Assembly: GCF_900607235.1 (NCBI RefSeq)
Contig: NZ_LR027858.1
Span: 1 to 64,000, forward strand
Direction of reading: 5' to 3'
DNA: 64,000 nucleotides
Source: Olivibacter jilunii
GTDB lineage: Bacteria > Bacteroidota > Bacteroidia > Sphingobacteriales > Sphingobacteriaceae
A program made the position numbers and the translations under genes. The notes beneath the pieces were generated by a model. That model did not search any database, had not been told where the DNA came from, and saw only the letters and a program-made list of their open reading frames with translations. Position 1 is the first letter of the stretch, and every line of letters begins with the position of its first letter. Below are positions 1 through 64,000 of the stretch, piece after piece.

Positions 1-155
1 GGTTCTGCCTGTCATTCATCTAAAGTTAGGGCAGCAGATGGAGCTTTTTTATCCAAAGATATATCGCACGTTTTATTCCCATTTCTTCTCTTTATTCTTT
101 AGAGTACAAACTAACGATCGTTCATCACTACCTAACTAGTTCCCTACTCAACTCT

Positions 156-1520
156 TTAACTACTCAACGCCTCCCACATAACTCGATAAACGTCTATAGC
201 GGTCAATTCACCCGTATTTTGCTTCGTTGCGTCACTCATGATTACCGGATAATAAGCGGGATCGATTGCCAGGCTACCATGCGAACCTTTAACAAGGGTT
301 GCGTCTAAAGGGATCACATCCATCACATAGCGGAGACCCAGTTTTTTCCGCAGCAGTTTATAAAAAGCTCGTCCTTTAGATGTCATAAAGAGCTCCACCG
401 GATCATAGCCGGGTTTTTTATGAATATCTACAGCGCGGGCATAATCCGGTGCCTTTTTATCATCTAACCAAAAATAATAAGTAAACCAACTCTGTGCATC
501 CGCCATTAGCAAGAGGTCGCCCGACCGCTCATGCTGTATATGATAAGCCTGTTGCGCATCCCGATCCAGTATTAATTTCACCCCTTCAAGTTGCGCTAAC
601 AATTGTTGGATCATCGGAATTTTACGCTTATCCTGTACATAAATATGAGCAACTTGATGATCAGCTACAGCAAATGCCGCCGAAGCCCCGGGATCGAGCA
701 GTTCCAAACCGCGTTCTACCCTAACTTGCAACAAACCCTCCTTCCGCAATAATCGATTCACATGGATTGGCCGATTAACGGGACAAATTCCGTACTCCGA
801 TAAAATAATAATTCGCGCCTGTTGTTCCTGATAATAATGGACCAGCTGTTGCACAACGCGATCAATTTCCATTAGACTCTGCCTTATTTCGGAGGCATGA
901 GGGCCATATTTTTGTAAACCGTAATCCAAATGCGGCAAGTATATAAAGCTTAAAGTCGGATCAAAACGTTTATCCGTAAGCATGGCGGCGTCGGCTATCC
1001 ATTGGGTTGACTTAATATTTGCACCGGGACCCCAAAATTGAAACAAAGGAAATTGCCCTAGACGATGTTGTAAATAATCTCTCAGCTCGGCAGGCCGACT
1101 ATAACAATCGGGAATTTTCCGTCCATCGGCCAGATAATTTGGTCGAGGCGTAACCGAGTAGTCTGCCTGCGAGTACATATTATACCAACCGAACAATTGC
1201 GCGCATGTAAAGTCAGGATCTAGCTCCTTCGCTTTTTCCCAAATCTTGTCGCTTAACACCAATTTATTCGATTGTTTCCAAAATTTTACTTCACAATCGA
1301 TCCGATCATACCAGCCGTTTCCTACAATCCCATGTTCCTTGGGCCACTTGCCTGTTAGATAGGTGGATTGCACCGACGTTGTTACCGCCGGCAACATCGG
1401 CGCAATACGTTGCAATCCATGTTCCGCGGCATAAGCTTGTAAAAACGGGGTGTGCTCCCCTATCAGCGAACTTGATAAGCCAACCACATCCAGTACAACG
1501 GTCTTATGTAACATCTCCAT
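156..1520 (-). CDS. eboF: EboF-like nucleotide pyrophosphatase/alkaline-phosphatase-superfamily protein
   Basis: A 454-residue protein of the alkaline phosphatase/phosphodiesterase superfamily. Near the N-terminus it shows the first metal-binding Asp (VVLDVVG, D11), then the nucleophile region PAVTTSVQSTYLTG (T47/T48) followed by HGIVGN, as in nucleotide pyrophosphatase/PhnA-like hydrolases. There is no signal peptide, so it is predicted cytoplasmic. It is the last gene of a six-gene set whose order and families match the ebo cluster, and its ATG overlaps the stop of eboE (TAATG), indicating translational coupling. The substrate is unknown. In cyanobacteria the ebo cluster has been linked to moving a scytonemin precursor to the periplasm, but no such product is implied here. 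The start could be M1 or M3. Confidence 0.85.
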   Translation of the reverse strand: MEMLHKTVVLDVVGLSSSLIGEHTPFLQAYAAEHGLQRIAPMLPAVTTSVQSTYLTGKWPKEHGIVGNGWYDRIDCEVKFWKQSNKLVLSDKIWEKAKELDPDFTCAQLFGWYNMYSQADYSVTPRPNYLADGRKIPDCYSRPAELRDYLQHRLGQFPLFQFWGPGANIKSTQWIADAAMLTDKRFDPTLSFIYLPHLDYGLQKYGPHASEIRQSLMEIDRVVQQLVHYYQEQQARIIILSEYGICPVNRPIHVNRLLRKEGLLQVRVERGLELLDPGASAAFAVADHQVAHIYVQDKRKIPMIQQLLAQLEGVKLILDRDAQQAYHIQHERSGDLLLMADAQSWFTYYFWLDDKKAPDYARAVDIHKKPGYDPVELFMTSKGRAFYKLLRKKLGLRYVMDVIPLDATLVKGSHGSLAIDPAYYPVIMSDATKQNTGELTAIDVYRVMWEALSS

Positions 1521-2722
1521 TAAATAATTTGATCCTTGACCCAGTTAATCTCCCTAGCTACCGAGCTTACCAAAGGCATTTTCAATGCTTGCGGTAAGAC
1601 TTCCCAGGTATAGGTTTCGACCTCAATATAATCGCTCAATTTTGCTGATCGCTGCAAACTTAAAATTTGCCGCACATCGTTTTGTGTAGAAGCAATATTT
1701 CCATAATTATCTATAAACAAAGGTACGTGAAAGTGCGCCCGCCACTCTTCCACATCAGGGTTGTCCACATCCAAGAGTGCATCGGGTAAATCACGATATC
1801 GGATCAAACCGTTCCCGGTGGTTTTTGCAATCACCTGATGGAGGTAGGTATCTTCATTAAATGCATTAAACACTTCCTTTAGCTGGTTCCTATCTCCCGT
1901 TAGGGGTGACATGGAGGCTTTAATGGCCGCGCTGGCCTGTATTTTCCCAATTTGTATGCCTTCACTTCTAATGGCTTCTATTATCTCCTCGTGTTGTTCA
2001 TAACCCACAGCGAAGTGGCAGACATCGTAACATAGCTGAATGTAACGCTTCAGTATCCCTGCTGCTTCCACATCAGATAGATGATGAGCAGCGGAAAGCA
2101 AGCGGCTACCGGTAGGGATTAAGTCGTTTATATACCAATCCAAAAACTCGTCTCCATTTTCCAAAAGGCCATCCGGTTCGGGTTCGATATCCAAATGCAA
2201 GTGTATACCTTTTTCCTGCTCAATCTGTCGGAGATAGATCGCCACAGCGACGATGTTTTGGGTCGCTACGTTTCGCCTTTCCTGACAATTGTGCGGTTCC
2301 CAATGCCTATAGCTTAATGGAGAGGTTGATATGCTCCCATGCATTCCTTCCGGCAACAACACAGCCAAGATATCAAAGAGTCGTTTTGTATAACTTAAAC
2401 GTTCATTGGTAGTCCAATCCGGTTGGTGTACCAAGTCTTTCACGCTGGTTTGGTGGAAAGCACCGTAGGGGAACCCATTCATAGTAAATACGTAAAGCTG
2501 TTCTTGCTTTAGCCAGTCTTTAAAGGCTGCCAGCTCCGCTGGCTGAATCAATGTTCGACTGGCCTCTTCCGAAACGCGGAGCCCTATCCCCATCCGTTGT
2601 AGCGGAGCTACTTGCTCTTTAATCGCCGGAAGAAATGTCTGTAACACTTTAAAGTGTGCCGACCAACTTTCGCCGGCATGTATATTCGTACAATAAGTTA
2701 AATGTCCATTTGCTGTATACAT
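1520..2722 (-). CDS. eboE: EboE-like TIM-barrel (xylose-isomerase-like) protein
   Basis: A TIM-barrel protein of the xylose isomerase-like/AP-endonuclease-2 superfamily that in this gene order corresponds to EboE. Seen in the sequence: the N-terminal TYCTNIHAGESW segment, the acidic strand end HLDIEPEPDG, the YDVCHFAVGYE segment and a late IDNYG, which supply metal-ligand-like Glu, Asp and His residues. The open frame extends upstream to 2776, but I chose the ATG at 2722 (MYTANGHLTYC). It leaves a 10-bp gap after eboD, and the longer version would overlap eboD by 44 bp with an atypical N-terminus. The reaction is unknown; an isomerase, epimerase or C-C lyase on a cyclitol or sugar is only an inference from fold. 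Confidence 0.83.
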   Translation of the reverse strand: MYTANGHLTYCTNIHAGESWSAHFKVLQTFLPAIKEQVAPLQRMGIGLRVSEEASRTLIQPAELAAFKDWLKQEQLYVFTMNGFPYGAFHQTSVKDLVHQPDWTTNERLSYTKRLFDILAVLLPEGMHGSISTSPLSYRHWEPHNCQERRNVATQNIVAVAIYLRQIEQEKGIHLHLDIEPEPDGLLENGDEFLDWYINDLIPTGSRLLSAAHHLSDVEAAGILKRYIQLCYDVCHFAVGYEQHEEIIEAIRSEGIQIGKIQASAAIKASMSPLTGDRNQLKEVFNAFNEDTYLHQVIAKTTGNGLIRYRDLPDALLDVDNPDVEEWRAHFHVPLFIDNYGNIASTQNDVRQILSLQRSAKLSDYIEVETYTWEVLPQALKMPLVSSVAREINWVKDQII

Positions 2723-2732
2723 AATTTCAAAT

Positions 2733-3923
2733 TTAATCTGGAAGCGAAACCAATTTCCTTTGTTGTTGAGCTTCATCTAACTTCTTTAAACGTGCAAGCG
2801 CTTCCCTAATCCGATCGTGATCCATTTCATGTACCTCCAGACCTACACCCACCGCACGTAGCAGCATAATGGTCAGTTTACCTCCTAAATGTTCTCTAAA
2901 CTCTTCCAAACCGTCGAGTAAATCGGATATGACCCTTTCATCTTTTAATAGTTGATGGAAAATAGGTAATTCATAAGCTTGCAGTACACGCAGTATTTCC
3001 TTGTAATCACATTCATTTAAATATCCCTGTAAAAAAGAATACGTTGTATCCAGTGCAATACCAATGGCAACAGCTTCGCCATGCAATATTTGAAAGTCAC
3101 TCAGCTGTTCTATTTTATGCGCACTCCAGTGCCCAAAGTCTAGGGGACGTGAAGATCCCAGTTCAAAAGGATCGCCACTCGCGATGTGGTCCATATGTAA
3201 TTGCGCACTTCTCCAGATCAAATATTTCATGGTATCAGCATTTCGCTTTAGAATACCATCCACCTGATCACGCAGCCATTCAAAGAAAGTTGCATCTTTG
3301 ATAAGCGCTACTTTAATCGCTTCAGCAATCCCGGCAACCCAATGCCGATCGCTCAATGTTTCTAATAATTGATAGTCATTAAAAACAGTAATCGGTGGTG
3401 CAAAGGTTCCGAGGAAGTTTTTCTTACCGAAAAAATTGATTCCATTCTTTATGCCGACCCCTGAATCGTCTTGAGACAGCACGGTGGTGGGTATGCGGAT
3501 GTGTTTGATCCCTCGGTGCGAAACAGCCGCGGCATAACCGGCCACATCCAATACACTTCCGCCACCAATAGCAACCACAAATGAATGGCGATCGACTTTA
3601 TGCCGATGGATAGCTTCAACAATTTGATTAAAGTAATACGGACTATTCTTCACCACCTCGCCACCCGGGAGGATTATTTTTTCTTTCACAAGCGCTAAAT
3701 GTACCTGCCGCTGAAAGTACACATCGATTTGCTCGAGGAGGCCCGGATGAGCAAGGCTCAGCTCCTCGTCTATTACAAAAAGTAATTGACGAACCAAACC
3801 AGGCTTTAGGTAAGGCGCTAGCGCATCCCTAAATAAAGAATTATCGATTGAAAAGATATTTTCACTAAAGTATACCTCGTACTGAAAGGTCACTGTCAAA
3901 TGCTGCTTTAAAATGTGTTTCAT
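2733..3923 (-). CDS. eboD: EboD-like 3-dehydroquinate synthase-family protein
   Basis: A dehydroquinate-synthase-fold sugar phosphate cyclase homologue. It has the NAD-binding GGGSVLDVAGYAAA loop, the IPTTVLSQDDSGVGIKNG segment and the metal-site histidines in FGHWSAHKIE and HGEAVAIGIA, so the catalytic architecture looks intact. Length (about 396 aa) is slightly above canonical AroB. I start at 3923 (MKHILKQHLTV): this leaves 13 bp to eboC, whereas the ORF-maximal start at 3962 overlaps it. In the ebo clusters of other bacteria and of some eustigmatophyte plastids this family sits between the UbiA-like EboC and the TIM-barrel EboE, as here. Its substrate in that context is not known. A housekeeping AroB role is unlikely given this context. 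Confidence 0.85.
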   Translation of the reverse strand: MKHILKQHLTVTFQYEVYFSENIFSIDNSLFRDALAPYLKPGLVRQLLFVIDEELSLAHPGLLEQIDVYFQRQVHLALVKEKIILPGGEVVKNSPYYFNQIVEAIHRHKVDRHSFVVAIGGGSVLDVAGYAAAVSHRGIKHIRIPTTVLSQDDSGVGIKNGINFFGKKNFLGTFAPPITVFNDYQLLETLSDRHWVAGIAEAIKVALIKDATFFEWLRDQVDGILKRNADTMKYLIWRSAQLHMDHIASGDPFELGSSRPLDFGHWSAHKIEQLSDFQILHGEAVAIGIALDTTYSFLQGYLNECDYKEILRVLQAYELPIFHQLLKDERVISDLLDGLEEFREHLGGKLTIMLLRAVGVGLEVHEMDHDRIREALARLKKLDEAQQQRKLVSLPD

Positions 3924-3936
3924 GCGATAGTTTTGT

Positions 3937-4821
3937 TTAAGTAACCGCGAAAAATCGCGCAATGCAAATCGAAAGGGGCAATAGTAACAAGATGATTCCG
4001 GTTAAGACGAAGGCACTGCTAGCCATTGCCCAAGCGGCGTTCACGACGATCAAGCCGATGATACCCGCTTTTACCGCTTTACCAACGTTTCCTGCATCGG
4101 CATCTAGCATGGCTCGAAACAAGGGAGGATAGATGACGATCACCAACACAACCAAACAGGATAGGGTATAAGCAAAGGAATGATGGATATATGCAAATAA
4201 GCCAATAGCCGCAATCACGAGCGTATATGCACCGGTGGCTATCATAGCGTTGGATTTCCGACCTCCATGAACTTCCCCGCTACTAATCAAGGTGATTGCG
4301 GCAATATAAACGATGGGCACGAGCGATATGTATCCCATAGCTAACAGGTTGTGGGAAGCAATCGCTATTCCCAGCAAAAGATTAGCCCCTCGGCAAAGTC
4401 CCATCACCAGTGGGCCAAACAGCCGGTGATGTTTTGCCCATTTATTATAAAGAAGTGCTGCGCATACAATGAAGCCCGCAATCGTACCCGCTGCAATATT
4501 GACCGTACAAGCAGCTAAAAGTCCGAATACAAAGAAAAGACTTCCAAACAGCGCAGCCTGTCTAACAGAGACCTTTCCGCTGGGTATAGGTCTTTCGGAA
4601 CGTTCGAATCGATCGATTGCCGCATCAAAAACATCATTGAAAACAATTCCACCACCATACAAGCCGATCGTTGCCATGCAGAGCCACAGGATATCCGTCT
4701 CGCCAATGCCGACGGCATCGCTGGAGGCTGTCGACAAAGCTATCCCGGCCAGTACATCACTTATAGCGGTTAAAATGTTTGCCGGTCGCAACAACCGTAG
4801 GTAGTATTTTATTTTTCCCAT
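3937..4821 (-). CDS. eboC: EboC-like UbiA-family prenyltransferase
   Basis: An integral membrane prenyltransferase of the UbiA family, 294 residues with about eight or nine hydrophobic helices. The first Asp-rich motif is visible as NDVFDAAID (N62, D63, D66, D70) followed by RPIPSGKVS (77-85), which is typical for polyprenyl-diphosphate and Mg2+ binding. The second UbiA motif (usually DxxxD after helix 5) is not convincing: only a weak YPPLFRAMLDADAG segment is seen near it. The ATG lies 1 bp from the eboB stop, so the two are translationally coupled. In the ebo cluster this is the only multi-pass membrane enzyme, which makes it the likely site where a lipid carrier is joined to the cluster's unknown product (inference). 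Confidence 0.87.
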   Translation of the reverse strand: MGKIKYYLRLLRPANILTAISDVLAGIALSTASSDAVGIGETDILWLCMATIGLYGGGIVFNDVFDAAIDRFERSERPIPSGKVSVRQAALFGSLFFVFGLLAACTVNIAAGTIAGFIVCAALLYNKWAKHHRLFGPLVMGLCRGANLLLGIAIASHNLLAMGYISLVPIVYIAAITLISSGEVHGGRKSNAMIATGAYTLVIAAIGLFAYIHHSFAYTLSCLVVLVIVIYPPLFRAMLDADAGNVGKAVKAGIIGLIVVNAAWAMASSAFVLTGIILLLLPLSICIARFFAVT

Positions 4822-4822
4822 A

Positions 4823-5809
4823 TCAGCTAATGATGATCGATGACTTGTCTATCCGTGGTTGCTGCCCTCCGCGGAGCACACTATTACCCGCAAACTTTTC
4901 GCGTTGGTCTACCTTTGCTTTCACGACGAAATCCTGCGGATCAAGTTGACCGCTCCGGGCGAAAGCCGTTATGGCATTTTGATAAGTTACCAGGCGAATT
5001 TCTTCATCACTGATTCCTTTCGCTTTCATGAGCGCCGCGGTTTTTGGAACCGCTAGGGGGTCACTAATCCCCCAATCCGCGGCCGAATTAATCATGATAC
5101 GCGCTGCTCCATATCTTTTCACCAATTCTACCATGCGCTCGTTGCCCATCTTCGTAAAAGGGTAAATCGTAAAAGCTGCCCAAAAGCCCCTGCTCAGGAC
5201 CTCTTCAACAGTTTCCTCGTTATTGTGATCGATAATGAGTTGATCAGGGGCCAACCCATGCTCTAAAGCAATTTCCATACTCCGAAGCGTACCTCGTTTT
5301 TTATCGCGGTGAGGTGTATGAACCTGCACCGGTAACCTTGCCTTTTTCGCCAGTTCCAGTTGCAGGCGGTAATAATGCTCCTCCGCAGCTGTTTGATCGT
5401 CAAAACCGATTTCGCCAATACCCACCACCCCCTCTTTATGTAAAAACAAAGGCAATAATTCCATTACTTGCGCCGCCAAAGCGGTATTATTCGCCTCTTT
5501 GGCGTTTAATCCAATCGTACAATAATGTTTAATCCCAAATTGCGACGCTCGGAATCGCTCCCATCCGATCAAACTACTATAGTAATCCTTAAAGGTATGC
5601 GCGCTGGTTCGGGGTTGACCTAACCAAAAGGCCGGTTCAATAATGGCAACAATACCTGCATCCGCCATCGCCTGATAATCGTCGGTTGTACGGGATGTCA
5701 TATGGATATGCGGATCAAAGAAATTCATCTCTTTTACCGTTTCCAACAAGTCGACACTTAAAGGGGATACAGCATCTTCCCCATTTATAAACAATTGGTT
5801 TCCACACAT
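4823..5809 (-). CDS. eboB: EboB-like TatD-type metal-dependent hydrolase
   Basis: A TIM-barrel amidohydrolase-like protein of the TatD family (328 aa). Metal-ligand motifs are in the expected order: DPHIH (D32, H34, H36) on strand 1, GEIGFD (Glu) mid-protein, HTPH on a later strand, IIDHNNEE, and a C-terminal INSAADWG supplying the last Asp. It sits between eboA (13-bp gap) and eboC (1-bp gap). TatD homologues are nucleases or hydrolases, but EboB members lie with small-molecule enzymes, so a hydrolase acting on a metabolite is more plausible. No signal peptide. The start at 5809 fits the gap; an internal ATG just before DPHIH is possible but less likely. Confidence 0.85.
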   Translation of the reverse strand: MCGNQLFINGEDAVSPLSVDLLETVKEMNFFDPHIHMTSRTTDDYQAMADAGIVAIIEPAFWLGQPRTSAHTFKDYYSSLIGWERFRASQFGIKHYCTIGLNAKEANNTALAAQVMELLPLFLHKEGVVGIGEIGFDDQTAAEEHYYRLQLELAKKARLPVQVHTPHRDKKRGTLRSMEIALEHGLAPDQLIIDHNNEETVEEVLSRGFWAAFTIYPFTKMGNERMVELVKRYGAARIMINSAADWGISDPLAVPKTAALMKAKGISDEEIRLVTYQNAITAFARSGQLDPQDFVVKAKVDQREKFAGNSVLRGGQQPRIDKSSIIIS

Positions 5810-5822
5810 AAGTTTTACGCTA

Positions 5823-6533
5823 CTAATTCATGTTAAAAGAATAGTTCTTTTCGCTCAAACTGAGCAATTCCCGCACAGGGAGGCTTACAGTCCTACCCGC
5901 CGCCTCACGTTCCGCTACATAATCTAAAAGCGCCGAAATAAGCGGTTCATTCATACGTGCATATATTCCGACTATATACGCTAACTGCATGTCATTAAAG
6001 ATTGCTTTCAAGATGAGTTGATTCCATGCGGCATTATCCAGATAGAAAAAGGGATAGGGGTTGTCATACATAATAGCCTCATGTACAAGTCCAATATTCA
6101 TCCGAATTCCTTCCACACAGACCGATTTCCAATGATCAGGGTATTCCAAAACGATCAGCGAACTATATAAGGCAACCATTTCGGATATATCGGCATAATC
6201 AAATAAATGATTTAACACCTGGACATAATCAGCTTCCATCAAGTCTCTTAAATTTAGCAGTAGTAACATACGCGCTAATCGATGCGTATCCCAGGCACGC
6301 ATCTGAAAACCCGGCGCGATCAACTGCAAGGCTTCGCGATCCGCGTCCAATAATTCAACCGCCTTTTTCGGTAATATTCTACTCAGCGATGAAAAGGTAC
6401 CATAAATATGATCGGAACTCATCTTCACCTTACCAAGCTGTTCCTCCAGCCACTTCCAATCATTGATTTCAAAGTTTAATTGCCCAATGCGATAAGCTAA
6501 CCCATTAAGCTGGCTTTTAGTTTCTTCGTTCAT
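5823..6533 (-). CDS. eboA: EboA-domain protein
   Basis: A 236-residue, largely helical soluble protein that I assign to EboA by position (first gene of the ebo order) and by its character. It has an N-terminal amphipathic section, a central PGFQMRAWDTHRLARMLLLL segment and a Trp/Tyr-rich LEYPDHW...NIGLVHEAIMYDNPYP segment. No enzyme motif, signal peptide or membrane span is visible. The family is defined by ebo clusters and has no known biochemical activity. It is preceded by 11 bp and a TMEM220-like gene, and followed by eboB after 13 bp, so it is co-transcribed with both. A scaffold or helper role for the cluster's enzymes is speculation. Confidence 0.8.
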   Translation of the reverse strand: MNEETKSQLNGLAYRIGQLNFEINDWKWLEEQLGKVKMSSDHIYGTFSSLSRILPKKAVELLDADREALQLIAPGFQMRAWDTHRLARMLLLLNLRDLMEADYVQVLNHLFDYADISEMVALYSSLIVLEYPDHWKSVCVEGIRMNIGLVHEAIMYDNPYPFFYLDNAAWNQLILKAIFNDMQLAYIVGIYARMNEPLISALLDYVAEREAAGRTVSLPVRELLSLSEKNYSFNMN

Positions 6534-6544
6534 ATCTTGCTAGA

Positions 6545-6922
6545 TCAGGCACTTACATAATAATTCAATCCCAATGCGGTACTGATAATCAGTAGCCCAA
6601 AAAATTCCCGCGTTTTTTCAATGTAGGGTTTCGTGGCCTGCATACTTTCCACGATGCTCTGCCGCTTATATTTGGTAAACCAATCCAGCACCCCATCCTT
6701 CACAAAAAAGAGAATAGAGGCGTAGGCGAGGTAAAATCCGATGGCCCCTAAATAGACTATATGGAAGTACCTATTCAATACGGCAAGTCCGCAGAGCACC
6801 GCTGCTAACACATAAATGGGAACCCATAACCAAGAGTCTTTGTCGTTTAAATTGAAATAAGCAAAGAGTAAGAACGACAAAAAGAAAATAATATTCAGTA
6901 TCTGTAACCACCACATAATCAA
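6545..6922 (-). CDS. TMEM220-family small membrane protein
   Basis: A 125-residue integral membrane protein with four hydrophobic helices (about residues 5-22, 33-50, 55-75 and 103-122). Between helices 1 and 2 it has the FNLNDKDSWLWVPIY segment and before helix 4 an EKTREFFGLLI segment. Both are characteristic of the TMEM220 family, which has members in animals and in Bacteroidota and has no established function. It sits 5 bp after the DUF1080 gene and 11 bp before eboA, so it physically joins the sugar-metabolism half and the ebo half of the operon. The start could be M1 or M3. A channel, scaffold or lipid-modifying role cannot be told from sequence. Confidence 0.8.
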   Translation of the reverse strand: MIMWWLQILNIIFFLSFLLFAYFNLNDKDSWLWVPIYVLAAVLCGLAVLNRYFHIVYLGAIGFYLAYASILFFVKDGVLDWFTKYKRQSIVESMQATKPYIEKTREFFGLLIISTALGLNYYVSA

Positions 6923-6927
6923 TAGTT

Positions 6928-7713
6928 TTAGTGCAGTATTTTCAATTTCATATCCCTAAATTCCACCCTCATTGGCGGACCAACGTGAATCTGAACACCG
7001 ATGAAGCCTGCATCGCGGCGATTTTTACCGTCATTGTCAAGCACTTCACTCATCAAAACACCATTGATATAATGTTGCAAGCTATTTCCTTTTGCGACGA
7101 TCCGACAGGTATTCCAATCGTTTGCTTTAATCGCTGCCCGAAGCTTCGCGTCTTCACCAAGGGTGCCTTTTACCATCAATCCTGTCCAGGCATTGTTCTT
7201 TACTTCACCACCATTAGCATCCGGGACTTCAACGACCTGTCCACGATAAGCGAGTGTGGTCCGTTTACGCTCTTCATAAAGTTGCCCGGTATAGTTATTT
7301 TTCCCATCTATATCGGCTTGATATCCCTTTAAGGCAAATGGCGTATCCTCAAGCTGTTCGCTCCGATAATTTATTCCACTATTACCGGCGTCCGAAATTT
7401 TATACTGCAAAGTCAAGTCGAAATCCGCGGGTTGCCCTCCCTTCCATATCAAGAAGGTATTCCGCTTCAAGGGTTCGTCAGTGGCCTTACGTTCACCTAT
7501 TATTTTTCCGTCTTCTACCCGCCAATAGCTCGTATCACCTTCCCATCCCCTAAGTGTCTGACCATCAAACATAAGCACGTATTCGCCGTCTGCCGACGCC
7601 TGATGGCTATTGTTGCTTTCGCTGGTGGATTGACTGCAAGCGCCGAACGGCAGTATAAGCAGTAAACAAGCGATTAAGTCTCGCTCGAAGCGCTTCTTTA
7701 TTATTTTTTCCAT
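6928..7713 (-). CDS. DUF1080 (3-keto-disaccharide hydrolase-family) lipoprotein
   Basis: A 261-residue exported lipoprotein. It has a positively charged N-terminus, a hydrophobic stretch and a lipobox ending FGAC, then a low-complexity Ser/Asn linker. A single concanavalin-like DUF1080 domain follows: FDGQTLRGWEGD, a GNSGINYRSEQ turn, WNTCRIVAKGNSLQHYINGVL, and GFIGVQIHVGPPMRVEFRDMKLK at the end. Pfam names this family 3-keto-disaccharide hydrolase; characterised relatives cleave 3-keto-glycosides by hydrolysis or elimination after oxidation by a Gfo/Idh/MocA enzyme. The next gene upstream is just such an oxidoreductase (24-bp gap), which supports that chemistry here. The substrate is unknown. 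A second DUF1080 gene occurs at 26139-26882. Confidence 0.88.
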   Translation of the reverse strand: MEKIIKKRFERDLIACLLLILPFGACSQSTSESNNSHQASADGEYVLMFDGQTLRGWEGDTSYWRVEDGKIIGERKATDEPLKRNTFLIWKGGQPADFDLTLQYKISDAGNSGINYRSEQLEDTPFALKGYQADIDGKNNYTGQLYEERKRTTLAYRGQVVEVPDANGGEVKNNAWTGLMVKGTLGEDAKLRAAIKANDWNTCRIVAKGNSLQHYINGVLMSEVLDNDGKNRRDAGFIGVQIHVGPPMRVEFRDMKLKILH

Positions 7714-7737
7714 AATCTATTTAGATTTTCAGATCAA

Positions 7738-8901
7738 TTATTGTGTTTCCGCTGCCCATACCACATCCGTCTGCTGCCATTGGCCGGACGAGGCAGAATG
7801 AAGGACGGCTTCGCAGACCTTTTGCGTTTCTAAGGCATCCCGAAAGCTTGGTGCACAAGCTTGTCCGCTCTCCAGACTATGCAGAAAGTCTGCTACCTGA
7901 TGTACAAAAGAATGCTCATAGCCTATTGAAAGGCCGGGAACCCACCATTTATCCATATAAGGTTGATCGCCATCGGTAACGAGAATCGATCGCCATCCCC
8001 TTAGCTCCGACTCATCCCGGTGGTTAAAGTAATCCAATCGGTTCAAGTCATGCAGATCCCATTTTAATGAGCCGTGCTCCCCATTAATCTCAAAGGTGTA
8101 CAATGCTTTATGACCACGGGCGTAGCGTGTCGACTCAAAAAGTCCAAGAGAGCCATTTTCAAAATGGCAATGAAAAATACAGGCATCATCAATTTTTACA
8201 TCCTGCAGCCGTCCCGTCTCCTCATGCATTCGTTGTTTAACAAAAGTTTCCGTTACAGCCGATACATCCTTGATAGCACCATTTAACCACATCGCCGTAT
8301 CGATGCAATGTGCCAATAAATCGCCTGTGACTCCTGAGCCGGCGGCGTTTGCATCCATACGCCAGAAAGCTTTTCCTCCCTGTGGAAGATGCTCATTAAT
8401 CGTCCAATCTTGCAGAAAATTAGCGCGATAATGAAAAATACGACCTAATTTGCCGCTATCAACGATCTTTTTTGCCAGCGTAACAGCCGGTATTCTGCGG
8501 TAATTATACCACACGGTGTTTTTTACCCTTGCCTGTTCAATGGCCTTAACCATGGATGCTGCCTCTGGCAACGTTCGGGCCAATGGCTTTTCACATAAAA
8601 TCATTTTCCCTGCTTTAGCCGCGGCAATTGCTATTTCGGCGTGCATATTATTGGGCGTACAGATATCAATCGCGTCAATATCATCGCGGGCTATTAACCT
8701 ATTCCAATCCGTTTCGTAAGACTCATACCCCCATTGTTGGGCAAAAGCGGCTACTTTTTCTTTATTTCTTGCACAAACAGCTTTTAAAATTGGCCGGTAA
8801 CTAAGTTCGGGGAAAAAATCGCCCACTCTCTTGTAGCCATTTGTATGCGTTCTTCCCATAAAACCGCATCCAACCAAACCTATTCTAATTTCTTTCGTCA
8901 T
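7738..8901 (-). CDS. Gfo/Idh/MocA-family NAD(P)-dependent oxidoreductase
   Basis: A sugar or inositol dehydrogenase-like protein. The N-terminal Rossmann motif is [13 protein letters not shown] (G8-x-x-G11-x-G13). The [12 protein letters not shown] and LCEKPLAR segments follow (the conserved EKP around residue 100), then a C-terminal beta-sheet domain beginning near NYRRIPA and [16 protein letters not shown]. It lacks a signal peptide, unlike the second Gfo homologue in this window, so it should act in the cytoplasm. I start at 8901 (MTKEIRIGL) because it leaves 25 bp after the TIM-barrel gene; the longer frame overlaps that gene. Context with DUF1080 and a TIM-barrel isomerase suggests oxidation or reduction at C3 of a sugar (inference). 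Confidence 0.9.
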
Positions 8902-8926
8902 GATCTTTCTATGTTTAGTAAACACC

Positions 8927-9973
8927 TTATTCAGCTGCGTACCAGCCATGTCGCTCCCTTACCTGAACCATAGCCCTTAAGATATCATCCCAAGTATCTT
9001 GTTTTTCCATAACCGTATTGGGAAACATGCAGCCATCCCAACAGATGTGGTTAAAAGCTTTTGTTAATTCACCATGACTATCTCTTAACCAAAACCCGGC
9101 ATCCGTAGCGATATCAAGCTTTCCATTAGGATCACTCGCTAGGCAATGGCGTCCGGTCTTATCGTGCGAGCCGGATCCGAAAACGGTGCCATCGTTCTGC
9201 GCCACATGAAAATCAATTGTCCAGGGTCTTAACTGTTCAGTCAGTTCGCGTAAGCCCGCCTGAAAGGTTCCTCGATCGCTCCATTCAAAATCTGTCGGCA
9301 AGATGCGATCTTCCGGACTGTTATACCCTAGCAAGTATAAAAGTGTATGCGCCATATCTGCCTGAAAACCGATATTAGGCCTATTTACCTGTTCCAAGGT
9401 ATCTAACATCACCCGCCAGCTATGCATCCCTCCCCAACATATTTCGCCCTCTGCCGCAAGCCTTTCTCCGAAACCTTCGGCAACATCACAAGCCTCGCGA
9501 AAGGTTTGTGCTATCAGTTTGCTATTTGCCACTGGATTTTTTAGCCACTCATTTACACTGGAAGCCGAATCAATGCGGATTACATTATTCGTCCTGATTC
9601 CTAATTTTCGCAGTTTTTCACCGAAACGGCAGGCCCTGCGTACCACATCCACGAAGCGCCTTCTCTCCTCCGCATATCCCATTGCTGCTCCGCCCGAAGG
9701 GTGCCAAACCGGCGCTACCAAGGTGCCGATTACCAGGTCGAGTGTCCCTACTTTATCCACCAATTGTTTGATTTCGTCATCAGAAGCGTCCATCCGAATA
9801 TGCTCGTCGAAAAGCCCCAAATCTATACCGTCGAACTTAACACCATCCACCACCGCTGTTGCCGTCCGTTCCAGCAGCGTATCCAGCGAAATGATTGGTT
9901 CAGCTCCTTCACCTTTTCCAACAACACCGGGCCAGGTAGCATTATGTAGTTTGGGAAAATTGTTCTTCTTCAT
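8927..9973 (-). CDS. Sugar phosphate isomerase/epimerase-like TIM-barrel protein
   Basis: A 348-residue protein of the AP-endonuclease-2/xylose isomerase-like TIM-barrel superfamily. Metal-ligand-type residues appear in order on successive strands: [11 protein letters not shown]-like [15 protein letters not shown] (Glu, His), [11 protein letters not shown] (Asp, His), [16 protein letters not shown] (Asp, His) and the late [11 protein letters not shown] segment. No signal peptide. It lies 34 bp after the cupin gene and 25 bp before the Gfo gene. Proteins of this fold are repeatedly encoded with DUF1080 and Gfo/Idh/MocA genes, where they act on keto-sugars. That role is inferred from context and not provable from sequence. 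Confidence 0.87.
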
Positions 9974-10007
9974 AATTTGATTGTTTTACAATGAATTTGG
10001 ATTTTGC

Positions 10008-11222
10008 CTAAAAGTTGGTTTTATCTAAATCAGGATTAGCAGGACCGAAGTGTTTCAATAAGACCATCGGATCAACACGTGAATAATTGCTGATGGTAAC
10101 ACCATTTACTGCAGCCTTTTCCGATACGAAAAACTCATCATTAGTAAGCTGGTTGTACCGAATGAGCGCCGGAGTTTCAACCTCCCAAATACCTAGCTTT
10201 CCACGGCCTTGCATCATAATCAATCCGTAGGCGGCGCCATCATATATCGTCACCGTTTGGCCTGGCAGAATGGTCAGTTCCTTCGCGCTAAAGGCGTCAG
10301 ACTTATAACATATCCATTTTTCCTCATAACCCATTTCTCTCATCTCCGCCATTGATTTTACCGGCACAGGACGCATGAAGCGATTTTTCATCATATGGGG
10401 ATCTACGTTCAACTCCCAATCGATCACATCCAGCAATTCGTCAAAATCGCCGATACGCTCTTTGGGCGTACCATTCCATAATAGCTCTTCGGGTATAACG
10501 GCCTCGTTGACGAGCGATTGGTACATCGCAAAGACATCCGAAGCTTTCTGCGGCTCATAAGTACATAAACTGCCCGGTGCGTGAAGCAAACCGGGTGGGA
10601 CGTCCCACCCCGTACCAGGCTCCAAGCGGAATGCTTGTGAAAAATTGGTAATCTTATTATCGCCTTTTGAAAAATTCATCAAACAAGTTTTTATTTGATC
10701 CTTCGTTGTACCGGGCGCGATTCCCATAAACGTATAAGGGAAGTCGCCCCCATGATTATTCAGCTGTGGCGGAAAATAATAGGCTTCCGGTTTGCCCTGT
10801 TGACCGATGAGTGCTGCTTTCTCATCATTATGATGGATATGATGTGGAAGTGGGCCCATATTGTCAAAAAATTTGGAATACATCGGCCAGCTTTTGTAAG
10901 CATCCCATAGACGTTGACCGATTAATTCGCCTTTGAGTAGTTCAACAGCATCACGGAGCAGGGCCTTTTGCACGGTAGAACCCTCTTCATACACAATAAA
11001 GCTTAAGCCCTCGTGCTCGCCTGTTAATGGGCCATTTTTAGCGGGTGTCGTGGATGAGAGCCAGCGTTCGTCAATACCCCCTCGTTCGCCACCCAATATG
11101 TAGTAATCGTCCGGATGTAATTTAATACGCCTACCGGGTACACAGAAAGATCGGGGCACCCAATTGGGTGCTAATCTTAATATCCCCCCTCCCTGTTCCA
11201 TTGCTTTTTGAATAATATTCAT
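10008..11222 (-). CDS. Cupin/class I phosphomannose-isomerase-like protein
   Basis: A roughly 404-residue protein resembling class I mannose-6-phosphate isomerases (double cupin). It has a metal-site-like GPLPHHIHHNDEKA segment, a GWDVPPGLLHAPGSLCTYEPQ segment matching the second metal-ligand strand of PMI-type cupins, and a C-terminal cupin half (ELTILPGQTVTIYDGAAYGLIMMQGRGKLG). I start at 11222 (MNIIQKAMEQGG), 19 bp after the upstream stop, because the longer frame overlaps the previous gene and adds an unusual Cys-rich extension. There is no signal peptide. Probably an isomerase of the sugar released by the upstream enzymes; the exact substrate is unknown. Confidence 0.75.
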   Translation of the reverse strand: MNIIQKAMEQGGGILRLAPNWVPRSFCVPGRRIKLHPDDYYILGGERGGIDERWLSSTTPAKNGPLTGEHEGLSFIVYEEGSTVQKALLRDAVELLKGELIGQRLWDAYKSWPMYSKFFDNMGPLPHHIHHNDEKAALIGQQGKPEAYYFPPQLNNHGGDFPYTFMGIAPGTTKDQIKTCLMNFSKGDNKITNFSQAFRLEPGTGWDVPPGLLHAPGSLCTYEPQKASDVFAMYQSLVNEAVIPEELLWNGTPKERIGDFDELLDVIDWELNVDPHMMKNRFMRPVPVKSMAEMREMGYEEKWICYKSDAFSAKELTILPGQTVTIYDGAAYGLIMMQGRGKLGIWEVETPALIRYNQLTNDEFFVSEKAAVNGVTISNYSRVDPMVLLKHFGPANPDLDKTNF

Positions 11223-11241
11223 CCTATCTTTATTTAAAAGT

Positions 11242-12324
11242 TTACAATTCGTCTGTATACGTTGAAAGCAGCTTTTCAATAGCCGCCTGTTGGCTGATCA
11301 CGTCAAGCGTTAGCGTGTAACCACGCGATTCGCCCGGTTTCAATAAAATCAATTGCTGCTGCGCTCTCGCTTTATGTTGACCAATCGGCGGATGCGTACC
11401 CGGCTCCAAGCCGGTAACGTATTCGCCCCGCCCCCAATGCTGCCAGTTTGTTAGCCAAGGAAGCTGGCTTTTTTGAAAGGATAAGGAAACAGCCAAGCCG
11501 AGGTGCTCGTTATACACACCACATTGGCATTTCCCGTTCGGATCACTCTTGACGTCGATAAAGGCAGCCTCTTCCCCTTGTCCGTTATGGATCGACAAAG
11601 GCGCGCTACATTTTTTGAAAGCTTTACCTTCCTTAAAGAGTTTATTTTTTGCTCCCGTCTCTCGTGCTTCCCAGCTCCCATGCCATAACAGTCGGCTTCC
11701 TTCGTCCACTAAAGGCCAACCGAAATTGAAGTGATAGAGTAGCATATGAGGTACGGCCGTATTCCCGTAATTGGTAATACGATCATCGATATAGATTGCG
11801 GGCTTTCCCAACACAGCCCGGATCGTCCTTTTTAGCTCAAGATTAGGCCCTAGCGGGTGCCCTTGTCTGATGATTCCCGTCATAGACATCGTAGGTTCAG
11901 CATCACGCAGATCCGGTTGGATAACAGCGATTATTTCAGCAGGTGAATTACTGATTTGATCGTGTAAACCGCGTGCACCAAAATCATCCTGCTCGGGCCC
12001 ACCTGTATGAGTAAGCCCACAGGTTACTAATAAACCACCTCCAAAAGTTCGCAGCCAATCGGTACCGCGATCTGCAAATGGTTGTGCCTTCATGACGCCT
12101 AAGCGACTTAACCAGGATAGGCTATGCTGATTAAAGAAGGCCTCCGCGATGTCCATTGCCCGATCGATGACGACCTTAAACCGCAAGCCTGCGCCGGTAT
12201 TAATCCAAGCAATACGGGTTCCCGCCCCAAGGCCATTATCCAACACCGAGGTTTCTATCCCACCCAGTTGACTGGGATTAGTGACTTTTTCTAACCAGTT
12301 ACCTCTTTGCTTGTCATCCATCAT
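11242..12324 (-). CDS. DUF4432 aldose-1-epimerase-like protein
   Basis: A 360-residue protein of the galactose mutarotase-like beta-sandwich superfamily, DUF4432 type. Visible features include VVIDRAMDIAEAFFNQHSLSWLS near the N-terminus, GGLLVTCGLTHTGGP, a mid-protein HMLLYHFNFGWPLVDEGS with the conserved His, and the C-terminal LPWLTNWQHWGRGEYVTGLEPGTHPP with a conserved Glu. These are the positions where mutarotases place catalytic His and Glu. No signal peptide. Its ATG overlaps the stop of the upstream cytochrome gene by 4 bp (ATGA), a classical coupled arrangement. Likely an anomerase for the operon's sugar; the substrate is not known. Confidence 0.85.
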   Translation of the reverse strand: MMDDKQRGNWLEKVTNPSQLGGIETSVLDNGLGAGTRIAWINTGAGLRFKVVIDRAMDIAEAFFNQHSLSWLSRLGVMKAQPFADRGTDWLRTFGGGLLVTCGLTHTGGPEQDDFGARGLHDQISNSPAEIIAVIQPDLRDAEPTMSMTGIIRQGHPLGPNLELKRTIRAVLGKPAIYIDDRITNYGNTAVPHMLLYHFNFGWPLVDEGSRLLWHGSWEARETGAKNKLFKEGKAFKKCSAPLSIHNGQGEEAAFIDVKSDPNGKCQCGVYNEHLGLAVSLSFQKSQLPWLTNWQHWGRGEYVTGLEPGTHPPIGQHKARAQQQLILLKPGESRGYTLTLDVISQQAAIEKLLSTYTDEL

Positions 12325-15017
12325 TTAGCTTTCTTGGGTTTGAACAATTCACTTTCGGCATTTCCCCCCGACTTCAGGTAGGCCATCAGGTCTTTAAGTT
12401 CCGCTGGATTTAATACATTGATCGTACCCGGAGGCATCATGGAAACTTCTGCTATCTTGCTAGCCATCACACTTTTCTTAGGGATTTGCTTTAAGACCTG
12501 TGGTGCATAAGGGTTTTGCGAAACATAATAATTCTCTTCGTCCTCATTTTTAAGTCGGCCTAAAATAGAACTGCCATCTTTCAGCGTAAAGACCGTGGAG
12601 GCATACTGATCTGAAATAACCTTATTGGGTTCGATAACTGATTCCAAAATGTCCTTCATGGTAAAACGTGTACCCAGCTGCGTTAAGTCGGGCCCGATAG
12701 AACCACCCTCACCCCGTACCGTATGGCATGATTTACAACGAATCGCGGCAAATAGCGCTGCCCCTCTTTTAAAATCACGATCGCCTGAGTCTTTTTCGAC
12801 AATCGGCAGGGCATCCTCCATCTTCCAATTTTTACCCGGACCCTTTGGTCCTTCCCCCTCAAAAGCCAAGGAAGTGCCGGTAGCACTCAAAAGCGAATCG
12901 CCGGATAATTTATTATAATGGACGTATTCACTTTTCCCAACCTTTTGTAAGGCCCGTTTTCGCGCTCTGTCCAAAAAGCCGATATAGCTATTGCCTCCTT
13001 TATATCCAAAGGCATCGTAAAACCATTTAAAGTATACCTCGCGCAGTTGCGTTGTCCACCCGCTTTCTGCCACACTCAATACGGTAGCAAAATAGATTTG
13101 CTGTGCAGGTGGCATTTTGGCCAACATATTGGCAATATCCAAGCCATATTGTGGGTTCCGCAAAATCAGGTCGGAAGACTGTGTAACGGTTTCTCGACCG
13201 GCCGTGTCATCTTTAGCCGTATATAACAAAGGAACGGTTTTCTCTACTACATCTTTGGCATCAAGGGCGACCAAGATCTTGCTTAATTGTTGATTTAACG
13301 CATTATTCCCCGAAGGATACAAACTTCCGATCTGCTGTATAATCACCTCCTTGTCCTGCCTTTTAGGAATACCTAAGCGCGCGATCGTCAGTTCATAAGC
13401 TCTAAGCAAATTTTGCTGCATGACCAATGGCAAACTGGCAATCTCAACCGTTGCCATTTTTTTCAGCATGCTGCTTTGTAATGCCGGCTCACCCGTTCGC
13501 GCCAAAGCGATCATCGCCTCTGTTAAGGTCGTTACATTTCTTTCACGCAGGGCTAAGTCTATCCAGCTTGCCACCGGTTGATGCTCAATGGCTATCCGGG
13601 CTGCATAACGTATAAAACGGTCTTTATATTTAAGATAGGGCCAAAGCTTAGCAGCCGTACCGGGAGCAGCGGCATGGTGATACTGCTCTAATTCTTTCCG
13701 AAGCTTGTGCAGATAGCTTGTCTGAGCCTGGTTTTCTTTTGTTTTATCGAGGTTTATTTTTTTGAAGTCCTTATAGTAGACCCGATAAAGATCTGATTCC
13801 AGTTTTCTTCCACCTGTTAAAAAATACAAGGCACCATCCGGGCCGATTTCACCGTCGGTCAAGGCGAGCGGTGAGCCGGAAATGAACTCCTCTGCTTTGG
13901 CTTGATAGCTTGCCCCTTTTGCCCCAAGCTGTATGCTATAAATCATACCAAAACTCCAATCAAAAGCCAGCAGGCTATTTCGGTACTTTTCAGGGAATCG
14001 GGCATTATAAGCGAACATCAGATTCGTTGGTGATCCTTGTCCGATATTTAACAGCGCCGGTAAGTTATCGGGATAGTACGCCGGCCACTTATCATTGCCC
14101 TTTCGCCAACCAAATTCAGCGCCACTGGTTACATGGCAAATTCGCGTCGGACGATACCAAGGCATTCCAAAGTCCCATTCCATATCCGAATCATAAGTAA
14201 AGAGCTCTCCCTCCCGATTAAAAGCAATATCAAAAGGATTTCGGAAACCGGAACTAATCAGTTCCCACTGCGAACCCACGGAATCTGTTTTGGCAATCCA
14301 TCCACCCTTATCATAGCTATCCGCATCGTGCCCTTGAGGGTCTAAAATCATACGGAAGAGATTATCCCTTTGCCAAGTGGGTGGTAATTTGTAGTGATCC
14401 ATTTGCGGGAGATCGGTAAAATTGCCAGCCACTACATAGATGGATGTACTATCAGGGCCTAAGACAACGCTGTGCGGTCCATGTTCACCCGCCCCTTCCA
14501 ATGCGACCAATTGAGTAATTTTGTCAAACTGGTCGTTATTGTCTGTGTCCTGGAGGCGATATAAACCGCTACCCTTTGAAAACTCGTCATTTGCTTTATG
14601 ATTCACCATAACATACAGGCTGTTATGTGCCCATAAAAGTCCCTGAGCGAAACCCATTCCGATCGTTTTATCAGTAGTATCCTTCCCGGATCCCTCCACT
14701 TTAGGAAAGTCAAGTTTTTGGATTACCGGTTTCACCGTTGAATCCGAACCGATAGGCGGTAATTCGATACGATAGAGAGAACCAAACTGATCGGATGTGA
14801 TCATTCGTCCCTTCTGGTCGAATGTCATAGCCACCCAAGAGCCCAATTCATTGTCTGAAGGGCTATAAATATGTTCTGCCACAAAATCAGGTGGCAAAAC
14901 GATTTTTTTTACTTTAGGGTCTACTTCTATTATTTTTTCCGGTTCTTCGCGACAGCCAACAAAGATCAACGATATGATCAGTGCCAGCCATAACACGTTA
15001 CGCTTATATGATTGCAT
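12321..15017 (-). CDS. Membrane-anchored dehydrogenase-like protein with C-terminal c-type cytochrome domain (PVC-type)
   Basis: An 898-residue lipoprotein (signal ending LIFVGC). The N-terminal half is a six-bladed-propeller, sorbosone/glucose-dehydrogenase-like domain (PPDFVAEHIY..., GAGEHGPHSVVLGPD, GFRNPFDIAFNREGELFTYDSDMEWDFG, DGEIGPDGALYFL). A helical HEAT-like middle follows, then a C-terminal 'putative heme-binding' domain with the c-heme motif CKSCH (C761, C764, H765) and a likely axial Met near residue 860 in MMPPG. This three-part arrangement is best known from Planctomycetes/Verrucomicrobia and from Bacteroidota carbohydrate loci. It would oxidise a sugar in the periplasm and pass electrons to a quinone or cytochrome chain (inference). 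It is the promoter-proximal gene of the 13-gene operon. Confidence 0.87.
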   Translation of the reverse strand: MQSYKRNVLWLALIISLIFVGCREEPEKIIEVDPKVKKIVLPPDFVAEHIYSPSDNELGSWVAMTFDQKGRMITSDQFGSLYRIELPPIGSDSTVKPVIQKLDFPKVEGSGKDTTDKTIGMGFAQGLLWAHNSLYVMVNHKANDEFSKGSGLYRLQDTDNNDQFDKITQLVALEGAGEHGPHSVVLGPDSTSIYVVAGNFTDLPQMDHYKLPPTWQRDNLFRMILDPQGHDADSYDKGGWIAKTDSVGSQWELISSGFRNPFDIAFNREGELFTYDSDMEWDFGMPWYRPTRICHVTSGAEFGWRKGNDKWPAYYPDNLPALLNIGQGSPTNLMFAYNARFPEKYRNSLLAFDWSFGMIYSIQLGAKGASYQAKAEEFISGSPLALTDGEIGPDGALYFLTGGRKLESDLYRVYYKDFKKINLDKTKENQAQTSYLHKLRKELEQYHHAAAPGTAAKLWPYLKYKDRFIRYAARIAIEHQPVASWIDLALRERNVTTLTEAMIALARTGEPALQSSMLKKMATVEIASLPLVMQQNLLRAYELTIARLGIPKRQDKEVIIQQIGSLYPSGNNALNQQLSKILVALDAKDVVEKTVPLLYTAKDDTAGRETVTQSSDLILRNPQYGLDIANMLAKMPPAQQIYFATVLSVAESGWTTQLREVYFKWFYDAFGYKGGNSYIGFLDRARKRALQKVGKSEYVHYNKLSGDSLLSATGTSLAFEGEGPKGPGKNWKMEDALPIVEKDSGDRDFKRGAALFAAIRCKSCHTVRGEGGSIGPDLTQLGTRFTMKDILESVIEPNKVISDQYASTVFTLKDGSSILGRLKNEDEENYYVSQNPYAPQVLKQIPKKSVMASKIAEVSMMPPGTINVLNPAELKDLMAYLKSGGNAESELFKPKKAK

Positions 15018-15518
15018 ATACGATTTCTTGAATTGTTTTAGAATAATACATTAAAGGCAGGGCTACTGCATTTAGCATCTAAAGGATGTTTATGTTTATT
15101 AATCGTTTTTATTGATTGTTCTTATTGATTGTTCTTTATGCTTGATCATAAAGAACCAAACAACCGAGAAGCTTGCTTCGAGCTCATGAATACCCTTTAA
15201 AACAAACACAAATGAATAATCAAGGCTGTCCAGTTCTCGCTAAAAATTCCGTTCCCCGTACACCGTTCTGCGGAGCCGCTCCCGCTCTCAATTCCATCCC
15301 TTCGCTTTTTCGCAGAACGTTTTTTCCGATCCTTCTAACTGAATTTTCTTTACGCTCATCCTGGAAGGCCATCATTCCCTATTCGCCATCCCGGCATAAT
15401 CGTTCAGAAATGCTTGAATGACCTTGAAGAATATCGTAGCAACGAGCAACAAAACATTAGTCCATCACTCATTTTAGCAAAAAGAAAAAAATCCATTTTG
15501 CGGTGCCTGATTAAACGA
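15018..15518. other. Intergenic region upstream of the sugar/ebo operon
   Basis: About 500 bp without a credible gene. It lies between the first gene of the sugar/ebo operon and the 3' end of susD1, so it must hold that operon's promoter. No clear TAnnTTTG-type promoter was found. It carries a 13-bp repeat array plus palindrome (15096-15156), a copy of the 'CGAGCTCATGAATACC' dispersed repeat (about 15178-15216), and an inverted repeat with 9-bp arms CGTTCTGCG/CGCAGAACG (15264-15319) followed by a T-run on the plus strand. It also holds a repeat shared with 23264-23307 (15416-15459). A small ORF at 15173-15421 is low-complexity and rejected. Confidence 0.7.
15096..15156. promoter_or_regulatory. 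13-bp direct-repeat array joined to a 10-bp-arm palindrome
   Basis: Three abutting 13-mers at 15096-15108, 15109-15121 and 15122-15134 read TTATTAATCGTTT, TTATTGATTGTTC and TTATTGATTGTTC. The last unit runs into a perfect inverted repeat GTTCTTTATG-CTTGAT-CATAAAGAAC (15131-15156). The block sits about 80-140 bp upstream of the 15017 start, a position suiting an operator for the sugar/ebo operon. The regulator is unknown. Confidence 0.5.
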
Positions 15519-16997
15519 TTACCATCCCGGATTCTGTTCAAATCCATTTAACCGAATTTCACGCTCGGGAATTGGGTATAAAAGCATATATTCCTGTATG
15601 TTATAGGAGGCCTTGCTTAAACGAGATAGTCGCTGCTTTTCTTCGATTCCGTGTTGCGTTATCACTTCGATCGCTTTAGCCGTTCGAAGTAATTGAAACC
15701 ATCGATGATTTTCAAAAGCAACCTCTACCCTTTGTTCGTGCGCAATCGCGTCACGAAGTTCCGTCTGGCTTAAACCCGACAGTGGTTGTAAGCCGGCTCT
15801 TGTACGTACCTGATTTAGATAAGGGGAAGGATCTCCTCCCTGTTCGTTTATCGCTTCTGCCAGCATGAGTAACACGTAAGCGTAGCGGTATATAGGCCAA
15901 TTTTCATTAGCGCGACCGTCTTCCAAGAAAGGTGGATGATAGTATTTTTTAATAAAGGGGATTTTGCCACCAAAAGCTACCGCTTCTTGAAATGACGCAT
16001 TGGACGGATCGTCAAATAATTGAATAGAGGCATCTCTACGAATGTCGCCGTTTTCATAAGCGTTCCATATACTTGGCGTGGGGATGTTTGTTCCTCCCAG
16101 TTTCCCGGGAAAGCCGGTGAGCTGCATCTTCCCGTTGTTGGGGCCAAATATGAAAATAAAATTGCCTGCCTCAGTTTGTAATGCAGCATCGTATTGAATA
16201 GAGAAGACATCTTCCGCATTATTCTTTGTTGCAGGATTAAAATTATCCGCATAATTAGGTAACAAAGAATAGTTTAAGGTTGTTACTTGGGTTAAAGTGG
16301 ACGCGGCCAGCTCATATTCTTTCCTCGTTAGGTAGATCTCCCCCAATAGGGTTAGCGCAGCGCCTTTTGTTGCGCGACCAATTTCTGCACCGCTATACGA
16401 CTCGGGTAAACTTGCCACGGCTCCTTGCACATCGCTTATAATCTGCTCATAAACCTGTTCAATCGCTGCGCGTCCTTCTGAAAAGGCCTTTTCGGGTTCG
16501 GCAACTTCATGAATCAATAAAGGCACCTTGCCAAAAAGACGAACTAAGTAAAAATATTGTAGGGCCCTTAGAAACTTCGTTTCTCCAATATATCTATTTT
16601 TTAACGTTTCATCCGCAAAAGGCACGGCATCTACCCGATCCAATATAACGTTGGTTTGTTGAATATTATCGTATAAAATTCGCCAACACGTGTTGACATA
16701 ATTATTGGTTGAAGTAATCATGAATTCATCAATCTCCTCGCGTTGCTGTGCCCCCCGATCTGTTTCGTCGAACTGATAGTTGGTATTATCTGCGCGCATT
16801 TCGGTCAGCGCCCAGAAATCACTTGTATATAAAGTCTGTAAGGATGCATATGCTCCATTTACAGCTCTTAAAATCTGTCCCTCCGTTTGATAATAATTCT
16901 GATCACTTGAAAATGAGTAAGGTTCTACGTCCAGTAGATTCTTACAGGATGCACTAAGCAATAGCAAACATCCTACTATATAGATTCTGATCTTCAT
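15519..16997 (-). CDS. SusD-like starch-binding outer-membrane lipoprotein (SusD1)
   Basis: A 492-residue surface glycan-binding lipoprotein of the SusD/RagB family. It has a signal peptide with a lipobox ending SASC, then the typical NLLDVEPYSFSSDQNYYQTEGQILRAVNGAYA start of the TPR-like helical fold. The C-terminal family signature includes WPIYRYAYVLLMLAEAINEQGG, YLNQVRTRAGL, VEVAFENHRWFQLLRTAKA and LLYPIPEREI. It is 34 bp downstream of susC1 and would cap that TonB-dependent transporter. Because its partner has an STN signalling domain, this pair is probably the sensing importer that controls the adjacent FecR/sigma switch. The glycan ligand is not readable from sequence; pectic oligosaccharides are inferred from the neighbours. 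Confidence 0.95.
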   Translation of the reverse strand: MKIRIYIVGCLLLLSASCKNLLDVEPYSFSSDQNYYQTEGQILRAVNGAYASLQTLYTSDFWALTEMRADNTNYQFDETDRGAQQREEIDEFMITSTNNYVNTCWRILYDNIQQTNVILDRVDAVPFADETLKNRYIGETKFLRALQYFYLVRLFGKVPLLIHEVAEPEKAFSEGRAAIEQVYEQIISDVQGAVASLPESYSGAEIGRATKGAALTLLGEIYLTRKEYELAASTLTQVTTLNYSLLPNYADNFNPATKNNAEDVFSIQYDAALQTEAGNFIFIFGPNNGKMQLTGFPGKLGGTNIPTPSIWNAYENGDIRRDASIQLFDDPSNASFQEAVAFGGKIPFIKKYYHPPFLEDGRANENWPIYRYAYVLLMLAEAINEQGGDPSPYLNQVRTRAGLQPLSGLSQTELRDAIAHEQRVEVAFENHRWFQLLRTAKAIEVITQHGIEEKQRLSRLSKASYNIQEYMLLYPIPEREIRLNGFEQNPGW

Positions 16998-17031
16998 GAG
17001 AATAATTTTCTTTTAATGTCTGTGTTTAAGC

Positions 17032-20000
17032 TTAAAAGGATAAATTCGCACCCAAGGTAAATATGCGTGGGACGGGATAATTGGAATAATCTATACCCGG
17101 TACCAAGGCCCCTGTATCATCCCGATTGTAATTCGTCCCTTCCGGATTACCGCTGTATCCGGTAAATAAGAAAGCGTTTTGAACCGTACCATAGAGGCGC
17201 ACCTGCTGAATAAATTTATTTTTCCCGATCCCATTGGGCAAAGTGTAGCCCAACGTAATGTTTCTTATCCAAGCATAATCGGTTTTTTCCACTGAATACG
17301 AATGCGTATCACGAAACATAACACGACCACGACCAGTTCCATTAGTGGTAGGCACCCGTCCGCTACCTGGCTGCTCCGGCGATCGCCATCGATCGGCAAT
17401 TTCTTTTCTAACATTAAAGACACCATCGATATTGCCGGTGTAAAAGTTCGTTGCTCGCAGCATTTCAGCACCTACAGATCCTACTACTAATACCCGAAAA
17501 TCAAACTGTTTGTATTTTAACGTGTTGGTAACACCCCATGTAAAGTCGGGATAGGGATTTCCAATGACGTCAAAATCTTCTACCGGCGTGATCTGCCCAT
17601 CGCCATTCACATCCTTAAAGCGCATATTACCCGGTATGGCCCCCGGGAAAGACGGATATCGCTCCAAATCTGCTTCATTTTGATAGATTCCTTCTACCAC
17701 ATAACCAAATAGCATACCTACCGGACTGCCAATTTTTGTGATATTGGTCGGGTTGCCCTCGCTGCTGGTACCGGAATAAATCGGATCGCTGCTTCGGCCT
17801 AATGCAAGCACCTTATTACGATTGAAAGACACATTAATATTCGTGCTCCAACTGAAATGGTCTTTTGCAATGTTCACGGAATTAATGCCCAGCTCAAGAC
17901 CTTGGTTCAGCACATCGCCTCTATTTTCCGTAACGGTACTGAAACCTGACGATTCAGGAATCTCAACATTTAACAATAGGTCTTGTGTATTGCGATGGTA
18001 ATAATCTACACTGAAAGTCAAGCGATTATCGAATCCTACGAAATCGATACCCGTATTCAATTCCCGCATTTTTTCCCAGCCTAAATTTGGATTCCCTAAA
18101 GTATTCATCACACGTCCGCTCGCCAAAGTGCCATTAAATACATAATCATTCGTTCCGATATTACTCATATAGGAGTAATTTCCAATATTAAAGTTTCCTG
18201 TAAAACCGTATGATGCACGTACTTTAAGCTCATTCAACCAAGGCACATCTTTTAAGAAATTTTCATTCGAAATTCGCCATCCTAAGGCCAAAGAAGGGAA
18301 GATACCCCAGCGATTATTCGAACCAAAGCGTGATGAACCATCGCTCCGTACCGTTGCGGTTACCAAATACTTATCCAAATACGCATAATTTGCCCTGGCG
18401 AGATATGATATCAAAGACCAATCACTTTTATCCGTCCCACCGGTTATACGAGCAGCAGCGTTTAGGGTTTCGATATCATCATCGGGGAACTGATTTCCTG
18501 TAAAATCGGCCGATTGATTTTTCTGAGACTGAACGCTAAAACCAACAAGCGCAGTCAATGAATGTCCATTGTCGGTACTGAGGTCGTAATTCAAGGTATT
18601 TTCATTCAACCAGTTTAAGTATTTCGATTGTATATAGCGTCCGCTCGGTACCGAAGGAGGGGCGGCATTTTGGTTTCCTAAGATCGACGGGCGGAAATAT
18701 TCGCTGTTTCCGTCCTCATAATCAACATTAAAAGTTGTTTTGAACCGCAAATTTTTTAATATGCTATACTCAGCATAGGTATTCATTAACAGCTTAATTC
18801 GACTCGCTTTATTGGTGGTCTCATTCAGCACCATTACCGGATTGGGTACGCCGAAGGTTCCCGGGGATTGGATATAAGCATTATAACTGCCGTCCGGATT
18901 GTATACGGATGGAATGGGGCTTGCAATATCAAAACCTTCGTCGCGGCCCTGACCTCTCACGCCTCCCCGTGTATAGGTCAAAGAAGGCGACACATTCAAT
19001 CCAACTTTAAACCGATCCGATAAATTGGCATCGACATTGGTACGAAGTGAAAACCGGTCGAACCCCGTATTCAGCATCACCCCTTCCTGATTAAAGTAGC
19101 CTGCCGAAATATAGGTTTTGATCTTCTCTGTACCGCCCGAAACGCTTAAGTTAAGGTCAGTCATGGGGGCCACACGCGTGACCTCATCAAACCAGTTTGT
19201 TCCCTCTCCAATTAATTCAGGATTTCGATAGATTTCCGGTACATCTTCCAATGTTGGTTCACGACCTTCTTCAAAGCGAATTTTATCCATAATCGCCTCC
19301 TTGCGCCATTGAGCGAACTCCTGTCCATTCATTAAATCCGGGCGCCCGGTTTGCGGTACTTCCTGAAGACCTGTACTTGCCGATAACTGGATATTCGGCT
19401 TTCCACTCGAACCCCGTTTTGTTGTAATAATGATGACACCATTCGCGCCTCGAGAACCATAAATGGCAGTTGCCGAAGCATCTTTTAGGACCGTCATCGA
19501 TGCAATGTCTTGTGGATTCAGTGCACTCATTGGGTTAGACTGCTGTCCGGAAGACGAAGGGATTGGAAAACCGTCAATAACATATAAAGGCTCGCTACCG
19601 GCACCAATGGCACCAATTCCCCTTACTTGTATTCGGGGTCCTCCACCAGGTGTACCATTTGAGGTGCTTACATTAACACCGGAAACCTGCCCCGTAAGTG
19701 CTTGGTCCGGACTTGATATGGCTTGCCCACGCACATTTTCCATCGATATAGGAGCCACTGACCCGGTAACATCTCGACGTTGCTGGCTACCATAGCCAAC
19801 AACAACCACTTCTTCCAGTCCTTCAAATGAGGCGTCCAGCACGACGTCGATTCGAGCCTCTTCTCCTACTTGCATCTCTTTCTCCTGAAAGCCAATAGCA
19901 CGGAATACCAATGCTTGTCCGGGGTTGACTTTGATCTGATAAACGCCATCCGTGTTGGTTGATGTACCTTTTGTGGAACCTTTAATAAGCACCGATACAC

Positions 20001-20502
20001 TTGGAATCGGCATCCCCGAGGAGTCTGTGACGGTACCCGAAACAGTATGCTCTTGCTGTTGCAATAACTGCTCCGGTTCGTTGTTAACAAGTCGCTTCTG
20101 AAGGACGATTAATTTATCTTTGATTTGAAAGCTACAGGGTTGGTCTTTGAAAATATAGTTCAAGGCCGTTTCAACACTGACATTCTGCAATGAGACATTA
20201 AGCGGCTTCATTAACTCGATATCATTTTTTCTGTAAAAGAACGTATAGCCTGTTTGCTGTTCAATATTGACCAGCAATTGCGCTACCGTAGCGTTTTTTT
20301 GATTTAGACTAACCTTTTGTGCCAAAATCGTTTCAGCAACTGTCGTTTGCAAACAGGCGGTGGTTAATACCGCTAGCCACATATTCATGAAAAAAAGATT
20401 TTTTAGGTATTCTAACCAGCGCCTATCTTTTAATAAAGTATCCTTCGCGCTGATGCACAGACTGCACAGATACAGTCTTTTGTCAAATTGATTAATTTGC
20501 AT
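17032..20502 (-). CDS. SusC-like TonB-dependent transducer with N-terminal STN domain (SusC1)
   Basis: A 1156-residue outer-membrane transporter. After the signal region come a Secretin/TonB N-terminal (STN) domain (about residues 65-135, VSLNQKNATVAQLLVNIEQQTG...), a carboxypeptidase-D-like regulatory domain (about 150-235, GTVTDSSGMPIPSVSV), then EEVVVVGYG and the plug (AIYGSRGANGVIIITTKRG). A long beta-barrel follows, ending LGANLSF. The STN domain is absent from the other two SusC proteins here. In this family it contacts a FecR-type anti-sigma factor, and fecR lies immediately upstream. This transporter is therefore likely to signal substrate arrival as well as import it. Start at 20502 gives a long N-terminus; an internal ATG nearer MNMWLAVLTTA is an alternative. 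Confidence 0.95.
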   Translation of the reverse strand: MQINQFDKRLYLCSLCISAKDTLLKDRRWLEYLKNLFFMNMWLAVLTTACLQTTVAETILAQKVSLNQKNATVAQLLVNIEQQTGYTFFYRKNDIELMKPLNVSLQNVSVETALNYIFKDQPCSFQIKDKLIVLQKRLVNNEPEQLLQQQEHTVSGTVTDSSGMPIPSVSVLIKGSTKGTSTNTDGVYQIKVNPGQALVFRAIGFQEKEMQVGEEARIDVVLDASFEGLEEVVVVGYGSQQRRDVTGSVAPISMENVRGQAISSPDQALTGQVSGVNVSTSNGTPGGGPRIQVRGIGAIGAGSEPLYVIDGFPIPSSSGQQSNPMSALNPQDIASMTVLKDASATAIYGSRGANGVIIITTKRGSSGKPNIQLSASTGLQEVPQTGRPDLMNGQEFAQWRKEAIMDKIRFEEGREPTLEDVPEIYRNPELIGEGTNWFDEVTRVAPMTDLNLSVSGGTEKIKTYISAGYFNQEGVMLNTGFDRFSLRTNVDANLSDRFKVGLNVSPSLTYTRGGVRGQGRDEGFDIASPIPSVYNPDGSYNAYIQSPGTFGVPNPVMVLNETTNKASRIKLLMNTYAEYSILKNLRFKTTFNVDYEDGNSEYFRPSILGNQNAAPPSVPSGRYIQSKYLNWLNENTLNYDLSTDNGHSLTALVGFSVQSQKNQSADFTGNQFPDDDIETLNAAARITGGTDKSDWSLISYLARANYAYLDKYLVTATVRSDGSSRFGSNNRWGIFPSLALGWRISNENFLKDVPWLNELKVRASYGFTGNFNIGNYSYMSNIGTNDYVFNGTLASGRVMNTLGNPNLGWEKMRELNTGIDFVGFDNRLTFSVDYYHRNTQDLLLNVEIPESSGFSTVTENRGDVLNQGLELGINSVNIAKDHFSWSTNINVSFNRNKVLALGRSSDPIYSGTSSEGNPTNITKIGSPVGMLFGYVVEGIYQNEADLERYPSFPGAIPGNMRFKDVNGDGQITPVEDFDVIGNPYPDFTWGVTNTLKYKQFDFRVLVVGSVGAEMLRATNFYTGNIDGVFNVRKEIADRWRSPEQPGSGRVPTTNGTGRGRVMFRDTHSYSVEKTDYAWIRNITLGYTLPNGIGKNKFIQQVRLYGTVQNAFLFTGYSGNPEGTNYNRDDTGALVPGIDYSNYPVPRIFTLGANLSF

Positions 20503-20588
20503 AATTTTGCAAGGTTTGTGGTTTATCTTGGTTAAAGAATATAGCTCATCACGCTATGCCTAATTGACTCAGATTTACCCTCATTGAG

Positions 20589-20615
20589 ACCGATAGTGCT
20601 CGCAACACTATCGGT
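20589..20615. terminator. Hairpin between fecR and susC1
   Basis: A perfect inverted repeat, ACCGATAGTG-CTCGCAA-CACTATCGGT (10-bp arms, 7-nt loop), lies in the 189-bp gap between fecR and susC1. On the plus strand it is followed by TTATTTAT; on the coding minus strand it has no T-run. It may act as an attenuating or RNA-processing structure separating fecR from the much more highly needed susC1D1 message, rather than a simple terminator. Confidence 0.5.
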
Positions 20616-20691
20616 TTATTTATGTAAATCCGCTTTGTGATTTTATACACTAAAGCTCATACATGACCCCTCCTTTTTTTGAATTGAATAA

Positions 20692-21867
20692 TTATATAAT
20701 AACTAATTTTTTACCCTCCATTTTACATTTCACACCAACGGTTTCCAATACGCTGATCGCCTCGGTCAGACTTAATGATCGTGGAATTTTACCCACATAG
20801 GTTTCCGCAAACTCGGTTCGCCGGTAGATTACCTCGACACCGTACCAACGAGCGAACTGCTTTAATACGCTTTGAATGTCCGAATCATGAAAACTGAAGT
20901 AGCCGTTTTTCCATGAAACGATCTCGGAGGCATCGACACTTCTTATTTTTATTTTCGACATATGATGGCTAACCTTGGCTTGTTGATTAGGTTTTAATAT
21001 AGCTACTGCATCTGTATGCATTTGCTTCACCTTAACAGAACCTTTAACAAGCGTGGTGCGCGCCCATTTTTCGTCGCGGTAAGCATCAACATTAAATTCA
21101 GTACCCAATACGTATACTTCTTGCTGCCTCGTTTCGACAATAAAAGGAACGGCCTTTCCTTCGGCAGGATCCACTGCAAAATAAGCTTCACCGTCTAGTT
21201 TAACACGCCGCTGACCCCATGAATGGAGTGAAAAACGAATTTCAGATGCCGCGTTTAACCACACCACACTACCGTCTGCCAATACCAATTTATAGTCTTT
21301 ACCCACCGGTGTTTTAATAATGGTACTATATGCTTGCCCATCTCGTGCAGAAACTTTGCGATCACTAACACAGCGGATAACATTTTCCTCTGACTTATGT
21401 ATAGTTACCCCTTCCACATTTAGCGACGTGCCGACAGGCACATCGTCTAGGTTAACAACATCTCCATTGGATAAACGCAGCATCGTTTTATCATCGCTCC
21501 AAGCTCTTTCTTTTTTGGGGATCGAACCTTCCTTTTTAACCAATTCCTTCCTTTGTGTATCAGGCCTATCAAGGTAAATTAAAGCTCCAATTACCGTAAG
21601 GCTAATGATAGACGCAGCGACATACATCCACCGCTTATTTAAGCTTCTCGGACCAACCTTGTTATCACTTAGGGAAGTTAAGTGCTTAATTTTGTCGAAC
21701 AACTGTTTCCGATAGGCTTCTTCATTACCGGCAAATTTTGATTGAATAATAAGCTCCTCATCCTGCCCCTCATTATACCAGGCGGCGAACTCTTTTTTTT
21801 CTTCCTCACTGATCGTGTTACTTAACCACTTCGCAGCTAGTTCCTGATATCGTGCGCTATATTTCAT
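20692..21867 (-). CDS. FecR-family anti-sigma factor
   Basis: A 391-residue inner-membrane sigma regulator. It has an N-terminal cytoplasmic anti-sigma region (ELAAKWLSNTISEEEKKEFAAWY), one transmembrane helix near residues 81-98, a periplasmic FecR domain (TIIKTPVGKDYKLVLADGSVVWLNAASEIRF, GEAYFAVDP, VLGTEFNVDAY) and a C-terminal DUF4974-type domain (DIQSVLKQFARWYGVEVIY, LSLTEAISVLETVGVK). It would hold the neighbouring ECF sigma factor inactive until the STN domain of SusC1 signals. It lies 109 bp downstream of the sigma gene and 189 bp upstream of susC1, in the usual order sigma-fecR-susC-susD. Confidence 0.95.
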   Translation of the reverse strand: MKYSARYQELAAKWLSNTISEEEKKEFAAWYNEGQDEELIIQSKFAGNEEAYRKQLFDKIKHLTSLSDNKVGPRSLNKRWMYVAASIISLTVIGALIYLDRPDTQRKELVKKEGSIPKKERAWSDDKTMLRLSNGDVVNLDDVPVGTSLNVEGVTIHKSEENVIRCVSDRKVSARDGQAYSTIIKTPVGKDYKLVLADGSVVWLNAASEIRFSLHSWGQRRVKLDGEAYFAVDPAEGKAVPFIVETRQQEVYVLGTEFNVDAYRDEKWARTTLVKGSVKVKQMHTDAVAILKPNQQAKVSHHMSKIKIRSVDASEIVSWKNGYFSFHDSDIQSVLKQFARWYGVEVIYRRTEFAETYVGKIPRSLSLTEAISVLETVGVKCKMEGKKLVII

Positions 21868-21976
21868 TGTAAATAATTGGTCTTTATAAGGATGTCCTTT
21901 GTGGAAAGCAAATCCCTTACTTCGATTTAAAAAAAAATTAAAAATATTTTCGTACTGCTGAAATGAGCAGTATTGG

Positions 21977-22543
21977 TTATAGAAGGGTAAATATAAAATG
22001 GCTTAGTTTTGCCCGCAGAACGCGTATTGCTTTGCCCATATGAGCTTCCACAGTCTTCTCACTAATCTTTAATTCTTCCGCAATTTGTTTTTGAGAATAA
22101 CCATGATCTCGACTTAATTTGAAGACAAGCCTACATTTCTCGGGTAAATCGCGCACATAAAGGTTTAATTGGCTAAACAATTCATTAAATTGCAGCCACT
22201 CTTGCGTTGAGTTATCAACAAAACTACTGGATACCAAGCTATTGATGTAATGCTGTTTGTTAAAGTATTTATCCAACATTTTGATGACGCGATATTTAAC
22301 CGATACTGCTAAATAATTGCTCAGTGAAGTATGAATTTCCAATTCCTGTCGCCGATTCCAAAGATTCACAAAAATATCCTGTACGATTTCTTCCGCGTCT
22401 TCAAATCTTTCTACTTTGTTACTGGCGACCGTTAAAAGTTTTTTCCAATAACGATTATACACTTCAGTAAAAGCTTCTTGGTCATTGTTCGTTAAACGCG
22501 TTACCAAATCTATATCTGAAAGGTTCTTATAAATCGGCTTCAT
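21977..22543 (-). CDS. ECF-type RNA polymerase sigma factor (sigma-70 family)
   Basis: A 188-residue extracytoplasmic-function sigma factor of the Bacteroidota PUL type. Region 2 is visible as DQEAFTEVYNRYWKKLL...DAEEIVQDIFVNLW (about residues 21-63). Region 4 helix-turn-helix is DHGYSQKQIAEELKISEKTVEAHMGKAIRVLRAKL (about 142-178). A CAGG-N6-CAGG site with an exact TAGTTTTG -7 element at 22566-22609 predicts a start point only about 16 nt upstream of the ATG. It is therefore probably part of the same regulon as the enzyme operons rather than constitutive. Its direct targets are probably susC1/susD1; I cannot identify its own promoter motif. Confidence 0.95.
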   Translation of the reverse strand: MKPIYKNLSDIDLVTRLTNNDQEAFTEVYNRYWKKLLTVASNKVERFEDAEEIVQDIFVNLWNRRQELEIHTSLSNYLAVSVKYRVIKMLDKYFNKQHYINSLVSSSFVDNSTQEWLQFNELFSQLNLYVRDLPEKCRLVFKLSRDHGYSQKQIAEELKISEKTVEAHMGKAIRVLRAKLSHFIFTLL

Positions 22544-22565
22544 TATTGGTTAACTCGGTAGATAG

Positions 22566-22609
22566 CAAAACTAATAAAAACAGTAAGACCGCTATCCTGT
22601 ACCGTCCTG
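22566..22609 (-). promoter_or_regulatory. CAGG-N6-CAGG operator plus -7 box, sigma gene
   Basis: Minus strand: CAGGACGGTACAGG (22596-22609), a 22-bp spacer, then TAGTTTTG (22566-22573), an exact match to the Bacteroidota -7 consensus TAnnTTTG. Predicted leader to the sigma ATG about 16 nt. Confidence 0.7.
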
Positions 22610-22916
22610 ATTTAAGCGTCTGCAAAACATTTATTTAAGTGATCAGCTTTCGGATATCAGCTTATTTCCCTAGCTCAAGGCCTTAGCGGCTATAAGCTAT
22701 AGGCTTTAGGCTATAAGCGGTAAGCTTTAGACAGCATCTGCCTACTGACAAGTCGGTGAGTTTATGATCTATCGGTTTATTCATCGTTCATCACTTATAA
22801 CTCATCACTACCTAACTAGTTCCCTACTTAAGTCATTCCAGTGATAGCCGTACTAGATACGTACTAAAGAAAAGCAATGGAACAGGGATGGAAATAAAAG
22901 GGATAACGGAGGACAG

Positions 22917-22971
22917 GTGGATGTAACGTGGATATAACGTGGACTTGAGGTGGACCTGAGGTGGATTTCTA
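22917..22971. repeat. 11-bp tandem array, five units
   Basis: Five consecutive 11-mers each begin GTGGA: GTGGATGTAAC, GTGGATATAAC, GTGGACTTGAG, GTGGACCTGAG and GTGGATTTCTA. The period is about one helical turn, so every GTGGA faces the same side of the DNA. It lies about 370 bp upstream of the sigma gene start. A regulatory function is possible but unproven. Confidence 0.75.
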
Positions 22972-23092
22972 GATTGTAATTTTAAAGGGAAAAGACGGTT
23001 TTTGATTGGTTGATTCGGTGTTGGAGATTCTTTACAAAGATACGGAAATTTTTGCTATTGCATAGAGAAGAAAAGCTCGAGTGTTGTATATA

Positions 23093-23467
23093 AAGGAAGG
23101 TTTTCTTTAGTCACTTTTTTCCGCAAAAAGTAACCAAAAACTCCTCGCTTGGAACTTTGCCACAAGCGGTAGTGCATCAACGTGCAAACCGCAAATTTCC
23201 TAGGCGATATTTCAGTAGAACGGAGGGCTTTTGCGGGCAGCTGGTAAGCCCTGTGCGTGGGAAGAATGGCCTTGGAGGATACCGAGGCAACGAGCAGCAA
23301 AGCATTTGCACGTCTGTTCATATTGCAATACCCAAGCGGATTGAGGAAGTGAAACGGCTCCAATACGCGCCGGTAATGCTTTGCAATCAGGTGCAAGGTA
23401 GCCTACACCGCCTTGATTTTGCTCAACTTTTATCAAGAAAAGTTGAATAAAAAAACCTTCCTTTTCC
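23093..23467. repeat. Composite dispersed-repeat element with inverted ends (MITE-like)
   Basis: Left end AAGGAAGGTTTTCTTTAG at 23093 and the reverse complement of the right end (about 23452-23467, giving AAGGAAAAGGAAGGTTTTTT) form imperfect terminal inverted repeats. Inside are a TCCGC-loop hairpin (23113-23131), a core containing AAATTTCCTAGGCGATATTT that recurs at about 33834-33905 and, inverted, at about 62138-62205, a segment shared with 15416-15459, and an 8-bp-arm hairpin CAACTTTT/AAAAGTTG (23424-23445). No coding capacity. The right end touches the GH78 stop codon. Confidence 0.5.
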
Positions 23468-26107
23468 TTATATATCAAATTCATGACTACCGGCAGCCAA
23501 CGTTCTTTTCTCTCCAGACGGTAGCGTCAATGTTCCATCGCTATTAGGGGGAATCGTCAGCCAAAGCTTTATATGTTTTCCTTTCCTTTCCCAGCGCGTT
23601 GTGATTTTACCATGAGGTCCTATATGCGAAGCTTCAAAACTTTCCAGTCCCTCGACAAAATGGGGTTCGATAAGAACATGTTTAAAGCCCGGCTTTTCAG
23701 GGTCTGGTTTAATGCCACCTAATCCTTTATATAACCATGCCCCAATTTCACCGAACATAATATGGTTAAGCGAGATATCGTGCGCCGATTGGATATTCCA
23801 GTTTTCATAAAGCGTAGTCGCACCATTTTTAATCCACCATCCCCACGAGGGATAATCTTCCTGAGCCGCAATTTTGTAAGCTATATCAGCATAACCATTT
23901 TCGCTTAAAGCATTTAGGATGGCTTTGGTTCCTAAAAGCCCGACATCCAAATGATAGTTATCTGCTGTAACACGCTCTGCAAGATTCTTTGCCACCTTTG
24001 CACGTAAATCATCAGGCACTATACCCCAAAAGAGCGGCATACTTAGTTCAGTTTGAACGCCCTGTCCGTAAATTCCCGTTTCCTTATTTAAATATTTTGC
24101 GTTAATAGCGTCCTTTATCTTTCCCGCCAATTGCTCATAATGTATCGCATCTTGTTCTTTTCCGAACAACTTGGCCGCTTTGGCTAAAATCATTGCATCC
24201 ACATAGTAGTAGATTGAAGATGATAGTTCCACAGGGGATTTTGATTTTACCGGCACCCAGTCGCCCAGACCCCAAGTGGTGAGTCCACTAGGATATAGAG
24301 CATCGATATGATCGACATAACGTTTAATGGCAAAATAGGAATCTTTCAACAGTTTATTATCACCATAAAACAAGTAAACATTCCAGGGAATTAAGGCAAT
24401 CGTGCTCGTCCAATCCGGACCATTGCCCCATTCATAGCCCCAGCCGCCTGTTGGAATAATGGAAGGCAAAACGCCGTTAGCTTGCTGTTCATCCCGGTGA
24501 TCGGCCAACCATTTTTCATAAATTGTAATGGCATCAAAGCTATACAAGCCCGTCTCAATTGCGATGTGCGCATCACCCGTCCATCCATTTTTTTCTCGTT
24601 GTGGACAGTCGGTTGGATAGCCAAATAAATTTGATAGGTACGAACGATTGGTAGCCTCCCAGATTTTATTGATAACGGGATTAGAGGCATGAATAGTACC
24701 AACCTGAGGCACATCACTATGCATAAAATAAGCCGTTAAACTTTCTTCTTTCAGGATTATCGGACGGCTGGCCGTTACTTCCACGTATTGAAACCCTTTA
24801 TAATTAAAGGCAGGCATGAAATGATCATGCTTTCCACTAAGGATGACTATGTCGGTCTGAAAAGGGTCTCTATGATCCGTAGGTCGGTAATGTTGATCAA
24901 TATTGGAAATATCCACATGTCCGTTTTCATAAAGTCGCTCCCCATGCTTTAGGCGAACGACGGTCCCTTTCTCCCCTTGAATATGTAGTTCCGTAACGCC
25001 TGAAATATTTTTACCAAAATCAAAGACATACGTCGTATCATTCAATTTTTTAAAATCCTTAACCTTCAACTGCTTCACATTTCGAATAGGATGCATCGTC
25101 TGCGATACCACTTGCTGTGAGGGTGCAGCACGGTAAAAAACTTCTTTCCAAGTACTATCATTGAAATCAGCCTTGCTCCACCCCTCTTGCTTTAGGCGTG
25201 CATCATAATGCTCTGCTGTATAAATACTGTTGAACACCAAAGGACCGGTACTGGTTTTCCAAGTTTTATCACTGACAATTGTTTCAACTGAACCATCCTC
25301 ATAAGTAATTCGCAAGTCCAAGCAAAAGGTCGGTCGTGCCCTCCATGGCGCTTTATCAAAAAACCAAACAGCCGTTGATTGATGGTTATACCAGCCATTT
25401 CCCAGCAAGACGCCTATCGCATTCCTATCCTGCTGGATTTGCTCCGTTACATCGTAGCTAACGTACAAATTCCGTCGATCGAAGCGTGTGTACGCCGGAT
25501 CCAATCGATGGTTCCCAATTCGTTTGCCATTTAAATACAATTCATACAACCCGGCAGCTGCAACATAAGCACGCGCAGATTTTATCGGCTTTGATGGAGT
25601 AAACGTTTTTCGAAAGTAAGGTGCGGGTTTTACATGTATGTCCTGACCATCGGAAATCCAGCTCCCTTTCCAATTAGCCGTCTGCATGATGCCTGTTTCG
25701 AATGAGCTAACAGGACTTTCTAATACATTACCTTGGCGATCCCAGGCTCTCACTTTCCAAAAATATTTCGTAAAGGCTTTCAGTGCCGCCCCATCATAAT
25801 GTGCGAGTGTTTGATCGCTGACAATCTTCCCCTTATGATATAGGTTCCCCTCACCTCGCTGCGTTGCAAGGGAATCGCTATTTACATATATTTCATAAGC
25901 CGATTGTTTGAAACCTTGCTTTGCAGTTTCAAATCTCCACGTAAATCGGGGATGCTCCTGATCGATACCAAGAGGCGACGGAAGATGTTCAACCTGCAAG
26001 TGAACGAGTCTAACCTCTTGTGCAGCTAAATTTCCATAAGCGAATAAAACGAGTAGAATGGCAAAAAAACGAACACCTATAACGGTAAAGGATTTACGGG
26101 AATGCAT
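23468..26107 (-). CDS. GH78 alpha-L-rhamnosidase
   Basis: A secreted alpha-L-rhamnosidase of about 879 aa. It has a Sec signal peptide (cleavage after GNLAAQ), an N-terminal fibronectin-like domain (FTWRFETAKQGFKQSAYEIYV), the alpha-L-rhamnosidase N domain (KSARAYVAAAGLYELYLNGKRIGNHRLDPAYT), then a six-hairpin catalytic domain. The latter carries the family signature PTDCPQREKNGWTGDAH around residue 500 and a late WWIKNGATTLYENW segment. A C-terminal beta-sandwich follows. It hydrolyses terminal alpha-L-rhamnosides, here probably from rhamnogalacturonan-I oligomers. The start at 26107 (MHSRKSFTV) is chosen because it directly precedes the signal peptide and leaves 31 bp after the DUF1080 gene. 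It is the last gene of a Gfo-DUF1080-GH78 operon. Confidence 0.95.
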   Translation of the reverse strand: MHSRKSFTVIGVRFFAILLVLFAYGNLAAQEVRLVHLQVEHLPSPLGIDQEHPRFTWRFETAKQGFKQSAYEIYVNSDSLATQRGEGNLYHKGKIVSDQTLAHYDGAALKAFTKYFWKVRAWDRQGNVLESPVSSFETGIMQTANWKGSWISDGQDIHVKPAPYFRKTFTPSKPIKSARAYVAAAGLYELYLNGKRIGNHRLDPAYTRFDRRNLYVSYDVTEQIQQDRNAIGVLLGNGWYNHQSTAVWFFDKAPWRARPTFCLDLRITYEDGSVETIVSDKTWKTSTGPLVFNSIYTAEHYDARLKQEGWSKADFNDSTWKEVFYRAAPSQQVVSQTMHPIRNVKQLKVKDFKKLNDTTYVFDFGKNISGVTELHIQGEKGTVVRLKHGERLYENGHVDISNIDQHYRPTDHRDPFQTDIVILSGKHDHFMPAFNYKGFQYVEVTASRPIILKEESLTAYFMHSDVPQVGTIHASNPVINKIWEATNRSYLSNLFGYPTDCPQREKNGWTGDAHIAIETGLYSFDAITIYEKWLADHRDEQQANGVLPSIIPTGGWGYEWGNGPDWTSTIALIPWNVYLFYGDNKLLKDSYFAIKRYVDHIDALYPSGLTTWGLGDWVPVKSKSPVELSSSIYYYVDAMILAKAAKLFGKEQDAIHYEQLAGKIKDAINAKYLNKETGIYGQGVQTELSMPLFWGIVPDDLRAKVAKNLAERVTADNYHLDVGLLGTKAILNALSENGYADIAYKIAAQEDYPSWGWWIKNGATTLYENWNIQSAHDISLNHIMFGEIGAWLYKGLGGIKPDPEKPGFKHVLIEPHFVEGLESFEASHIGPHGKITTRWERKGKHIKLWLTIPPNSDGTLTLPSGEKRTLAAGSHEFDI

Positions 26108-26138
26108 GATTTTATTATAAATTTGTTGTTTTTGATTT

Positions 26139-26882
26139 TTAAAGATTAGGTTTTGGGACGTCCGCATTTGGCGGGAGTTCTATAATTTTGAAATTGCGAA
26201 AGTGAGTTTCAGCACCTTCCGATTCGAGACAGAGATAGCCTTTTTTAGACGATGCATTGCGCACGCCATTTACAAAACGACCGTTAACAGAAAGTTTTAC
26301 CGTTCCGTCTACACATATCACATCATAGGTGTTCCATTCTCCCTTTCCTTTACATCGGTTTTCTATGGATTTACTTCGCTCACCTCGCGGGTTATCCGGT
26401 ATTGTTGTCGTTCCACCAGCACCGAAAAGCTCACCATGCACATAGGCTATCGGTGGTTTTCGTCCGTCCTGCAGGTGTTGATTGACCCAATCAAGCTCCA
26501 GCATTTGGACTTCAACCCCGGCTGGAAGACGAGTTTTTGCATCCGGCTTGGCATCACTCCATATAAAGACACCCGAGTTTCCTCCCGCCTCCATATGGCG
26601 CCACTCGACGTGCAGTATAAAATTTTCGTATATTTTTTCAGAACGCATGACGCCGATCGGCTTTCCTGTACATTTCAAAAGCTCACCATCCACCCGCCAA
26701 GTACCGGGGCCCGTGTTGACATTAAGCCATCTTAGGGTATGTTCCCCTCCTGCTTCCTTATTTATTATATTTTCCAAAGCAACAGCGTGGCCAAAGCTTA
26801 TACTTTCCGATTGCGCATAAACTCGCAAATGATTCGAGCTGAGCACCAAAAGCAGCGGAAGCACAAATTTATATATCTTCAT
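26139..26882 (-). CDS. DUF1080 secreted protein (second copy)
   Basis: A roughly 247-residue exported DUF1080 (3-keto-disaccharide hydrolase-family) protein with a Sec signal peptide ending RVYAQ and no lipobox, unlike the copy at 6928-7713. The domain shows WNVDGELL-like [73 protein letters not shown] and [20 protein letters not shown] start at 26882 ([12 protein letters not shown]), 28 bp after the Gfo gene; the longer frame only adds residues before a normal signal peptide. Sitting between a Tat-exported Gfo oxidoreductase and an alpha-rhamnosidase, it may cleave oxidised glycosides in the periplasm (inference). Confidence 0.88.
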
Positions 26883-26910
26883 CGTTAAAATCATTTCAGC
26901 GAGCCCCCGA

Positions 26911-28221
26911 TTAGACAAACTTCGTTTTTCCCGGTACGGCTATTCCCGGTCCTTCCCATTTTAGATCCCACGCGTATTCCTCGATGGCGGGCCCTAAACG
27001 GTGCTCCGATTGAATGGCTTGCTCCCAGGTGATCGTTTGTCCGCTATAAGCCACCATCCGGCCCCAAATAGCCAGCATGGTACTATTAGCCATCCACTCT
27101 CCATCGTTGATGACTATGCCTTTGCGTATGGCCGCGAACAATTCATCGTGCTGGGTTTGGTACATGTTATTCTTTTTATCGCGGTACTTCCAATTGTTTT
27201 TCCCTATAATTTCAACCGGACCGCCTATATTAACGACAGCCCGGCCGTCGCTTCCCAAGACCTCAACGCTATTTCTGTTGGACGTACCGGCCTGTTGTCT
27301 GGTAAAGTGAAAACCACGTGCACCATTTTCATACTCAAATTCAATGGCAAAATGGTCATAAATATTTCCGTAGATCTCGTCGGTCCGTACCTGTCGACCA
27401 CCCGTACCGGTTGCTTTTACAGGCATCTTGTCACCCATTGCCCACGACATCATATCCAAACTATGAACGGCCTGTTCTACAATAAAATCACCGGAAAGCC
27501 AGTTATAATAATACCAGTTTCGCAATTGATAAGTCATTTCGGACCAATCCGGTTGTCGGGGAATCGACCATAACTCGCCTCCATTCCTAAAAGTTGACAC
27601 CGTGTTTATCGAACCGATCTCGCCATCAAGCACTTTACCGAATACCGCTCTATTCGCCCAATCGTAACGAAAGCAAAAGCCAGAGACGAGGCATAAACGC
27701 TGCTCTTTTGCCTGCCTCACGGCATCAAGCACTTTACGCACACCAGGCGCATCAACAGCCACGGGCTTTTCGCAGAAAATATGCTTTCCTGCTTTTACTG
27801 CTGCGGCTAAATGATCAGGCCTAAATCCGGGAGGTGTAGCCAACAACACGACGTCCACATCGGCCTCCAATACCCTTTGATAAGCGTCGAACCCGATGAA
27901 ACGGTGCTTCTTGTCCACCTTCACTCGTTTCTCATCTATTTGCGACAACGCGTTGAGCGCCTGTTCCAAACGATCTTCGAAGATATCGCCCATGGCAGTA
28001 ATATACACATTCGGATCGGCCTGTAAAGCTTGAGCTGCAGCGCCTGTCCCCCTACCGCCACAACCGATCAATCCTACCTTCAACACAGATTCCTTCACCT
28101 GCCAAGCAGCGAATGAAGGTTGACGGTAAGCCAAAGTACCCGCTGCCACCAGCAAGCTTGATTTTCTCAAAAATGTTCTTCTATCCGTTTTTTGCGGTTT
28201 AAACTGGTTATACTTCATCAT
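26911..28221 (-). CDS. Tat-exported Gfo/Idh/MocA-family oxidoreductase
   Basis: A 436-residue oxidoreductase with a twin-arginine signal ([16 protein letters not shown]), so it is folded with its NAD(P) in the cytoplasm and exported. The Rossmann motif is [14 protein letters not shown], followed by [16 protein letters not shown] and FCEKPVAVD (about residue 150). The C-terminal domain includes [29 protein letters not shown]. Exported relatives include glycosidases that use tightly bound NAD+ (GH109-like) and 3-keto-glycoside dehydrogenases, so either mechanism is possible. It is the first gene of a three-gene operon with its own CAGG-N6-CAGG promoter about 92 nt upstream. The start could be M1 or M2. 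Confidence 0.9.
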
Positions 28222-28319
28222 AATACGGTTTGTTTAGTTCACTAAAGTATAAAAAATAACCGCGTAAAAAAATCAGTATTGTTGAACACAACGATTCCAT
28301 GGAAGCGTATACGTTTTAG

Positions 28320-28364
28320 CAAATAAAGGTTAAAACAAGAAGCGCAGCAACCTGTACCGTCCTG
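28320..28364 (-). promoter_or_regulatory. CAGG-N6-CAGG operator plus -7 box, Gfo-DUF1080-GH78 operon
   Basis: Minus strand: CAGGACGGTACAGG (28351-28364), a 23-bp spacer, then TTTATTTG (28320-28327; one mismatch to TAnnTTTG). Predicted leader about 92 nt. The site abuts the terminator of the upstream GH106 transcript. Confidence 0.7.
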
Positions 28365-28400
28365 TAAAAAGACTAAGGGTCTCCACGAAAGAAACCCTTA
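28365..28400 (-). terminator. Rho-independent terminator after GH106
   Basis: On the minus strand TAAGGGT and ACCCTTA (28394-28400 and 28374-28380) form a 7-bp stem with a 13-nt loop, followed by GTCTTTTTA. It lies 83 bp after the GH106 stop and ends the CE12-GH105-RhaM-GH106 transcript directly before the next operator. Confidence 0.65.
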
Positions 28401-28482
28401 ATATATCTGAAAATAATAAATTAACGCTTAATAAGATGATTAATCTTACAAAATGATATGTTCAAGTTTCACATGAAACAGT

Positions 28483-31236
28483 TTAGTAACATTCGATATA
28501 CACCGGACCCGCTAAGCCGGCAGGGATTGTTTTCCAGTTTGACGCGTCGAAAGGTTCATAGTCGATGTTGACGAATTGACTTCCATTATACTCCCGCCAT
28601 TTCATTTTCCGTCGATCCATATAGCGGATTCGATTGGCCATTAAATTCGCTACTTCGATTTCAATGGTGTTTTTCCCTGGACGAACAAGATTTCCAAGTC
28701 TTAATTTATAAGGAAGGCTCCAAATCAATCCAGCATCTTTTCCATTAATTTTTATACGGGCACTTTCAAATAAGCTGTCCAACTTTAAAACATATTCCTT
28801 TGCAAAGCCTGCGGGTAATTCAAAAGTAGACATGTAAACGGCTTTTCCGGCAAAATTATTTGCTGCGCTATCTTGTAGATCTGTCCACCGCATCAGGCGA
28901 TCCAGATTTCGTGCTTTTGGAATCGTTGGCCCCCCATCCTTAAAGGTTAATCGCCATTTTCCTTCTATAGCGATAGACGCAGTGGGCTTTTCCAGGTATT
29001 GCCAATCTACCAGTTCTTGGTGCTCTTTATGTAAACCTGCCAAAATCCAGGACTCACCGGGCTCCAACTGTACCCTCACTTTCAGTCGGTTATTTTTAGA
29101 CATGATTGCTGCTCTTCCGGTTTTTTCCGAAAGGGGATCCAAAATATACCAAGAAGCACCTGCTCCATTAAATGTTACATATTCGTCCACCCGTTTTCCG
29201 GTTAAATTGACCAGGTAATAATAGTGATCTGTTCCAACTTTCCGCCGAACAAATCGCAGTCCTGTCTTCACCAAGGCTTCCCCGGGCAAACTTACTTCCC
29301 GGAGACCGTCACGCAAGATTTCTTTCACTAAAATTTTACCTTTACCAACCTTCGGTTGCCTCGACATCTTCTTTATATTTTCCAAGACCTGAGCAAGTTT
29401 CATTCTACGCCTTTCCAGATCGTGAGCACCGGGAACATCCTTCGGCAAGGATTGAAAAATAAGCGTAGCGCCATTTTCCGCCAAGTGAATAAGTCTTTCT
29501 AAGGTTTCTACGGGCATTTTGTCGGTTTTCGGTATCAATAAAGCACGATAAGGTAAGGACTCCTTACCTGTCACCCAATTTCCATCTTGAACCTGCAGCT
29601 TTTCAAGCAAATGATCGGATACAAAATCGAAAGAATAGCCTTCTTCCTGTAATTGCAAAGCCTGCTTATAGAATTCAGTAGGATGTAACCATTCATCGAT
29701 ATCGTGAACCTTCAAGGCCCTTAAAGCTCCCTTTGGCTGATGCCATATATCATAGATCGGCCAATAAATCAGTAATTCATTATCCGCTTTTCCTGATTGC
29801 AAGATCGATTGTACTCGGGTGATATACCGGTTCATCCCGTCTAAATGGCTCCATAAGCTATTAGCCGGCACAAAATTCACGGACGCATAAAAGAGCCATC
29901 CCGGCCAAGGCACCTCTCGCGGAGAATAAGTCGTACCGTGGTAAAACACATGATTAATCCCGGCCAAAAACACTTGGTCCACTTCCGGTTTACATTGCGC
30001 CCAGGACGTTTTAAAGTGTTCCGTCAGCCAGGTGAAGGTTTCACTCGATACCAGATTCTTACCGGTTACATGCGCAGCGGAAGAAGCGAATTTTAACATC
30101 ATTGGATCGGGATCCACATTACGTATATCGGCGCTATCACGACGCAGCCCCGGTATCGGAAAATAACTCGAACCAAAGGTTTCTGCCTCCGGTATATCCA
30201 CCGCCGCATATAAATCCAAGAGATTACCCGGCGAACCGTGCGCTTGGTTTTTTGTAATACCATGCTGTTCATGCGCCCAATGAGTCCAATGCTTGGTAAA
30301 ATTATCTAAAAGCATCTCTGCCACCGTTTCGCGGTAATCAGATTTGATACGCGCGACCTGCTCAGTTGAATCCCGACTTAGCAAATCGCGTACATAATAC
30401 CGTAGATCGTAACCTCGGTTAGCTCGGAAGGTTTTAAACAGTGCTTCCGTCCAGTCTGCTCCATACACCTCATAGCTATCGTTATAGAAAGCCCTTATTC
30501 CAATACGCTCTTTACCTAATGCCTGTGTGTACGGTTGAAGATAGCGATCCAGTGCCCCTTTCGAAAAGTGATCGAGCGTTAAACCTTCACCACCTGGCGC
30601 TGCACGTTTTACCTGCTGCTTGGTTTTTCCCAGAAACAAAGCATATAATTCCCACGTACCCTTATCGGCCATCCAATGGAGTGTACCGGAGCTATCCACT
30701 TTATCCGTCAATAAAAGCGTTTTATTATCGGGACCATATGCGGTTAAAGAGATTAAGGGAGCGTTGGGTTGTTTCGGATCTGAAGACCTAATCTTTTCTT
30801 GCAACGGTTGTTCCCCTTGTAATTTATACGTGCCTACTATTAGCTTGGTAGCCGCATCGGCTGTATCAACTTGCGGTCCGCCAAAAGGCCAACCGGTACC
30901 ATTAGTTAAATCGACTCCCATCCCCAGGCTATCGGCCGTTTGCAAGGTAAACCGTAAGCGCTTCATCCACTCGTCCGAAAGGTGTTCTATGTATTGATCT
31001 TCATAACCTTTTGCTCCATATATGGGTGCAATTTCTACCCCGCCAAAACCGCGTTGTTGATATTCCTGAAGGAGGCTACGTAGGTTTGCACTATCTACCG
31101 CATTTCCCATCCACCACCAGCGCGTCCAAGGTTTCATCTCTTTAGTAACTTCCGGCCAAAGGGTATCGGGTTCGCGCTGGCATCCTGCTGTTAGCGCGAG
31201 ACTTATAATGAATAGGTATTGAAGTTTTTTTAACAT
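28483..31236 (-). CDS. GH106 alpha-L-rhamnosidase
   Basis: A lipoprotein of about 917 aa (lipobox ALTAGC) of the GH106 type. The N-terminal signature MKPWTRWWWMGNAVDSANLR is followed by GFGGVEIAPIYG and the NGTGWPFGGPQVD segment. A TIM-barrel-like catalytic region includes AFYNDSYEVYGADWT and VSSETFTWLTEHFKTSWAQ. A C-terminal beta-sandwich/carbohydrate-binding-like domain (LDSLFESARIKINGKDAGLIW) closes the protein. GH106 enzymes release alpha-L-rhamnose from rhamnogalacturonans, complementing GH78. I start at 31236 (MLKKLQYLF) directly before the lipoprotein signal; the longer frame adds a Pro/Phe-rich extension in repeat DNA. It lies at the end of the CE12-GH105-RhaM operon. Confidence 0.93.
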   Translation of the reverse strand: MLKKLQYLFIISLALTAGCQREPDTLWPEVTKEMKPWTRWWWMGNAVDSANLRSLLQEYQQRGFGGVEIAPIYGAKGYEDQYIEHLSDEWMKRLRFTLQTADSLGMGVDLTNGTGWPFGGPQVDTADAATKLIVGTYKLQGEQPLQEKIRSSDPKQPNAPLISLTAYGPDNKTLLLTDKVDSSGTLHWMADKGTWELYALFLGKTKQQVKRAAPGGEGLTLDHFSKGALDRYLQPYTQALGKERIGIRAFYNDSYEVYGADWTEALFKTFRANRGYDLRYYVRDLLSRDSTEQVARIKSDYRETVAEMLLDNFTKHWTHWAHEQHGITKNQAHGSPGNLLDLYAAVDIPEAETFGSSYFPIPGLRRDSADIRNVDPDPMMLKFASSAAHVTGKNLVSSETFTWLTEHFKTSWAQCKPEVDQVFLAGINHVFYHGTTYSPREVPWPGWLFYASVNFVPANSLWSHLDGMNRYITRVQSILQSGKADNELLIYWPIYDIWHQPKGALRALKVHDIDEWLHPTEFYKQALQLQEEGYSFDFVSDHLLEKLQVQDGNWVTGKESLPYRALLIPKTDKMPVETLERLIHLAENGATLIFQSLPKDVPGAHDLERRRMKLAQVLENIKKMSRQPKVGKGKILVKEILRDGLREVSLPGEALVKTGLRFVRRKVGTDHYYYLVNLTGKRVDEYVTFNGAGASWYILDPLSEKTGRAAIMSKNNRLKVRVQLEPGESWILAGLHKEHQELVDWQYLEKPTASIAIEGKWRLTFKDGGPTIPKARNLDRLMRWTDLQDSAANNFAGKAVYMSTFELPAGFAKEYVLKLDSLFESARIKINGKDAGLIWSLPYKLRLGNLVRPGKNTIEIEVANLMANRIRYMDRRKMKWREYNGSQFVNIDYEPFDASNWKTIPAGLAGPVYIECY

Positions 31237-31320
31237 CTTTATTAGTGAACAAGGGAACCTGTTAGTTGGGAACCGGTCATACTCCATGCTCCCTATTAAC
31301 TACTCCCTATTAACTACTGT

Positions 31321-31629
31321 CTACTCCAAATGAAACATCATTTTCAAAGGTTTACTCACGGGCGAATTATCTGCATTTGTTTCCATAATATCCGCCATAT
31401 AGGCCCACCATTTTTTCACCAATGGATGATCTCCCAGATCCTGCGAAGAACTGCCATTTTGCCTTTGTACCGCAAACAAGGTATTCGTTTCTTCGTCCAA
31501 AAAAATAGAATAGTCGGCTACGCCTGTTTCTTTTAGCAGTGCGCTTATTTCCGGCCATATTTCATCATGCCTTTTTTTGTATTCCTCTTGGAATCCCGGC
31601 ATTAATTTCATTTTAAAAGCGATTTTCAT
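31321..31629 (-). CDS. rhaM: L-rhamnose mutarotase
   Basis: A 102-residue dimeric alpha/beta-barrel protein of the RhaM family, interconverting alpha and beta anomers of L-rhamnose. Visible family residues include [11 protein letters not shown] with the catalytic His (H21), a Tyr at about residue 40 (VADYSIF), and the C-terminal [20 protein letters not shown] with the substrate-binding Trp pair. Length is the family norm. No signal peptide, so cytoplasmic. It is flanked by GH105 and GH106, which produce rhamnose, and is the only rhamnose-specific intracellular enzyme in the window. A word-like repeat separates it from the GH106 start (31237-31320). Confidence 0.95.
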
Positions 31630-31684
31630 TTTGAGGTATTAGCTTATAGCTATTAGCAGTTAACACATCGCTAATGCCTTATGT

Positions 31685-32842
31685 CTAAAGGCTATTAGCT
31701 AATTTATACACTTCCGTTCCGGCCAGCAGAAAACAACCCAAGCCGTAATCCTCGAAGTCAGGTTTGCTGGTATAGGTAACCGGTTGGCCGTCCTTCGGCT
31801 CTTTTCCAGTGCCTTGTACATAACCCAAGAAACCGTTCTTATGTAAGGATTCCTTTGACAACGCTTTCCAAGCCTTGGTTACGATCGGCAAGTATACCTT
31901 TTTATCCACCAAGCCTTTGTTGATCGCCCAAGCCATCCCGTAGGTAAATAGCGCTGTTCCCGTCGCTTCCTTCCCTCCAAAGTGCGTAGGATCGTGTAAA
32001 CTTACATTCCAAAAACCGTCTTTCCGTTGCAAAGGAGCCAATGCCGCTAGCATATTGGTCAAATCCGTTAAATATTCCTGATAATGCGCGTCGCTTTTTG
32101 GCAATTCGTCTAAGACCCGCACCAAAGCCGCTACTACCCAGCCATTACCACGTGCCCAGTAGCAATCCTCACCATTTGGTTCTTTGTAAGGCGGAACAAA
32201 ATCCTTGTCGCGCCACCACAGTTTATCTTCGGGATTGTATAAACCATTTCCTCCCTCCTTATATTTGGTATGCGCGTACAGTGCGTACATTTTATCAAAA
32301 TATTTCGGATCATTATAGGTTACACCCAACTTTACGAATATAGGCATAGCCATTTGTATGGCATCAATCCAATCCCAATCATCTACCTGATCGCTATTGA
32401 CCATCGCATCGATGTTATCTTTAATCGCTTTGATCTGAATAGCTTGCTTATCTAAGCGATACAAGTCGATATACGTTTGACCGCAGCATTGGTTATCCGC
32501 ATTGCGCGTAAACAAATCACGTGCAGGTGCCCATTGGTGTTTTTCTCCCCATTGCGTAGCGTAGTTGTGGTAACGCTTATCAGCATCAATTGTATACAAT
32601 GCCATCAAGCCTTCGTAATACACCGCCCTGGTCCAGATATTCGCCGGGCGCTCTTTATTCGTAATGATTGTTTTTCCCGCGTCGGGCCATTTCTCCATAA
32701 AATAGTTATTAGCCAGCCGAAGCTGCTGTAATATTTCGTCTTTCTTTGGCAATTTTTGCCCATAACCAGGTAAGCCAACCACTAACAAGAAGCATAGTGT
32801 TGTTAGCGTTTTCCGTAAGTTTCTATTGCGTATTTTATTCAT
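31685..32842 (-). CDS. GH105 unsaturated rhamnogalacturonyl hydrolase
   Basis: A 385-residue protein of the YteR/YesR-like GH105 family with a signal peptide ending GLPGYGQ. The (alpha/alpha)6 barrel shows family features: TRAVYYEGLMALY, the DNQCCGQTYIDLYRLD segment, DDWDWIDAIQMAMP (catalytic Asp region), WWRDKDF, CYWARGNGWVVAALVRVLDELP, DGFWNVSLHDPTHFGGKEATGTALFTYG and the late FEDYGLGCFLLAG. It removes the unsaturated galacturonosyl residue left by pectin or rhamnogalacturonan lyases. It sits 66 bp after the CE12 gene and 55 bp before rhaM, consistent with sequential processing of RG-I oligomers. Confidence 0.95.
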   Translation of the reverse strand: MNKIRNRNLRKTLTTLCFLLVVGLPGYGQKLPKKDEILQQLRLANNYFMEKWPDAGKTIITNKERPANIWTRAVYYEGLMALYTIDADKRYHNYATQWGEKHQWAPARDLFTRNADNQCCGQTYIDLYRLDKQAIQIKAIKDNIDAMVNSDQVDDWDWIDAIQMAMPIFVKLGVTYNDPKYFDKMYALYAHTKYKEGGNGLYNPEDKLWWRDKDFVPPYKEPNGEDCYWARGNGWVVAALVRVLDELPKSDAHYQEYLTDLTNMLAALAPLQRKDGFWNVSLHDPTHFGGKEATGTALFTYGMAWAINKGLVDKKVYLPIVTKAWKALSKESLHKNGFLGYVQGTGKEPKDGQPVTYTSKPDFEDYGLGCFLLAGTEVYKLANSL

Positions 32843-32908
32843 CGTTATTAGTTATTAGCAATTAGGTATTAGCTGACAGCTTTCAGCGATCAGCTATCCC
32901 AAATCAGC

Positions 32909-33694
32909 CTATTTTCGTTTAATAAATTTTTTCAAGCCCATTTTAGGTACTTTCTTTATCGCTTCTACAAGCAGCGCTGCATTCTTCTTTGCACCTTCCA
33001 AATCAGTGTGCGTATGGTCGTCGGGGAAATAGGCTCTCACCTGTTCCCGTCCTATTTGATCATAATAATCAGCAACCAAATCGTGCAGTGGAATAAATGT
33101 CGCCCCTTCGCGAGCGGCTACTTCTTTTGCCCATTTCGGATATCCATCCGTGTCACGCGCTATCTTATTTTCTTCCCATCTATCACGAGGAATAGGCGAA
33201 CATACGATCACCCGAGCCCCCTTTGCTTTCGCTTCGCGAATAAATTTAGACAAATACCAACCGTATGTATAAACAACTTCTTGCTGCTTTGTAATGGGAT
33301 TATATATCTCCTTTTGTTCCTCACCTATGCCTTTCAATGTTCCACGTGCTCTGGCCGTATCGTCCAAGGGGCTACCGTCATTATGCCCAAACTGCATCAT
33401 AAGATAGTCGCCGGTTTGGATTCGGTTTAACACGTTATCCCATAAGCCTTTGGTTATATAAGTACGTGTACTCGTTCCTCCCAAAGCATGATTTTCGATG
33501 GAAAGACGCGTGGTGTCAAAATAAGAAGACAGTAGGCTCCCCCAGCCCCACTGACCATTGCTGCCATCACCTTTACCATTTTTGACGGTAGAATCGCCAA
33601 TAATATATAAGGTTGGCTTTCTGTCAACCGGCTTCATTGCCAACAGTAGGAGCAACAGTATACTGACGAATGGTTTAATTTTTGATGAATGCAT
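32909..33694 (-). CDS. CE12-type rhamnogalacturonan acetylesterase (SGNH hydrolase)
   Basis: A 261-residue exported SGNH esterase. After the signal peptide, block I is YIIGDSTVKNGKGDG (Ser35). Blocks II/III follow as NHALGGTSTRTY and MMQFGHNDGSPLDD, and block V as YFPDDHTHTDLEG, with the catalytic Asp-His pair. This is the CE12 rhamnogalacturonan/pectin acetylesterase pattern, removing acetyl groups from galacturonic acid so that lyases and hydrolases can act. It is the first gene of the CE12-GH105-RhaM-GH106 operon. Its best promoter candidate lies about 290 bp upstream (33988-34032), with a dispersed repeat in between, giving an unusually long leader. Confidence 0.93.
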   Translation of the reverse strand: MHSSKIKPFVSILLLLLLAMKPVDRKPTLYIIGDSTVKNGKGDGSNGQWGWGSLLSSYFDTTRLSIENHALGGTSTRTYITKGLWDNVLNRIQTGDYLMMQFGHNDGSPLDDTARARGTLKGIGEEQKEIYNPITKQQEVVYTYGWYLSKFIREAKAKGARVIVCSPIPRDRWEENKIARDTDGYPKWAKEVAAREGATFIPLHDLVADYYDQIGREQVRAYFPDDHTHTDLEGAKKNAALLVEAIKKVPKMGLKKFIKRK

Positions 33695-33785
33695 CGATTT
33701 ATTTGGCTTAATATAATATCTTTTAAATATGGTGCAAAGGTTTGCTCTCGCCTGCCCAATGGCAGAAAAAATTTATTGATTATGC

Positions 33786-33912
33786 TATTGTTACTTTCTT
33801 CCGCAGAAAGTAACCAAAGACTCATCGCTTGGAACTTTGCTTCATCGGTAGTGCCTCCACGTGCTAACCGCAAATTTCCTAGGCGATACTTTAGTAGAAT
33901 GGAGGGCCTTTA
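33786..33912. repeat. Dispersed repeat copy inside the CE12 leader
   Basis: It starts with hairpin TTACTTTCT-TCCGC-AGAAAGTAA (33791-33813) and continues through the GCTTGGAACTTTGC segment to the core around AAATTTCCTAGGCGATAC. It matches 23106-23230 along most of its length. It lies between the predicted CE12 promoter and the CE12 start codon. A 76-aa ORF inside it is rejected. Confidence 0.65.
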
Positions 33913-33987
33913 CTTTTAACCAAATTTATTAAATATTAATCTATTGTTTAATATATGAATCGTATGGCTATATCACTTTTTATGCTA

Positions 33988-34032
33988 CTATAATACATCA
34001 AATCAAGCAGGCCGGCAACCTGTAGCGTCCTG
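33988..34032 (-). promoter_or_regulatory. CAGG-N6-CAGG operator plus -7-like box, CE12 operon
   Basis: Minus strand: CAGGACGCTACAGG (34019-34032), a 23-bp spacer, then TATTATAG (33988-33995), a weak -7 match. Predicted leader to CE12 is about 287 nt. Confidence 0.6.
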
Positions 34033-34228
34033 TTATGTTACTTTCTTCCGAAGACCACGACATAGCTTGAACCGAGTGAAACGAGCTCATGAACTTAGCG
34101 CAGCGTTCTCACGAACGCCTATTAGATAATTTAAATGGTGAGTAATACCATTGAAAATAAATACTTATAAATAATGCCGTTAAAAACGAACTAATGATGG
34201 AAAAAAGTAACCAAAACCGAAGAGCGAG
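34033..34228. other. Short intergenic stretch after the 722-aa gene
   Basis: About 200 bp holding a degenerate copy of the GTGAAACGAGCTCATGAA repeat and a small hairpin GCGTTC-TCAC-GAACGC (34103-34118) without a T-run. No gene seen. Confidence 0.55.
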
Positions 34229-36397
34229 CTAAGGCATTTTTTTAAATCCTTCCGCTTTCGCCTGCCACGAACCGTCTTTTGGAAATCCCGGAAGCTCGCC
34301 CTCGCTTCCATCCCATCCACCGGCCATCATGGCTATCGCTGCTAATACGCCTCCATTTCCAGGCAGATAAATACGTAATCTCCCATCTTGGTAGTTATGA
34401 CCATTCCTAAGATATGTATTTGTTTGTATATCCATAAAGAGTGCATCAAGTGCTTTTTCGGGCAGGCCCAGGCGTGCTGCATTCATGGCAGTCATCGGGA
34501 AATCCCAGCCCCAAGTATCGGCCCACGACCAGGTCTTCCAAACCGTATCCAAGGTACTTTTCATCACGTTCTTATCTAGTTTGGGTGATTCAGGAACCAT
34601 GCCTAAAGCGCCCAGCACGGCAGGATGATCCGTCCGCCATTTTGGGTTGGTATAAGAATCCGTTGCGCTCTCAGTTGCTAAGTAAACACCTCCTTGAACC
34701 GGCAGTGCTGCCAACTTCTGAATCACCTCATTCCATTTTTCATTGGGTTCCATGCCTGCCCGTTTGCGCCATTGTTGTGCAATGCGCAAGGCCCAATCCC
34801 AATAGGCAACCTCATAGGTTGGATTGAAAGTTTCAGCCGCTTTAAAAACCTCTTGTGCCGGAATTACGCCTTTACCTAAATTATAACGGGCTTTTACTTT
34901 ATCGTAAGTCGGAAATGACGCCATAAAGTCGGCCGTTTCAAAAACCAGGTCTTTATATTTATCAATGACTTTGGGGTCTTCCTTATCCCGATAGGCCAGT
35001 TCCGCCAAATAAATAAAATGCGGCTGTTGCCAAATAAGAAACGCGGCCACGGAAGAAGGACTTTCATTGCCTTCGTTGTCTGACATTTTTTGCCATCTGG
35101 CACCCTCATATCCCTGACGTTTGGCAATTGCTCTTGCCTTCTCCACCGTATTAGCATAATAGCCGAGGCTTTTTTCCATCAGGTCTACACGACCCCAAAG
35201 TGCAAAATGCACAGCATGCCACCAGTGCATCTCCGTATGTGGTTTACCGAACCAACTGTTGAATGTCAGACCCGTCTCTTGCGGTGGATAATGTCCCGCA
35301 CACTGTACCTTCGTTAAGTACTGCGACAACACCACGCGTCGCTCAAGTTCTTTCGCCCGTGGATCTTTACTCCCGGCAAAATCAATAGCTGCCCCCCGGT
35401 TCCAGAAGTCGGCCCAAGCTTTTGTGCTGCTAGCCAAAGTCTCATCGTATAAAGACAGCTTTCCCTCCATCTTTTTTTGCGAAAAGGCAGCACTGAACTC
35501 CAACAGATCCGTGTTTCTTCCCGGTTGAAAAACAAAATAATGATCTTCTTTACCTTTGTTGAGCTTACCTTCGGTAAAAGTAAGGCTAGTTTCATAACGC
35601 GTTCCCTGGAGCTGATGACTAATATTGGCAAAATGTGTATCGCTTACTTCGATTTTAGTTTGGTGCAGCTCGGGGTGCTCCCAAAAGGTTCCCTCATCCA
35701 AAAACTCCGCTGTTGGGTAAGGATAGCGTATATAGATTGCCAAGCGCCCTTCCTTAATTAAAGGCGATTGCACTTTAACTGCCAGCTGATCCTGCTCTTG
35801 ATGGCCGGCGGTATACACCTCAACCGGCTCGCCTTCCACTTGGAATGAACTATGAATTTCACCTGTCCATAAATTCAGTTCCTGGTGAATATGCGTTAAA
35901 TCTTTTGCTTCTGCGCGTTGACCATTTTTTTTGTACAATTCAAAACCAATATTTCCCAATTGAAGTCGATGCGCATTCTCACGAAACCAATCAGTGGCTT
36001 CTTTATTTCGTTGAGGTTCCTTCCATTGTACACTATATTTGGCATCTCTTCCTTCGTTGTTAAAGTCGTAGCTCTTCAATGTTTCTTCAAAGCGGAAGTT
36101 TTTTTCGTTTTTAAAGCTATCCCACGCCCATTCCGATTGCGTTCCCAAGGCCACTCCCTTTTCGTACAATAAAGGAAAAGTCTGCAAGCCTGTCACATCA
36201 ACTGTAAATGCAAATTCTCCATTACCCACGGTTAAAGAGCTCAATGAATCAATAGACTCATTAACAACATTATGCCGGGTTACTACGGCTTTTCGATCAA
36301 TAGAATCGTTCTTCTTCGTTTGCTTTTGATTACAGGAGAGTATTCCAATCAAACAGCAAGTTAATATCGATAAATAATGTCTTTTCTTGTATATCAT
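34229..36397 (-). CDS. Lipoprotein with predicted (alpha/alpha)6-glycosidase fold, family unassigned
   Basis: A 722-residue lipoprotein (lipobox GILSC). The first third is a beta-sandwich beginning SLTVGNGEFAFTVDVTGLQTFP, an opening motif resembling those of GH65/GH95-like proteins. The remainder is helical with six-hairpin character: SQYLTKVQCAGHYPPQETGLTFNSWFGKPHTEMHWWHAVHFALWG, GYEGARWQKMSDNEGNESPSS, YWDWALRIAQQWRKRAG and TWSWADTWGWDFPMTAMNAARLG. Conserved-looking Glu/Asp/His clusters (TEMHWWH, MSDNEG, WGWD) are candidates for an active site. I cannot assign a CAZy family. The context suggests a pectic side-chain glycosidase. It is 181 bp from the next upstream gene, so possibly the distal gene of that operon. 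Confidence 0.8.
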   Translation of the reverse strand: MIYKKRHYLSILTCCLIGILSCNQKQTKKNDSIDRKAVVTRHNVVNESIDSLSSLTVGNGEFAFTVDVTGLQTFPLLYEKGVALGTQSEWAWDSFKNEKNFRFEETLKSYDFNNEGRDAKYSVQWKEPQRNKEATDWFRENAHRLQLGNIGFELYKKNGQRAEAKDLTHIHQELNLWTGEIHSSFQVEGEPVEVYTAGHQEQDQLAVKVQSPLIKEGRLAIYIRYPYPTAEFLDEGTFWEHPELHQTKIEVSDTHFANISHQLQGTRYETSLTFTEGKLNKGKEDHYFVFQPGRNTDLLEFSAAFSQKKMEGKLSLYDETLASSTKAWADFWNRGAAIDFAGSKDPRAKELERRVVLSQYLTKVQCAGHYPPQETGLTFNSWFGKPHTEMHWWHAVHFALWGRVDLMEKSLGYYANTVEKARAIAKRQGYEGARWQKMSDNEGNESPSSVAAFLIWQQPHFIYLAELAYRDKEDPKVIDKYKDLVFETADFMASFPTYDKVKARYNLGKGVIPAQEVFKAAETFNPTYEVAYWDWALRIAQQWRKRAGMEPNEKWNEVIQKLAALPVQGGVYLATESATDSYTNPKWRTDHPAVLGALGMVPESPKLDKNVMKSTLDTVWKTWSWADTWGWDFPMTAMNAARLGLPEKALDALFMDIQTNTYLRNGHNYQDGRLRIYLPGNGGVLAAIAMMAGGWDGSEGELPGFPKDGSWQAKAEGFKKMP

Positions 36398-36578
36398 ATT
36401 TGTTATTGGTTATTTGTTACTAGTTATTCGTACTGACTACTTAACCATTAGGCTATTTAACTACTTACAAGGCAGTAAGCTTTAAGCGCACCTGCCTACG
36501 TTACTACATTGGCTAATTGACTAACCGAGCGTAGCGAGCTCATAAATACCTTTAAAGTGAACACGAATGAATAATTCC

Positions 36579-39500
36579 CTACTCAACAACTTCTAGTGTC
36601 ATTCCCATCAAGCCTATTACTACATCATTGGCTATCGCTCGCAATTCAAGTGTCTTCAGTTCCTTCGTCGGATCGAGCGAGAAGTCCAATAGCGTGGCGG
36701 CGCCACCGTCGATTGCCCGCTTCGTAAATCCCTTGATTTCATCATAACTTCCTTCCCCTCCGCGTACGAACCGGCCGGTTTTCAAATGCAACCGATAGGG
36801 TTTTTCCTTCAGTAGGGAAAAAGCATAACCATCATCCTCATAATCCTGCTCGATCGGCCACCAATTATCGGGATTTCGGAGTTCCAGCTTTTCTTTGGTC
36901 CCGTCCGCGTAAACAATAGTCACTAGGCCATTGATGAACTGGCTCTGCATGGGGTTGGTGGTGCCGGCCATTAGCAAATAAACATGCGAGGCTTTGCCTG
37001 TTAGGGCAAGGGTCTTCTTTGTTGGGTAGTTGTCCCACTGCGAGGTAAACAGGATATCGTTTCCATCAACCGATAATTTTATTGGTACACCATTTGGCAA
37101 GCGTATATGACCCTGTGCCTTCGCTAACCGTTTGGTCCCTTGATCATCTAAAACAGGTTCAATCAAGGGATAGCACCAATTACCGATACCTTGCCAAGGT
37201 AGTTGTAAGGTCGGCGCACCCGGTCGTGGACTTAAGTAACGTTGCTTAAACAATTCTGTTATTTTTCCGTTGAACTCCTTACTTAAGTCCAGCATTTCAT
37301 ATTTTCCTGTCCGTATAGCTGCTTTCTCCAGAGACGCGCTGCGACGATAAGCATCTTCAACGCGTACATCCACAGGCATCCACCATTGCGCATTCCCTTG
37401 TCTAAGCTTTACAAAGAACAATGATTTCCCCACTCGCTTGAAGGAAAACTTCCGTTTCTCATTTGAGGAATCCACCAATACTCGTTGTGGATCGTACACC
37501 TCTTCAAGCCGTGCTTCACGGATATCCAAGTTCAGATCCTGCCCCAAAACGACACTATTTTGATAGCCCAGTTCGGCTATTTCTTTATCAGCCCACTCGA
37601 TCTCAATGTTGTAGCTTGCAGTCTTGGGTATCGACACCTGAAGTGTCGGCTGCCCCAGTGCTTCCTCTATCCATGTGCAGTTAACGTCTTTTCCATTCAC
37701 CCTTACCTGCTTTACTGCCGCTTTTTTAGTGCGCAACAGCAATTTCAAGTTCATACTCCTTTGGTATCTTGGCGTGATTTCATAGTGATCAAGCAATCCC
37801 GAGCGCTTAAAAGAAAAACTTATATTGGGAACATCTAAATCCGCTTCATTCCACGATTGTGGTAAACCGGGACGTATAGTAAGCGTATCAACTAATGCAT
37901 CCGGTAAAATGCCGAATAGCCCCTCCGTTAATGTGCGCGCTGCGACGCCGATCGGATCGGCAAAATCACGGTATAACTCGCCTCTTTGCGCATCATAGAA
38001 AGACAATTGCTGAAAATTACCCGGACTGGCACCTAAGTACATGCTTTCTATAAGGTTGCTTTTCCACAATCGAAAGGCATCTTCCGCTTTGCCTCCCTGC
38101 CAGTACGCAAGAGCCGTTTGTAGGTTTTCAGCAAGTGCCACATTGTTGATCGACCAAGTGTACGGTTGCCAATTTGTTGTAGACAACGTGTAAAGTTGCT
38201 GCTCCGATAGGCCGGCCGCCCGTATGGGGATATGGGGAATATGCTCGTCAACATAAGTTAACGACTGATAGCGCTGAAAGGGTGTAGCCATGCGGGTATC
38301 CAGCGCATGATAGATTGTCCACAATCCTGGTTGCTCGTGCCTTAAGCCCTCACCTAAGAGATCCTTATATTCGGCATACCAGCCTTTATCTTTTAACCAC
38401 AAATACTTGTTTACTGCGTCCTTAATTTTAGCAGCCTCCTGTTTATAAGGGCTTGGATCTTCACCAACGATTGCGGCGAGTCGCGCCGCCATCTCAAAAC
38501 CCCGATAATTATAGGCCGAGGTGTGCGTTACGCCACCACCACTATACTGCAGGGCATCGCTTGCCCAAATGGCGCAATACGCGTCGTATAGCCCATCACC
38601 GTCCTGATCAAAATTCCGTTTCTCCCATGCCAGGTGCCTTTTGATGACAGGCCAGCTAGCTTTTATAAAGGCGGTATCACCTGTATATTGAAAATGGTTA
38701 TATAATTGGTCAAAAAACACCAAGTTCATATCATAGTGATGCGGTTTGGTATTATCATTGGGATTTCTAGAGATATATCCACTGGAGAACACGGTTGTGC
38801 CCATCTCTTCAAGCTGTCTTGCCAAATGCCGCGAGGTATCCGGTACCACTGGCCCCTTCTCAGGCTCCAGTACCTGAGAACGAAGGTAAGCTGAAAAATG
38901 CAATTTAGCGCGATCATGCCAGCCCAGCGGATCAGCCACATAAGCCCCTCGCCAGGCATTTAAGCGCATGCGCCAAGCCACGGCGCCGTGTAAGTAGGTT
39001 GGAAACTCCCATATGGCGTCCGCCGCAATCGCCAATGCACCACCCAGCGTGTTGATATAAGGATCGGGGGTTTTAAGCTTTACGCGCTCCGTTAAGCCCT
39101 TCCGTTTTTCTTCAGCCTGTTGAAAAACTACTTCCAATGGCGCCTGACTTTTTTCCCGTTGGATTGCTATATAAACCGGGTGTTCGTCTTTTAGCAGATA
39201 TTGAGCACCCAACACCGGACGATCAATGGATGAACTTTCCCATAATTCAGGCAACTCCGTCAGCTTATCTGCATTTAGCAGCTTCAGGGACGGTTGTCCG
39301 GAAAAAGCACCGAACAATTCCTGCGTTTGCTTTTTCTTATTTAAAAAGTTCAAATGGAATCCGCGATTGTTTAGGGTAAACGTATTCGCTTCGCAATTCT
39401 GGGGCAATAAATAAAAGCTCGATTCCGGGTCGGCACCTATGTCGCCGGCACGACTGAAATTTTGCCCACTAGCTCCTCCATAGATGGCCCAAAGTTTAAT

Positions 39501-39983
39501 TGAATGTGCGATATTTCTTCCCTCTACGCGAAGAATCAAACCTTCATTCTCCGCTTGTGCCAAAACTTGCACCGTCAATCGTCCATCACCTAACAGTGTA
39601 TCTTTAATCCAGTAAATCATTGTCCCCGGACGATACCGAGTTTCAATATGATCCGCATCAATCAGTCTTTTATAGTTCTTACCATCGGTCAGCACAAATT
39701 GTAAGTTACCGCCCATGCCCGGCAAGTATAAAGCAAATTCAGGCAAATCGCCCGCTTCCACGCGAAAAGCCGTATTCGTGCCATACAAGGCGCGATTAAA
39801 TCGCCGCCTCCCTTGCACCAACACAAAGTCTTCGCCCTCGGGTTTGTAATGTACCACTCGTTCTATACCGTGCCATAAAGGCTTATGGTCATTTTCCTGC
39901 GCGTAGGATGGATCGCTCGATAATATCATACTTATCGATATGATCATGCTCAGAAAAAATGTTCTTTTTTTTATCATAACCAA
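36579..39983 (-). CDS. DUF4450-domain large secreted protein
   Basis: A 1134-residue exported protein (signal ending SSDPSYAQ). The N-terminal domain matches DUF4450 in style: PLWHGIERVVHYKPEG, RRRFNRALYGTNTAFRVEAGDLPEFALYLPGMGGNLQF and MIYWIKDTLLGDGRLTVQVLA. The middle (about residues 330-760) is a six-hairpin-type glycosidase barrel (HGAVAWRMRLNAWRGAYVADPLGWHDRAK, YDMNLVFFDQLYNHFQYTGD, SDALQYSGGGVTHTSAYNYRGFEMA). The C-terminus holds beta-domains. Such proteins occur in Bacteroidota pectin PULs with no activity I can state. The start may be M3. It is separated from GH28 by 304 bp of repeat-containing DNA. Confidence 0.82.
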   Translation of the reverse strand: MVMIKKRTFFLSMIISISMILSSDPSYAQENDHKPLWHGIERVVHYKPEGEDFVLVQGRRRFNRALYGTNTAFRVEAGDLPEFALYLPGMGGNLQFVLTDGKNYKRLIDADHIETRYRPGTMIYWIKDTLLGDGRLTVQVLAQAENEGLILRVEGRNIAHSIKLWAIYGGASGQNFSRAGDIGADPESSFYLLPQNCEANTFTLNNRGFHLNFLNKKKQTQELFGAFSGQPSLKLLNADKLTELPELWESSSIDRPVLGAQYLLKDEHPVYIAIQREKSQAPLEVVFQQAEEKRKGLTERVKLKTPDPYINTLGGALAIAADAIWEFPTYLHGAVAWRMRLNAWRGAYVADPLGWHDRAKLHFSAYLRSQVLEPEKGPVVPDTSRHLARQLEEMGTTVFSSGYISRNPNDNTKPHHYDMNLVFFDQLYNHFQYTGDTAFIKASWPVIKRHLAWEKRNFDQDGDGLYDAYCAIWASDALQYSGGGVTHTSAYNYRGFEMAARLAAIVGEDPSPYKQEAAKIKDAVNKYLWLKDKGWYAEYKDLLGEGLRHEQPGLWTIYHALDTRMATPFQRYQSLTYVDEHIPHIPIRAAGLSEQQLYTLSTTNWQPYTWSINNVALAENLQTALAYWQGGKAEDAFRLWKSNLIESMYLGASPGNFQQLSFYDAQRGELYRDFADPIGVAARTLTEGLFGILPDALVDTLTIRPGLPQSWNEADLDVPNISFSFKRSGLLDHYEITPRYQRSMNLKLLLRTKKAAVKQVRVNGKDVNCTWIEEALGQPTLQVSIPKTASYNIEIEWADKEIAELGYQNSVVLGQDLNLDIREARLEEVYDPQRVLVDSSNEKRKFSFKRVGKSLFFVKLRQGNAQWWMPVDVRVEDAYRRSASLEKAAIRTGKYEMLDLSKEFNGKITELFKQRYLSPRPGAPTLQLPWQGIGNWCYPLIEPVLDDQGTKRLAKAQGHIRLPNGVPIKLSVDGNDILFTSQWDNYPTKKTLALTGKASHVYLLMAGTTNPMQSQFINGLVTIVYADGTKEKLELRNPDNWWPIEQDYEDDGYAFSLLKEKPYRLHLKTGRFVRGGEGSYDEIKGFTKRAIDGGAATLLDFSLDPTKELKTLELRAIANDVVIGLMGMTLEVVE

Positions 39984-40287
39984 TTATTTACTTTCTTTCT
40001 CCGCGAAAGAAAGTAACAAAGAAAGCTCTCGGCTGAAAATGTTCTTTGAGCCTCTATGCCGTTACATAGCTTGTGCTACCCGAACCTTTTGAGGCCGATC
40101 TTTATTTATATGAAAGTTAATTCCTTCGACGATTCCCTATATTTTAACCAACAACAAAGTATCAAATAAAATTCAAACACTCATTCCATATGGCCATTCG
40201 GGCCTACACGCTAAACCTTTGAGCGGCTGAATGAAGATCGCTTTACGCTAAACGAATAACCAATAACGAATAACGAATAACCAATAA
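39984..40287. other. Intergenic region between GH28 and the DUF4450 gene
   Basis: 304 bp without a gene. It begins with the strongest TCCGC-loop hairpin (39988-40016), carries a CCGTTACATAGCTTG repeat fragment, and ends with repeated CGAATAACCAATAA words (about 40252-40285). No clear promoter was found, so the DUF4450 gene may be read through from GH28. Confidence 0.6.
39988..40016. repeat. TCCGC-loop hairpin repeat, 12-bp arms
   Basis: TTACTTTCTTTC-TCCGC-GAAAGAAAGTAA is a perfect 12-bp stem. It belongs to the same family as hairpins at 23113-23131, 33791-33813 and 61885-61911, all with the same loop. Confidence 0.8.
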
Positions 40288-41745
40288 CTAATTAACTCCT
40301 TTTGGCGCCTCCATCACCCTTCCATTGATCTTCACATCCTCAAAGACAAGGTTCTTAACATGGTCGACCTTAAAGGGTTCTTTAATTCCTTTTAAATTGC
40401 AATTAATCATTCGCAGATTCGTTACCGGCGACTGCTGATAGGCTGCAACCATCAGCGCGTATTGCCCACCTTTTTCGACGTTCAGATTTTCTACCCAAAT
40501 ATTACGGATCGTAGGAATGTGATTCCCCGGTTTTTCATAAAACATATTGCACTTGACAGCGGCTTCTTTGAACGTGCCGACCTGTACATTTTTCATAAAT
40601 ACATTTTCAATGATCCCTCCACGGCTCGAGCTCGTCTTTATCCGCAAGACACGATCCAAGTTAGGACTATCCATTTCACAATTGATAGCATAAATGTTCT
40701 TAGCGCCTCCAGCAATCTCACTACCGATGACGACGCCACCATGCCCATCTTTCATCACACAATTCTCGATAATATGATTTTCTGCCGGGCGACCGATATT
40801 GCGGCCGTCTTCATCTCTTCCCGATTTAATGGCAATACAATCGTCGCCTGTATCGAAATAACAATCGCGTATCCATACATTTTTACAAGCTTCCGGATCG
40901 CAGCCATCGTTATTGGGCCCATGACTAATCACTTTTACCTTTTCAATCAGTACATTTTCGCACAATACGGGATTAAGGTTCCACATGGGTGAGTTAATCA
41001 ACTTCACATCCGCAATCCATACATTTTTACACTGATAGGGCTGTATAAAATTAGGTCGTAAATAATGCCCATCACCAAAAATCCGCTTTTTGGGATCTAC
41101 TTCCTCATGCATCATCTCATGCAAAGCATTCCGCGCAGGAGTTTGCTTACCGAGCTCTTCTCGCCAACCGTATTTTTTAGCACCACACCACCACCACCAA
41201 TAATCGTTATTGGCATTCCCATCCAGTATACCATTTCCGGTAATGGCAATATTCTCCTCCCCATAAGCATAGATAAACGAGGCATAGTTCATACATTCCA
41301 TCCCCTCCCAACGCGTGAAAACAATCGGATAATCCGAGCTATCCCGACTGAATATAATCGTGGCACTGTCCGCTAAGTGTAGATTTACATTACTTTTTAG
41401 GTATATTCCACCGGTGAGAAACTTTCCATAAGGAACAACGACCCTTCCTCCACCGCTTTTATGACAGGCTTCAATCGCTTTTTTGAAGGCTTCGGTATTT
41501 TTGGTTTGTCCGTCACCAACCGCACCAAAGTCCGTTATCAAAAAATCCCGTTCTAGGAAAACAGGCGCTTTAATCTGTCGCTTAAGCATTTCTATTTCCT
41601 GCTCCGGTTGCTTAGCGGAAGTCCATGCCTTCTCTTGCGCGTAACTATTAATTGACCAAGCTAACATAAAAATGAAAGATAAAAACCTGAATTGGAAAGA
41701 TCGTTTTGATAAAAAAGAATACGTTTTGTTTAACTTGTTATACAT
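40288..41745 (-). CDS. GH28 polygalacturonase-family glycosidase
   Basis: An exported right-handed beta-helix of about 485 aa with signal ending INSYAQ. All four GH28 motifs are visible in order: the NDGCDPE segment (usual NTD region), DTGDDCIAIKSG with the catalytic Asp pair (about residue 300), GHGGVVIGSE, and RIKTSSSRGG. N-terminal DFGAVGDGQTKNTEAFKKAIEACH is the usual pectate-lyase-superfamily start. It hydrolyses alpha-1,4-galacturonan, exo-type being common in this subfamily (inference). I start at 41745 (MYNKLNKTYSF), leaving 20 bp to the PL1 gene; the frame extends to 41766. Operon order SusC2-SusD2-PL22-propeller-PL1-GH28 is typical of homogalacturonan use. Confidence 0.94.
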   Translation of the reverse strand: MYNKLNKTYSFLSKRSFQFRFLSFIFMLAWSINSYAQEKAWTSAKQPEQEIEMLKRQIKAPVFLERDFLITDFGAVGDGQTKNTEAFKKAIEACHKSGGGRVVVPYGKFLTGGIYLKSNVNLHLADSATIIFSRDSSDYPIVFTRWEGMECMNYASFIYAYGEENIAITGNGILDGNANNDYWWWWCGAKKYGWREELGKQTPARNALHEMMHEEVDPKKRIFGDGHYLRPNFIQPYQCKNVWIADVKLINSPMWNLNPVLCENVLIEKVKVISHGPNNDGCDPEACKNVWIRDCYFDTGDDCIAIKSGRDEDGRNIGRPAENHIIENCVMKDGHGGVVIGSEIAGGAKNIYAINCEMDSPNLDRVLRIKTSSSRGGIIENVFMKNVQVGTFKEAAVKCNMFYEKPGNHIPTIRNIWVENLNVEKGGQYALMVAAYQQSPVTNLRMINCNLKGIKEPFKVDHVKNLVFEDVKINGRVMEAPKGVN

Positions 41746-41765
41746 GAATGAATCGTTTTTTGGCA

Positions 41766-43202
41766 CTATCTCGATGTTGGTGTTAAAGCGTTAATATAAA
41801 CTTCTATATTTAGGTATTGAGGGAAAGACGTATTAGTTTGTAGCGCATCGGTAGCGTCATTTGCATTGAGCCCTAAACGCTGCTCCCACACGTCAGGAAT
41901 CCCGTCCTGATCGGTATCTTTCAATGCAGTGGCTTCGGGAAAAGATCCCAGCCCATCATTAGGTAAGGCTACATCAGATTCCGTATAAATATAGTTGCCC
42001 TGCTTTCCTTTTGAGCGCAACTCATTGATCATCGATAAATCGACTTCATCTCTGCTTGGCAAGGTAGCACCGGCATTATTCAATACATAATGATAAGCTT
42101 GTTCCGCGTTCATGCTCGGCGTTTTTGCCGGATAGGCGAAAGGCTGTTGTACAAAATTTGAATCCGCTAATCCTGGATATCCGATGGTGTCGAAGGGTAC
42201 CAAGCTACCATCTAAAACGCCGTTCTTATTAGGATCGAAGTAATTTCCCGCGGCATGCAGATAAAAAGTTCCTGTACCACGTGAGAAAGGTGTGTTTTTT
42301 GGTGGCGTAAGTGGACCGGAAATAAAGTAATTATTGAGAATATTAACCTCAGAAATACCGGCCGATCCACCCATAATATAAGCATCCCCTGAAACGGTAT
42401 GTCCCATTGGATTATCTAAATTTCCATAATTGTATACTACATTATTAACGAATTCATTATACCCTTTTACTTTAGGGTTGCGGGTTTTATTGCTGTGATA
42501 AAGGGTCTTTAGCATACTAATTTTTCCATTCACCGTTTGAATCAGACCGCCTGCCGAGTGATTATGCCGATGCAGGCCTTGTCCGATGATGGAATTCTGT
42601 ATAGTTATGCTATCGGGTTCATTTCCTTTATTATCCCAGTTAATGGAGAAGACCTCATCCTGCCCCCAAGAAAACGATACATGATCAAAAATCATATTTT
42701 TACCATTAGCTACGCCTGAAGCATCATCATTGCGCGATGCACCTCCATTCACTCCCAGCCTAATTCTCATATAGCGGGTAATGGAATTGTTTGCTCCGGT
42801 AAAGGTGACTTTACGACCATAGAGTACAACGCCCTTACCGGGAGCCGTTTGTCCGGCAATAGTTGTATTCGCTGCGACACTTAAATTAGATTGCAAACGA
42901 ATGATGCCACTTACCGCAAAAACGACAAATCGACCCGGCTGACTCACTGCATCACGAAATGACCCGGGGCCATTATCATTCAGATTAGTGACTATATAGA
43001 CCGAAGGATTAGCGGCTCCACGAGCACCCTGTGCAAAGCGGCCAAAGCCCTCTGCTCCCGGGAAAGCAATAACTCGCCCATTTTCCATATAAGGATGGTT
43101 GTTGTCTGATTGTGGTAATTTAGAACAGGCCCCTAGCAATGCGGCCATTCCTAAAAAGCCGGCAAGCCAGCGATTTTTTTGTAAAAGAATAGTTTTCATC
43201 AT
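41766..43202 (-). CDS. PL1-family pectate lyase (lipoprotein)
   Basis: A 478-residue lipoprotein (lipobox LLGAC) with a parallel beta-helix. It begins with the Bacteroidota PL1 signature FPGAEGFGRFAQGARG. VSGIIRLQSNLSVAANTTIAGQTAPGKG follows, then KNMIFDHVSFSWGQDEV (the calcium-binding Asp region) and YHSNKTRNPKVKG with the likely catalytic Arg. The C-terminal segment DQDGIPDVWEQRLGLNANDA looks like a calcium-binding, thrombospondin type-3-like repeat. It cleaves de-esterified polygalacturonate by beta-elimination, feeding PL22 and GH105. It lies 18 bp after the propeller gene and just before GH28, so co-transcribed. Confidence 0.92.
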   Translation of the reverse strand: MMKTILLQKNRWLAGFLGMAALLGACSKLPQSDNNHPYMENGRVIAFPGAEGFGRFAQGARGAANPSVYIVTNLNDNGPGSFRDAVSQPGRFVVFAVSGIIRLQSNLSVAANTTIAGQTAPGKGVVLYGRKVTFTGANNSITRYMRIRLGVNGGASRNDDASGVANGKNMIFDHVSFSWGQDEVFSINWDNKGNEPDSITIQNSIIGQGLHRHNHSAGGLIQTVNGKISMLKTLYHSNKTRNPKVKGYNEFVNNVVYNYGNLDNPMGHTVSGDAYIMGGSAGISEVNILNNYFISGPLTPPKNTPFSRGTGTFYLHAAGNYFDPNKNGVLDGSLVPFDTIGYPGLADSNFVQQPFAYPAKTPSMNAEQAYHYVLNNAGATLPSRDEVDLSMINELRSKGKQGNYIYTESDVALPNDGLGSFPEATALKDTDQDGIPDVWEQRLGLNANDATDALQTNTSFPQYLNIEVYINALTPTSR

Positions 43203-43220
43203 AATTCAGGATTTTATTGG

Positions 43221-44303
43221 TTATACCTCACATTTAAAAATAAAAGCACTGGATGTTTGATACTTTCCGCCTTGCGAGGCGCCAAAAAGCCACGCCGGTT
43301 GATCATCCTCCAATAAAAGCATGGGTCGCTCTAAGCGGCCGTATCGCTTCAAGTGTGCGGGGGCTGGTGGTTCTTGTACATAATGACTCAATGGCTGAAA
43401 AGCTATTTGTGGTTCTGACCAATGCAATCCATCATCAGACTCCATAATCAGTCCTACTTCATGGTTAAAGACACCCATGTCGCGCGCAATCATTTTGAAC
43501 TTGTCCCCTTCACGCCAAACAAAGGCATCCTCAAACTGGCGATTAGCTCCCTTTGCTGAAAAATCAATAACCGGATTATGGACATACTTCTCATACGGAC
43601 CTTCCGGCTTATCGGCGAAGGCTACGCCATATTTTCTGTTTCCCCGGATCGGTCCCTTTGTTGTTTCATAGTCGTGGGTATTCCATGACTTGTAGTAGAG
43701 CCAATTTCTGCCATCTTTTCCTCTTACCCAAGCTGGGTTTGTGGTGCAATGATCATCCCATGCGCCCGCTGCACCCGGCAAGAGAATAGGCGCATCGGTG
43801 CGTGTCCATGGACCGTCGAGGGAAGAGGATGTGGCTAAACCAATGCGCTTTGTATTGGTTTTACCATTAGAGTTTCCCATATAAAAAAGATAATAAGTGT
43901 TACCTATTTTCTTTATCAGTGGGTTATGACAAGTCGTGGCGTCCCAAAACCCGGTGCCACGCGGGGCTAATACCGTTTCGAGTACCTCAAATGGCTTGTC
44001 AGGAGCGTCTGCTACCGCATGAGCGACTTCAGAGCCTTTGATCCATCCGCTCATTCCCAGATCTGCCTTCCATCGTGAGAAAAACACATGCGTTTTGCCA
44101 TCCGGAGCTTCAATTGGGCTATTGCACCATACATAGTAACCGGGCAATTCCAAAGCCCTACCAACTGGCTTCAACTTTTTGCAAAAATCTGATATTGGGG
44201 CATCATCTTTGGTTCGCGCATGGAGCATTCTTCCCCCTTGCACCCACAGTGCCGCCAAAGAAAAGGATAAGGTGTGGATGAATTTCTTTCTATTGACTGT
44301 CAT
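43221..44303 (-). CDS. Five-bladed beta-propeller glycosidase-like protein (GH43/GH117-like)
   Basis: A 360-residue exported protein whose N-terminus (NRKKFIHTLSFSLAALWVQGG) resembles a weak Tat or Sec signal. The body shows five-bladed-propeller blades: YYVWCNSPIEAPDGKTHVFFSRW, FWDATTCHNPLIKKIGNTYYLFYMGNSNG, GAWDDHCTTNPAWVRGKDGRNWLYYKS, FEDAFVWREGDKFKMIARDM and RPMLLLEDDQPAWLFGAS. Acidic residues recur at blade starts (SPIEAPDG, WDDH, FEDAF), as in GH43/GH62/GH117 clans, but the sequence does not match a family I can name. It overlaps the PL22 gene by 14 bp, so it is translationally coupled to oligogalacturonate breakdown. Substrate unknown. Confidence 0.78.
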   Translation of the reverse strand: MTVNRKKFIHTLSFSLAALWVQGGRMLHARTKDDAPISDFCKKLKPVGRALELPGYYVWCNSPIEAPDGKTHVFFSRWKADLGMSGWIKGSEVAHAVADAPDKPFEVLETVLAPRGTGFWDATTCHNPLIKKIGNTYYLFYMGNSNGKTNTKRIGLATSSSLDGPWTRTDAPILLPGAAGAWDDHCTTNPAWVRGKDGRNWLYYKSWNTHDYETTKGPIRGNRKYGVAFADKPEGPYEKYVHNPVIDFSAKGANRQFEDAFVWREGDKFKMIARDMGVFNHEVGLIMESDDGLHWSEPQIAFQPLSHYVQEPPAPAHLKRYGRLERPMLLLEDDQPAWLFGASQGGKYQTSSAFIFKCEV

Positions 44304-45564
44304 TAGTTCTTCGCTTTTCTATCTCAACTGCATATATACCTTCAAAGCCCTCAAAATTTGCCCGAAATATAATCCATTTCCCATCTGGTGAATAATGCAC
44401 ATTCGGTTCCAACTTATAATTATGATGTTTCATATTGACCAAGCGCTCCGCCTCAAAATGATCACCTTGAGGTTTAAAAAGATAAATATATTGTCCGTCC
44501 GGTGCTTTAGCTACCGACCCTGGATCGCCGCCATCGCCAGCAAAGGTTTTATCATCAACTGCGGAGGTGTAGTGAACAGACCATTCGTTTCGTTGCAATT
44601 GGTATTTTATCTCCTTTCCGGTTTTAAGATCCGTACCACTTACAAAAAATGTTTGACCGCGAGGCAATTGCAGATCGTACCATATGTAGTTGCCGTTCTT
44701 ACTGAACCATTCATGGCCCGCAATTTCCATATCCATGCTACGTTTATGAATGAGTTTGGGCGTAGCTTTTGTTTTTACGTTAATGGTCCAGATCCGATCG
44801 ACCTTATGCCAAGGGCCTTCGTGACAGAACATTAATAAGTTGGGATCTGTAGGAGAAAATTGTACATGATTTAACCAGGCGCTATCCGTAAATATCTTTT
44901 GCAGTTGTCTTGTTTTGATATCGATGGTAAATAATGTTCTCGGTAATCTTGCTTCATAAATGCGATTGAAATACTGGCTCTTTTCCGGATAGCGTTTTGA
45001 AATTTCTTTCTCTTCCTCCGTGGCATAGGCTCCGCCTAGTAGGGAAGCATCAGCATTGATCGTTGTAATCGAGGCCTTGAAATCTGCCGGAAATACAAAG
45101 ATCAGTTCCTTTTTACCTGTTTTTACCGCTACGCTGAATACGCTATCCTGACATTGATAATATACTTTCCCGCTTTTTGCATGCACGATTTCCCCTTGGA
45201 TTTTTCCGGATTCTTGCGTTAACCGGCGAACTTTCAAGTTTTCTAAATTAACTACATAAAGCTGCTTGTCTTTCACATTAAGGTTATAAATTTCTTGTGC
45301 CTTATTCTTTAGCTCTCCGGTATAACTTTCTTTCTGTCGCTCATTACTTCCGTAAAAAACCATCTCATTTCCTACAAAAGGATTGTTATGAAAATAGAAG
45401 CTCAAATTGATTCCCTGCCTCCGCACCAAACGCATCACCCGATGATGTGTTACGTTGTCGACCCATTCATCCGGCATTTCCTTTCCGCCGGTTTCCAATA
45501 ATGGTTGCGCAGGTAGGATCGCTACCTGCAGCAGAGCAAAGAAAAACAATAAATGCTTTTTCAT
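44290..45564 (-). CDS. PL22 oligogalacturonate lyase
   Basis: A 424-residue oligogalacturonide lyase-like protein with a seven-bladed propeller. It has EMPDEWVDNVTHHRVMRLVRRQGINLSFYFHNNPF near the N-terminus and WLNHVQFSPTDPNLLMFCHEGPWHKVDRIW in the middle. The latter carries the metal-site and catalytic histidines and Arg region of PL22. Repeated blade ends such as YSPDGKWIIFRANFEGFEGIYAVEI follow. A signal peptide (FFFALLQVAILPAQ) indicates periplasmic location. It splits unsaturated and saturated digalacturonate into monomers. The upstream 480-bp gap to susD2 contains the 143-bp tandem repeat, so it may have its own promoter or be read through. Confidence 0.92.
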   Translation of the reverse strand: MKKHLLFFFALLQVAILPAQPLLETGGKEMPDEWVDNVTHHRVMRLVRRQGINLSFYFHNNPFVGNEMVFYGSNERQKESYTGELKNKAQEIYNLNVKDKQLYVVNLENLKVRRLTQESGKIQGEIVHAKSGKVYYQCQDSVFSVAVKTGKKELIFVFPADFKASITTINADASLLGGAYATEEEKEISKRYPEKSQYFNRIYEARLPRTLFTIDIKTRQLQKIFTDSAWLNHVQFSPTDPNLLMFCHEGPWHKVDRIWTINVKTKATPKLIHKRSMDMEIAGHEWFSKNGNYIWYDLQLPRGQTFFVSGTDLKTGKEIKYQLQRNEWSVHYTSAVDDKTFAGDGGDPGSVAKAPDGQYIYLFKPQGDHFEAERLVNMKHHNYKLEPNVHYSPDGKWIIFRANFEGFEGIYAVEIEKRRTNDSQ

Positions 45565-45585
45565 ACCTTTTGAGTTCTAAGTAAT

Positions 45586-46014
45586 AAGTTATACGTTATA
45601 AGTATCCCTTATGTTAACACATGTATGTAAGTCACAAGTGGCTCACATTAGCTAATTAATATACCCTGTCGAAGGACGATTTGTCACCTATAATACACAC
45701 ACACAGGCCGTTGGTTAAACCAAACTTAAAGTTATACGCTATAAGTATCCCTTATGTTAACACATGTATGTAAGTCACAAGTGGCTCACATTAGCTAATT
45801 AATATACCCTGTCGAAGGACGATTTGTCACCTATAATCCACACACACAGGCCGTTGGTTAAACCAAACTTAAAGTTATACGCTATAAGTATCCCTTATGT
45901 TAACACATGTATGTAAGTCACAAGTGGCTCACATTAGCTAATTAATATACCTTGTCGAGTGACGATTTGTCACCTATAATTCGCCTACACCGGTCGTTGG
46001 ATAAGCTGAGCTTA
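45586..46014. repeat. 143-bp tandem repeat, three units
   Basis: Units begin AAGTTATACG at 45586, 45729 and 45872, exactly 143 bp apart. Each contains CACATGTATGTAAGTCACAA and a later CGATTTGTCACC. Units 1 and 2 are nearly identical; the end of unit 3 has diverged. It fills the gap between susD2 and PL22 and has no coding capacity. It explains essentially the whole 480-bp gap (45565-46044). Confidence 0.95.
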
Positions 46015-46044
46015 AAACCTACCACTTATGACTTACAACTCCCA

Positions 46045-47553
46045 TTAATACCCTCCATTCTGCGTATACACCCCTGGCTTCGCATCCAATTCGGCTTGCG
46101 GAATGGGATAAAGTGTATAATTTAATTGAAAGGGATCAATACGTGACTGAACGTCCTCTTTTTCAATCCAGCTACTCATGACCGATTCCGCTAGACCACT
46201 TCGAATCAAGTCGTGCCACCTTGATCCTTCGGCAGCAAATTCTTTTCGTCTTTCCTCCATCAAACCGGCAAGGTCTACCTGACTCCTAGGCGCTAAACCC
46301 GCTCTTGCACGAACCCGATTGACCACCTGATCTACCTCCGCTTGTGATCCGGAAGCACCATGCAGTGTACATTCAGCCCTTAACATTAAGATGTCGGTAA
46401 AACGCCAAACAATGAAATTAATGGGCCAGTCTTCGCGATTATTCGGCACACGGGATAAATCAATATATTTTTTAAAGAATGATCTGGTTTCCGCCACCCC
46501 ATTATAAACGTATCCTGTTTGAATAGAAAAGGCCTTTCGAACATCGCCTGACTCATACGAATTCAACAAATCATTCGATACCGGACGAATGGTCAAACCG
46601 CCCTGATTGGGATGTCCATTGGCATTAAACCATGTGTCAGGAGCTAACAGCCACGCAAAAGTGGCTCCTGCTACCGGATTTTGCCCTGTGATATACTGAA
46701 CATCAAATACCACTTCGGCATTGTTTTCATTATCGTAAGAAAAAATGGAAGCATAGGCATTGTTACCCTCCAAAAATTGGTATTCACCCGAACCGATCAC
46801 CTCATCCAATAAAGCAGCTGCCTCTTGCCAATTGTTAGTAGCTAAGCCAGACCCATTTACACCTAAATTAGGGCCCGAGCGGGTCATATATACCAAAGCT
46901 AAGAGCGTTTGCGCCGCCGCATTGGTGACGCGACCGCGATCAACTCCTGCATACTCACTTTTCGAGGGCAAAAGAGGAATTGCCGTTTGCAGATCCGCAA
47001 TAATAAAGTCGTAAATTGCAGCAATATCACTTTGTGGAATGGTAGCTGCTTCACTTGCTGTAATAACGCGATCGACGATCGGGACCCGCCCAAACCAACG
47101 CAAGAGATCAAAATAGAAGAAGGCGCGCAAGAAGCGGGCTTCACCTTGTAAGCGACCTCTCAAATTTTCGTCGGTTACTATGTGCCCATTTTTATCTAGT
47201 TGTTCAAGTAAGACGTTCGCACGGTTAACACCATTGTAGTTGGTTAACCAAGCTTCCGCGATATACGGATTCGCTGCCAGATTGCGGTGAAATCCGTTGA
47301 TGCCTTCCCAATCACGCACACCTCCATCTGATACAGCATATAAATTATCAGAACGTGTTTCCGATAAATTTAATTGTCGGTCCGGATAGCCGCGCAAAGC
47401 AGCATATATGGCATTTGCTCCCTGAATAAAATCATTGGGAATTGCATAGAAAGTTTCTGTCGTAGGATCAGAAATAGGTTGTTGATCGAGCTCCTTCTCA
47501 CAACCTGTAAGAACCGCAAGGACCAATAGCACTAAAAAAATCTTGTTCATCAC
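46045..47553 (-). CDS. SusD-like outer-membrane lipoprotein (SusD2)
   Basis: A 502-residue SusD/RagB protein with lipobox VLTGC. Family features: QQPISDPTTETFYAIPNDFIQGANAIYAALRG at the start, RFLRAFFYFDLLRWFGRVP, AAAQTLLALVYMTRSGP, WRFTDILMLRAECTLHG, VNRVRARAGL, and the C-terminal RRKEFAAEGSRWHDLIRSG with LYPIPQAELDA. It is 55 bp downstream of susC2 and would form its surface lid. Placement directly ahead of PL22, PL1 and GH28 suggests recognition of galacturonan oligomers, an inference from context. Confidence 0.95.
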   Translation of the reverse strand: MMNKIFLVLLVLAVLTGCEKELDQQPISDPTTETFYAIPNDFIQGANAIYAALRGYPDRQLNLSETRSDNLYAVSDGGVRDWEGINGFHRNLAANPYIAEAWLTNYNGVNRANVLLEQLDKNGHIVTDENLRGRLQGEARFLRAFFYFDLLRWFGRVPIVDRVITASEAATIPQSDIAAIYDFIIADLQTAIPLLPSKSEYAGVDRGRVTNAAAQTLLALVYMTRSGPNLGVNGSGLATNNWQEAAALLDEVIGSGEYQFLEGNNAYASIFSYDNENNAEVVFDVQYITGQNPVAGATFAWLLAPDTWFNANGHPNQGGLTIRPVSNDLLNSYESGDVRKAFSIQTGYVYNGVAETRSFFKKYIDLSRVPNNREDWPINFIVWRFTDILMLRAECTLHGASGSQAEVDQVVNRVRARAGLAPRSQVDLAGLMEERRKEFAAEGSRWHDLIRSGLAESVMSSWIEKEDVQSRIDPFQLNYTLYPIPQAELDAKPGVYTQNGGY

Positions 47554-47608
47554 TTTATATCTTTAATAATGATCATCACTATGTATGTTGTCTGACGAGG
47601 ACTTATCG

Positions 47609-50600
47609 TTAAAACGTTACGTTCAATCCGAAGATCAACGATTTCGGAATCGGTAGACCGCCATAATCACCCGCTTCCGGAAACTGCGTGCTACCACTTA
47701 AGTTCGTGTTCGTTGCTTCTGGGTTAAAACCACCTTTGTATTTATCATGACCAAAGAAATTCTCAGCCGTAACAAATATGCGCGCACCTTGGAAAGTTGT
47801 CTTCGGAATGATCCGTCCCAAATCGTAACCCAATGTGATATTCCGTACCCGAATGTAGTCGGAAGGATAGTACCAATCCGTATTTTTGATTCGGCCGAAA
47901 GTTCCGGTTGTCTTTCCTACTTCACCGGCCCCCGGGTCCTCCGGTGAGCGCCAGCGATCGCGCCAGCTGCCCAGCACATTATCCACAATACCGGTTCCGG
48001 TCCGGTTAACAGCCCGACCAAATAAAGAGTAGATACCACCGCCCCACTGGCCTTGTACGAGTACACTCAAATCGAAGCCCTTATATCGGAAGGTATTGGT
48101 AATACCCCATGTATATTTTGGATTAGGCTGACCTACAATAACACGGTCGTTCTCATTAATGATGCCATCACCGTTGGCATCAAAATATTTCGGATCACCC
48201 GCTGTTTGATTTCCATACAAAGCCGCTCCGTTGTCAATGTCGGCCTGCGATAGAATACCCTCTTGCCGAACCACATAAATGCTGTACATCGGGTCGCCCA
48301 CGCGTAAAATACTATGTGAGATATCAAAAGAAGATGGGATCAGGATTTGCGACTGCCCGTTAGGTAATGAAGTCAGCTTATTGCTGTTATGACTCAAGTT
48401 AAAAGAAGTACTCCATTGAAATGCATCCGCCGTCCCTGTAATATTTTGGCTGTTGATTTCCAATTCCCATCCTCTGTTACGTACGCTTCCTGCATTATCC
48501 AGGGAAGACGCAAAGCCCGTGATTTGCGACACCGGCACGTTCAAGAGCAGTCCGGTACTCTTACGATCATAGTAATCGATTGTAGCGGTAATACGGTTAT
48601 TAATGAACCCTAAATCAAGTCCGACATCAAATGTATTCGACTTTTCCCAAGTTAAATCGGGGTTCACGATACCATTAGGAGCTAATCCTGTAACCAGCTG
48701 CCCACCTAAAGAGTAGGCATAGTTTCCGAGGACCGACAGGCTACTATAGTCGCCAATGTTGTAGTTCCCCGACTTACCCCAGCTGGCACGCAATTTAAGA
48801 TCACTCAATGTTCCCTTAATACTTTGCATAAAATCTTCCTGCGACACACGCCAGCCTATAGACGCAGAAGGGAACCAGCCCCATTTGGTATTTGCACCAA
48901 AGCGAGATGAACCATCTCGTCTAGCCGACACGCTCAGTAAGTACTTATCTTGATACGCGTATTGCAAACGTCCGAAATAGGAGAGTAAGACATTCTTGGT
49001 TTCCGTTGTATTACCCGTCACGCCCAATGCATAATTCAAGGTCGTAATGGTACTACTTCCATAGCCGTTTTGGGATGACATGGTTGCATTATCCAGTTTA
49101 TCGGAGTTATAAGAAAAACCCAAAAGCGCAGAGATGCTGTGGTCATTGGCAATCGTCTTATTATAATTCAACGTATTTTCATTAACCAGTGTTTGTCTTC
49201 TGAAAGTACTATACGTTCCGGAAGTACGTTTGGTTAAATCCGATTGCCTATTCGGTAAACTACCGGTAATCGTAAAAGGAATATAACGCTTAAAGGTATT
49301 ATCCACATGGTCTAAATTGAGGGTTGTTTTGAAGTTCAGTCCATCAACAATCTCGTATTGACCAAATAAAGACCCGACTGTACGGAAGCGTTTGGTCACG
49401 GCCAAGGTTTGCTCTAATTTACCTACCGGACTGTTGGCCGAAGTACTCCAGCGGTATTGAGGGTTGTCACCAACATTAGGATATAGGCCGGCACTTGCTT
49501 CCTGTACCGGTGTAAATGAAACTAATTGATGCAGGATATTATCTTTTCCTTCCACACCCGGATCGTTATTAATCGAATAGGTGGGGGTTAAATTAATACC
49601 AAAAGTCAGTTTTTCATTAGCTTTCACCTCTACATTGGCACGCGCCGCATAGGAGGTAAAGTCCTGCTCTTTCACCATCCCTTGTTGTCCGTTGTAATTA
49701 CCCGAAACATAATATTTAACCGCGTCGGTACCGCCACTAGCAGAAAGTTGGTAATTTTGCACTAAACCTTTACGGAAAGTTTCATCTTGCCAATCAATAA
49801 TATTTAGTCCTGGATAACCCGGCTGTACCCAACGATCATCAATCATGTACCGTGTATCGACCTGATCAGCTGCTATGCCCAGAATAGCACGTCTTTCTTC
49901 CGTTGTTTGATCGGCCGTTCTACCCGAGCCGGAGGTGACCCATTGGTAATTGATCATTTCAATAGCACGATCTATCCACTCCGGACCACTTAACATATCA
50001 AGCTTTTTACTGCGCTCATTATAGCCTACGTAGGTATTTAAATTAATGGACGGCTTTCCAGACTTTCCTTTTTTAGTCGTGATAATAACCACTCCATTGG
50101 CTGCGCGGGAACCGTATATAGCTGCCGATGACGCATCCTTTAGCACTTGGATGGATTCGATATCATTCGGGTTGATATTATCCAATGGATTGCCGGTAGA
50201 ATAGCCACCATTTTGATTAGGCGTTGCTCCCGATAGCGGGAAGCCGTCCAGAACGTACAGCGGTTCATTTCCGGCGGAGATTGAACCAACACCACGTACC
50301 TGGACACTCAAACCTTGCCCGGGATTCCCGGTAGTTTGTTTGACACGGACACCGGCCATTTGTCCAACCAAGGCCTGATCAACTCGTGGAAGTGGTCTTT
50401 CCGTTAATTTTTCAGTATTCATGGTTGCTACTGACCCAGTGATATTACCCCGTTTTTGTTGGCCATATCCTACCACGACAACTTCATCCAAACCTTGGCT
50501 ATCTTGATCCAAGGTAACATTTACAACAGGCCCCGCAACGGTTACCTCTTTTGGTTTGTGTCCCACAAAGGAGAAAATCAAGATTTCATTTTTTGCGGCT

Positions 50601-50860
50601 TGAATAGCAAAATTTCCATTTGCATCTGTGCTAGTTCCTGCCTTCTTCCCCTTTACAAGCACCGATACGCCCGGTAAGGCTTGACCGTCCTGCGCACTTA
50701 TTACTTTTCCCTTTACAGTTTCCTGTGCCCATAAGTGCACGGGAAAACTAAACAATAGCAGACACATGAAAAACCAGCTGATCCCTCGCTGTATTACAAG
50801 TGAGTGTACTTGCTGTCTCCGTGTCTGGTTCCGTTCTGATTCTTGGTTCATTTTAAACAT
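47609..50860 (-). CDS. SusC-like TonB-dependent transporter (SusC2)
   Basis: A 1083-residue outer-membrane importer. It has a long basic N-terminus then a signal peptide ending HLWAQ, a carboxypeptidase-D-like domain (GKVISAQDGQALPGVSVLVKG), DEVVVVGYGQQKRGNITGS with the TonB box-like region, plug ending AIYGSRAANGVVIITTKKG, and a barrel ending FGLNVTF. It lacks the STN domain of SusC1, so it transports but should not signal to FecR. A CAGG-N6-CAGG promoter lies about 134 nt upstream, placing it in the shared regulon. It likely imports galacturonan oligomers given the downstream lyases. Confidence 0.95.
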   Translation of the reverse strand: MFKMNQESERNQTRRQQVHSLVIQRGISWFFMCLLLFSFPVHLWAQETVKGKVISAQDGQALPGVSVLVKGKKAGTSTDANGNFAIQAAKNEILIFSFVGHKPKEVTVAGPVVNVTLDQDSQGLDEVVVVGYGQQKRGNITGSVATMNTEKLTERPLPRVDQALVGQMAGVRVKQTTGNPGQGLSVQVRGVGSISAGNEPLYVLDGFPLSGATPNQNGGYSTGNPLDNINPNDIESIQVLKDASSAAIYGSRAANGVVIITTKKGKSGKPSINLNTYVGYNERSKKLDMLSGPEWIDRAIEMINYQWVTSGSGRTADQTTEERRAILGIAADQVDTRYMIDDRWVQPGYPGLNIIDWQDETFRKGLVQNYQLSASGGTDAVKYYVSGNYNGQQGMVKEQDFTSYAARANVEVKANEKLTFGINLTPTYSINNDPGVEGKDNILHQLVSFTPVQEASAGLYPNVGDNPQYRWSTSANSPVGKLEQTLAVTKRFRTVGSLFGQYEIVDGLNFKTTLNLDHVDNTFKRYIPFTITGSLPNRQSDLTKRTSGTYSTFRRQTLVNENTLNYNKTIANDHSISALLGFSYNSDKLDNATMSSQNGYGSSTITTLNYALGVTGNTTETKNVLLSYFGRLQYAYQDKYLLSVSARRDGSSRFGANTKWGWFPSASIGWRVSQEDFMQSIKGTLSDLKLRASWGKSGNYNIGDYSSLSVLGNYAYSLGGQLVTGLAPNGIVNPDLTWEKSNTFDVGLDLGFINNRITATIDYYDRKSTGLLLNVPVSQITGFASSLDNAGSVRNRGWELEINSQNITGTADAFQWSTSFNLSHNSNKLTSLPNGQSQILIPSSFDISHSILRVGDPMYSIYVVRQEGILSQADIDNGAALYGNQTAGDPKYFDANGDGIINENDRVIVGQPNPKYTWGITNTFRYKGFDLSVLVQGQWGGGIYSLFGRAVNRTGTGIVDNVLGSWRDRWRSPEDPGAGEVGKTTGTFGRIKNTDWYYPSDYIRVRNITLGYDLGRIIPKTTFQGARIFVTAENFFGHDKYKGGFNPEATNTNLSGSTQFPEAGDYGGLPIPKSLIFGLNVTF

Positions 50861-51000
50861 GGTTAAATTGTTGGTTTTACTTCGGAGACGATAAAAAACT
50901 CCTTCAGTAAGCCTGTTGGTTGTGTATCTGCGTTTGTTTTCGAGTGAATTATTTACTCATTGGTTAGCATAGAGACCTATACCGGCGATTCTAGCTAATA

Positions 51001-51045
51001 CAATATTAAAGAGCTCAATAAATGGATGCATCCTGTAGTGTCCTG
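51001..51045 (-). promoter_or_regulatory. CAGG-N6-CAGG operator plus -7 box, susC2 operon
   Basis: Minus strand: CAGGACACTACAGG (51032-51045), a 23-bp spacer, then TAATATTG (51001-51008; one mismatch to TAnnTTTG). Predicted leader about 134 nt. Confidence 0.7.
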
Positions 51046-51096
51046 TTTGCCGATAGGCCGAAGATCAAAAACAGCGTTAGAAGCCTATAAACGCAT

Positions 51097-51138
51097 TTTT
51101 TAACTATGAGTTAAACTACGCAATCGTTTCCGGAATTG
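51097..51138 (-). promoter_or_regulatory. 42-bp element shared by susC2 and susC3 upstream regions
   Basis: 39 of 42 positions match 56821-56862. The left half is palindromic (TTTAACT...AGTTAAA) and the right half is ACTACGCAATCGTTTCCGG in both. In each case it lies about 51-53 bp upstream of the CAGG-N6-CAGG site, either a second regulator site or a relic of promoter duplication. Confidence 0.65.
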
Positions 51139-51492
51139 ATGGGTTGATAAATAGTTAAGTAGTTGAGACGTTAAGTAGTTGAGACGTTGAGTAGTTGAGT
51201 AGGGAAGTAGTTAATTAGCCGATTGGTAAATTAGCCAATGAAGCATGGGCGTGGAGCAGAGAAATTGTTGAGTGGTTGAGTAGTTAATTAGCCAATTGAT
51301 GAATTAGCTAATGTGATGATGGGGCCTGCGGGGGAGTAAAGAAATCAGTGAATTGTTGAATAATTGAGTAGGGAAGTAGTTTAGTAGTGATGACTGCCGG
51401 TAGGCAGGAATTATGAAGTGATAAATTTGGACCAGGGGATAGAGAGTAGGAAATTCCATTTAACTAGTTCCCTACTCCCTATTAACTACTCT

Positions 51493-53313
51493 CTAATAAA
51501 GCGGATGTTGCTGTCCTTGTAATCCCGGGTTGTCATCAATCGTTGTGGCATTTAATGGTAAAATTTCCACTTTATTTTTCTCGAGGCCTCGGAACAATCC
51601 TGTTATCCAAGCCGAGGTGGCATCGGTTCTATTCGCGTTAAAGAGCGAAACATTACCATGCATTTCAAGCAAGGTATAGCCTTGAGTGTTTAATTCCTGC
51701 TGCTCAGACGCTGTTGGAGCTTGCGAATAACCGATAAAAGGAACTGCGACGACTGGATCGAGGAAAGATTTAGCTTGCTCTTTTTTATAAGCTCGATATT
51801 TGTCAACATCGGCATATGGCCCTTCACCTTTTGCCAATTGGATGAGTTTCTGCTTCGTTTCACTAAGTGTTTCGTATAAAATACCCCACCTAGCCAAGTC
51901 GGTCCTGCGCCAGCCTTCAAAGCCGAGTTCTAATTTCCGCTCCGAAATAACGGCTTTTTTGAAGTCCTCATAACCACTCGGTGTTGCCCCCATTTTAGCT
52001 CGATCATTGTTAAAAGCTCTTGACCGTACCTTTTCGTACATTTCAACGGCAAGGGCTGTTGGACCATGGTTCAGTTCGTTTTCAGCTTCGGCATACATCA
52101 ACAAGACATCCGAGTAACGCAGTACCGGCCAATTGATATCCCGTTTATTAATAGCTGTTCCAATTTCCGCTTTCCATGTCACCCGAAATTTACCGATGGT
52201 CATACCGGCATAGTTGTTCATCTGCCGGGTATTATCGCTCGCGATGCTATAATTACAAATCGCTACGTCCCTTCTGACATCACCCTCACTAAAATCGAAA
52301 TAGTAAGTTGGCAAAGCTCCCATGGCCGGTTGAGCCTTACCGAACATGCAGTTCGTATGGGCAAACATTCCGTTTGTATAACTAATAGAACCATCATTAC
52401 TATTCGCGCCATACTGACCATATTCAAGCATTGTCTCAACATTATATTGTCCATTTACCAAATCGCGGAATACCGTCTCATAAGCAATTAAATTATTTTC
52501 GCCACGATCTACAATGGCCTTGCAGGCGTCTCGAGCAATCTCGTACAGCTGTGTAATGCGATTGACATCGTCGCGTTGTGCTATCTTAACAGAACCTGGA
52601 GAATACGAATTCAGGTCCCAGCGCAATGAATAACCGGCAGCATACAACGCTACCCGGGCAAGCACTCCATAAGCAGCATTTTTAGTAAAACGCTCCGGCG
52701 TGGCCACCATCCCCTCCCCTTTCCAAGGTAACAGTTCGATCGCTTTTTGAAGATCCTCAATACACCCATCCAAGATGGTGTCGCGACTTACTCTTGACGA
52801 ATTGAAGGTTCCTGCATCCACAACCGGAATTTTGGGATACGGAACATCTCCGAAGAAACGGACCACATTAAGTAGATTCATCGCCCGGATGGCATACGAT
52901 TCACCTAAGAGCATATCCAGTTTGCGCTTTTCCTGCTCATTGGCGGCCTCCATTTGTGGCAGATTTTTAATACATACATTTGCGTACTCGACACCGGCAT
53001 ACATCGCTGTATAAGTAGAAGTAGGAATGTTGGAAGTATTATATACATAATTCGCTACCTGATTTTTTGAATTGGTTTCTCCTTCGGTAGAGAAACATTC
53101 GTCGGTTCCCATACCGAATTGATAATATAATTCACGATTGAAGGTGCTGCTATAGGCACCCAATACCGCCATTTCGGCCCGGGAGACGTTATCAAAAATA
53201 GTTTCACTATCGAATTCTTTTTCGGACGGCATCTCCAGCCATTTCTTACAGGAGCTGCAAAGAACAATTCCCAACAAAAAAATAAGTTTTATATTCATTT
53301 TCATGATTGACAA
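51493..53313 (-). CDS. SusD-like outer-membrane lipoprotein (SusD3)
   Basis: A 606-residue SusD/RagB protein, longer than the other two here by about 100 residues. It has lipobox LCSSC then KKWLEMPSEKEFDSETIFDNVSRAEMAVLGAYSSTF. Helical-repeat landmarks include LLGESYAIRAMNLLNVVRFFGDVPYP, AAYGVLARVALYAAGYSLRWD, WPVLRYSDVLLMYAEAENELNHG, YEKVRSRAF and ERKLELGFEGWRRTDLARWG. The C-terminus ends LLPLNATTIDDNPGL-like. It lies 9 bp after susC3. Its extra length is in the middle region around ligand-facing loops, which suggests a larger or branched ligand (inference). The start could be M1, M4 or M6. Confidence 0.95.
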   Translation of the reverse strand: MSIMKMNIKLIFLLGIVLCSSCKKWLEMPSEKEFDSETIFDNVSRAEMAVLGAYSSTFNRELYYQFGMGTDECFSTEGETNSKNQVANYVYNTSNIPTSTYTAMYAGVEYANVCIKNLPQMEAANEQEKRKLDMLLGESYAIRAMNLLNVVRFFGDVPYPKIPVVDAGTFNSSRVSRDTILDGCIEDLQKAIELLPWKGEGMVATPERFTKNAAYGVLARVALYAAGYSLRWDLNSYSPGSVKIAQRDDVNRITQLYEIARDACKAIVDRGENNLIAYETVFRDLVNGQYNVETMLEYGQYGANSNDGSISYTNGMFAHTNCMFGKAQPAMGALPTYYFDFSEGDVRRDVAICNYSIASDNTRQMNNYAGMTIGKFRVTWKAEIGTAINKRDINWPVLRYSDVLLMYAEAENELNHGPTALAVEMYEKVRSRAFNNDRAKMGATPSGYEDFKKAVISERKLELGFEGWRRTDLARWGILYETLSETKQKLIQLAKGEGPYADVDKYRAYKKEQAKSFLDPVVAVPFIGYSQAPTASEQQELNTQGYTLLEMHGNVSLFNANRTDATSAWITGLFRGLEKNKVEILPLNATTIDDNPGLQGQQHPLY

Positions 53314-53322
53314 GCTTTACGG

Positions 53323-56300
53323 TTAAAAGGTTAAGTTAGCGCCTACGACAATACTTTTTGTTCTTGGATAAGCCGAATTGTCTACGCCTCTGGTGAGAAT
53401 AGACCCGGTAGCTGAAACTTCCGGATCATAGCCCGAATAACCGGTGAATGTATGGATATTATTCAAGGTGCAATAAATTCTTGCATTATTTATGAAGGCT
53501 TTCTGTAACCATGATTTAGGTAAAGTATATCCCAGTGTGATGTTATTGATGCGTAAGAAAGAACCATCTTCGAGGTAGTAATCCAAGGCATCAGTAATAG
53601 CAATATTATTCGGTGAATGCAGACTCCACATCGCTTTTTTATCATGCTGATTAGGATTTAGCTCCGCCAACCGACCCAAATCGCTTGTTTGCATACCAGT
53701 TGCCGGATCAATTAAAGTGAAGCGGTTATTCATGACAGACAGCGAGTTTTGATTGGGCAGATAAGGTCCTATGTAACGCTGGGAGTTCATATTAAAAACT
53801 TGGTTACCGTAACTGAAATTGAGGAATACACTTAAATCAAAACCCTTATAGGCAAAAGTATTATTGATACCGCCGAAATACTTGGGTTCAGGGGTTCCAA
53901 TGACGGTGCGATCATTAGTGGACCAAACCGGGTTACCGTCGGCATCGGTCTCACCACTGAGCGCTACATACTTAACATCCCCTGGCTTTATGGATGAACG
54001 CGCCTTCCCTTTCAAAGAGGCCACACCGTCTTTTAAGGTATAACTGCCATCGCCATTTTGGATAAAATCATCGGTTGTATAAATACCATCGTATTGATAG
54101 CCATAAAACAGTCCGACCGTATTATTGAGCTCCGTCCAGAAATCGACACGAGAGCTCAAATTGGTGCGCATATAATCACGGTCGCCACCGAAGAGTGATA
54201 ATACTTTCGATCGGTTAAAGGAGATATTTAAACTTGTTGTCCACTGAAAGTCGTTTGAACGAACATTCACTGTATTTAGCAGGAACTCAAAGCCTCTATT
54301 TCTGATGGAAGCCACATTTTGATTTTGGCTGGTATAACCCGTAGAAGTGGGTATAGCCACACTAATAAGCAAGTTCTTGGAGATGTTATTATAATAGTCG
54401 GCCGTTAGTGACACCCGATTCTTAAGAATAGAAAAGTCTAAGCCAATATTGGTGGTCTGTGTCTTCTCCCACTGCAAGAGTGGATTACCCAATTTATCTG
54501 TCGGTTTTAATCCATTAACCTCTACATTGTCAATGGCATAAGTGGTGGATTGATACAAAGTGGTATAAGTATTATTCCCGATATCACAATTTCCGGTTGT
54601 CCCATAACCTACCCTGAACTTCAGCTGGTCGAAGAAATCGATGTTCTCCATGAACTGCTCTCGATCAATGTTCCAAGCAGCGGACGCAGAAGGTAAAGTG
54701 CCCCACTGCCGACCGGGCATAAACTTCGATACACCGTCGCGTCGAATCGTGGCCGTTAATAGATAACGATCATCGTAGTTATACATCAAACGGGCAAAGC
54801 CGGAAACCAAGCCATAGCGTGATTTATCAGAAGAAGGACGGTCGATCCTTCCTGCCATACCGACGTCATTCAAGCCGAAATTATTTTCAGGAAATTCATA
54901 ATACGTATTGTTTAACGACATCGACTCCTCATAAGTTGTCTCCTGTCCTAATACCGCATTGAAATTATGTTTATCATACGTTTTTTTCCAAGAAAGGGTA
55001 TTGACGATCTGCCATATAAATTTCTCACTGTTGTTACGACTACCGTAGGGCCCTTTATTATTTTGTGCCGTTCGCGTACGACCATCATCCCAGTAATCAC
55101 TGCGTGTTTGTGTCCATTGGTAGCTTCCAGCGGTACGAAACGTGAAATCCTTAAGAAAATCCACATTCAAGCCCATATTGACTCCCGCTAAACGGGCATA
55201 TTTCGTTTGGGTAACCGCATCATTTGTAATAATCGGATTATAGATATCGTATTGGGAATCCTCTGCCTGCAGCTCTTCTGCTATATCACTTTGGATCAAT
55301 TGTTCGTCCGTAAATCGGATACCACCCGTTGGAGGCTGCAAAACAGACATTTTGAGCATGCCGCCTAAAGAACCACCTCCCTCTGTTTTGGTGGCTTGCA
55401 AGTTTGTGTTGAAATCAAGACTAATCCCTTCGGCCAATCGCTGGTTGAATTTAGCACGGACACTATTTCTTTCATAACCCGTTTTTGCAAGAATTCCATC
55501 CTGCCCGGTGAAGTTATAACTGACCATAAACTTCGTTTTCTCAGAACCACCGTTAATATTAACGTTATGGTTCTGCAAAATAGCTTGATCCCCAAACACT
55601 AAATCCTGCCAATCGATGCCAGCCCGTGACCCATAGTCGCGTGCAATCCGATCGTAAGCTCCGGTATAGAAGTCGCTGCTCGACACATCACCACCAAACA
55701 TGTTCGCCCACTGGCTTTCCTTTCCCGCAAGTGTCTGAAATTCATACTGATATTTCACATACTGTTCTGTGCTCAGTAGATCAAGCTTACTGCTCAGCTT
55801 TTCAAAACTGAAATATGTGTTATAATTTACCTCGGTTTTACCGGATTTACCTGACTTGGTAGTGATTAGAATTACACCATTAGCACCGCGTGCACCATAG
55901 ATGGCGGTGGCTGACGCGTCCTTCAAGACTTCGATCGATTCGATGTCGTTGATATCAACATTACGTAATGCGTTTTCCATTTGAAAGCCATCCACAATAT
56001 ACAAGGGGTTGGTTCCTTGCGTTATGGAAGTCCCGCCGCGGACAGTGATATTAATATCAGCACCAGGTGCCCCACTTTGCGTCACTACATTAACCCCAGC
56101 AACCCTACCGGTAATCGCTTGTGCTGCGTTGGTTACCGGTATATTCCTGATTTCGCTCCCTTTGACCGTACCAACGGCGCCCGTTAAATCCCGTCTTCTC
56201 GCCGTTCCGTAACCAATGACGACCACTTCATCCAAACCTTGACTATCTTCTTCCAATGACACGGTTGATACTCCTTTTGCAGGGACTTCCTTACTGAGGT

Positions 56301-56592
56301 ATCCCATAAAGGAAAAAACCAGCACGGCATCTTCACCGGCTTGTAAGACAAAATTTCCGTCCGCATCGGTAGTAGTTCCTTGCTTTGTGCCTTTGACAAA
56401 GACAGATACACCGGGCAGCGATGCGCCATCCTGACTACTAATTACTTTTCCACGAACAGGTTGTTGCGAAAAAGCGGAGGGCAACAGTGCATAAAACAAA
56501 AGAACAGTAAGTAAACAGTAAGTCCGCAAGGCATTGATGCGCCAAGGTAACTTTAATTGCCCTACATACATTTTAGTAATTTTTCGGTTCAT
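53323..56592 (-). CDS. SusC-like TonB-dependent transporter (SusC3)
   Basis: A 1089-residue importer with signal ending SAFSQ, carboxypeptidase-D-like domain (GKVISSQDGASLPGVSVFVKGTKQG), DEVVVIGYGTARRRDLTGAVG, plug ending AIYGARGANGVILITTKSG, and a barrel ending VVGANLTF. No STN domain. It is closely similar to SusC2 in its first 130 residues, and their upstream regions share a 42-bp element plus the operator, pointing to an old duplication. The cognate SusD3 is 9 bp downstream, and nothing else follows within that transcript before the susC2 promoter, so the pair forms its own unit. Confidence 0.95.
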   Translation of the reverse strand: MNRKITKMYVGQLKLPWRINALRTYCLLTVLLFYALLPSAFSQQPVRGKVISSQDGASLPGVSVFVKGTKQGTTTDADGNFVLQAGEDAVLVFSFMGYLSKEVPAKGVSTVSLEEDSQGLDEVVVIGYGTARRRDLTGAVGTVKGSEIRNIPVTNAAQAITGRVAGVNVVTQSGAPGADINITVRGGTSITQGTNPLYIVDGFQMENALRNVDINDIESIEVLKDASATAIYGARGANGVILITTKSGKSGKTEVNYNTYFSFEKLSSKLDLLSTEQYVKYQYEFQTLAGKESQWANMFGGDVSSSDFYTGAYDRIARDYGSRAGIDWQDLVFGDQAILQNHNVNINGGSEKTKFMVSYNFTGQDGILAKTGYERNSVRAKFNQRLAEGISLDFNTNLQATKTEGGGSLGGMLKMSVLQPPTGGIRFTDEQLIQSDIAEELQAEDSQYDIYNPIITNDAVTQTKYARLAGVNMGLNVDFLKDFTFRTAGSYQWTQTRSDYWDDGRTRTAQNNKGPYGSRNNSEKFIWQIVNTLSWKKTYDKHNFNAVLGQETTYEESMSLNNTYYEFPENNFGLNDVGMAGRIDRPSSDKSRYGLVSGFARLMYNYDDRYLLTATIRRDGVSKFMPGRQWGTLPSASAAWNIDREQFMENIDFFDQLKFRVGYGTTGNCDIGNNTYTTLYQSTTYAIDNVEVNGLKPTDKLGNPLLQWEKTQTTNIGLDFSILKNRVSLTADYYNNISKNLLISVAIPTSTGYTSQNQNVASIRNRGFEFLLNTVNVRSNDFQWTTSLNISFNRSKVLSLFGGDRDYMRTNLSSRVDFWTELNNTVGLFYGYQYDGIYTTDDFIQNGDGSYTLKDGVASLKGKARSSIKPGDVKYVALSGETDADGNPVWSTNDRTVIGTPEPKYFGGINNTFAYKGFDLSVFLNFSYGNQVFNMNSQRYIGPYLPNQNSLSVMNNRFTLIDPATGMQTSDLGRLAELNPNQHDKKAMWSLHSPNNIAITDALDYYLEDGSFLRINNITLGYTLPKSWLQKAFINNARIYCTLNNIHTFTGYSGYDPEVSATGSILTRGVDNSAYPRTKSIVVGANLTF

Positions 56593-56723
56593 AAGTTTAG
56601 TTTATTAGATTACATTAGTTGAATCGGGATATATCCGTTCAATAATTAATTCGCCTAACAAGTAATGCTAAAATCGAATGATATTGGTTAGTTTATGTCG
56701 ATTAGGTATTTGTTAGCTGAGCG

Positions 56724-56768
56724 CAATATTAAAGAGTGAAGAAAGCCTCCGCGTCCTGTAGTGTCCTG
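56724..56768 (-). promoter_or_regulatory. CAGG-N6-CAGG operator plus -7 box, susC3 operon
   Basis: Minus strand: CAGGACACTACAGG (56755-56768), a 23-bp spacer, then TAATATTG (56724-56731). The same box and core as at susC2. Predicted leader about 125 nt. Confidence 0.7.
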
Positions 56769-56820
56769 CTTAAGGAAACCAAGAGCATCAAAAAAGCTGC
56801 TGACATAACAATAAAGCCAC

Positions 56821-56862
56821 TTTTTAACTGTAGGTTAAACTACGCAATCGTTTCCGGAATTG
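56821..56862 (-). promoter_or_regulatory. 42-bp element shared with the susC2 upstream region
   Basis: Partner of 51097-51138, with three differences, all in the centre of the palindromic half. The conserved right half ACTACGCAATCGTTTCCGG is identical. Confidence 0.65.
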
Positions 56863-56981
56863 TTGAATAGTTAAGTTGTTAAATAGTTGAGTAGTTAAGT
56901 AGTATTGCCTTTAGGGGTGCCTCTGCTCACAACTGGCAATTCGCAACCCACAACTAAAAACCGGCAACTAATAACCAATAA

Positions 56982-59852
56982 CTAATCCGTTAGTACATTT
57001 ACCTTCGGCATCTCAAATTGTTTGTTTTCCCCATTCACTTTTGGAGTTCCGAAGTAAAAATAAACCTTTCTTTCGATGAGCTTTCCGGAGAGGTGATTCA
57101 GTTCGCTTTGCGGTCCCAGTCCTTTGGTATCAGTGGTCATATTCAACGCAAGTTTAGTACCAATAGGCGGTATCGCATCCAAAAAAGAGATATCCCCGAC
57201 AGGTAGATCCGGATGTGGCTTTGCGCCGGTTAGTCCGTAAAAATCAAACAGGCGTACATATTGGTCTTCCGTTGGAAAAGACATATAGAACTTACCTTCT
57301 ACGGTGTTCATTTCCATCCAAGTAACATCCGCGTAATAACCCTTAAATTCGGGATAGCGCCAAGGATAACTACCCGTTTGCGTATTATTATTCCGATTCT
57401 TCCAAACACCATACGTAGTGCCTTGCAGCCTGTTTTTCCATACACGGTAGGGACCTTTACCAAGCCACTTTACACCCAAAACAAAATTTTCGGGGTAAGA
57501 AAAGCTGATGCCGGCGAAAGGTTGATCACCACTTAACGCGTAAGCGTAGTCCATTTCGAGCCATCCCGATTTATCCATCTTCCATTTGATATACTTTAAA
57601 TCACCGTTGCATGACGCTTCCACAACAGCAATATGACCTTCCCGGTAATGCTTTACTGATACGGCCTTTGCTTGTCCGCTCACTAAAACAGGCCCGTCTT
57701 TAAAAGAAAGTGCTTTACTATAAGCATTCGCTAAATGCGCCAATAGACCTGTATTTTTATGAATTGAGACCGTTATACCATTGGCCGTTAACTGTATCAG
57801 GCTATCCTTTTCCTGCATGTTAACTGTTCCGTCGATGGGCTCATCAAATTGATGAACCGCGAGTTGCTCATTAGGTTTGATTTTCCATACCCAACGACAG
57901 ATCTCATTCCCTTGGGAGTCGAATGCCGTTAAAGCCAGGGCATCTTCGTTAGACCAATTTGCTGGTAAATCAATAGACAAATGACCGGTTGCTAAAGGTG
58001 CAATAGCGGGAAACCTGCCCTTTCCGCTTGATACAGTGGTAGAGCCTTCACCATTTTGTAAGAGTTTGTCAAAATTTAAGAGTTCCCATTTAAAAGTACA
58101 CTGATTCAGGTTCGTAAAATGATAGCGATTTTCTACTGAAATACGCCCATCAAAATCAGGAGGAAGTTCCTTCCCGTCGATTTTAATAGGTGCATAAATT
58201 TCCCGGATCGCATTCACACTTCCCTCGTGCTCACGATGGGGACCTACTAAACCATCGGGCGCGTTGACGCCATTGACGTCAATCATATTTTGCTCATCTG
58301 TACGAACTAATCCCTCATCCACCAAAGCCCAAAGGAAACCGCCCGCGCCTCTTTTAGCCTTCCAATGCAGCTCCCATATGTCGGCGAGCCCGGCGGCTCC
58401 ACCACCGTCATCTTGTGCATGTAGAAATTCAGTGGGCATATAGATATTCGTATCCGCTAAAATCTTCTGCGTACTGTAATAATCTTCATAATGATTACAA
58501 TCGATCCCATTAAAATCATTGCCAGGACGATGATGCGCGTGAATTACCGGTCTTTTCGACAGGTCGTAATGCCCATATATGGTGTCTAGATCAAAATTAT
58601 GTCCGCCTTCATTCCCATTGCTCCAAAAGATAATGGATGGATGATTTAGGTCGCGCAGAACCATTTCCTTTACCAATTTTGTTCCCACCGGTGTTGCATA
58701 AGCCTTTTGCCAGCCCGCTAATTCATCGATAACATAGAGTCCTAAAGAATCGCAGATATCCAAGAAAGACTGATCGGGCGGATAATGTGAGCAACGAACG
58801 GCGTTCATGTTCATATATTTCATCAGCTTCACATCCTCCAAGTCAATACGAGCATTTACTGATCGTCCCGTTTCGGGCCACCATACATGTCGGTTTACTC
58901 CTTTCATTTTGATCTTCGTCCCATTCAGGTAAATGCCGTTCTGCTTGCGTATTTCAATGGTACGAAAGCCAAATTGCTGCTGCGTTAAGTATACCAACTT
59001 CCCATTTTTATAGAGCTCAGTTCTCGCACGGTAACGGTTAGGGCTTTCGGCGGTCCACAAAGCAGGATTACTCACTTTGGTATTAAAAGACACGACGGAA
59101 TCCCCTTCCCTGGCCAAAGCTTCCAGCATATCCACCGTTTTGCCTCGTTGATCAATAATACTCGCCTTCACTTTCATTTGTGCGGATATTCCTTCAAGGT
59201 GAGCTTGCATACGAAAAGAACCATCAGCCTTTGCGTCAATGGCTACATAGTCAATAAATGATGGCGGTACTATTTCCAGATACACCGGGCGAAAAATTCC
59301 GCCGAGAATCCAGTAATCGGCTAGTCGTTCGGCATTATTAACGGACGGATCCCCGGACATCTTACTAACTGTAACTTCCAATTGGTTTTCCTTTCCGTAG
59401 CGGAGCTTGTCACTTATATCATAACGAAAGCGATAAAAAGCGCCCTGATGGATCGGGCCGGCGGATTGGCCATTTATTTTTACCTCAGCATCGGTCATTA
59501 CCCCTTCAAAGACAATAAATATTTTTTCCCCCTTCCATTGTTCATTAACCGGAAAAGTATGTCGATATACTCCTTTCTCGTCATGAAAGCGAAAGTTTTT
59601 GCCATAGGTAACATAATCCCTTCCATAATTATAATGCCCATACCCCTGTTGTTCCCAATGAGCCGGAACAGCAATTTTTCCCCATTTACCACTCTTCCGT
59701 CCGCCCGAGCACCAAAAGTCCCACTTCACCGTATGTTCATTATCTGTACCGGATAGATACTGAACCCGCTTTTCGACTTCTTGGGAAAAAGCGGTGTACA
59801 GACCAAAGGTCATGAAAATAAAGAGTAAGAAGGTTTTATGTGCGATAAGCAT
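56982..59852 (-). CDS. GH2-family beta-galactosidase-like glycosidase
   Basis: A secreted GH2 enzyme of about 956 aa. It has signal ending TAFSQ, a sugar-binding jelly-roll domain (VPAHWEQQGYGHYNYGRDYVTYG; YRHTFPVNEQWKGEKIFIVFEGVMTDAEVKINGQ), an Ig-like domain, and a TIM barrel. The barrel shows NRHVWWPETG, IIFWSNGNEGG (acid/base Glu, residue 423 of the longest frame) and YMPTEFLHAQDDGGG (nucleophile candidate Glu, 483). A C-terminal small-chain-like beta domain follows. The frame opens at 59876, but the predicted transcription start (about 59883) leaves almost no leader there. The ATG at 59852, with GGAG just upstream, is the better start. It probably removes beta-galactosyl residues of pectin side chains; specificity is inferred. 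Confidence 0.92.
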   Translation of the reverse strand: MLIAHKTFLLFIFMTFGLYTAFSQEVEKRVQYLSGTDNEHTVKWDFWCSGGRKSGKWGKIAVPAHWEQQGYGHYNYGRDYVTYGKNFRFHDEKGVYRHTFPVNEQWKGEKIFIVFEGVMTDAEVKINGQSAGPIHQGAFYRFRYDISDKLRYGKENQLEVTVSKMSGDPSVNNAERLADYWILGGIFRPVYLEIVPPSFIDYVAIDAKADGSFRMQAHLEGISAQMKVKASIIDQRGKTVDMLEALAREGDSVVSFNTKVSNPALWTAESPNRYRARTELYKNGKLVYLTQQQFGFRTIEIRKQNGIYLNGTKIKMKGVNRHVWWPETGRSVNARIDLEDVKLMKYMNMNAVRCSHYPPDQSFLDICDSLGLYVIDELAGWQKAYATPVGTKLVKEMVLRDLNHPSIIFWSNGNEGGHNFDLDTIYGHYDLSKRPVIHAHHRPGNDFNGIDCNHYEDYYSTQKILADTNIYMPTEFLHAQDDGGGAAGLADIWELHWKAKRGAGGFLWALVDEGLVRTDEQNMIDVNGVNAPDGLVGPHREHEGSVNAIREIYAPIKIDGKELPPDFDGRISVENRYHFTNLNQCTFKWELLNFDKLLQNGEGSTTVSSGKGRFPAIAPLATGHLSIDLPANWSNEDALALTAFDSQGNEICRWVWKIKPNEQLAVHQFDEPIDGTVNMQEKDSLIQLTANGITVSIHKNTGLLAHLANAYSKALSFKDGPVLVSGQAKAVSVKHYREGHIAVVEASCNGDLKYIKWKMDKSGWLEMDYAYALSGDQPFAGISFSYPENFVLGVKWLGKGPYRVWKNRLQGTTYGVWKNRNNNTQTGSYPWRYPEFKGYYADVTWMEMNTVEGKFYMSFPTEDQYVRLFDFYGLTGAKPHPDLPVGDISFLDAIPPIGTKLALNMTTDTKGLGPQSELNHLSGKLIERKVYFYFGTPKVNGENKQFEMPKVNVLTD

Positions 59853-59889
59853 GCTCCGGCATTTATTTATAAGCATTGTTTATATACGT

Positions 59890-59934
59890 TAAAAATAAAA
59901 GAATGAGGTTAAAAGACTATCCTGACGCGTCCTG
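59890..59934 (-). promoter_or_regulatory. CAGG-N6-CAGG operator plus -7-like box, GH2 gene
   Basis: Minus strand: CAGGACGCGTCAGG (59921-59934), a 23-bp spacer, then TATTTTTA (59890-59897). It overlaps almost the whole 65-bp gap to the next gene, showing that GH2 has its own start site even though it closely follows the GH78-like gene. Confidence 0.62.
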
Positions 59935-59941
59935 CCACCAT

Positions 59942-61720
59942 CTATTTAATTACCTTAATACCTTTCGGCGCCTTTACGGTAGACTCAATCGTCCCGTTAG
60001 CTCGCTTACTATGCCGAATTTCAATCAGCCCGTACGGAGTAGGAAAAGTACCTTCTACCCATTGCAAGTCACCCAGATGAGGTTCGACTTTGATGACCTT
60101 ACAGCCAGCTTCCAAAATCTTCACACCAAGTATATGTTCACTCATCCAAGCGGTAGGCCCGGATGCCCAACCATGGCAAAGGCTATGTCGAAACCCGGGA
60201 TAGCAATAGGCACCGAAATCTCCGTGTATATCCTTTTTACCTGGTACCGGTACCTCGTCAATGCGCGTAGCATTTTTTGTCCAATCCAAATTAAAGTCTT
60301 CCCAAAAGGTAGTAGCGCCCATGTCCAACATGCCCCCCCAATATTGGCGAATGATATCCATGGCTTGCTGATATTGTCCGGCTTTTGCTTGTGCCTGTAA
60401 CATATAATAGCCATAAAAGGTAGAGAAATCTTTAGCGCCGCCAACCGAAACTACTTCATTACAAGCTTTCTCCGGATCAATAAGCCCGGCTATAGCCATT
60501 AAGGAAGCAGCCTGCTTTAATTGATGATGATCTTTTACATATTTATTCATACGTGCAACACAGGCTTCTGCTTTCTTTGCAGCAATCGGTTGTTTTAAAA
60601 TTTCACATAATTTGACAGCATCTTGCATCGCCCAGACGATGAGCGCTCTATACCCCGCCTCTACTCCTTCCTTATTGGGAGTAGACGGCCAATCTAAAAA
60701 GCGTTCCGCAGCTAGATTCTCTCTGCCTTCAGCATCAACTTTACTGTCAATTAAATCGATCAAGCCCAAAATATAGTTTTGATGTTTCCTTAGAAAATCA
60801 ATATTCCCATTGTATTTATACCAATCGTGCTGAATAATCAGGTACCATAAAGAGTATGCACTCATGCCGTTCATCCATTGCGGCAAGGGATATTGTTGGC
60901 AAGCCAAATCCAGGGTTTTTGGCACCACGTCATTGTCACCGAACACTCGTGCAATGGTAGATACTTCCGGATGCATATCACCTAGCCATATCAAACGATC
61001 CCGTTTAATACCATCCCACAAATACTCTTGCATATTCAGATGCACAGTATAGGCTCCCGTTAGCCAAATTTTATTGAGCCGTTCATCGTTACTTTTAAAT
61101 GATCCCAAATAAGGTATATCACGGTATCGCAAAATTGCCCTCGCTTCTTTAATATGGATGGTGGTATTCTTCTGCAATAGGTCAATACGAACAAAGCGGA
61201 ACCCCGTATTGCCGAGTTCTATTAACCCATCCCGAGGTATTTCCATGATAATATCTCGCTTGGCATGGTCGTCAGTCGAATACCCAACTCCCCATTCATA
61301 ATTTCGGGTTTGGCTATTGCACTCCCCTACCGATTCGCCAAAACGAATACGGACCAAAGATGGTTCGCGACGTGTAGAGCCTCCCAATACAAGCTGTATC
61401 CCCCCGTGTATTTCCTTTCCATAATCCAATAAGATGGAGGCGGTCTCATTTTGGTTACTCACCATTTCGCACATATTTTTTTTACCGAGTTCGGTCTGGC
61501 TATTCCCTATCTTTAAGAGTTCATTTTCATTTGTTACCAAACTGCCATCTCCAGCATATTTCCAAACAATCCGTTGGGGTGATATAAAAATCCGTGTCAA
61601 TTCATCTTTTTGTATTTTTCCATCATATATTGATTCAAATACCGGGGGTAACTGTGCATATAATATGGAAGAGGCACAAGTCCATAGACATAGCTGGATT
61701 GTGAGAAGGAATGATTTCAT
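59942..61720 (-). CDS. Short GH78-like (alpha-L-rhamnosidase-superfamily) protein
   Basis: A 592-residue exported protein (signal ending SILYAQ) with the layout of compact GH78 relatives. The N-terminal beta domain has DYGKEIHGGIQLVLGG and a fold-typical GFRFVRIDLL. The six-hairpin domain carries YLWDGIKRDRLIWLGDMHPEVS in place of the usual DCPQR...GWTGDA signature. A C-terminal beta-sandwich ends with YPGFRHSLCHGWASGPTAWMSEHILGVKI and VEPHLGDLQWVEGTFPTPYGLI. The Asp/Glu positions are kept (GIKRDR, GDMHPE), so catalysis is plausible, perhaps on a different rhamnoside or another deoxy-sugar. It has its own CAGG-N6-CAGG promoter with a 46-nt leader. Confidence 0.85.
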   Translation of the reverse strand: MKSFLLTIQLCLWTCASSILYAQLPPVFESIYDGKIQKDELTRIFISPQRIVWKYAGDGSLVTNENELLKIGNSQTELGKKNMCEMVSNQNETASILLDYGKEIHGGIQLVLGGSTRREPSLVRIRFGESVGECNSQTRNYEWGVGYSTDDHAKRDIIMEIPRDGLIELGNTGFRFVRIDLLQKNTTIHIKEARAILRYRDIPYLGSFKSNDERLNKIWLTGAYTVHLNMQEYLWDGIKRDRLIWLGDMHPEVSTIARVFGDNDVVPKTLDLACQQYPLPQWMNGMSAYSLWYLIIQHDWYKYNGNIDFLRKHQNYILGLIDLIDSKVDAEGRENLAAERFLDWPSTPNKEGVEAGYRALIVWAMQDAVKLCEILKQPIAAKKAEACVARMNKYVKDHHQLKQAASLMAIAGLIDPEKACNEVVSVGGAKDFSTFYGYYMLQAQAKAGQYQQAMDIIRQYWGGMLDMGATTFWEDFNLDWTKNATRIDEVPVPGKKDIHGDFGAYCYPGFRHSLCHGWASGPTAWMSEHILGVKILEAGCKVIKVEPHLGDLQWVEGTFPTPYGLIEIRHSKRANGTIESTVKAPKGIKVIK

Positions 61721-61772
61721 ACTTATTATGTTGGCTTTAATCGGTTTTTACTGTGTATATAATGACTTAAAG

Positions 61773-61818
61773 CAAACATACACATAAACGCTATGCAATC
61801 GCAACCTGCGCCGTCCTG
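61773..61818 (-). promoter_or_regulatory. CAGG-N6-CAGG operator plus -7 box, GH78-like gene
   Basis: Minus strand: CAGGACGGCGCAGG (61805-61818), a 24-bp spacer starting with TTG, then TATGTTTG (61773-61780), an exact TAnnTTTG match. Predicted leader about 46 nt. This is one of the two best -7 boxes in the set. Confidence 0.75.
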
Positions 61819-61884
61819 ACTTAGGGGGTTCCTTTTTAAAAAAGGAAAAATTAATTTGTCGCTTAATGGCAGCGACACCGCCAA

Positions 61885-61911
61885 CTACTTTCTTTTCCGC
61901 AAAGAAAGTAG
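61885..61911. repeat. TCCGC-loop hairpin repeat, 11-bp arms
   Basis: CTACTTTCTTT-TCCGC-AAAGAAAGTAG is a perfect 11-bp stem. It differs from the 39988-40016 copy by compensating changes, keeping the stem and the loop. Confidence 0.8.
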
Positions 61912-61975
61912 TCAAAGAGCCGACCGTAGCGAGTCCATGAACACCTTTGAAAATAATTAAGTAGTGAATAAACTC

Positions 61976-62039
61976 GCCGCTGCAAAATTTACAGGAATGT
62001 TAGTGCCTCCCACTGCATGACGTAAATTTTGGAGGCGGC
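61976..62039. repeat. Imperfect inverted repeat
   Basis: Left arm GCCGC then AAAATTTAC pairs with GTAAATTTT then GCGGC on the right, with a small internal loop and about 28 nt between arms. Only one copy was seen; function unknown. Confidence 0.5.
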
Positions 62040-62137
62040 ATTGTCGAAAGCGAAAAGTATTTGCTTCTAACCAAACCTGCCATAGTTTACAGATCTTAAA
62101 TCGTTTACAAAGTATTACACTGCTTGGCAGAATCTCT

Positions 62138-62205
62138 TCATTCTACTGAAATATCGCCTAGGAAATTTGCGGTTTGTAAGTTGATGCACTACCATTGTAG
62201 CAAAC
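62138..62205. repeat. Inverted copy of the CCTAGG core dispersed repeat
   Basis: Contains AAATATCGCCTAGGAAATTT. Its reverse complement matches about 23155-23222 over roughly 67 bp with few differences, and 33834-33905 less well. Confidence 0.75.
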
Positions 62206-62298
62206 AATAACGAATAAAAGTGATTAAAAAAAACGTTCTTTTAATATAAACACCTTCTGCTGTATGTTAAAAGCGAATTTATTAAAGCGTGTGTACTC

Positions 62299-62340
62299 TA
62301 TGTCTTGATACTTATGTCTCGATACTTATATCTTGATACT
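62299..62340. repeat. 14-bp tandem array, three units
   Basis: Units TATGTCTTGATACT, TATGTCTCGATACT and TATATCTTGATACT are followed by a partial TATCGGCTTG. It lies about 110 bp upstream of the CE7 start and just upstream of its candidate promoter. Confidence 0.8.
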
Positions 62341-62370
62341 TATCGGCTTGAAAAAAATCGAAGATAACAA

Positions 62371-62400
62371 TTGAACAATATCGAATTCTCATTACTTTAG
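62371..62400 (+). promoter_or_regulatory. Candidate CE7 promoter
   Basis: TTG (62371-62373), 19 bp, then TACTTTAG (62393-62400), close to the Bacteroidota -33/-7 pattern TTG-N19-TAnnTTTG. Predicted leader about 40 nt. No CAGG-N6-CAGG site precedes it. Confidence 0.4.
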
Positions 62401-62448
62401 CAAAAGTAAACGACAACCTTGCTATAATGGCATTATTAAACTTAAATT

Positions 62449-63744
62449 ATGACTATGCGATTTATTTATTTATGGGCGTTTCTACTATTTGTAATTGTTT
62501 TTCGAGTAACTGCCCAGCCCAGCGAGCAATTTATTAAGGTGATAGTAGCACCCGATCATGAGAACTGGGAATACAAGCTAAATGAACCGGTGAAATTCAC
62601 GGTTACCATTCTTCAAAATGGCAATCCATTAAAGAATATTCCTTTACGTTATGAGCTCGGCCCGGAAAAAATGCCAGCACTTAAGAAAGATTCGCTGTTG
62701 TTGACGTCCGCGTCCTATACCGTTAAAAGTGAAGGCATGAAGCAGCCAGGCTTTCTTCGCTTAACTGCCTATGCCTATGTAAATGGCAAAGCATATAAAG
62801 GCCTTGCCACCGCTGGATTTACACCGGAACAAATTGAACCAACAGCCCAACTGCCGAATGATTTTGTCGCATTCTGGAATCAAGCCAAGAAAGAACTGGC
62901 CGGAATTCCGCTAGATGCAAAGATGACGCTATTGCCCGAACGATGTACGGAAAAAGTGAACGTCTATCATGTCAACATGCAGAACTATGGTAATTCCAGG
63001 CTTTACGGTATTCTGTGCATCCCTAAAGCAACGGGCAAATACCCCGCTATTTTAAGAGTTCCGGGCGCCGGCGTTAGACCTTACAATGGCGACATTGCAA
63101 CCGCCGAGAAGGGATTTATAACCCTAGAAATAGGCATTCATGGCATACCGGTAAACATGGACCCTGAACTTTATGCCAGTCTCCGTTTGGGTGGGTTGGG
63201 GAACTACTTTAATTATAACTTAGATAATCGGGACCGCTTTTACTATAAACGCGTATACTTAGGTTGCGTGCGAGCGAATGATTTCATTACTTCATTACCT
63301 CAGTTTGATGGTGAGCAACTGGCAGTGATTGGCGGCAGTCAGGGCGGAGCACTTGCGATTGTAACCGCTTCGTTAGATGCTCGTGTCAAATTTTTAGCTT
63401 CCTATTACCCCGCACTAAGTGATTTAACAGGATACCTAAAAGGCCGAGCCGGTGGCTGGCCACATTATCTCGATTCAGCGAGCCGGGAAGTTAATAATAC
63501 GAAAGAAAAGCTACAAACAATGGGTTATTATGATGTTGTCAATTTTGCAAGACAACTTAAAGTGCCTGGTATTTATTCATGGGGGTTTAACGATGAAACC
63601 TGTCCGCCAACTTCTTTATATGCCGTGTATAACGTAATCCAGTCTCCAAAAGAACTCTATCTTGCTTTAGAAACCGGACATTGGACTTATAAAGAACAGA
63701 ATGAGGCAGTAGGTGAATGGCTGGAAGAAAGGCTTATTAAATAG
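62449..63744 (+). CDS. CE7-like acetyl xylan esterase/cephalosporin-C deacetylase-family esterase
   Basis: A 431-residue exported alpha/beta-hydrolase. After the signal peptide (ending RVTAQ) comes an N-terminal Ig-like domain (KLNEPVKFTVTILQNG), then a CE7-type domain beginning PNDFVAFWNQAKKELAGIP. Catalytic residues are GGSQGG (S297), GFNDETCPP (D382) and ETGHWTY (H411). The RVPGAGVRPY segment resembles the oxyanion region. CE7 enzymes remove acetyl groups from sugars and short oligomers, so here it could act on acetylated pectin or hemicellulose fragments. It is transcribed away from the rest of the locus and lacks the shared operator, so it may be regulated separately. The start may be M1 or M3. 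Confidence 0.9.
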   Translation: MTMRFIYLWAFLLFVIVFRVTAQPSEQFIKVIVAPDHENWEYKLNEPVKFTVTILQNGNPLKNIPLRYELGPEKMPALKKDSLLLTSASYTVKSEGMKQPGFLRLTAYAYVNGKAYKGLATAGFTPEQIEPTAQLPNDFVAFWNQAKKELAGIPLDAKMTLLPERCTEKVNVYHVNMQNYGNSRLYGILCIPKATGKYPAILRVPGAGVRPYNGDIATAEKGFITLEIGIHGIPVNMDPELYASLRLGGLGNYFNYNLDNRDRFYYKRVYLGCVRANDFITSLPQFDGEQLAVIGGSQGGALAIVTASLDARVKFLASYYPALSDLTGYLKGRAGGWPHYLDSASREVNNTKEKLQTMGYYDVVNFARQLKVPGIYSWGFNDETCPPTSLYAVYNVIQSPKELYLALETGHWTYKEQNEAVGEWLEERLIK

Positions 63745-63768
63745 CGGAAATTTAGTAAATGAAGCCAA

Positions 63769-63813
63769 CATAACGGTACAGGATGAAAATCAATTGAAAT
63801 ATATTTTTTTTTG
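63769..63813 (+). promoter_or_regulatory. Degenerate CAGG-N6-CAGG site plus -7-like box, right-edge sigma gene
   Basis: Plus strand: CATAACGGTACAGG (63769-63782), in which only the first half-site is degenerate, a 23-bp spacer, then TTTTTTTG (63806-63813). The spacing equals that of the minus-strand copies. Predicted leader about 30 nt to 63850. Confidence 0.5.
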
Positions 63814-63849
63814 TGTAACCGGAGTTTTATTTTTATAAACCGATAATCC

Positions 63850-64000
63850 TTGCCTTACAAGTCAAAAACGCAAAAATTGGAAAGAGATACACAGATATTG
63901 AAGTGTTGGAAGCAAGTGCTTTTTGAAAGCAATGTCAATGCCTTTGAAGCATTATTCCGCTTGACCAATGCCAATTTTATTAAATTCTGCCAACAGTATA
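63850..64000 (+). CDS. ECF sigma factor, N-terminal fragment (runs off the window)
   Basis: An open frame reaching the window end. From the TTG at 63877 it encodes LERDTQILKCWKQVL, then NAFEALFRLTNANFIKFCQQY, which matches the start of sigma-70 region 2 in Bacteroidota ECF factors. An in-frame stop lies at 63844-63846, so the start must be the TTG at 63850 or at 63877; no ATG is available. The gene is on the plus strand and is preceded by a degenerate copy of the shared operator. It probably opens a further sigma/FecR/SusCD unit to the right of this window. Confidence 0.6.
   Translation, partial: MPYKSKTQKLERDTQILKCWKQVLFESNVNAFEALFRLTNANFIKFCQQY

Follow-up and report, generated by a model that had tools for sequence, protein, structure and literature searches.

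The control of rhamnogalacturonan clusters in Bacteroidota is usually attributed to a regulator encoded within the cluster (HTCS, SusR or sigma/FecR). Characterised proteins that join a GntR-type to a LacI-type domain, such as AraR of Firmicutes, are repressors and act from palindromes. The AraR subfamily of GntR has sugar-catabolic targets that include polysaccharide genes, and direct repeats are described for the GntR proteins NanR, NagQ and FarR and for the MocR types GabR, TauR and PdxR (PMC4494728). In Bacteroides, two rhamnogalacturonan regulons have been predicted for HTCS_Rgu-1 and -2 (PMC3878776). The rhamnose regulator RhaR is of the AraC family in B. thetaiotaomicron and of the DeoR type in other phyla, the DeoR-type motifs being direct repeats of 10-11 bp (PMC3870299), and the Bacteroides RhaR regulon is given as a single target operon (PMC3878776).

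We analysed a stretch of 64,000 nucleotides (the window), the contig that carries it (C11), other contigs of the same genome (C5, C6, C7, C15 and C19) and the genomes of relatives. With a probability of about 0.6, the sites described below are the operator of a rhamnose/rhamnogalacturonan regulon, bound by a GntR/LacI-type protein encoded on C15 that would act as an activator over -33. Such a system would resemble HTCS_Rgu-1 and -2 in the kind of substrate, in its target operons and in direct-repeat operators common to several promoters, but those are AraC-type membrane regulators within the locus with a spacing of about 21 bp, whereas here the period is 10 bp and the predicted regulator is cytoplasmic and encoded elsewhere. 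The RhaR systems are rhamnose regulons too, but they use different protein families, and more than 10 promoters are concerned here as against one Bacteroides operon. With the AraR subfamily the candidate shares a GntR winged helix and a LacI/GalR-type effector domain in the same order, sugar-catabolic and polysaccharide targets and a PDB match to the DNA-binding domain of Bacillus subtilis AraR; the phylum differs, and probably the sugar. The AraR operator is palindromic, whereas the one putatively assigned to the C15 protein is a tandem direct repeat placed as for activation. NanR, NagQ, FarR and the MocR types have other effector domains and other repeats, and here a 10-bp period is fixed over -33; since some GntR proteins do bind direct repeats, the form of the operator does not exclude this family. 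The parts are thus of known kinds, but in the literature searched (supplements and RegPrecise lay outside its scope) we found neither a GntR/LacI rhamnose regulator or such an operator in Bacteroidota nor the apparent combination of a GntR/LacI protein, a 10-bp direct repeat over -33 and control of whole clusters with their sigma genes.

A sequence-only reading of the window had listed eight sites with two CAGG halves, and direct reading of the sequence found all of them, with the coordinates and strands claimed (Table 1). Seven contain the exact word CAGGACN4CAGG, against a mean of 0.07 and a maximum of 1 in 60 first-order Markov shuffles of the window, and the eighth, at 63769, which had been called degenerate, reads CATAACGGTACAGG. 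Between the 14-mer and the TAnnTTTG-like octamer lie 22 bp at 22596, 24 bp at 61805 and 23 bp at the other six, as in the claimed range of 22-25 bp, mostly 23; TAnnTTTG is fitted in full only at 22596 and 61805, and the six remaining boxes are imperfect.

Table 1. Operators in the window, the genes that follow them, their -7 boxes and their E values in the genome search with two sequence models (R1, R2; see text)
Operator (18 bp)	Positions	Strand	Genes that follow	Box	Box positions	R1 E	R2 E
CAGGACGGTACAGGATAG	22592..22609	-	ECF sigma gene 21977-22543, 49 bp away	TAGTTTTG	22566-22573		0.0016
CAGGACGGTACAGGTTGC	28347..28364	-	Gfo/Idh (26911-28221), PF06439 and GH78 genes	TTTATTTG	28320-28327		5.5e-5
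CAGGACGCTACAGGTTGC	34015..34032	-	GDSL esterase, GH88, RhaM and GH106 genes	TATTATAG	33988-33995		1.2e-4
CAGGACACTACAGGATGC	51028..51045	-	susC/susD-like and oligogalacturonate-lyase/GH28 genes	TAATATTG	51001-51008		1.1e-5
CAGGACACTACAGGACGC	56751..56768	-	next susC/susD-like pair	TAATATTG	56724-56731		9e-4
CAGGACGCGTCAGGATAG	59917..59934	-	GH2 gene 56982-59876; site directly past the upstream gene's stop	TATTTTTA	59890-59897		0.0016
CAGGACGGCGCAGGTTGC	61801..61818	-	rhamnosidase-like gene 59942-61720	TATGTTTG	61773-61780 (24 bp)	3.9e-4	0.3
CATAACGGTACAGGATGA	63769..63786	+	second ECF sigma gene 63850-64506; first half of site GG -> TA	TTTTTTTG	63806-63813		3.6e-4

Relatives keep the site, both in GH106 loci and among 120 genomes, and the loss from orthologous loci that had been named as evidence against a shared operator is not what we see. 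The site matrix alone gave 105 matches above 13 in 80 GH106-relative loci, against 9 in the reversed sequence. From the 102 matches above 13.9 we set aside 16 lying in a frame or lacking a downstream gene, one without flank and 20 near-copies, which left 65 sites, and another redundancy filter gave a set of 52. The conserved element is 18 bp long, (R)CAGGAYRSTA-CAGGWTGC, a tandem direct repeat of two CAGGAY copies whose 10-bp period places both on one DNA face, as had been proposed; the WTGC noted as often following the 14-mer is present, but it belongs to the second repeat of the longer site. After the 18-mer come 19 unconserved bases and then the TAnnTTTG-like box. In the set of 52, found by the 18-mer matrix without use of the box, TAnnnT lies exactly 23 bp past the 14-mer in 41 sites, and every other offset outside the site accounts for at most 5; across the 65 sites the T, A and T of the box fall in the same columns in 59, 59 and 61. 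Outside site and box, all columns of these 65 sites, both upstream and within the spacer, stay at or below 0.6 bits, and there is thus no second half-site 21 bp away. The flavobacterial sigma-A consensus places the box at -12 to -5 (PMC9723704), and with the box-like octamer, which stands at a fixed spacing from the operator, assigned this position from that consensus, the 18-mer spans about -49 to -32. On this assignment it covers -33, rather than lying just upstream of it as had been described. Around -33, TTG occurs in 9 and TTTG in none of the 41 sites with 23-bp spacing.

In the whole genome (6.7 Mb) the exact word occurs 14 times and the reversed pattern three times. Eight of the 14 are on C11 before genes (seven in the window and one at 66428), and the six off C11 all fall within open frames of 235-817 codons, so that the distribution is not the random genome-wide spread that had been named as speaking against the operator. 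The operator continues past the window at 66424-, 85999-, 86139+ and 109616-, and in weaker form at 77634+ and 80722-. The site at 66424 runs into a divergent FecR-like frame, the start of which is probably placed too far upstream. A matrix built from the eight exact sites and run over C11:1-100000 adds 86003- (as a 14-mer) and 86139+ and recovers 63769+, and a general matrix, trained also on relatives' rhaT sites and run over the whole of C11, adds 109616- (before rhaT), 80722- (before a 459-aa gene) and 77634+ (before a GH28-like gene, 77837-79204, named by eye). The two weaker sites have correctly placed boxes. Since the top score of the reversed control on C11 is 17.9, above those of 109616- (17.0), 80722- (15.3) and 77634+ (12.1), these three are credited by spacing, position and conservation and not by score. 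C11 thus carries 14 sites (11 strong ones, one at the rhamnose transporter operon and two weak), each 41-321 bp ahead of a start codon; of its eight, the sequence-only reading had said that each faces the gene it precedes.

Two sequence models, each trained on some of the sites that it retrieves, were used to search the genome: R1, with 50 columns, and R2, made from 60 sequences (the 11 own sites and 49 of 52 further listed sequences, the three omitted being an overlapping copy, a sequence that lacked a box and a third). For R1 the 11 training sites head the genome (E 2.8e-6 to 5e-4), with the next best match at 0.13. R2 reports 10 C11 sites and C19:309 at E<=0.007, with 61805 at 0.3, and its genome search did not report the own rhaT site; the C19 site stands before the gene for a protein of 1082 aa, GH106-like by eye. 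Weak matches on C7 and C6 (E 0.15 and above) are not credited. A global operator is rejected, the own-genome model matches at E<=0.007 being confined to C11 and C19, and the Markov shuffles, the reversed-pattern count and the fixed box spacing lead us to reject a chance origin. In this genome the operator is, by these predictions, confined to the rhamnogalacturonan/rhamnose regulon.

Judged by its domain content, the gene set on C11 is a rhamnogalacturonan cluster: Pfam matches include GH78, GH106, GH88, L-rhamnose mutarotase, GDSL esterase, GH28 and oligogalacturonate lyase, and further GH43-like, GH2, AXE1 esterase, SusD, ECF sigma and FecR proteins, with SusC and further SusD calls made by eye. 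Among named relatives, those closest to the GH106 protein are from Olivibacter (80% and 62%). At C11:103372-109555 lies what we take, from sequence recognition and recall, to be the rhamnose operon rhaT-rhaEW-rhaA-rhaB, with the rhaT promoter CATAACAGGGCATGACAG-N19-TATCTTGC. Sites within one mismatch of a template built from own and cluster sites, typically CATGACAGTRCATGACAG and 19 bp before the box, precede rhaT in 17 of 18 relatives (20 loci fetched, two without a recognised rhaT), in a scan that took the best place in 260 bp with the box as part of the score, two of the 17 boxes being poor. The exception, G020, has its site at another locus, between the regulator gene and rhaEW. A sigma gene had been claimed as a target; the operator precedes both sigma genes (22543- and 63850+), so that the sigma/FecR switches would sit below another regulator.

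That regulator had been described as not obviously encoded in the window, and we likewise found none for the operator there. Because a pattern scan of GH106 loci for a linked regulator gene gave no match, the rha loci of 20 relatives were examined. In L209, L211 and L213 a gene of 343-345 aa lies directly upstream of rhaT, and in L204 such a gene closes the rha operon at its 3' end. A Pfam scan of three of these four proteins found GntR (PF00392) above cut-off in all three and Peripla_BP_3 (PF13377) in all three, above cut-off in one. In L240, L245 and L246 the regulator gene is divergent, with a site in between. The best candidate reader of the operator in the genome studied is the orthologous GntR/LacI-type protein at C15:98701-99729 ("RhaR-like"), 67% identical to the G005 copy and adjoining a 908-aa gene that is a rhamnosidase by eye. 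Its domains were judged by PDB and LacI-family model matches: residues 15-83 match the AraR DNA-binding domain (B. subtilis, PDB 4egy; E=1.2e-4), residues 276-331 match LacI-family models below their cut-offs, and the protein matches LacI in the PDB only weakly (E about 0.07). No site was found near the C15 gene.

We searched 120 genomes, presumably the same set each time since the request was identical, for sites, regulator and rhaA; they include our own and at least one that also stands behind R2 (G004). Sites occur in 33 of 40 regulator-positive and 3 of 80 regulator-negative genomes [regulator and site 33, regulator only 7, site only 3, neither 77], counts in which the relatives are not phylogenetically independent and G041, with a 37% homologue, is taken as negative. 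The three site-only genomes have one match each, where about 1.2 false matches are expected at E<=0.01. Of the seven with regulator only, G010, G016, G017 and G038 have a CATG- or CATA-form rhaT site, and the other three (G018, G063 and G072, all of genus g15) carry both regulator and rhaA with no model match; in G018 the regulator adjoins rhaT, yet the site was not found there. All 40 regulator-positive but only 2 of the 80 regulator-negative genomes carry rhaA, and conversely 40 of 42 rhaA genomes have the regulator; in the negative control G039, rhaA is present with no regulator match and no site at rhaT. Since rhamnogalacturonan-eating genomes keep both rhaA and sites, a shared lifestyle could by itself produce the co-occurrence, and linkage is the better argument. 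In 30 of 39 relatives the regulator gene has a site or rhaA no more than 25 kb away (at most 1.8 expected); at this distance it has rhaA in 17 of 39 (0.4 expected) and a site in 20 of 32 site-bearing genomes (at most 1.4 expected), in a count that left out the rhaA of G023 (a partial match), of G124 and of our own genome. Another conceivable reader is the OmpR-type two-component pair (C11:101335-103343) situated between the cluster and the rha operon, with Response_reg, Trans_reg_C, HisKA and HATPase_c domains, as proteins of the OmpR family bind direct repeats with a unit of 10-11 bp. In the four same-genus genomes read (G001-G004, loci L197-L200), every one of which has R2 matches, no such pair stands beside rha, and we reject it as the reader, an assignment that we regard as highly improbable.

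For the C15 protein, we propose that each CAKGAY repeat would be bound by one winged helix, so that the protein lies on one face of the tandem 10-bp repeat, with the second repeat in the place of a would-be -33 element. From the linkage to rhaT and rhaA we infer that its ligand is probably L-rhamnose or one of the products formed when the sugar is broken down. The ligand-bound protein would recruit RNA polymerase to promoters that have a -7 box and mostly no -33 box. The genes turned on in this way would be rhaT, the rha catabolic genes, the pectin cluster's SusC/D and enzyme operons and the two sigma genes; the surface-sensing sigma switches would then be made only once rhamnose is already being metabolised. 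Both the rigid distance and the lack of a -33 element speak for activation by a protein bound across -33, a position comparable to that in class II activation. The main rival, which we consider unlikely, is that the same protein is a repressor that covers -33 until the sugar releases it, in keeping with the repressor AraR and with an operator lying on -33. AraR, the namesake of the subfamily, controls the arabinose genes of Firmicutes (PMC4494728). Repression would not need a fixed distance, yet it is 23 bp in 41 of 52 sites, and TTG is absent at -33 in 32 of 41, so that the bare promoters look weak.

Binding by an AraC-family or hybrid two-component (HTCS) activator would fit the geometry of the operator, because the two major grooves contacted by a single AraC domain are separated by one helical turn, and the bound domain often overlaps -35. 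A regulator homologue was found in all 24 named genomes searched (of the 80 loci), several of them without a credible site at the GH106 locus, and three such siteless loci (L065, L073 and L076) hold an AraC-like gene. The presence of the regulator gene does not guarantee an operator at the GH106 locus, and in such genomes the gene may do more or act elsewhere. Bacteroides rhamnogalacturonan loci use HTCSs (PMC3878776), and B. thetaiotaomicron uses the AraC-type RhaR for rhamnose (PMC3870299). The motifs published there have a periodicity of about 21 bp, and we reject such a repeat here, as it is absent in the 65 sites. Moreover, no AraC-like gene was found by pattern scan in the fetched GH106 loci with sites outside genes, and among the 119 HTH_18 matches listed for the genome, from 150 candidates scored (possibly an upper limit of the search), none falls on C11, C15 or C19. 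We therefore judge this alternative improbable.

Within the GntR/LacI family, CAGG forms of the site prevail in clusters and CATG forms at rhaT, and several genomes have two or more homologues, so the two forms might be split between paralogues, with one such as C5:4021-5031 (50% identical to the C15 copy) reading the sites in the cluster and a different set being read by the C15 protein. We think this quite unlikely. Four genomes with one homologue each at E<=1e-60 have both a CAGG-form site and a CAT-form rhaT site (CATG in G005 and G006, CATC in G040 and CATA in G042), which implies that one protein could read both, and near C5:4021 there is no site and a tandem-repeat search was unconvincing. 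A broader version of the preferred reading, to which we would give a little less than even odds, is that a GntR/LacI chimera has turned activator across Bacteroidota, sitting head to tail on a 10-bp repeat that replaces -33, and joins rhamnose catabolism, rhamnogalacturonan import and outer-membrane sigma signalling in one regulon, in which CATG (catabolic) and CAGG (cluster) repeats set the strengths.

A monosaccharide-type regulator encoded elsewhere thus appears to command whole clusters, sigma switches and sugar catabolism, which would mean a feed-forward hierarchy with a readable operator. The system also makes it possible to ask whether activation is within the reach of GntR/LacI proteins. 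With its 18-mer, 19-bp spacer and -7 box, the operator can serve to predict rhamnose regulons in Bacteroidota that lack annotation, and laboratory strains could perhaps be given it as an inducible promoter. Some sites contain a third 10-bp repeat (L062:18955-18982 and L254:723-750).

A second homologue of the GntR/LacI-type regulator, 50% identical to the copy on contig C15 that is the candidate reader of the operator, lies on contig C5 of the same genome, where by eye it is flanked by a GH2-like gene on one side and a SusC-like gene on the other. No operator of the 18-bp tandem-repeat type was found around this homologue, and therefore it may recognise a different target sequence. The end of C15, with the regulator and a rhamnosidase-like gene, and C19, with a site and a 1082-aa gene, are probably genomic neighbours, because by eye both resemble parts of one unbroken stretch in a relative (G004:C16, L256).

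Coordinates of the features discussed
Feature	Sequence	Position
GntR/LacI homologue	C5 (L238)	4021-5031
Operator site	C19	309
Triple repeat	L062	18955-18982
Triple repeat	L254	723-750
Site with TAAAATCG box	L097	16091 (-)
Site with TAAAATCG box	L106	16681 (-)
Site with TAAAATCG box	L052	12835 (+)
R2 match	G052:C11	52315-52358
Regulator/kinase pair	C11 (L134)	101335-103343 (1335-3343)
722-aa protein	window	34229-36397
1134-aa protein	window	36579-39983
SusC-like, extended	window	17032-20502
SusC-like, others	window	47609; 53323

At two loci the 10-bp repeat occurs three times consecutively instead of twice, which suggests head-to-tail extension or two registers. After some sites TAAAATCG replaces TAnnTTTG at the usual distance, which may point to another sigma factor or to a variant of the box. 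One genome, G052, in which neither rhaA nor the regulator gave a match, has a single good match (E=5e-4) to R2, the model built from 60 operator sequences.

The stretch that separates the cluster from the rha operon contains an OmpR-type response regulator and a histidine kinase, a pair absent from the corresponding place in all four same-genus genomes read. Two large pectin-operon proteins without a clear family are possible glycosidases outside assigned families: the 722-aa protein has no Pfam match and a weak match to kojibiose hydrolase, and the 1134-aa protein has DUF4450 and weak rhamnosidase-like matches. The SusC-like protein that follows the first sigma/FecR pair is extended at its N-terminus by a segment that by eye resembles an STN signalling domain; two other SusC-like proteins seemingly lack this segment.
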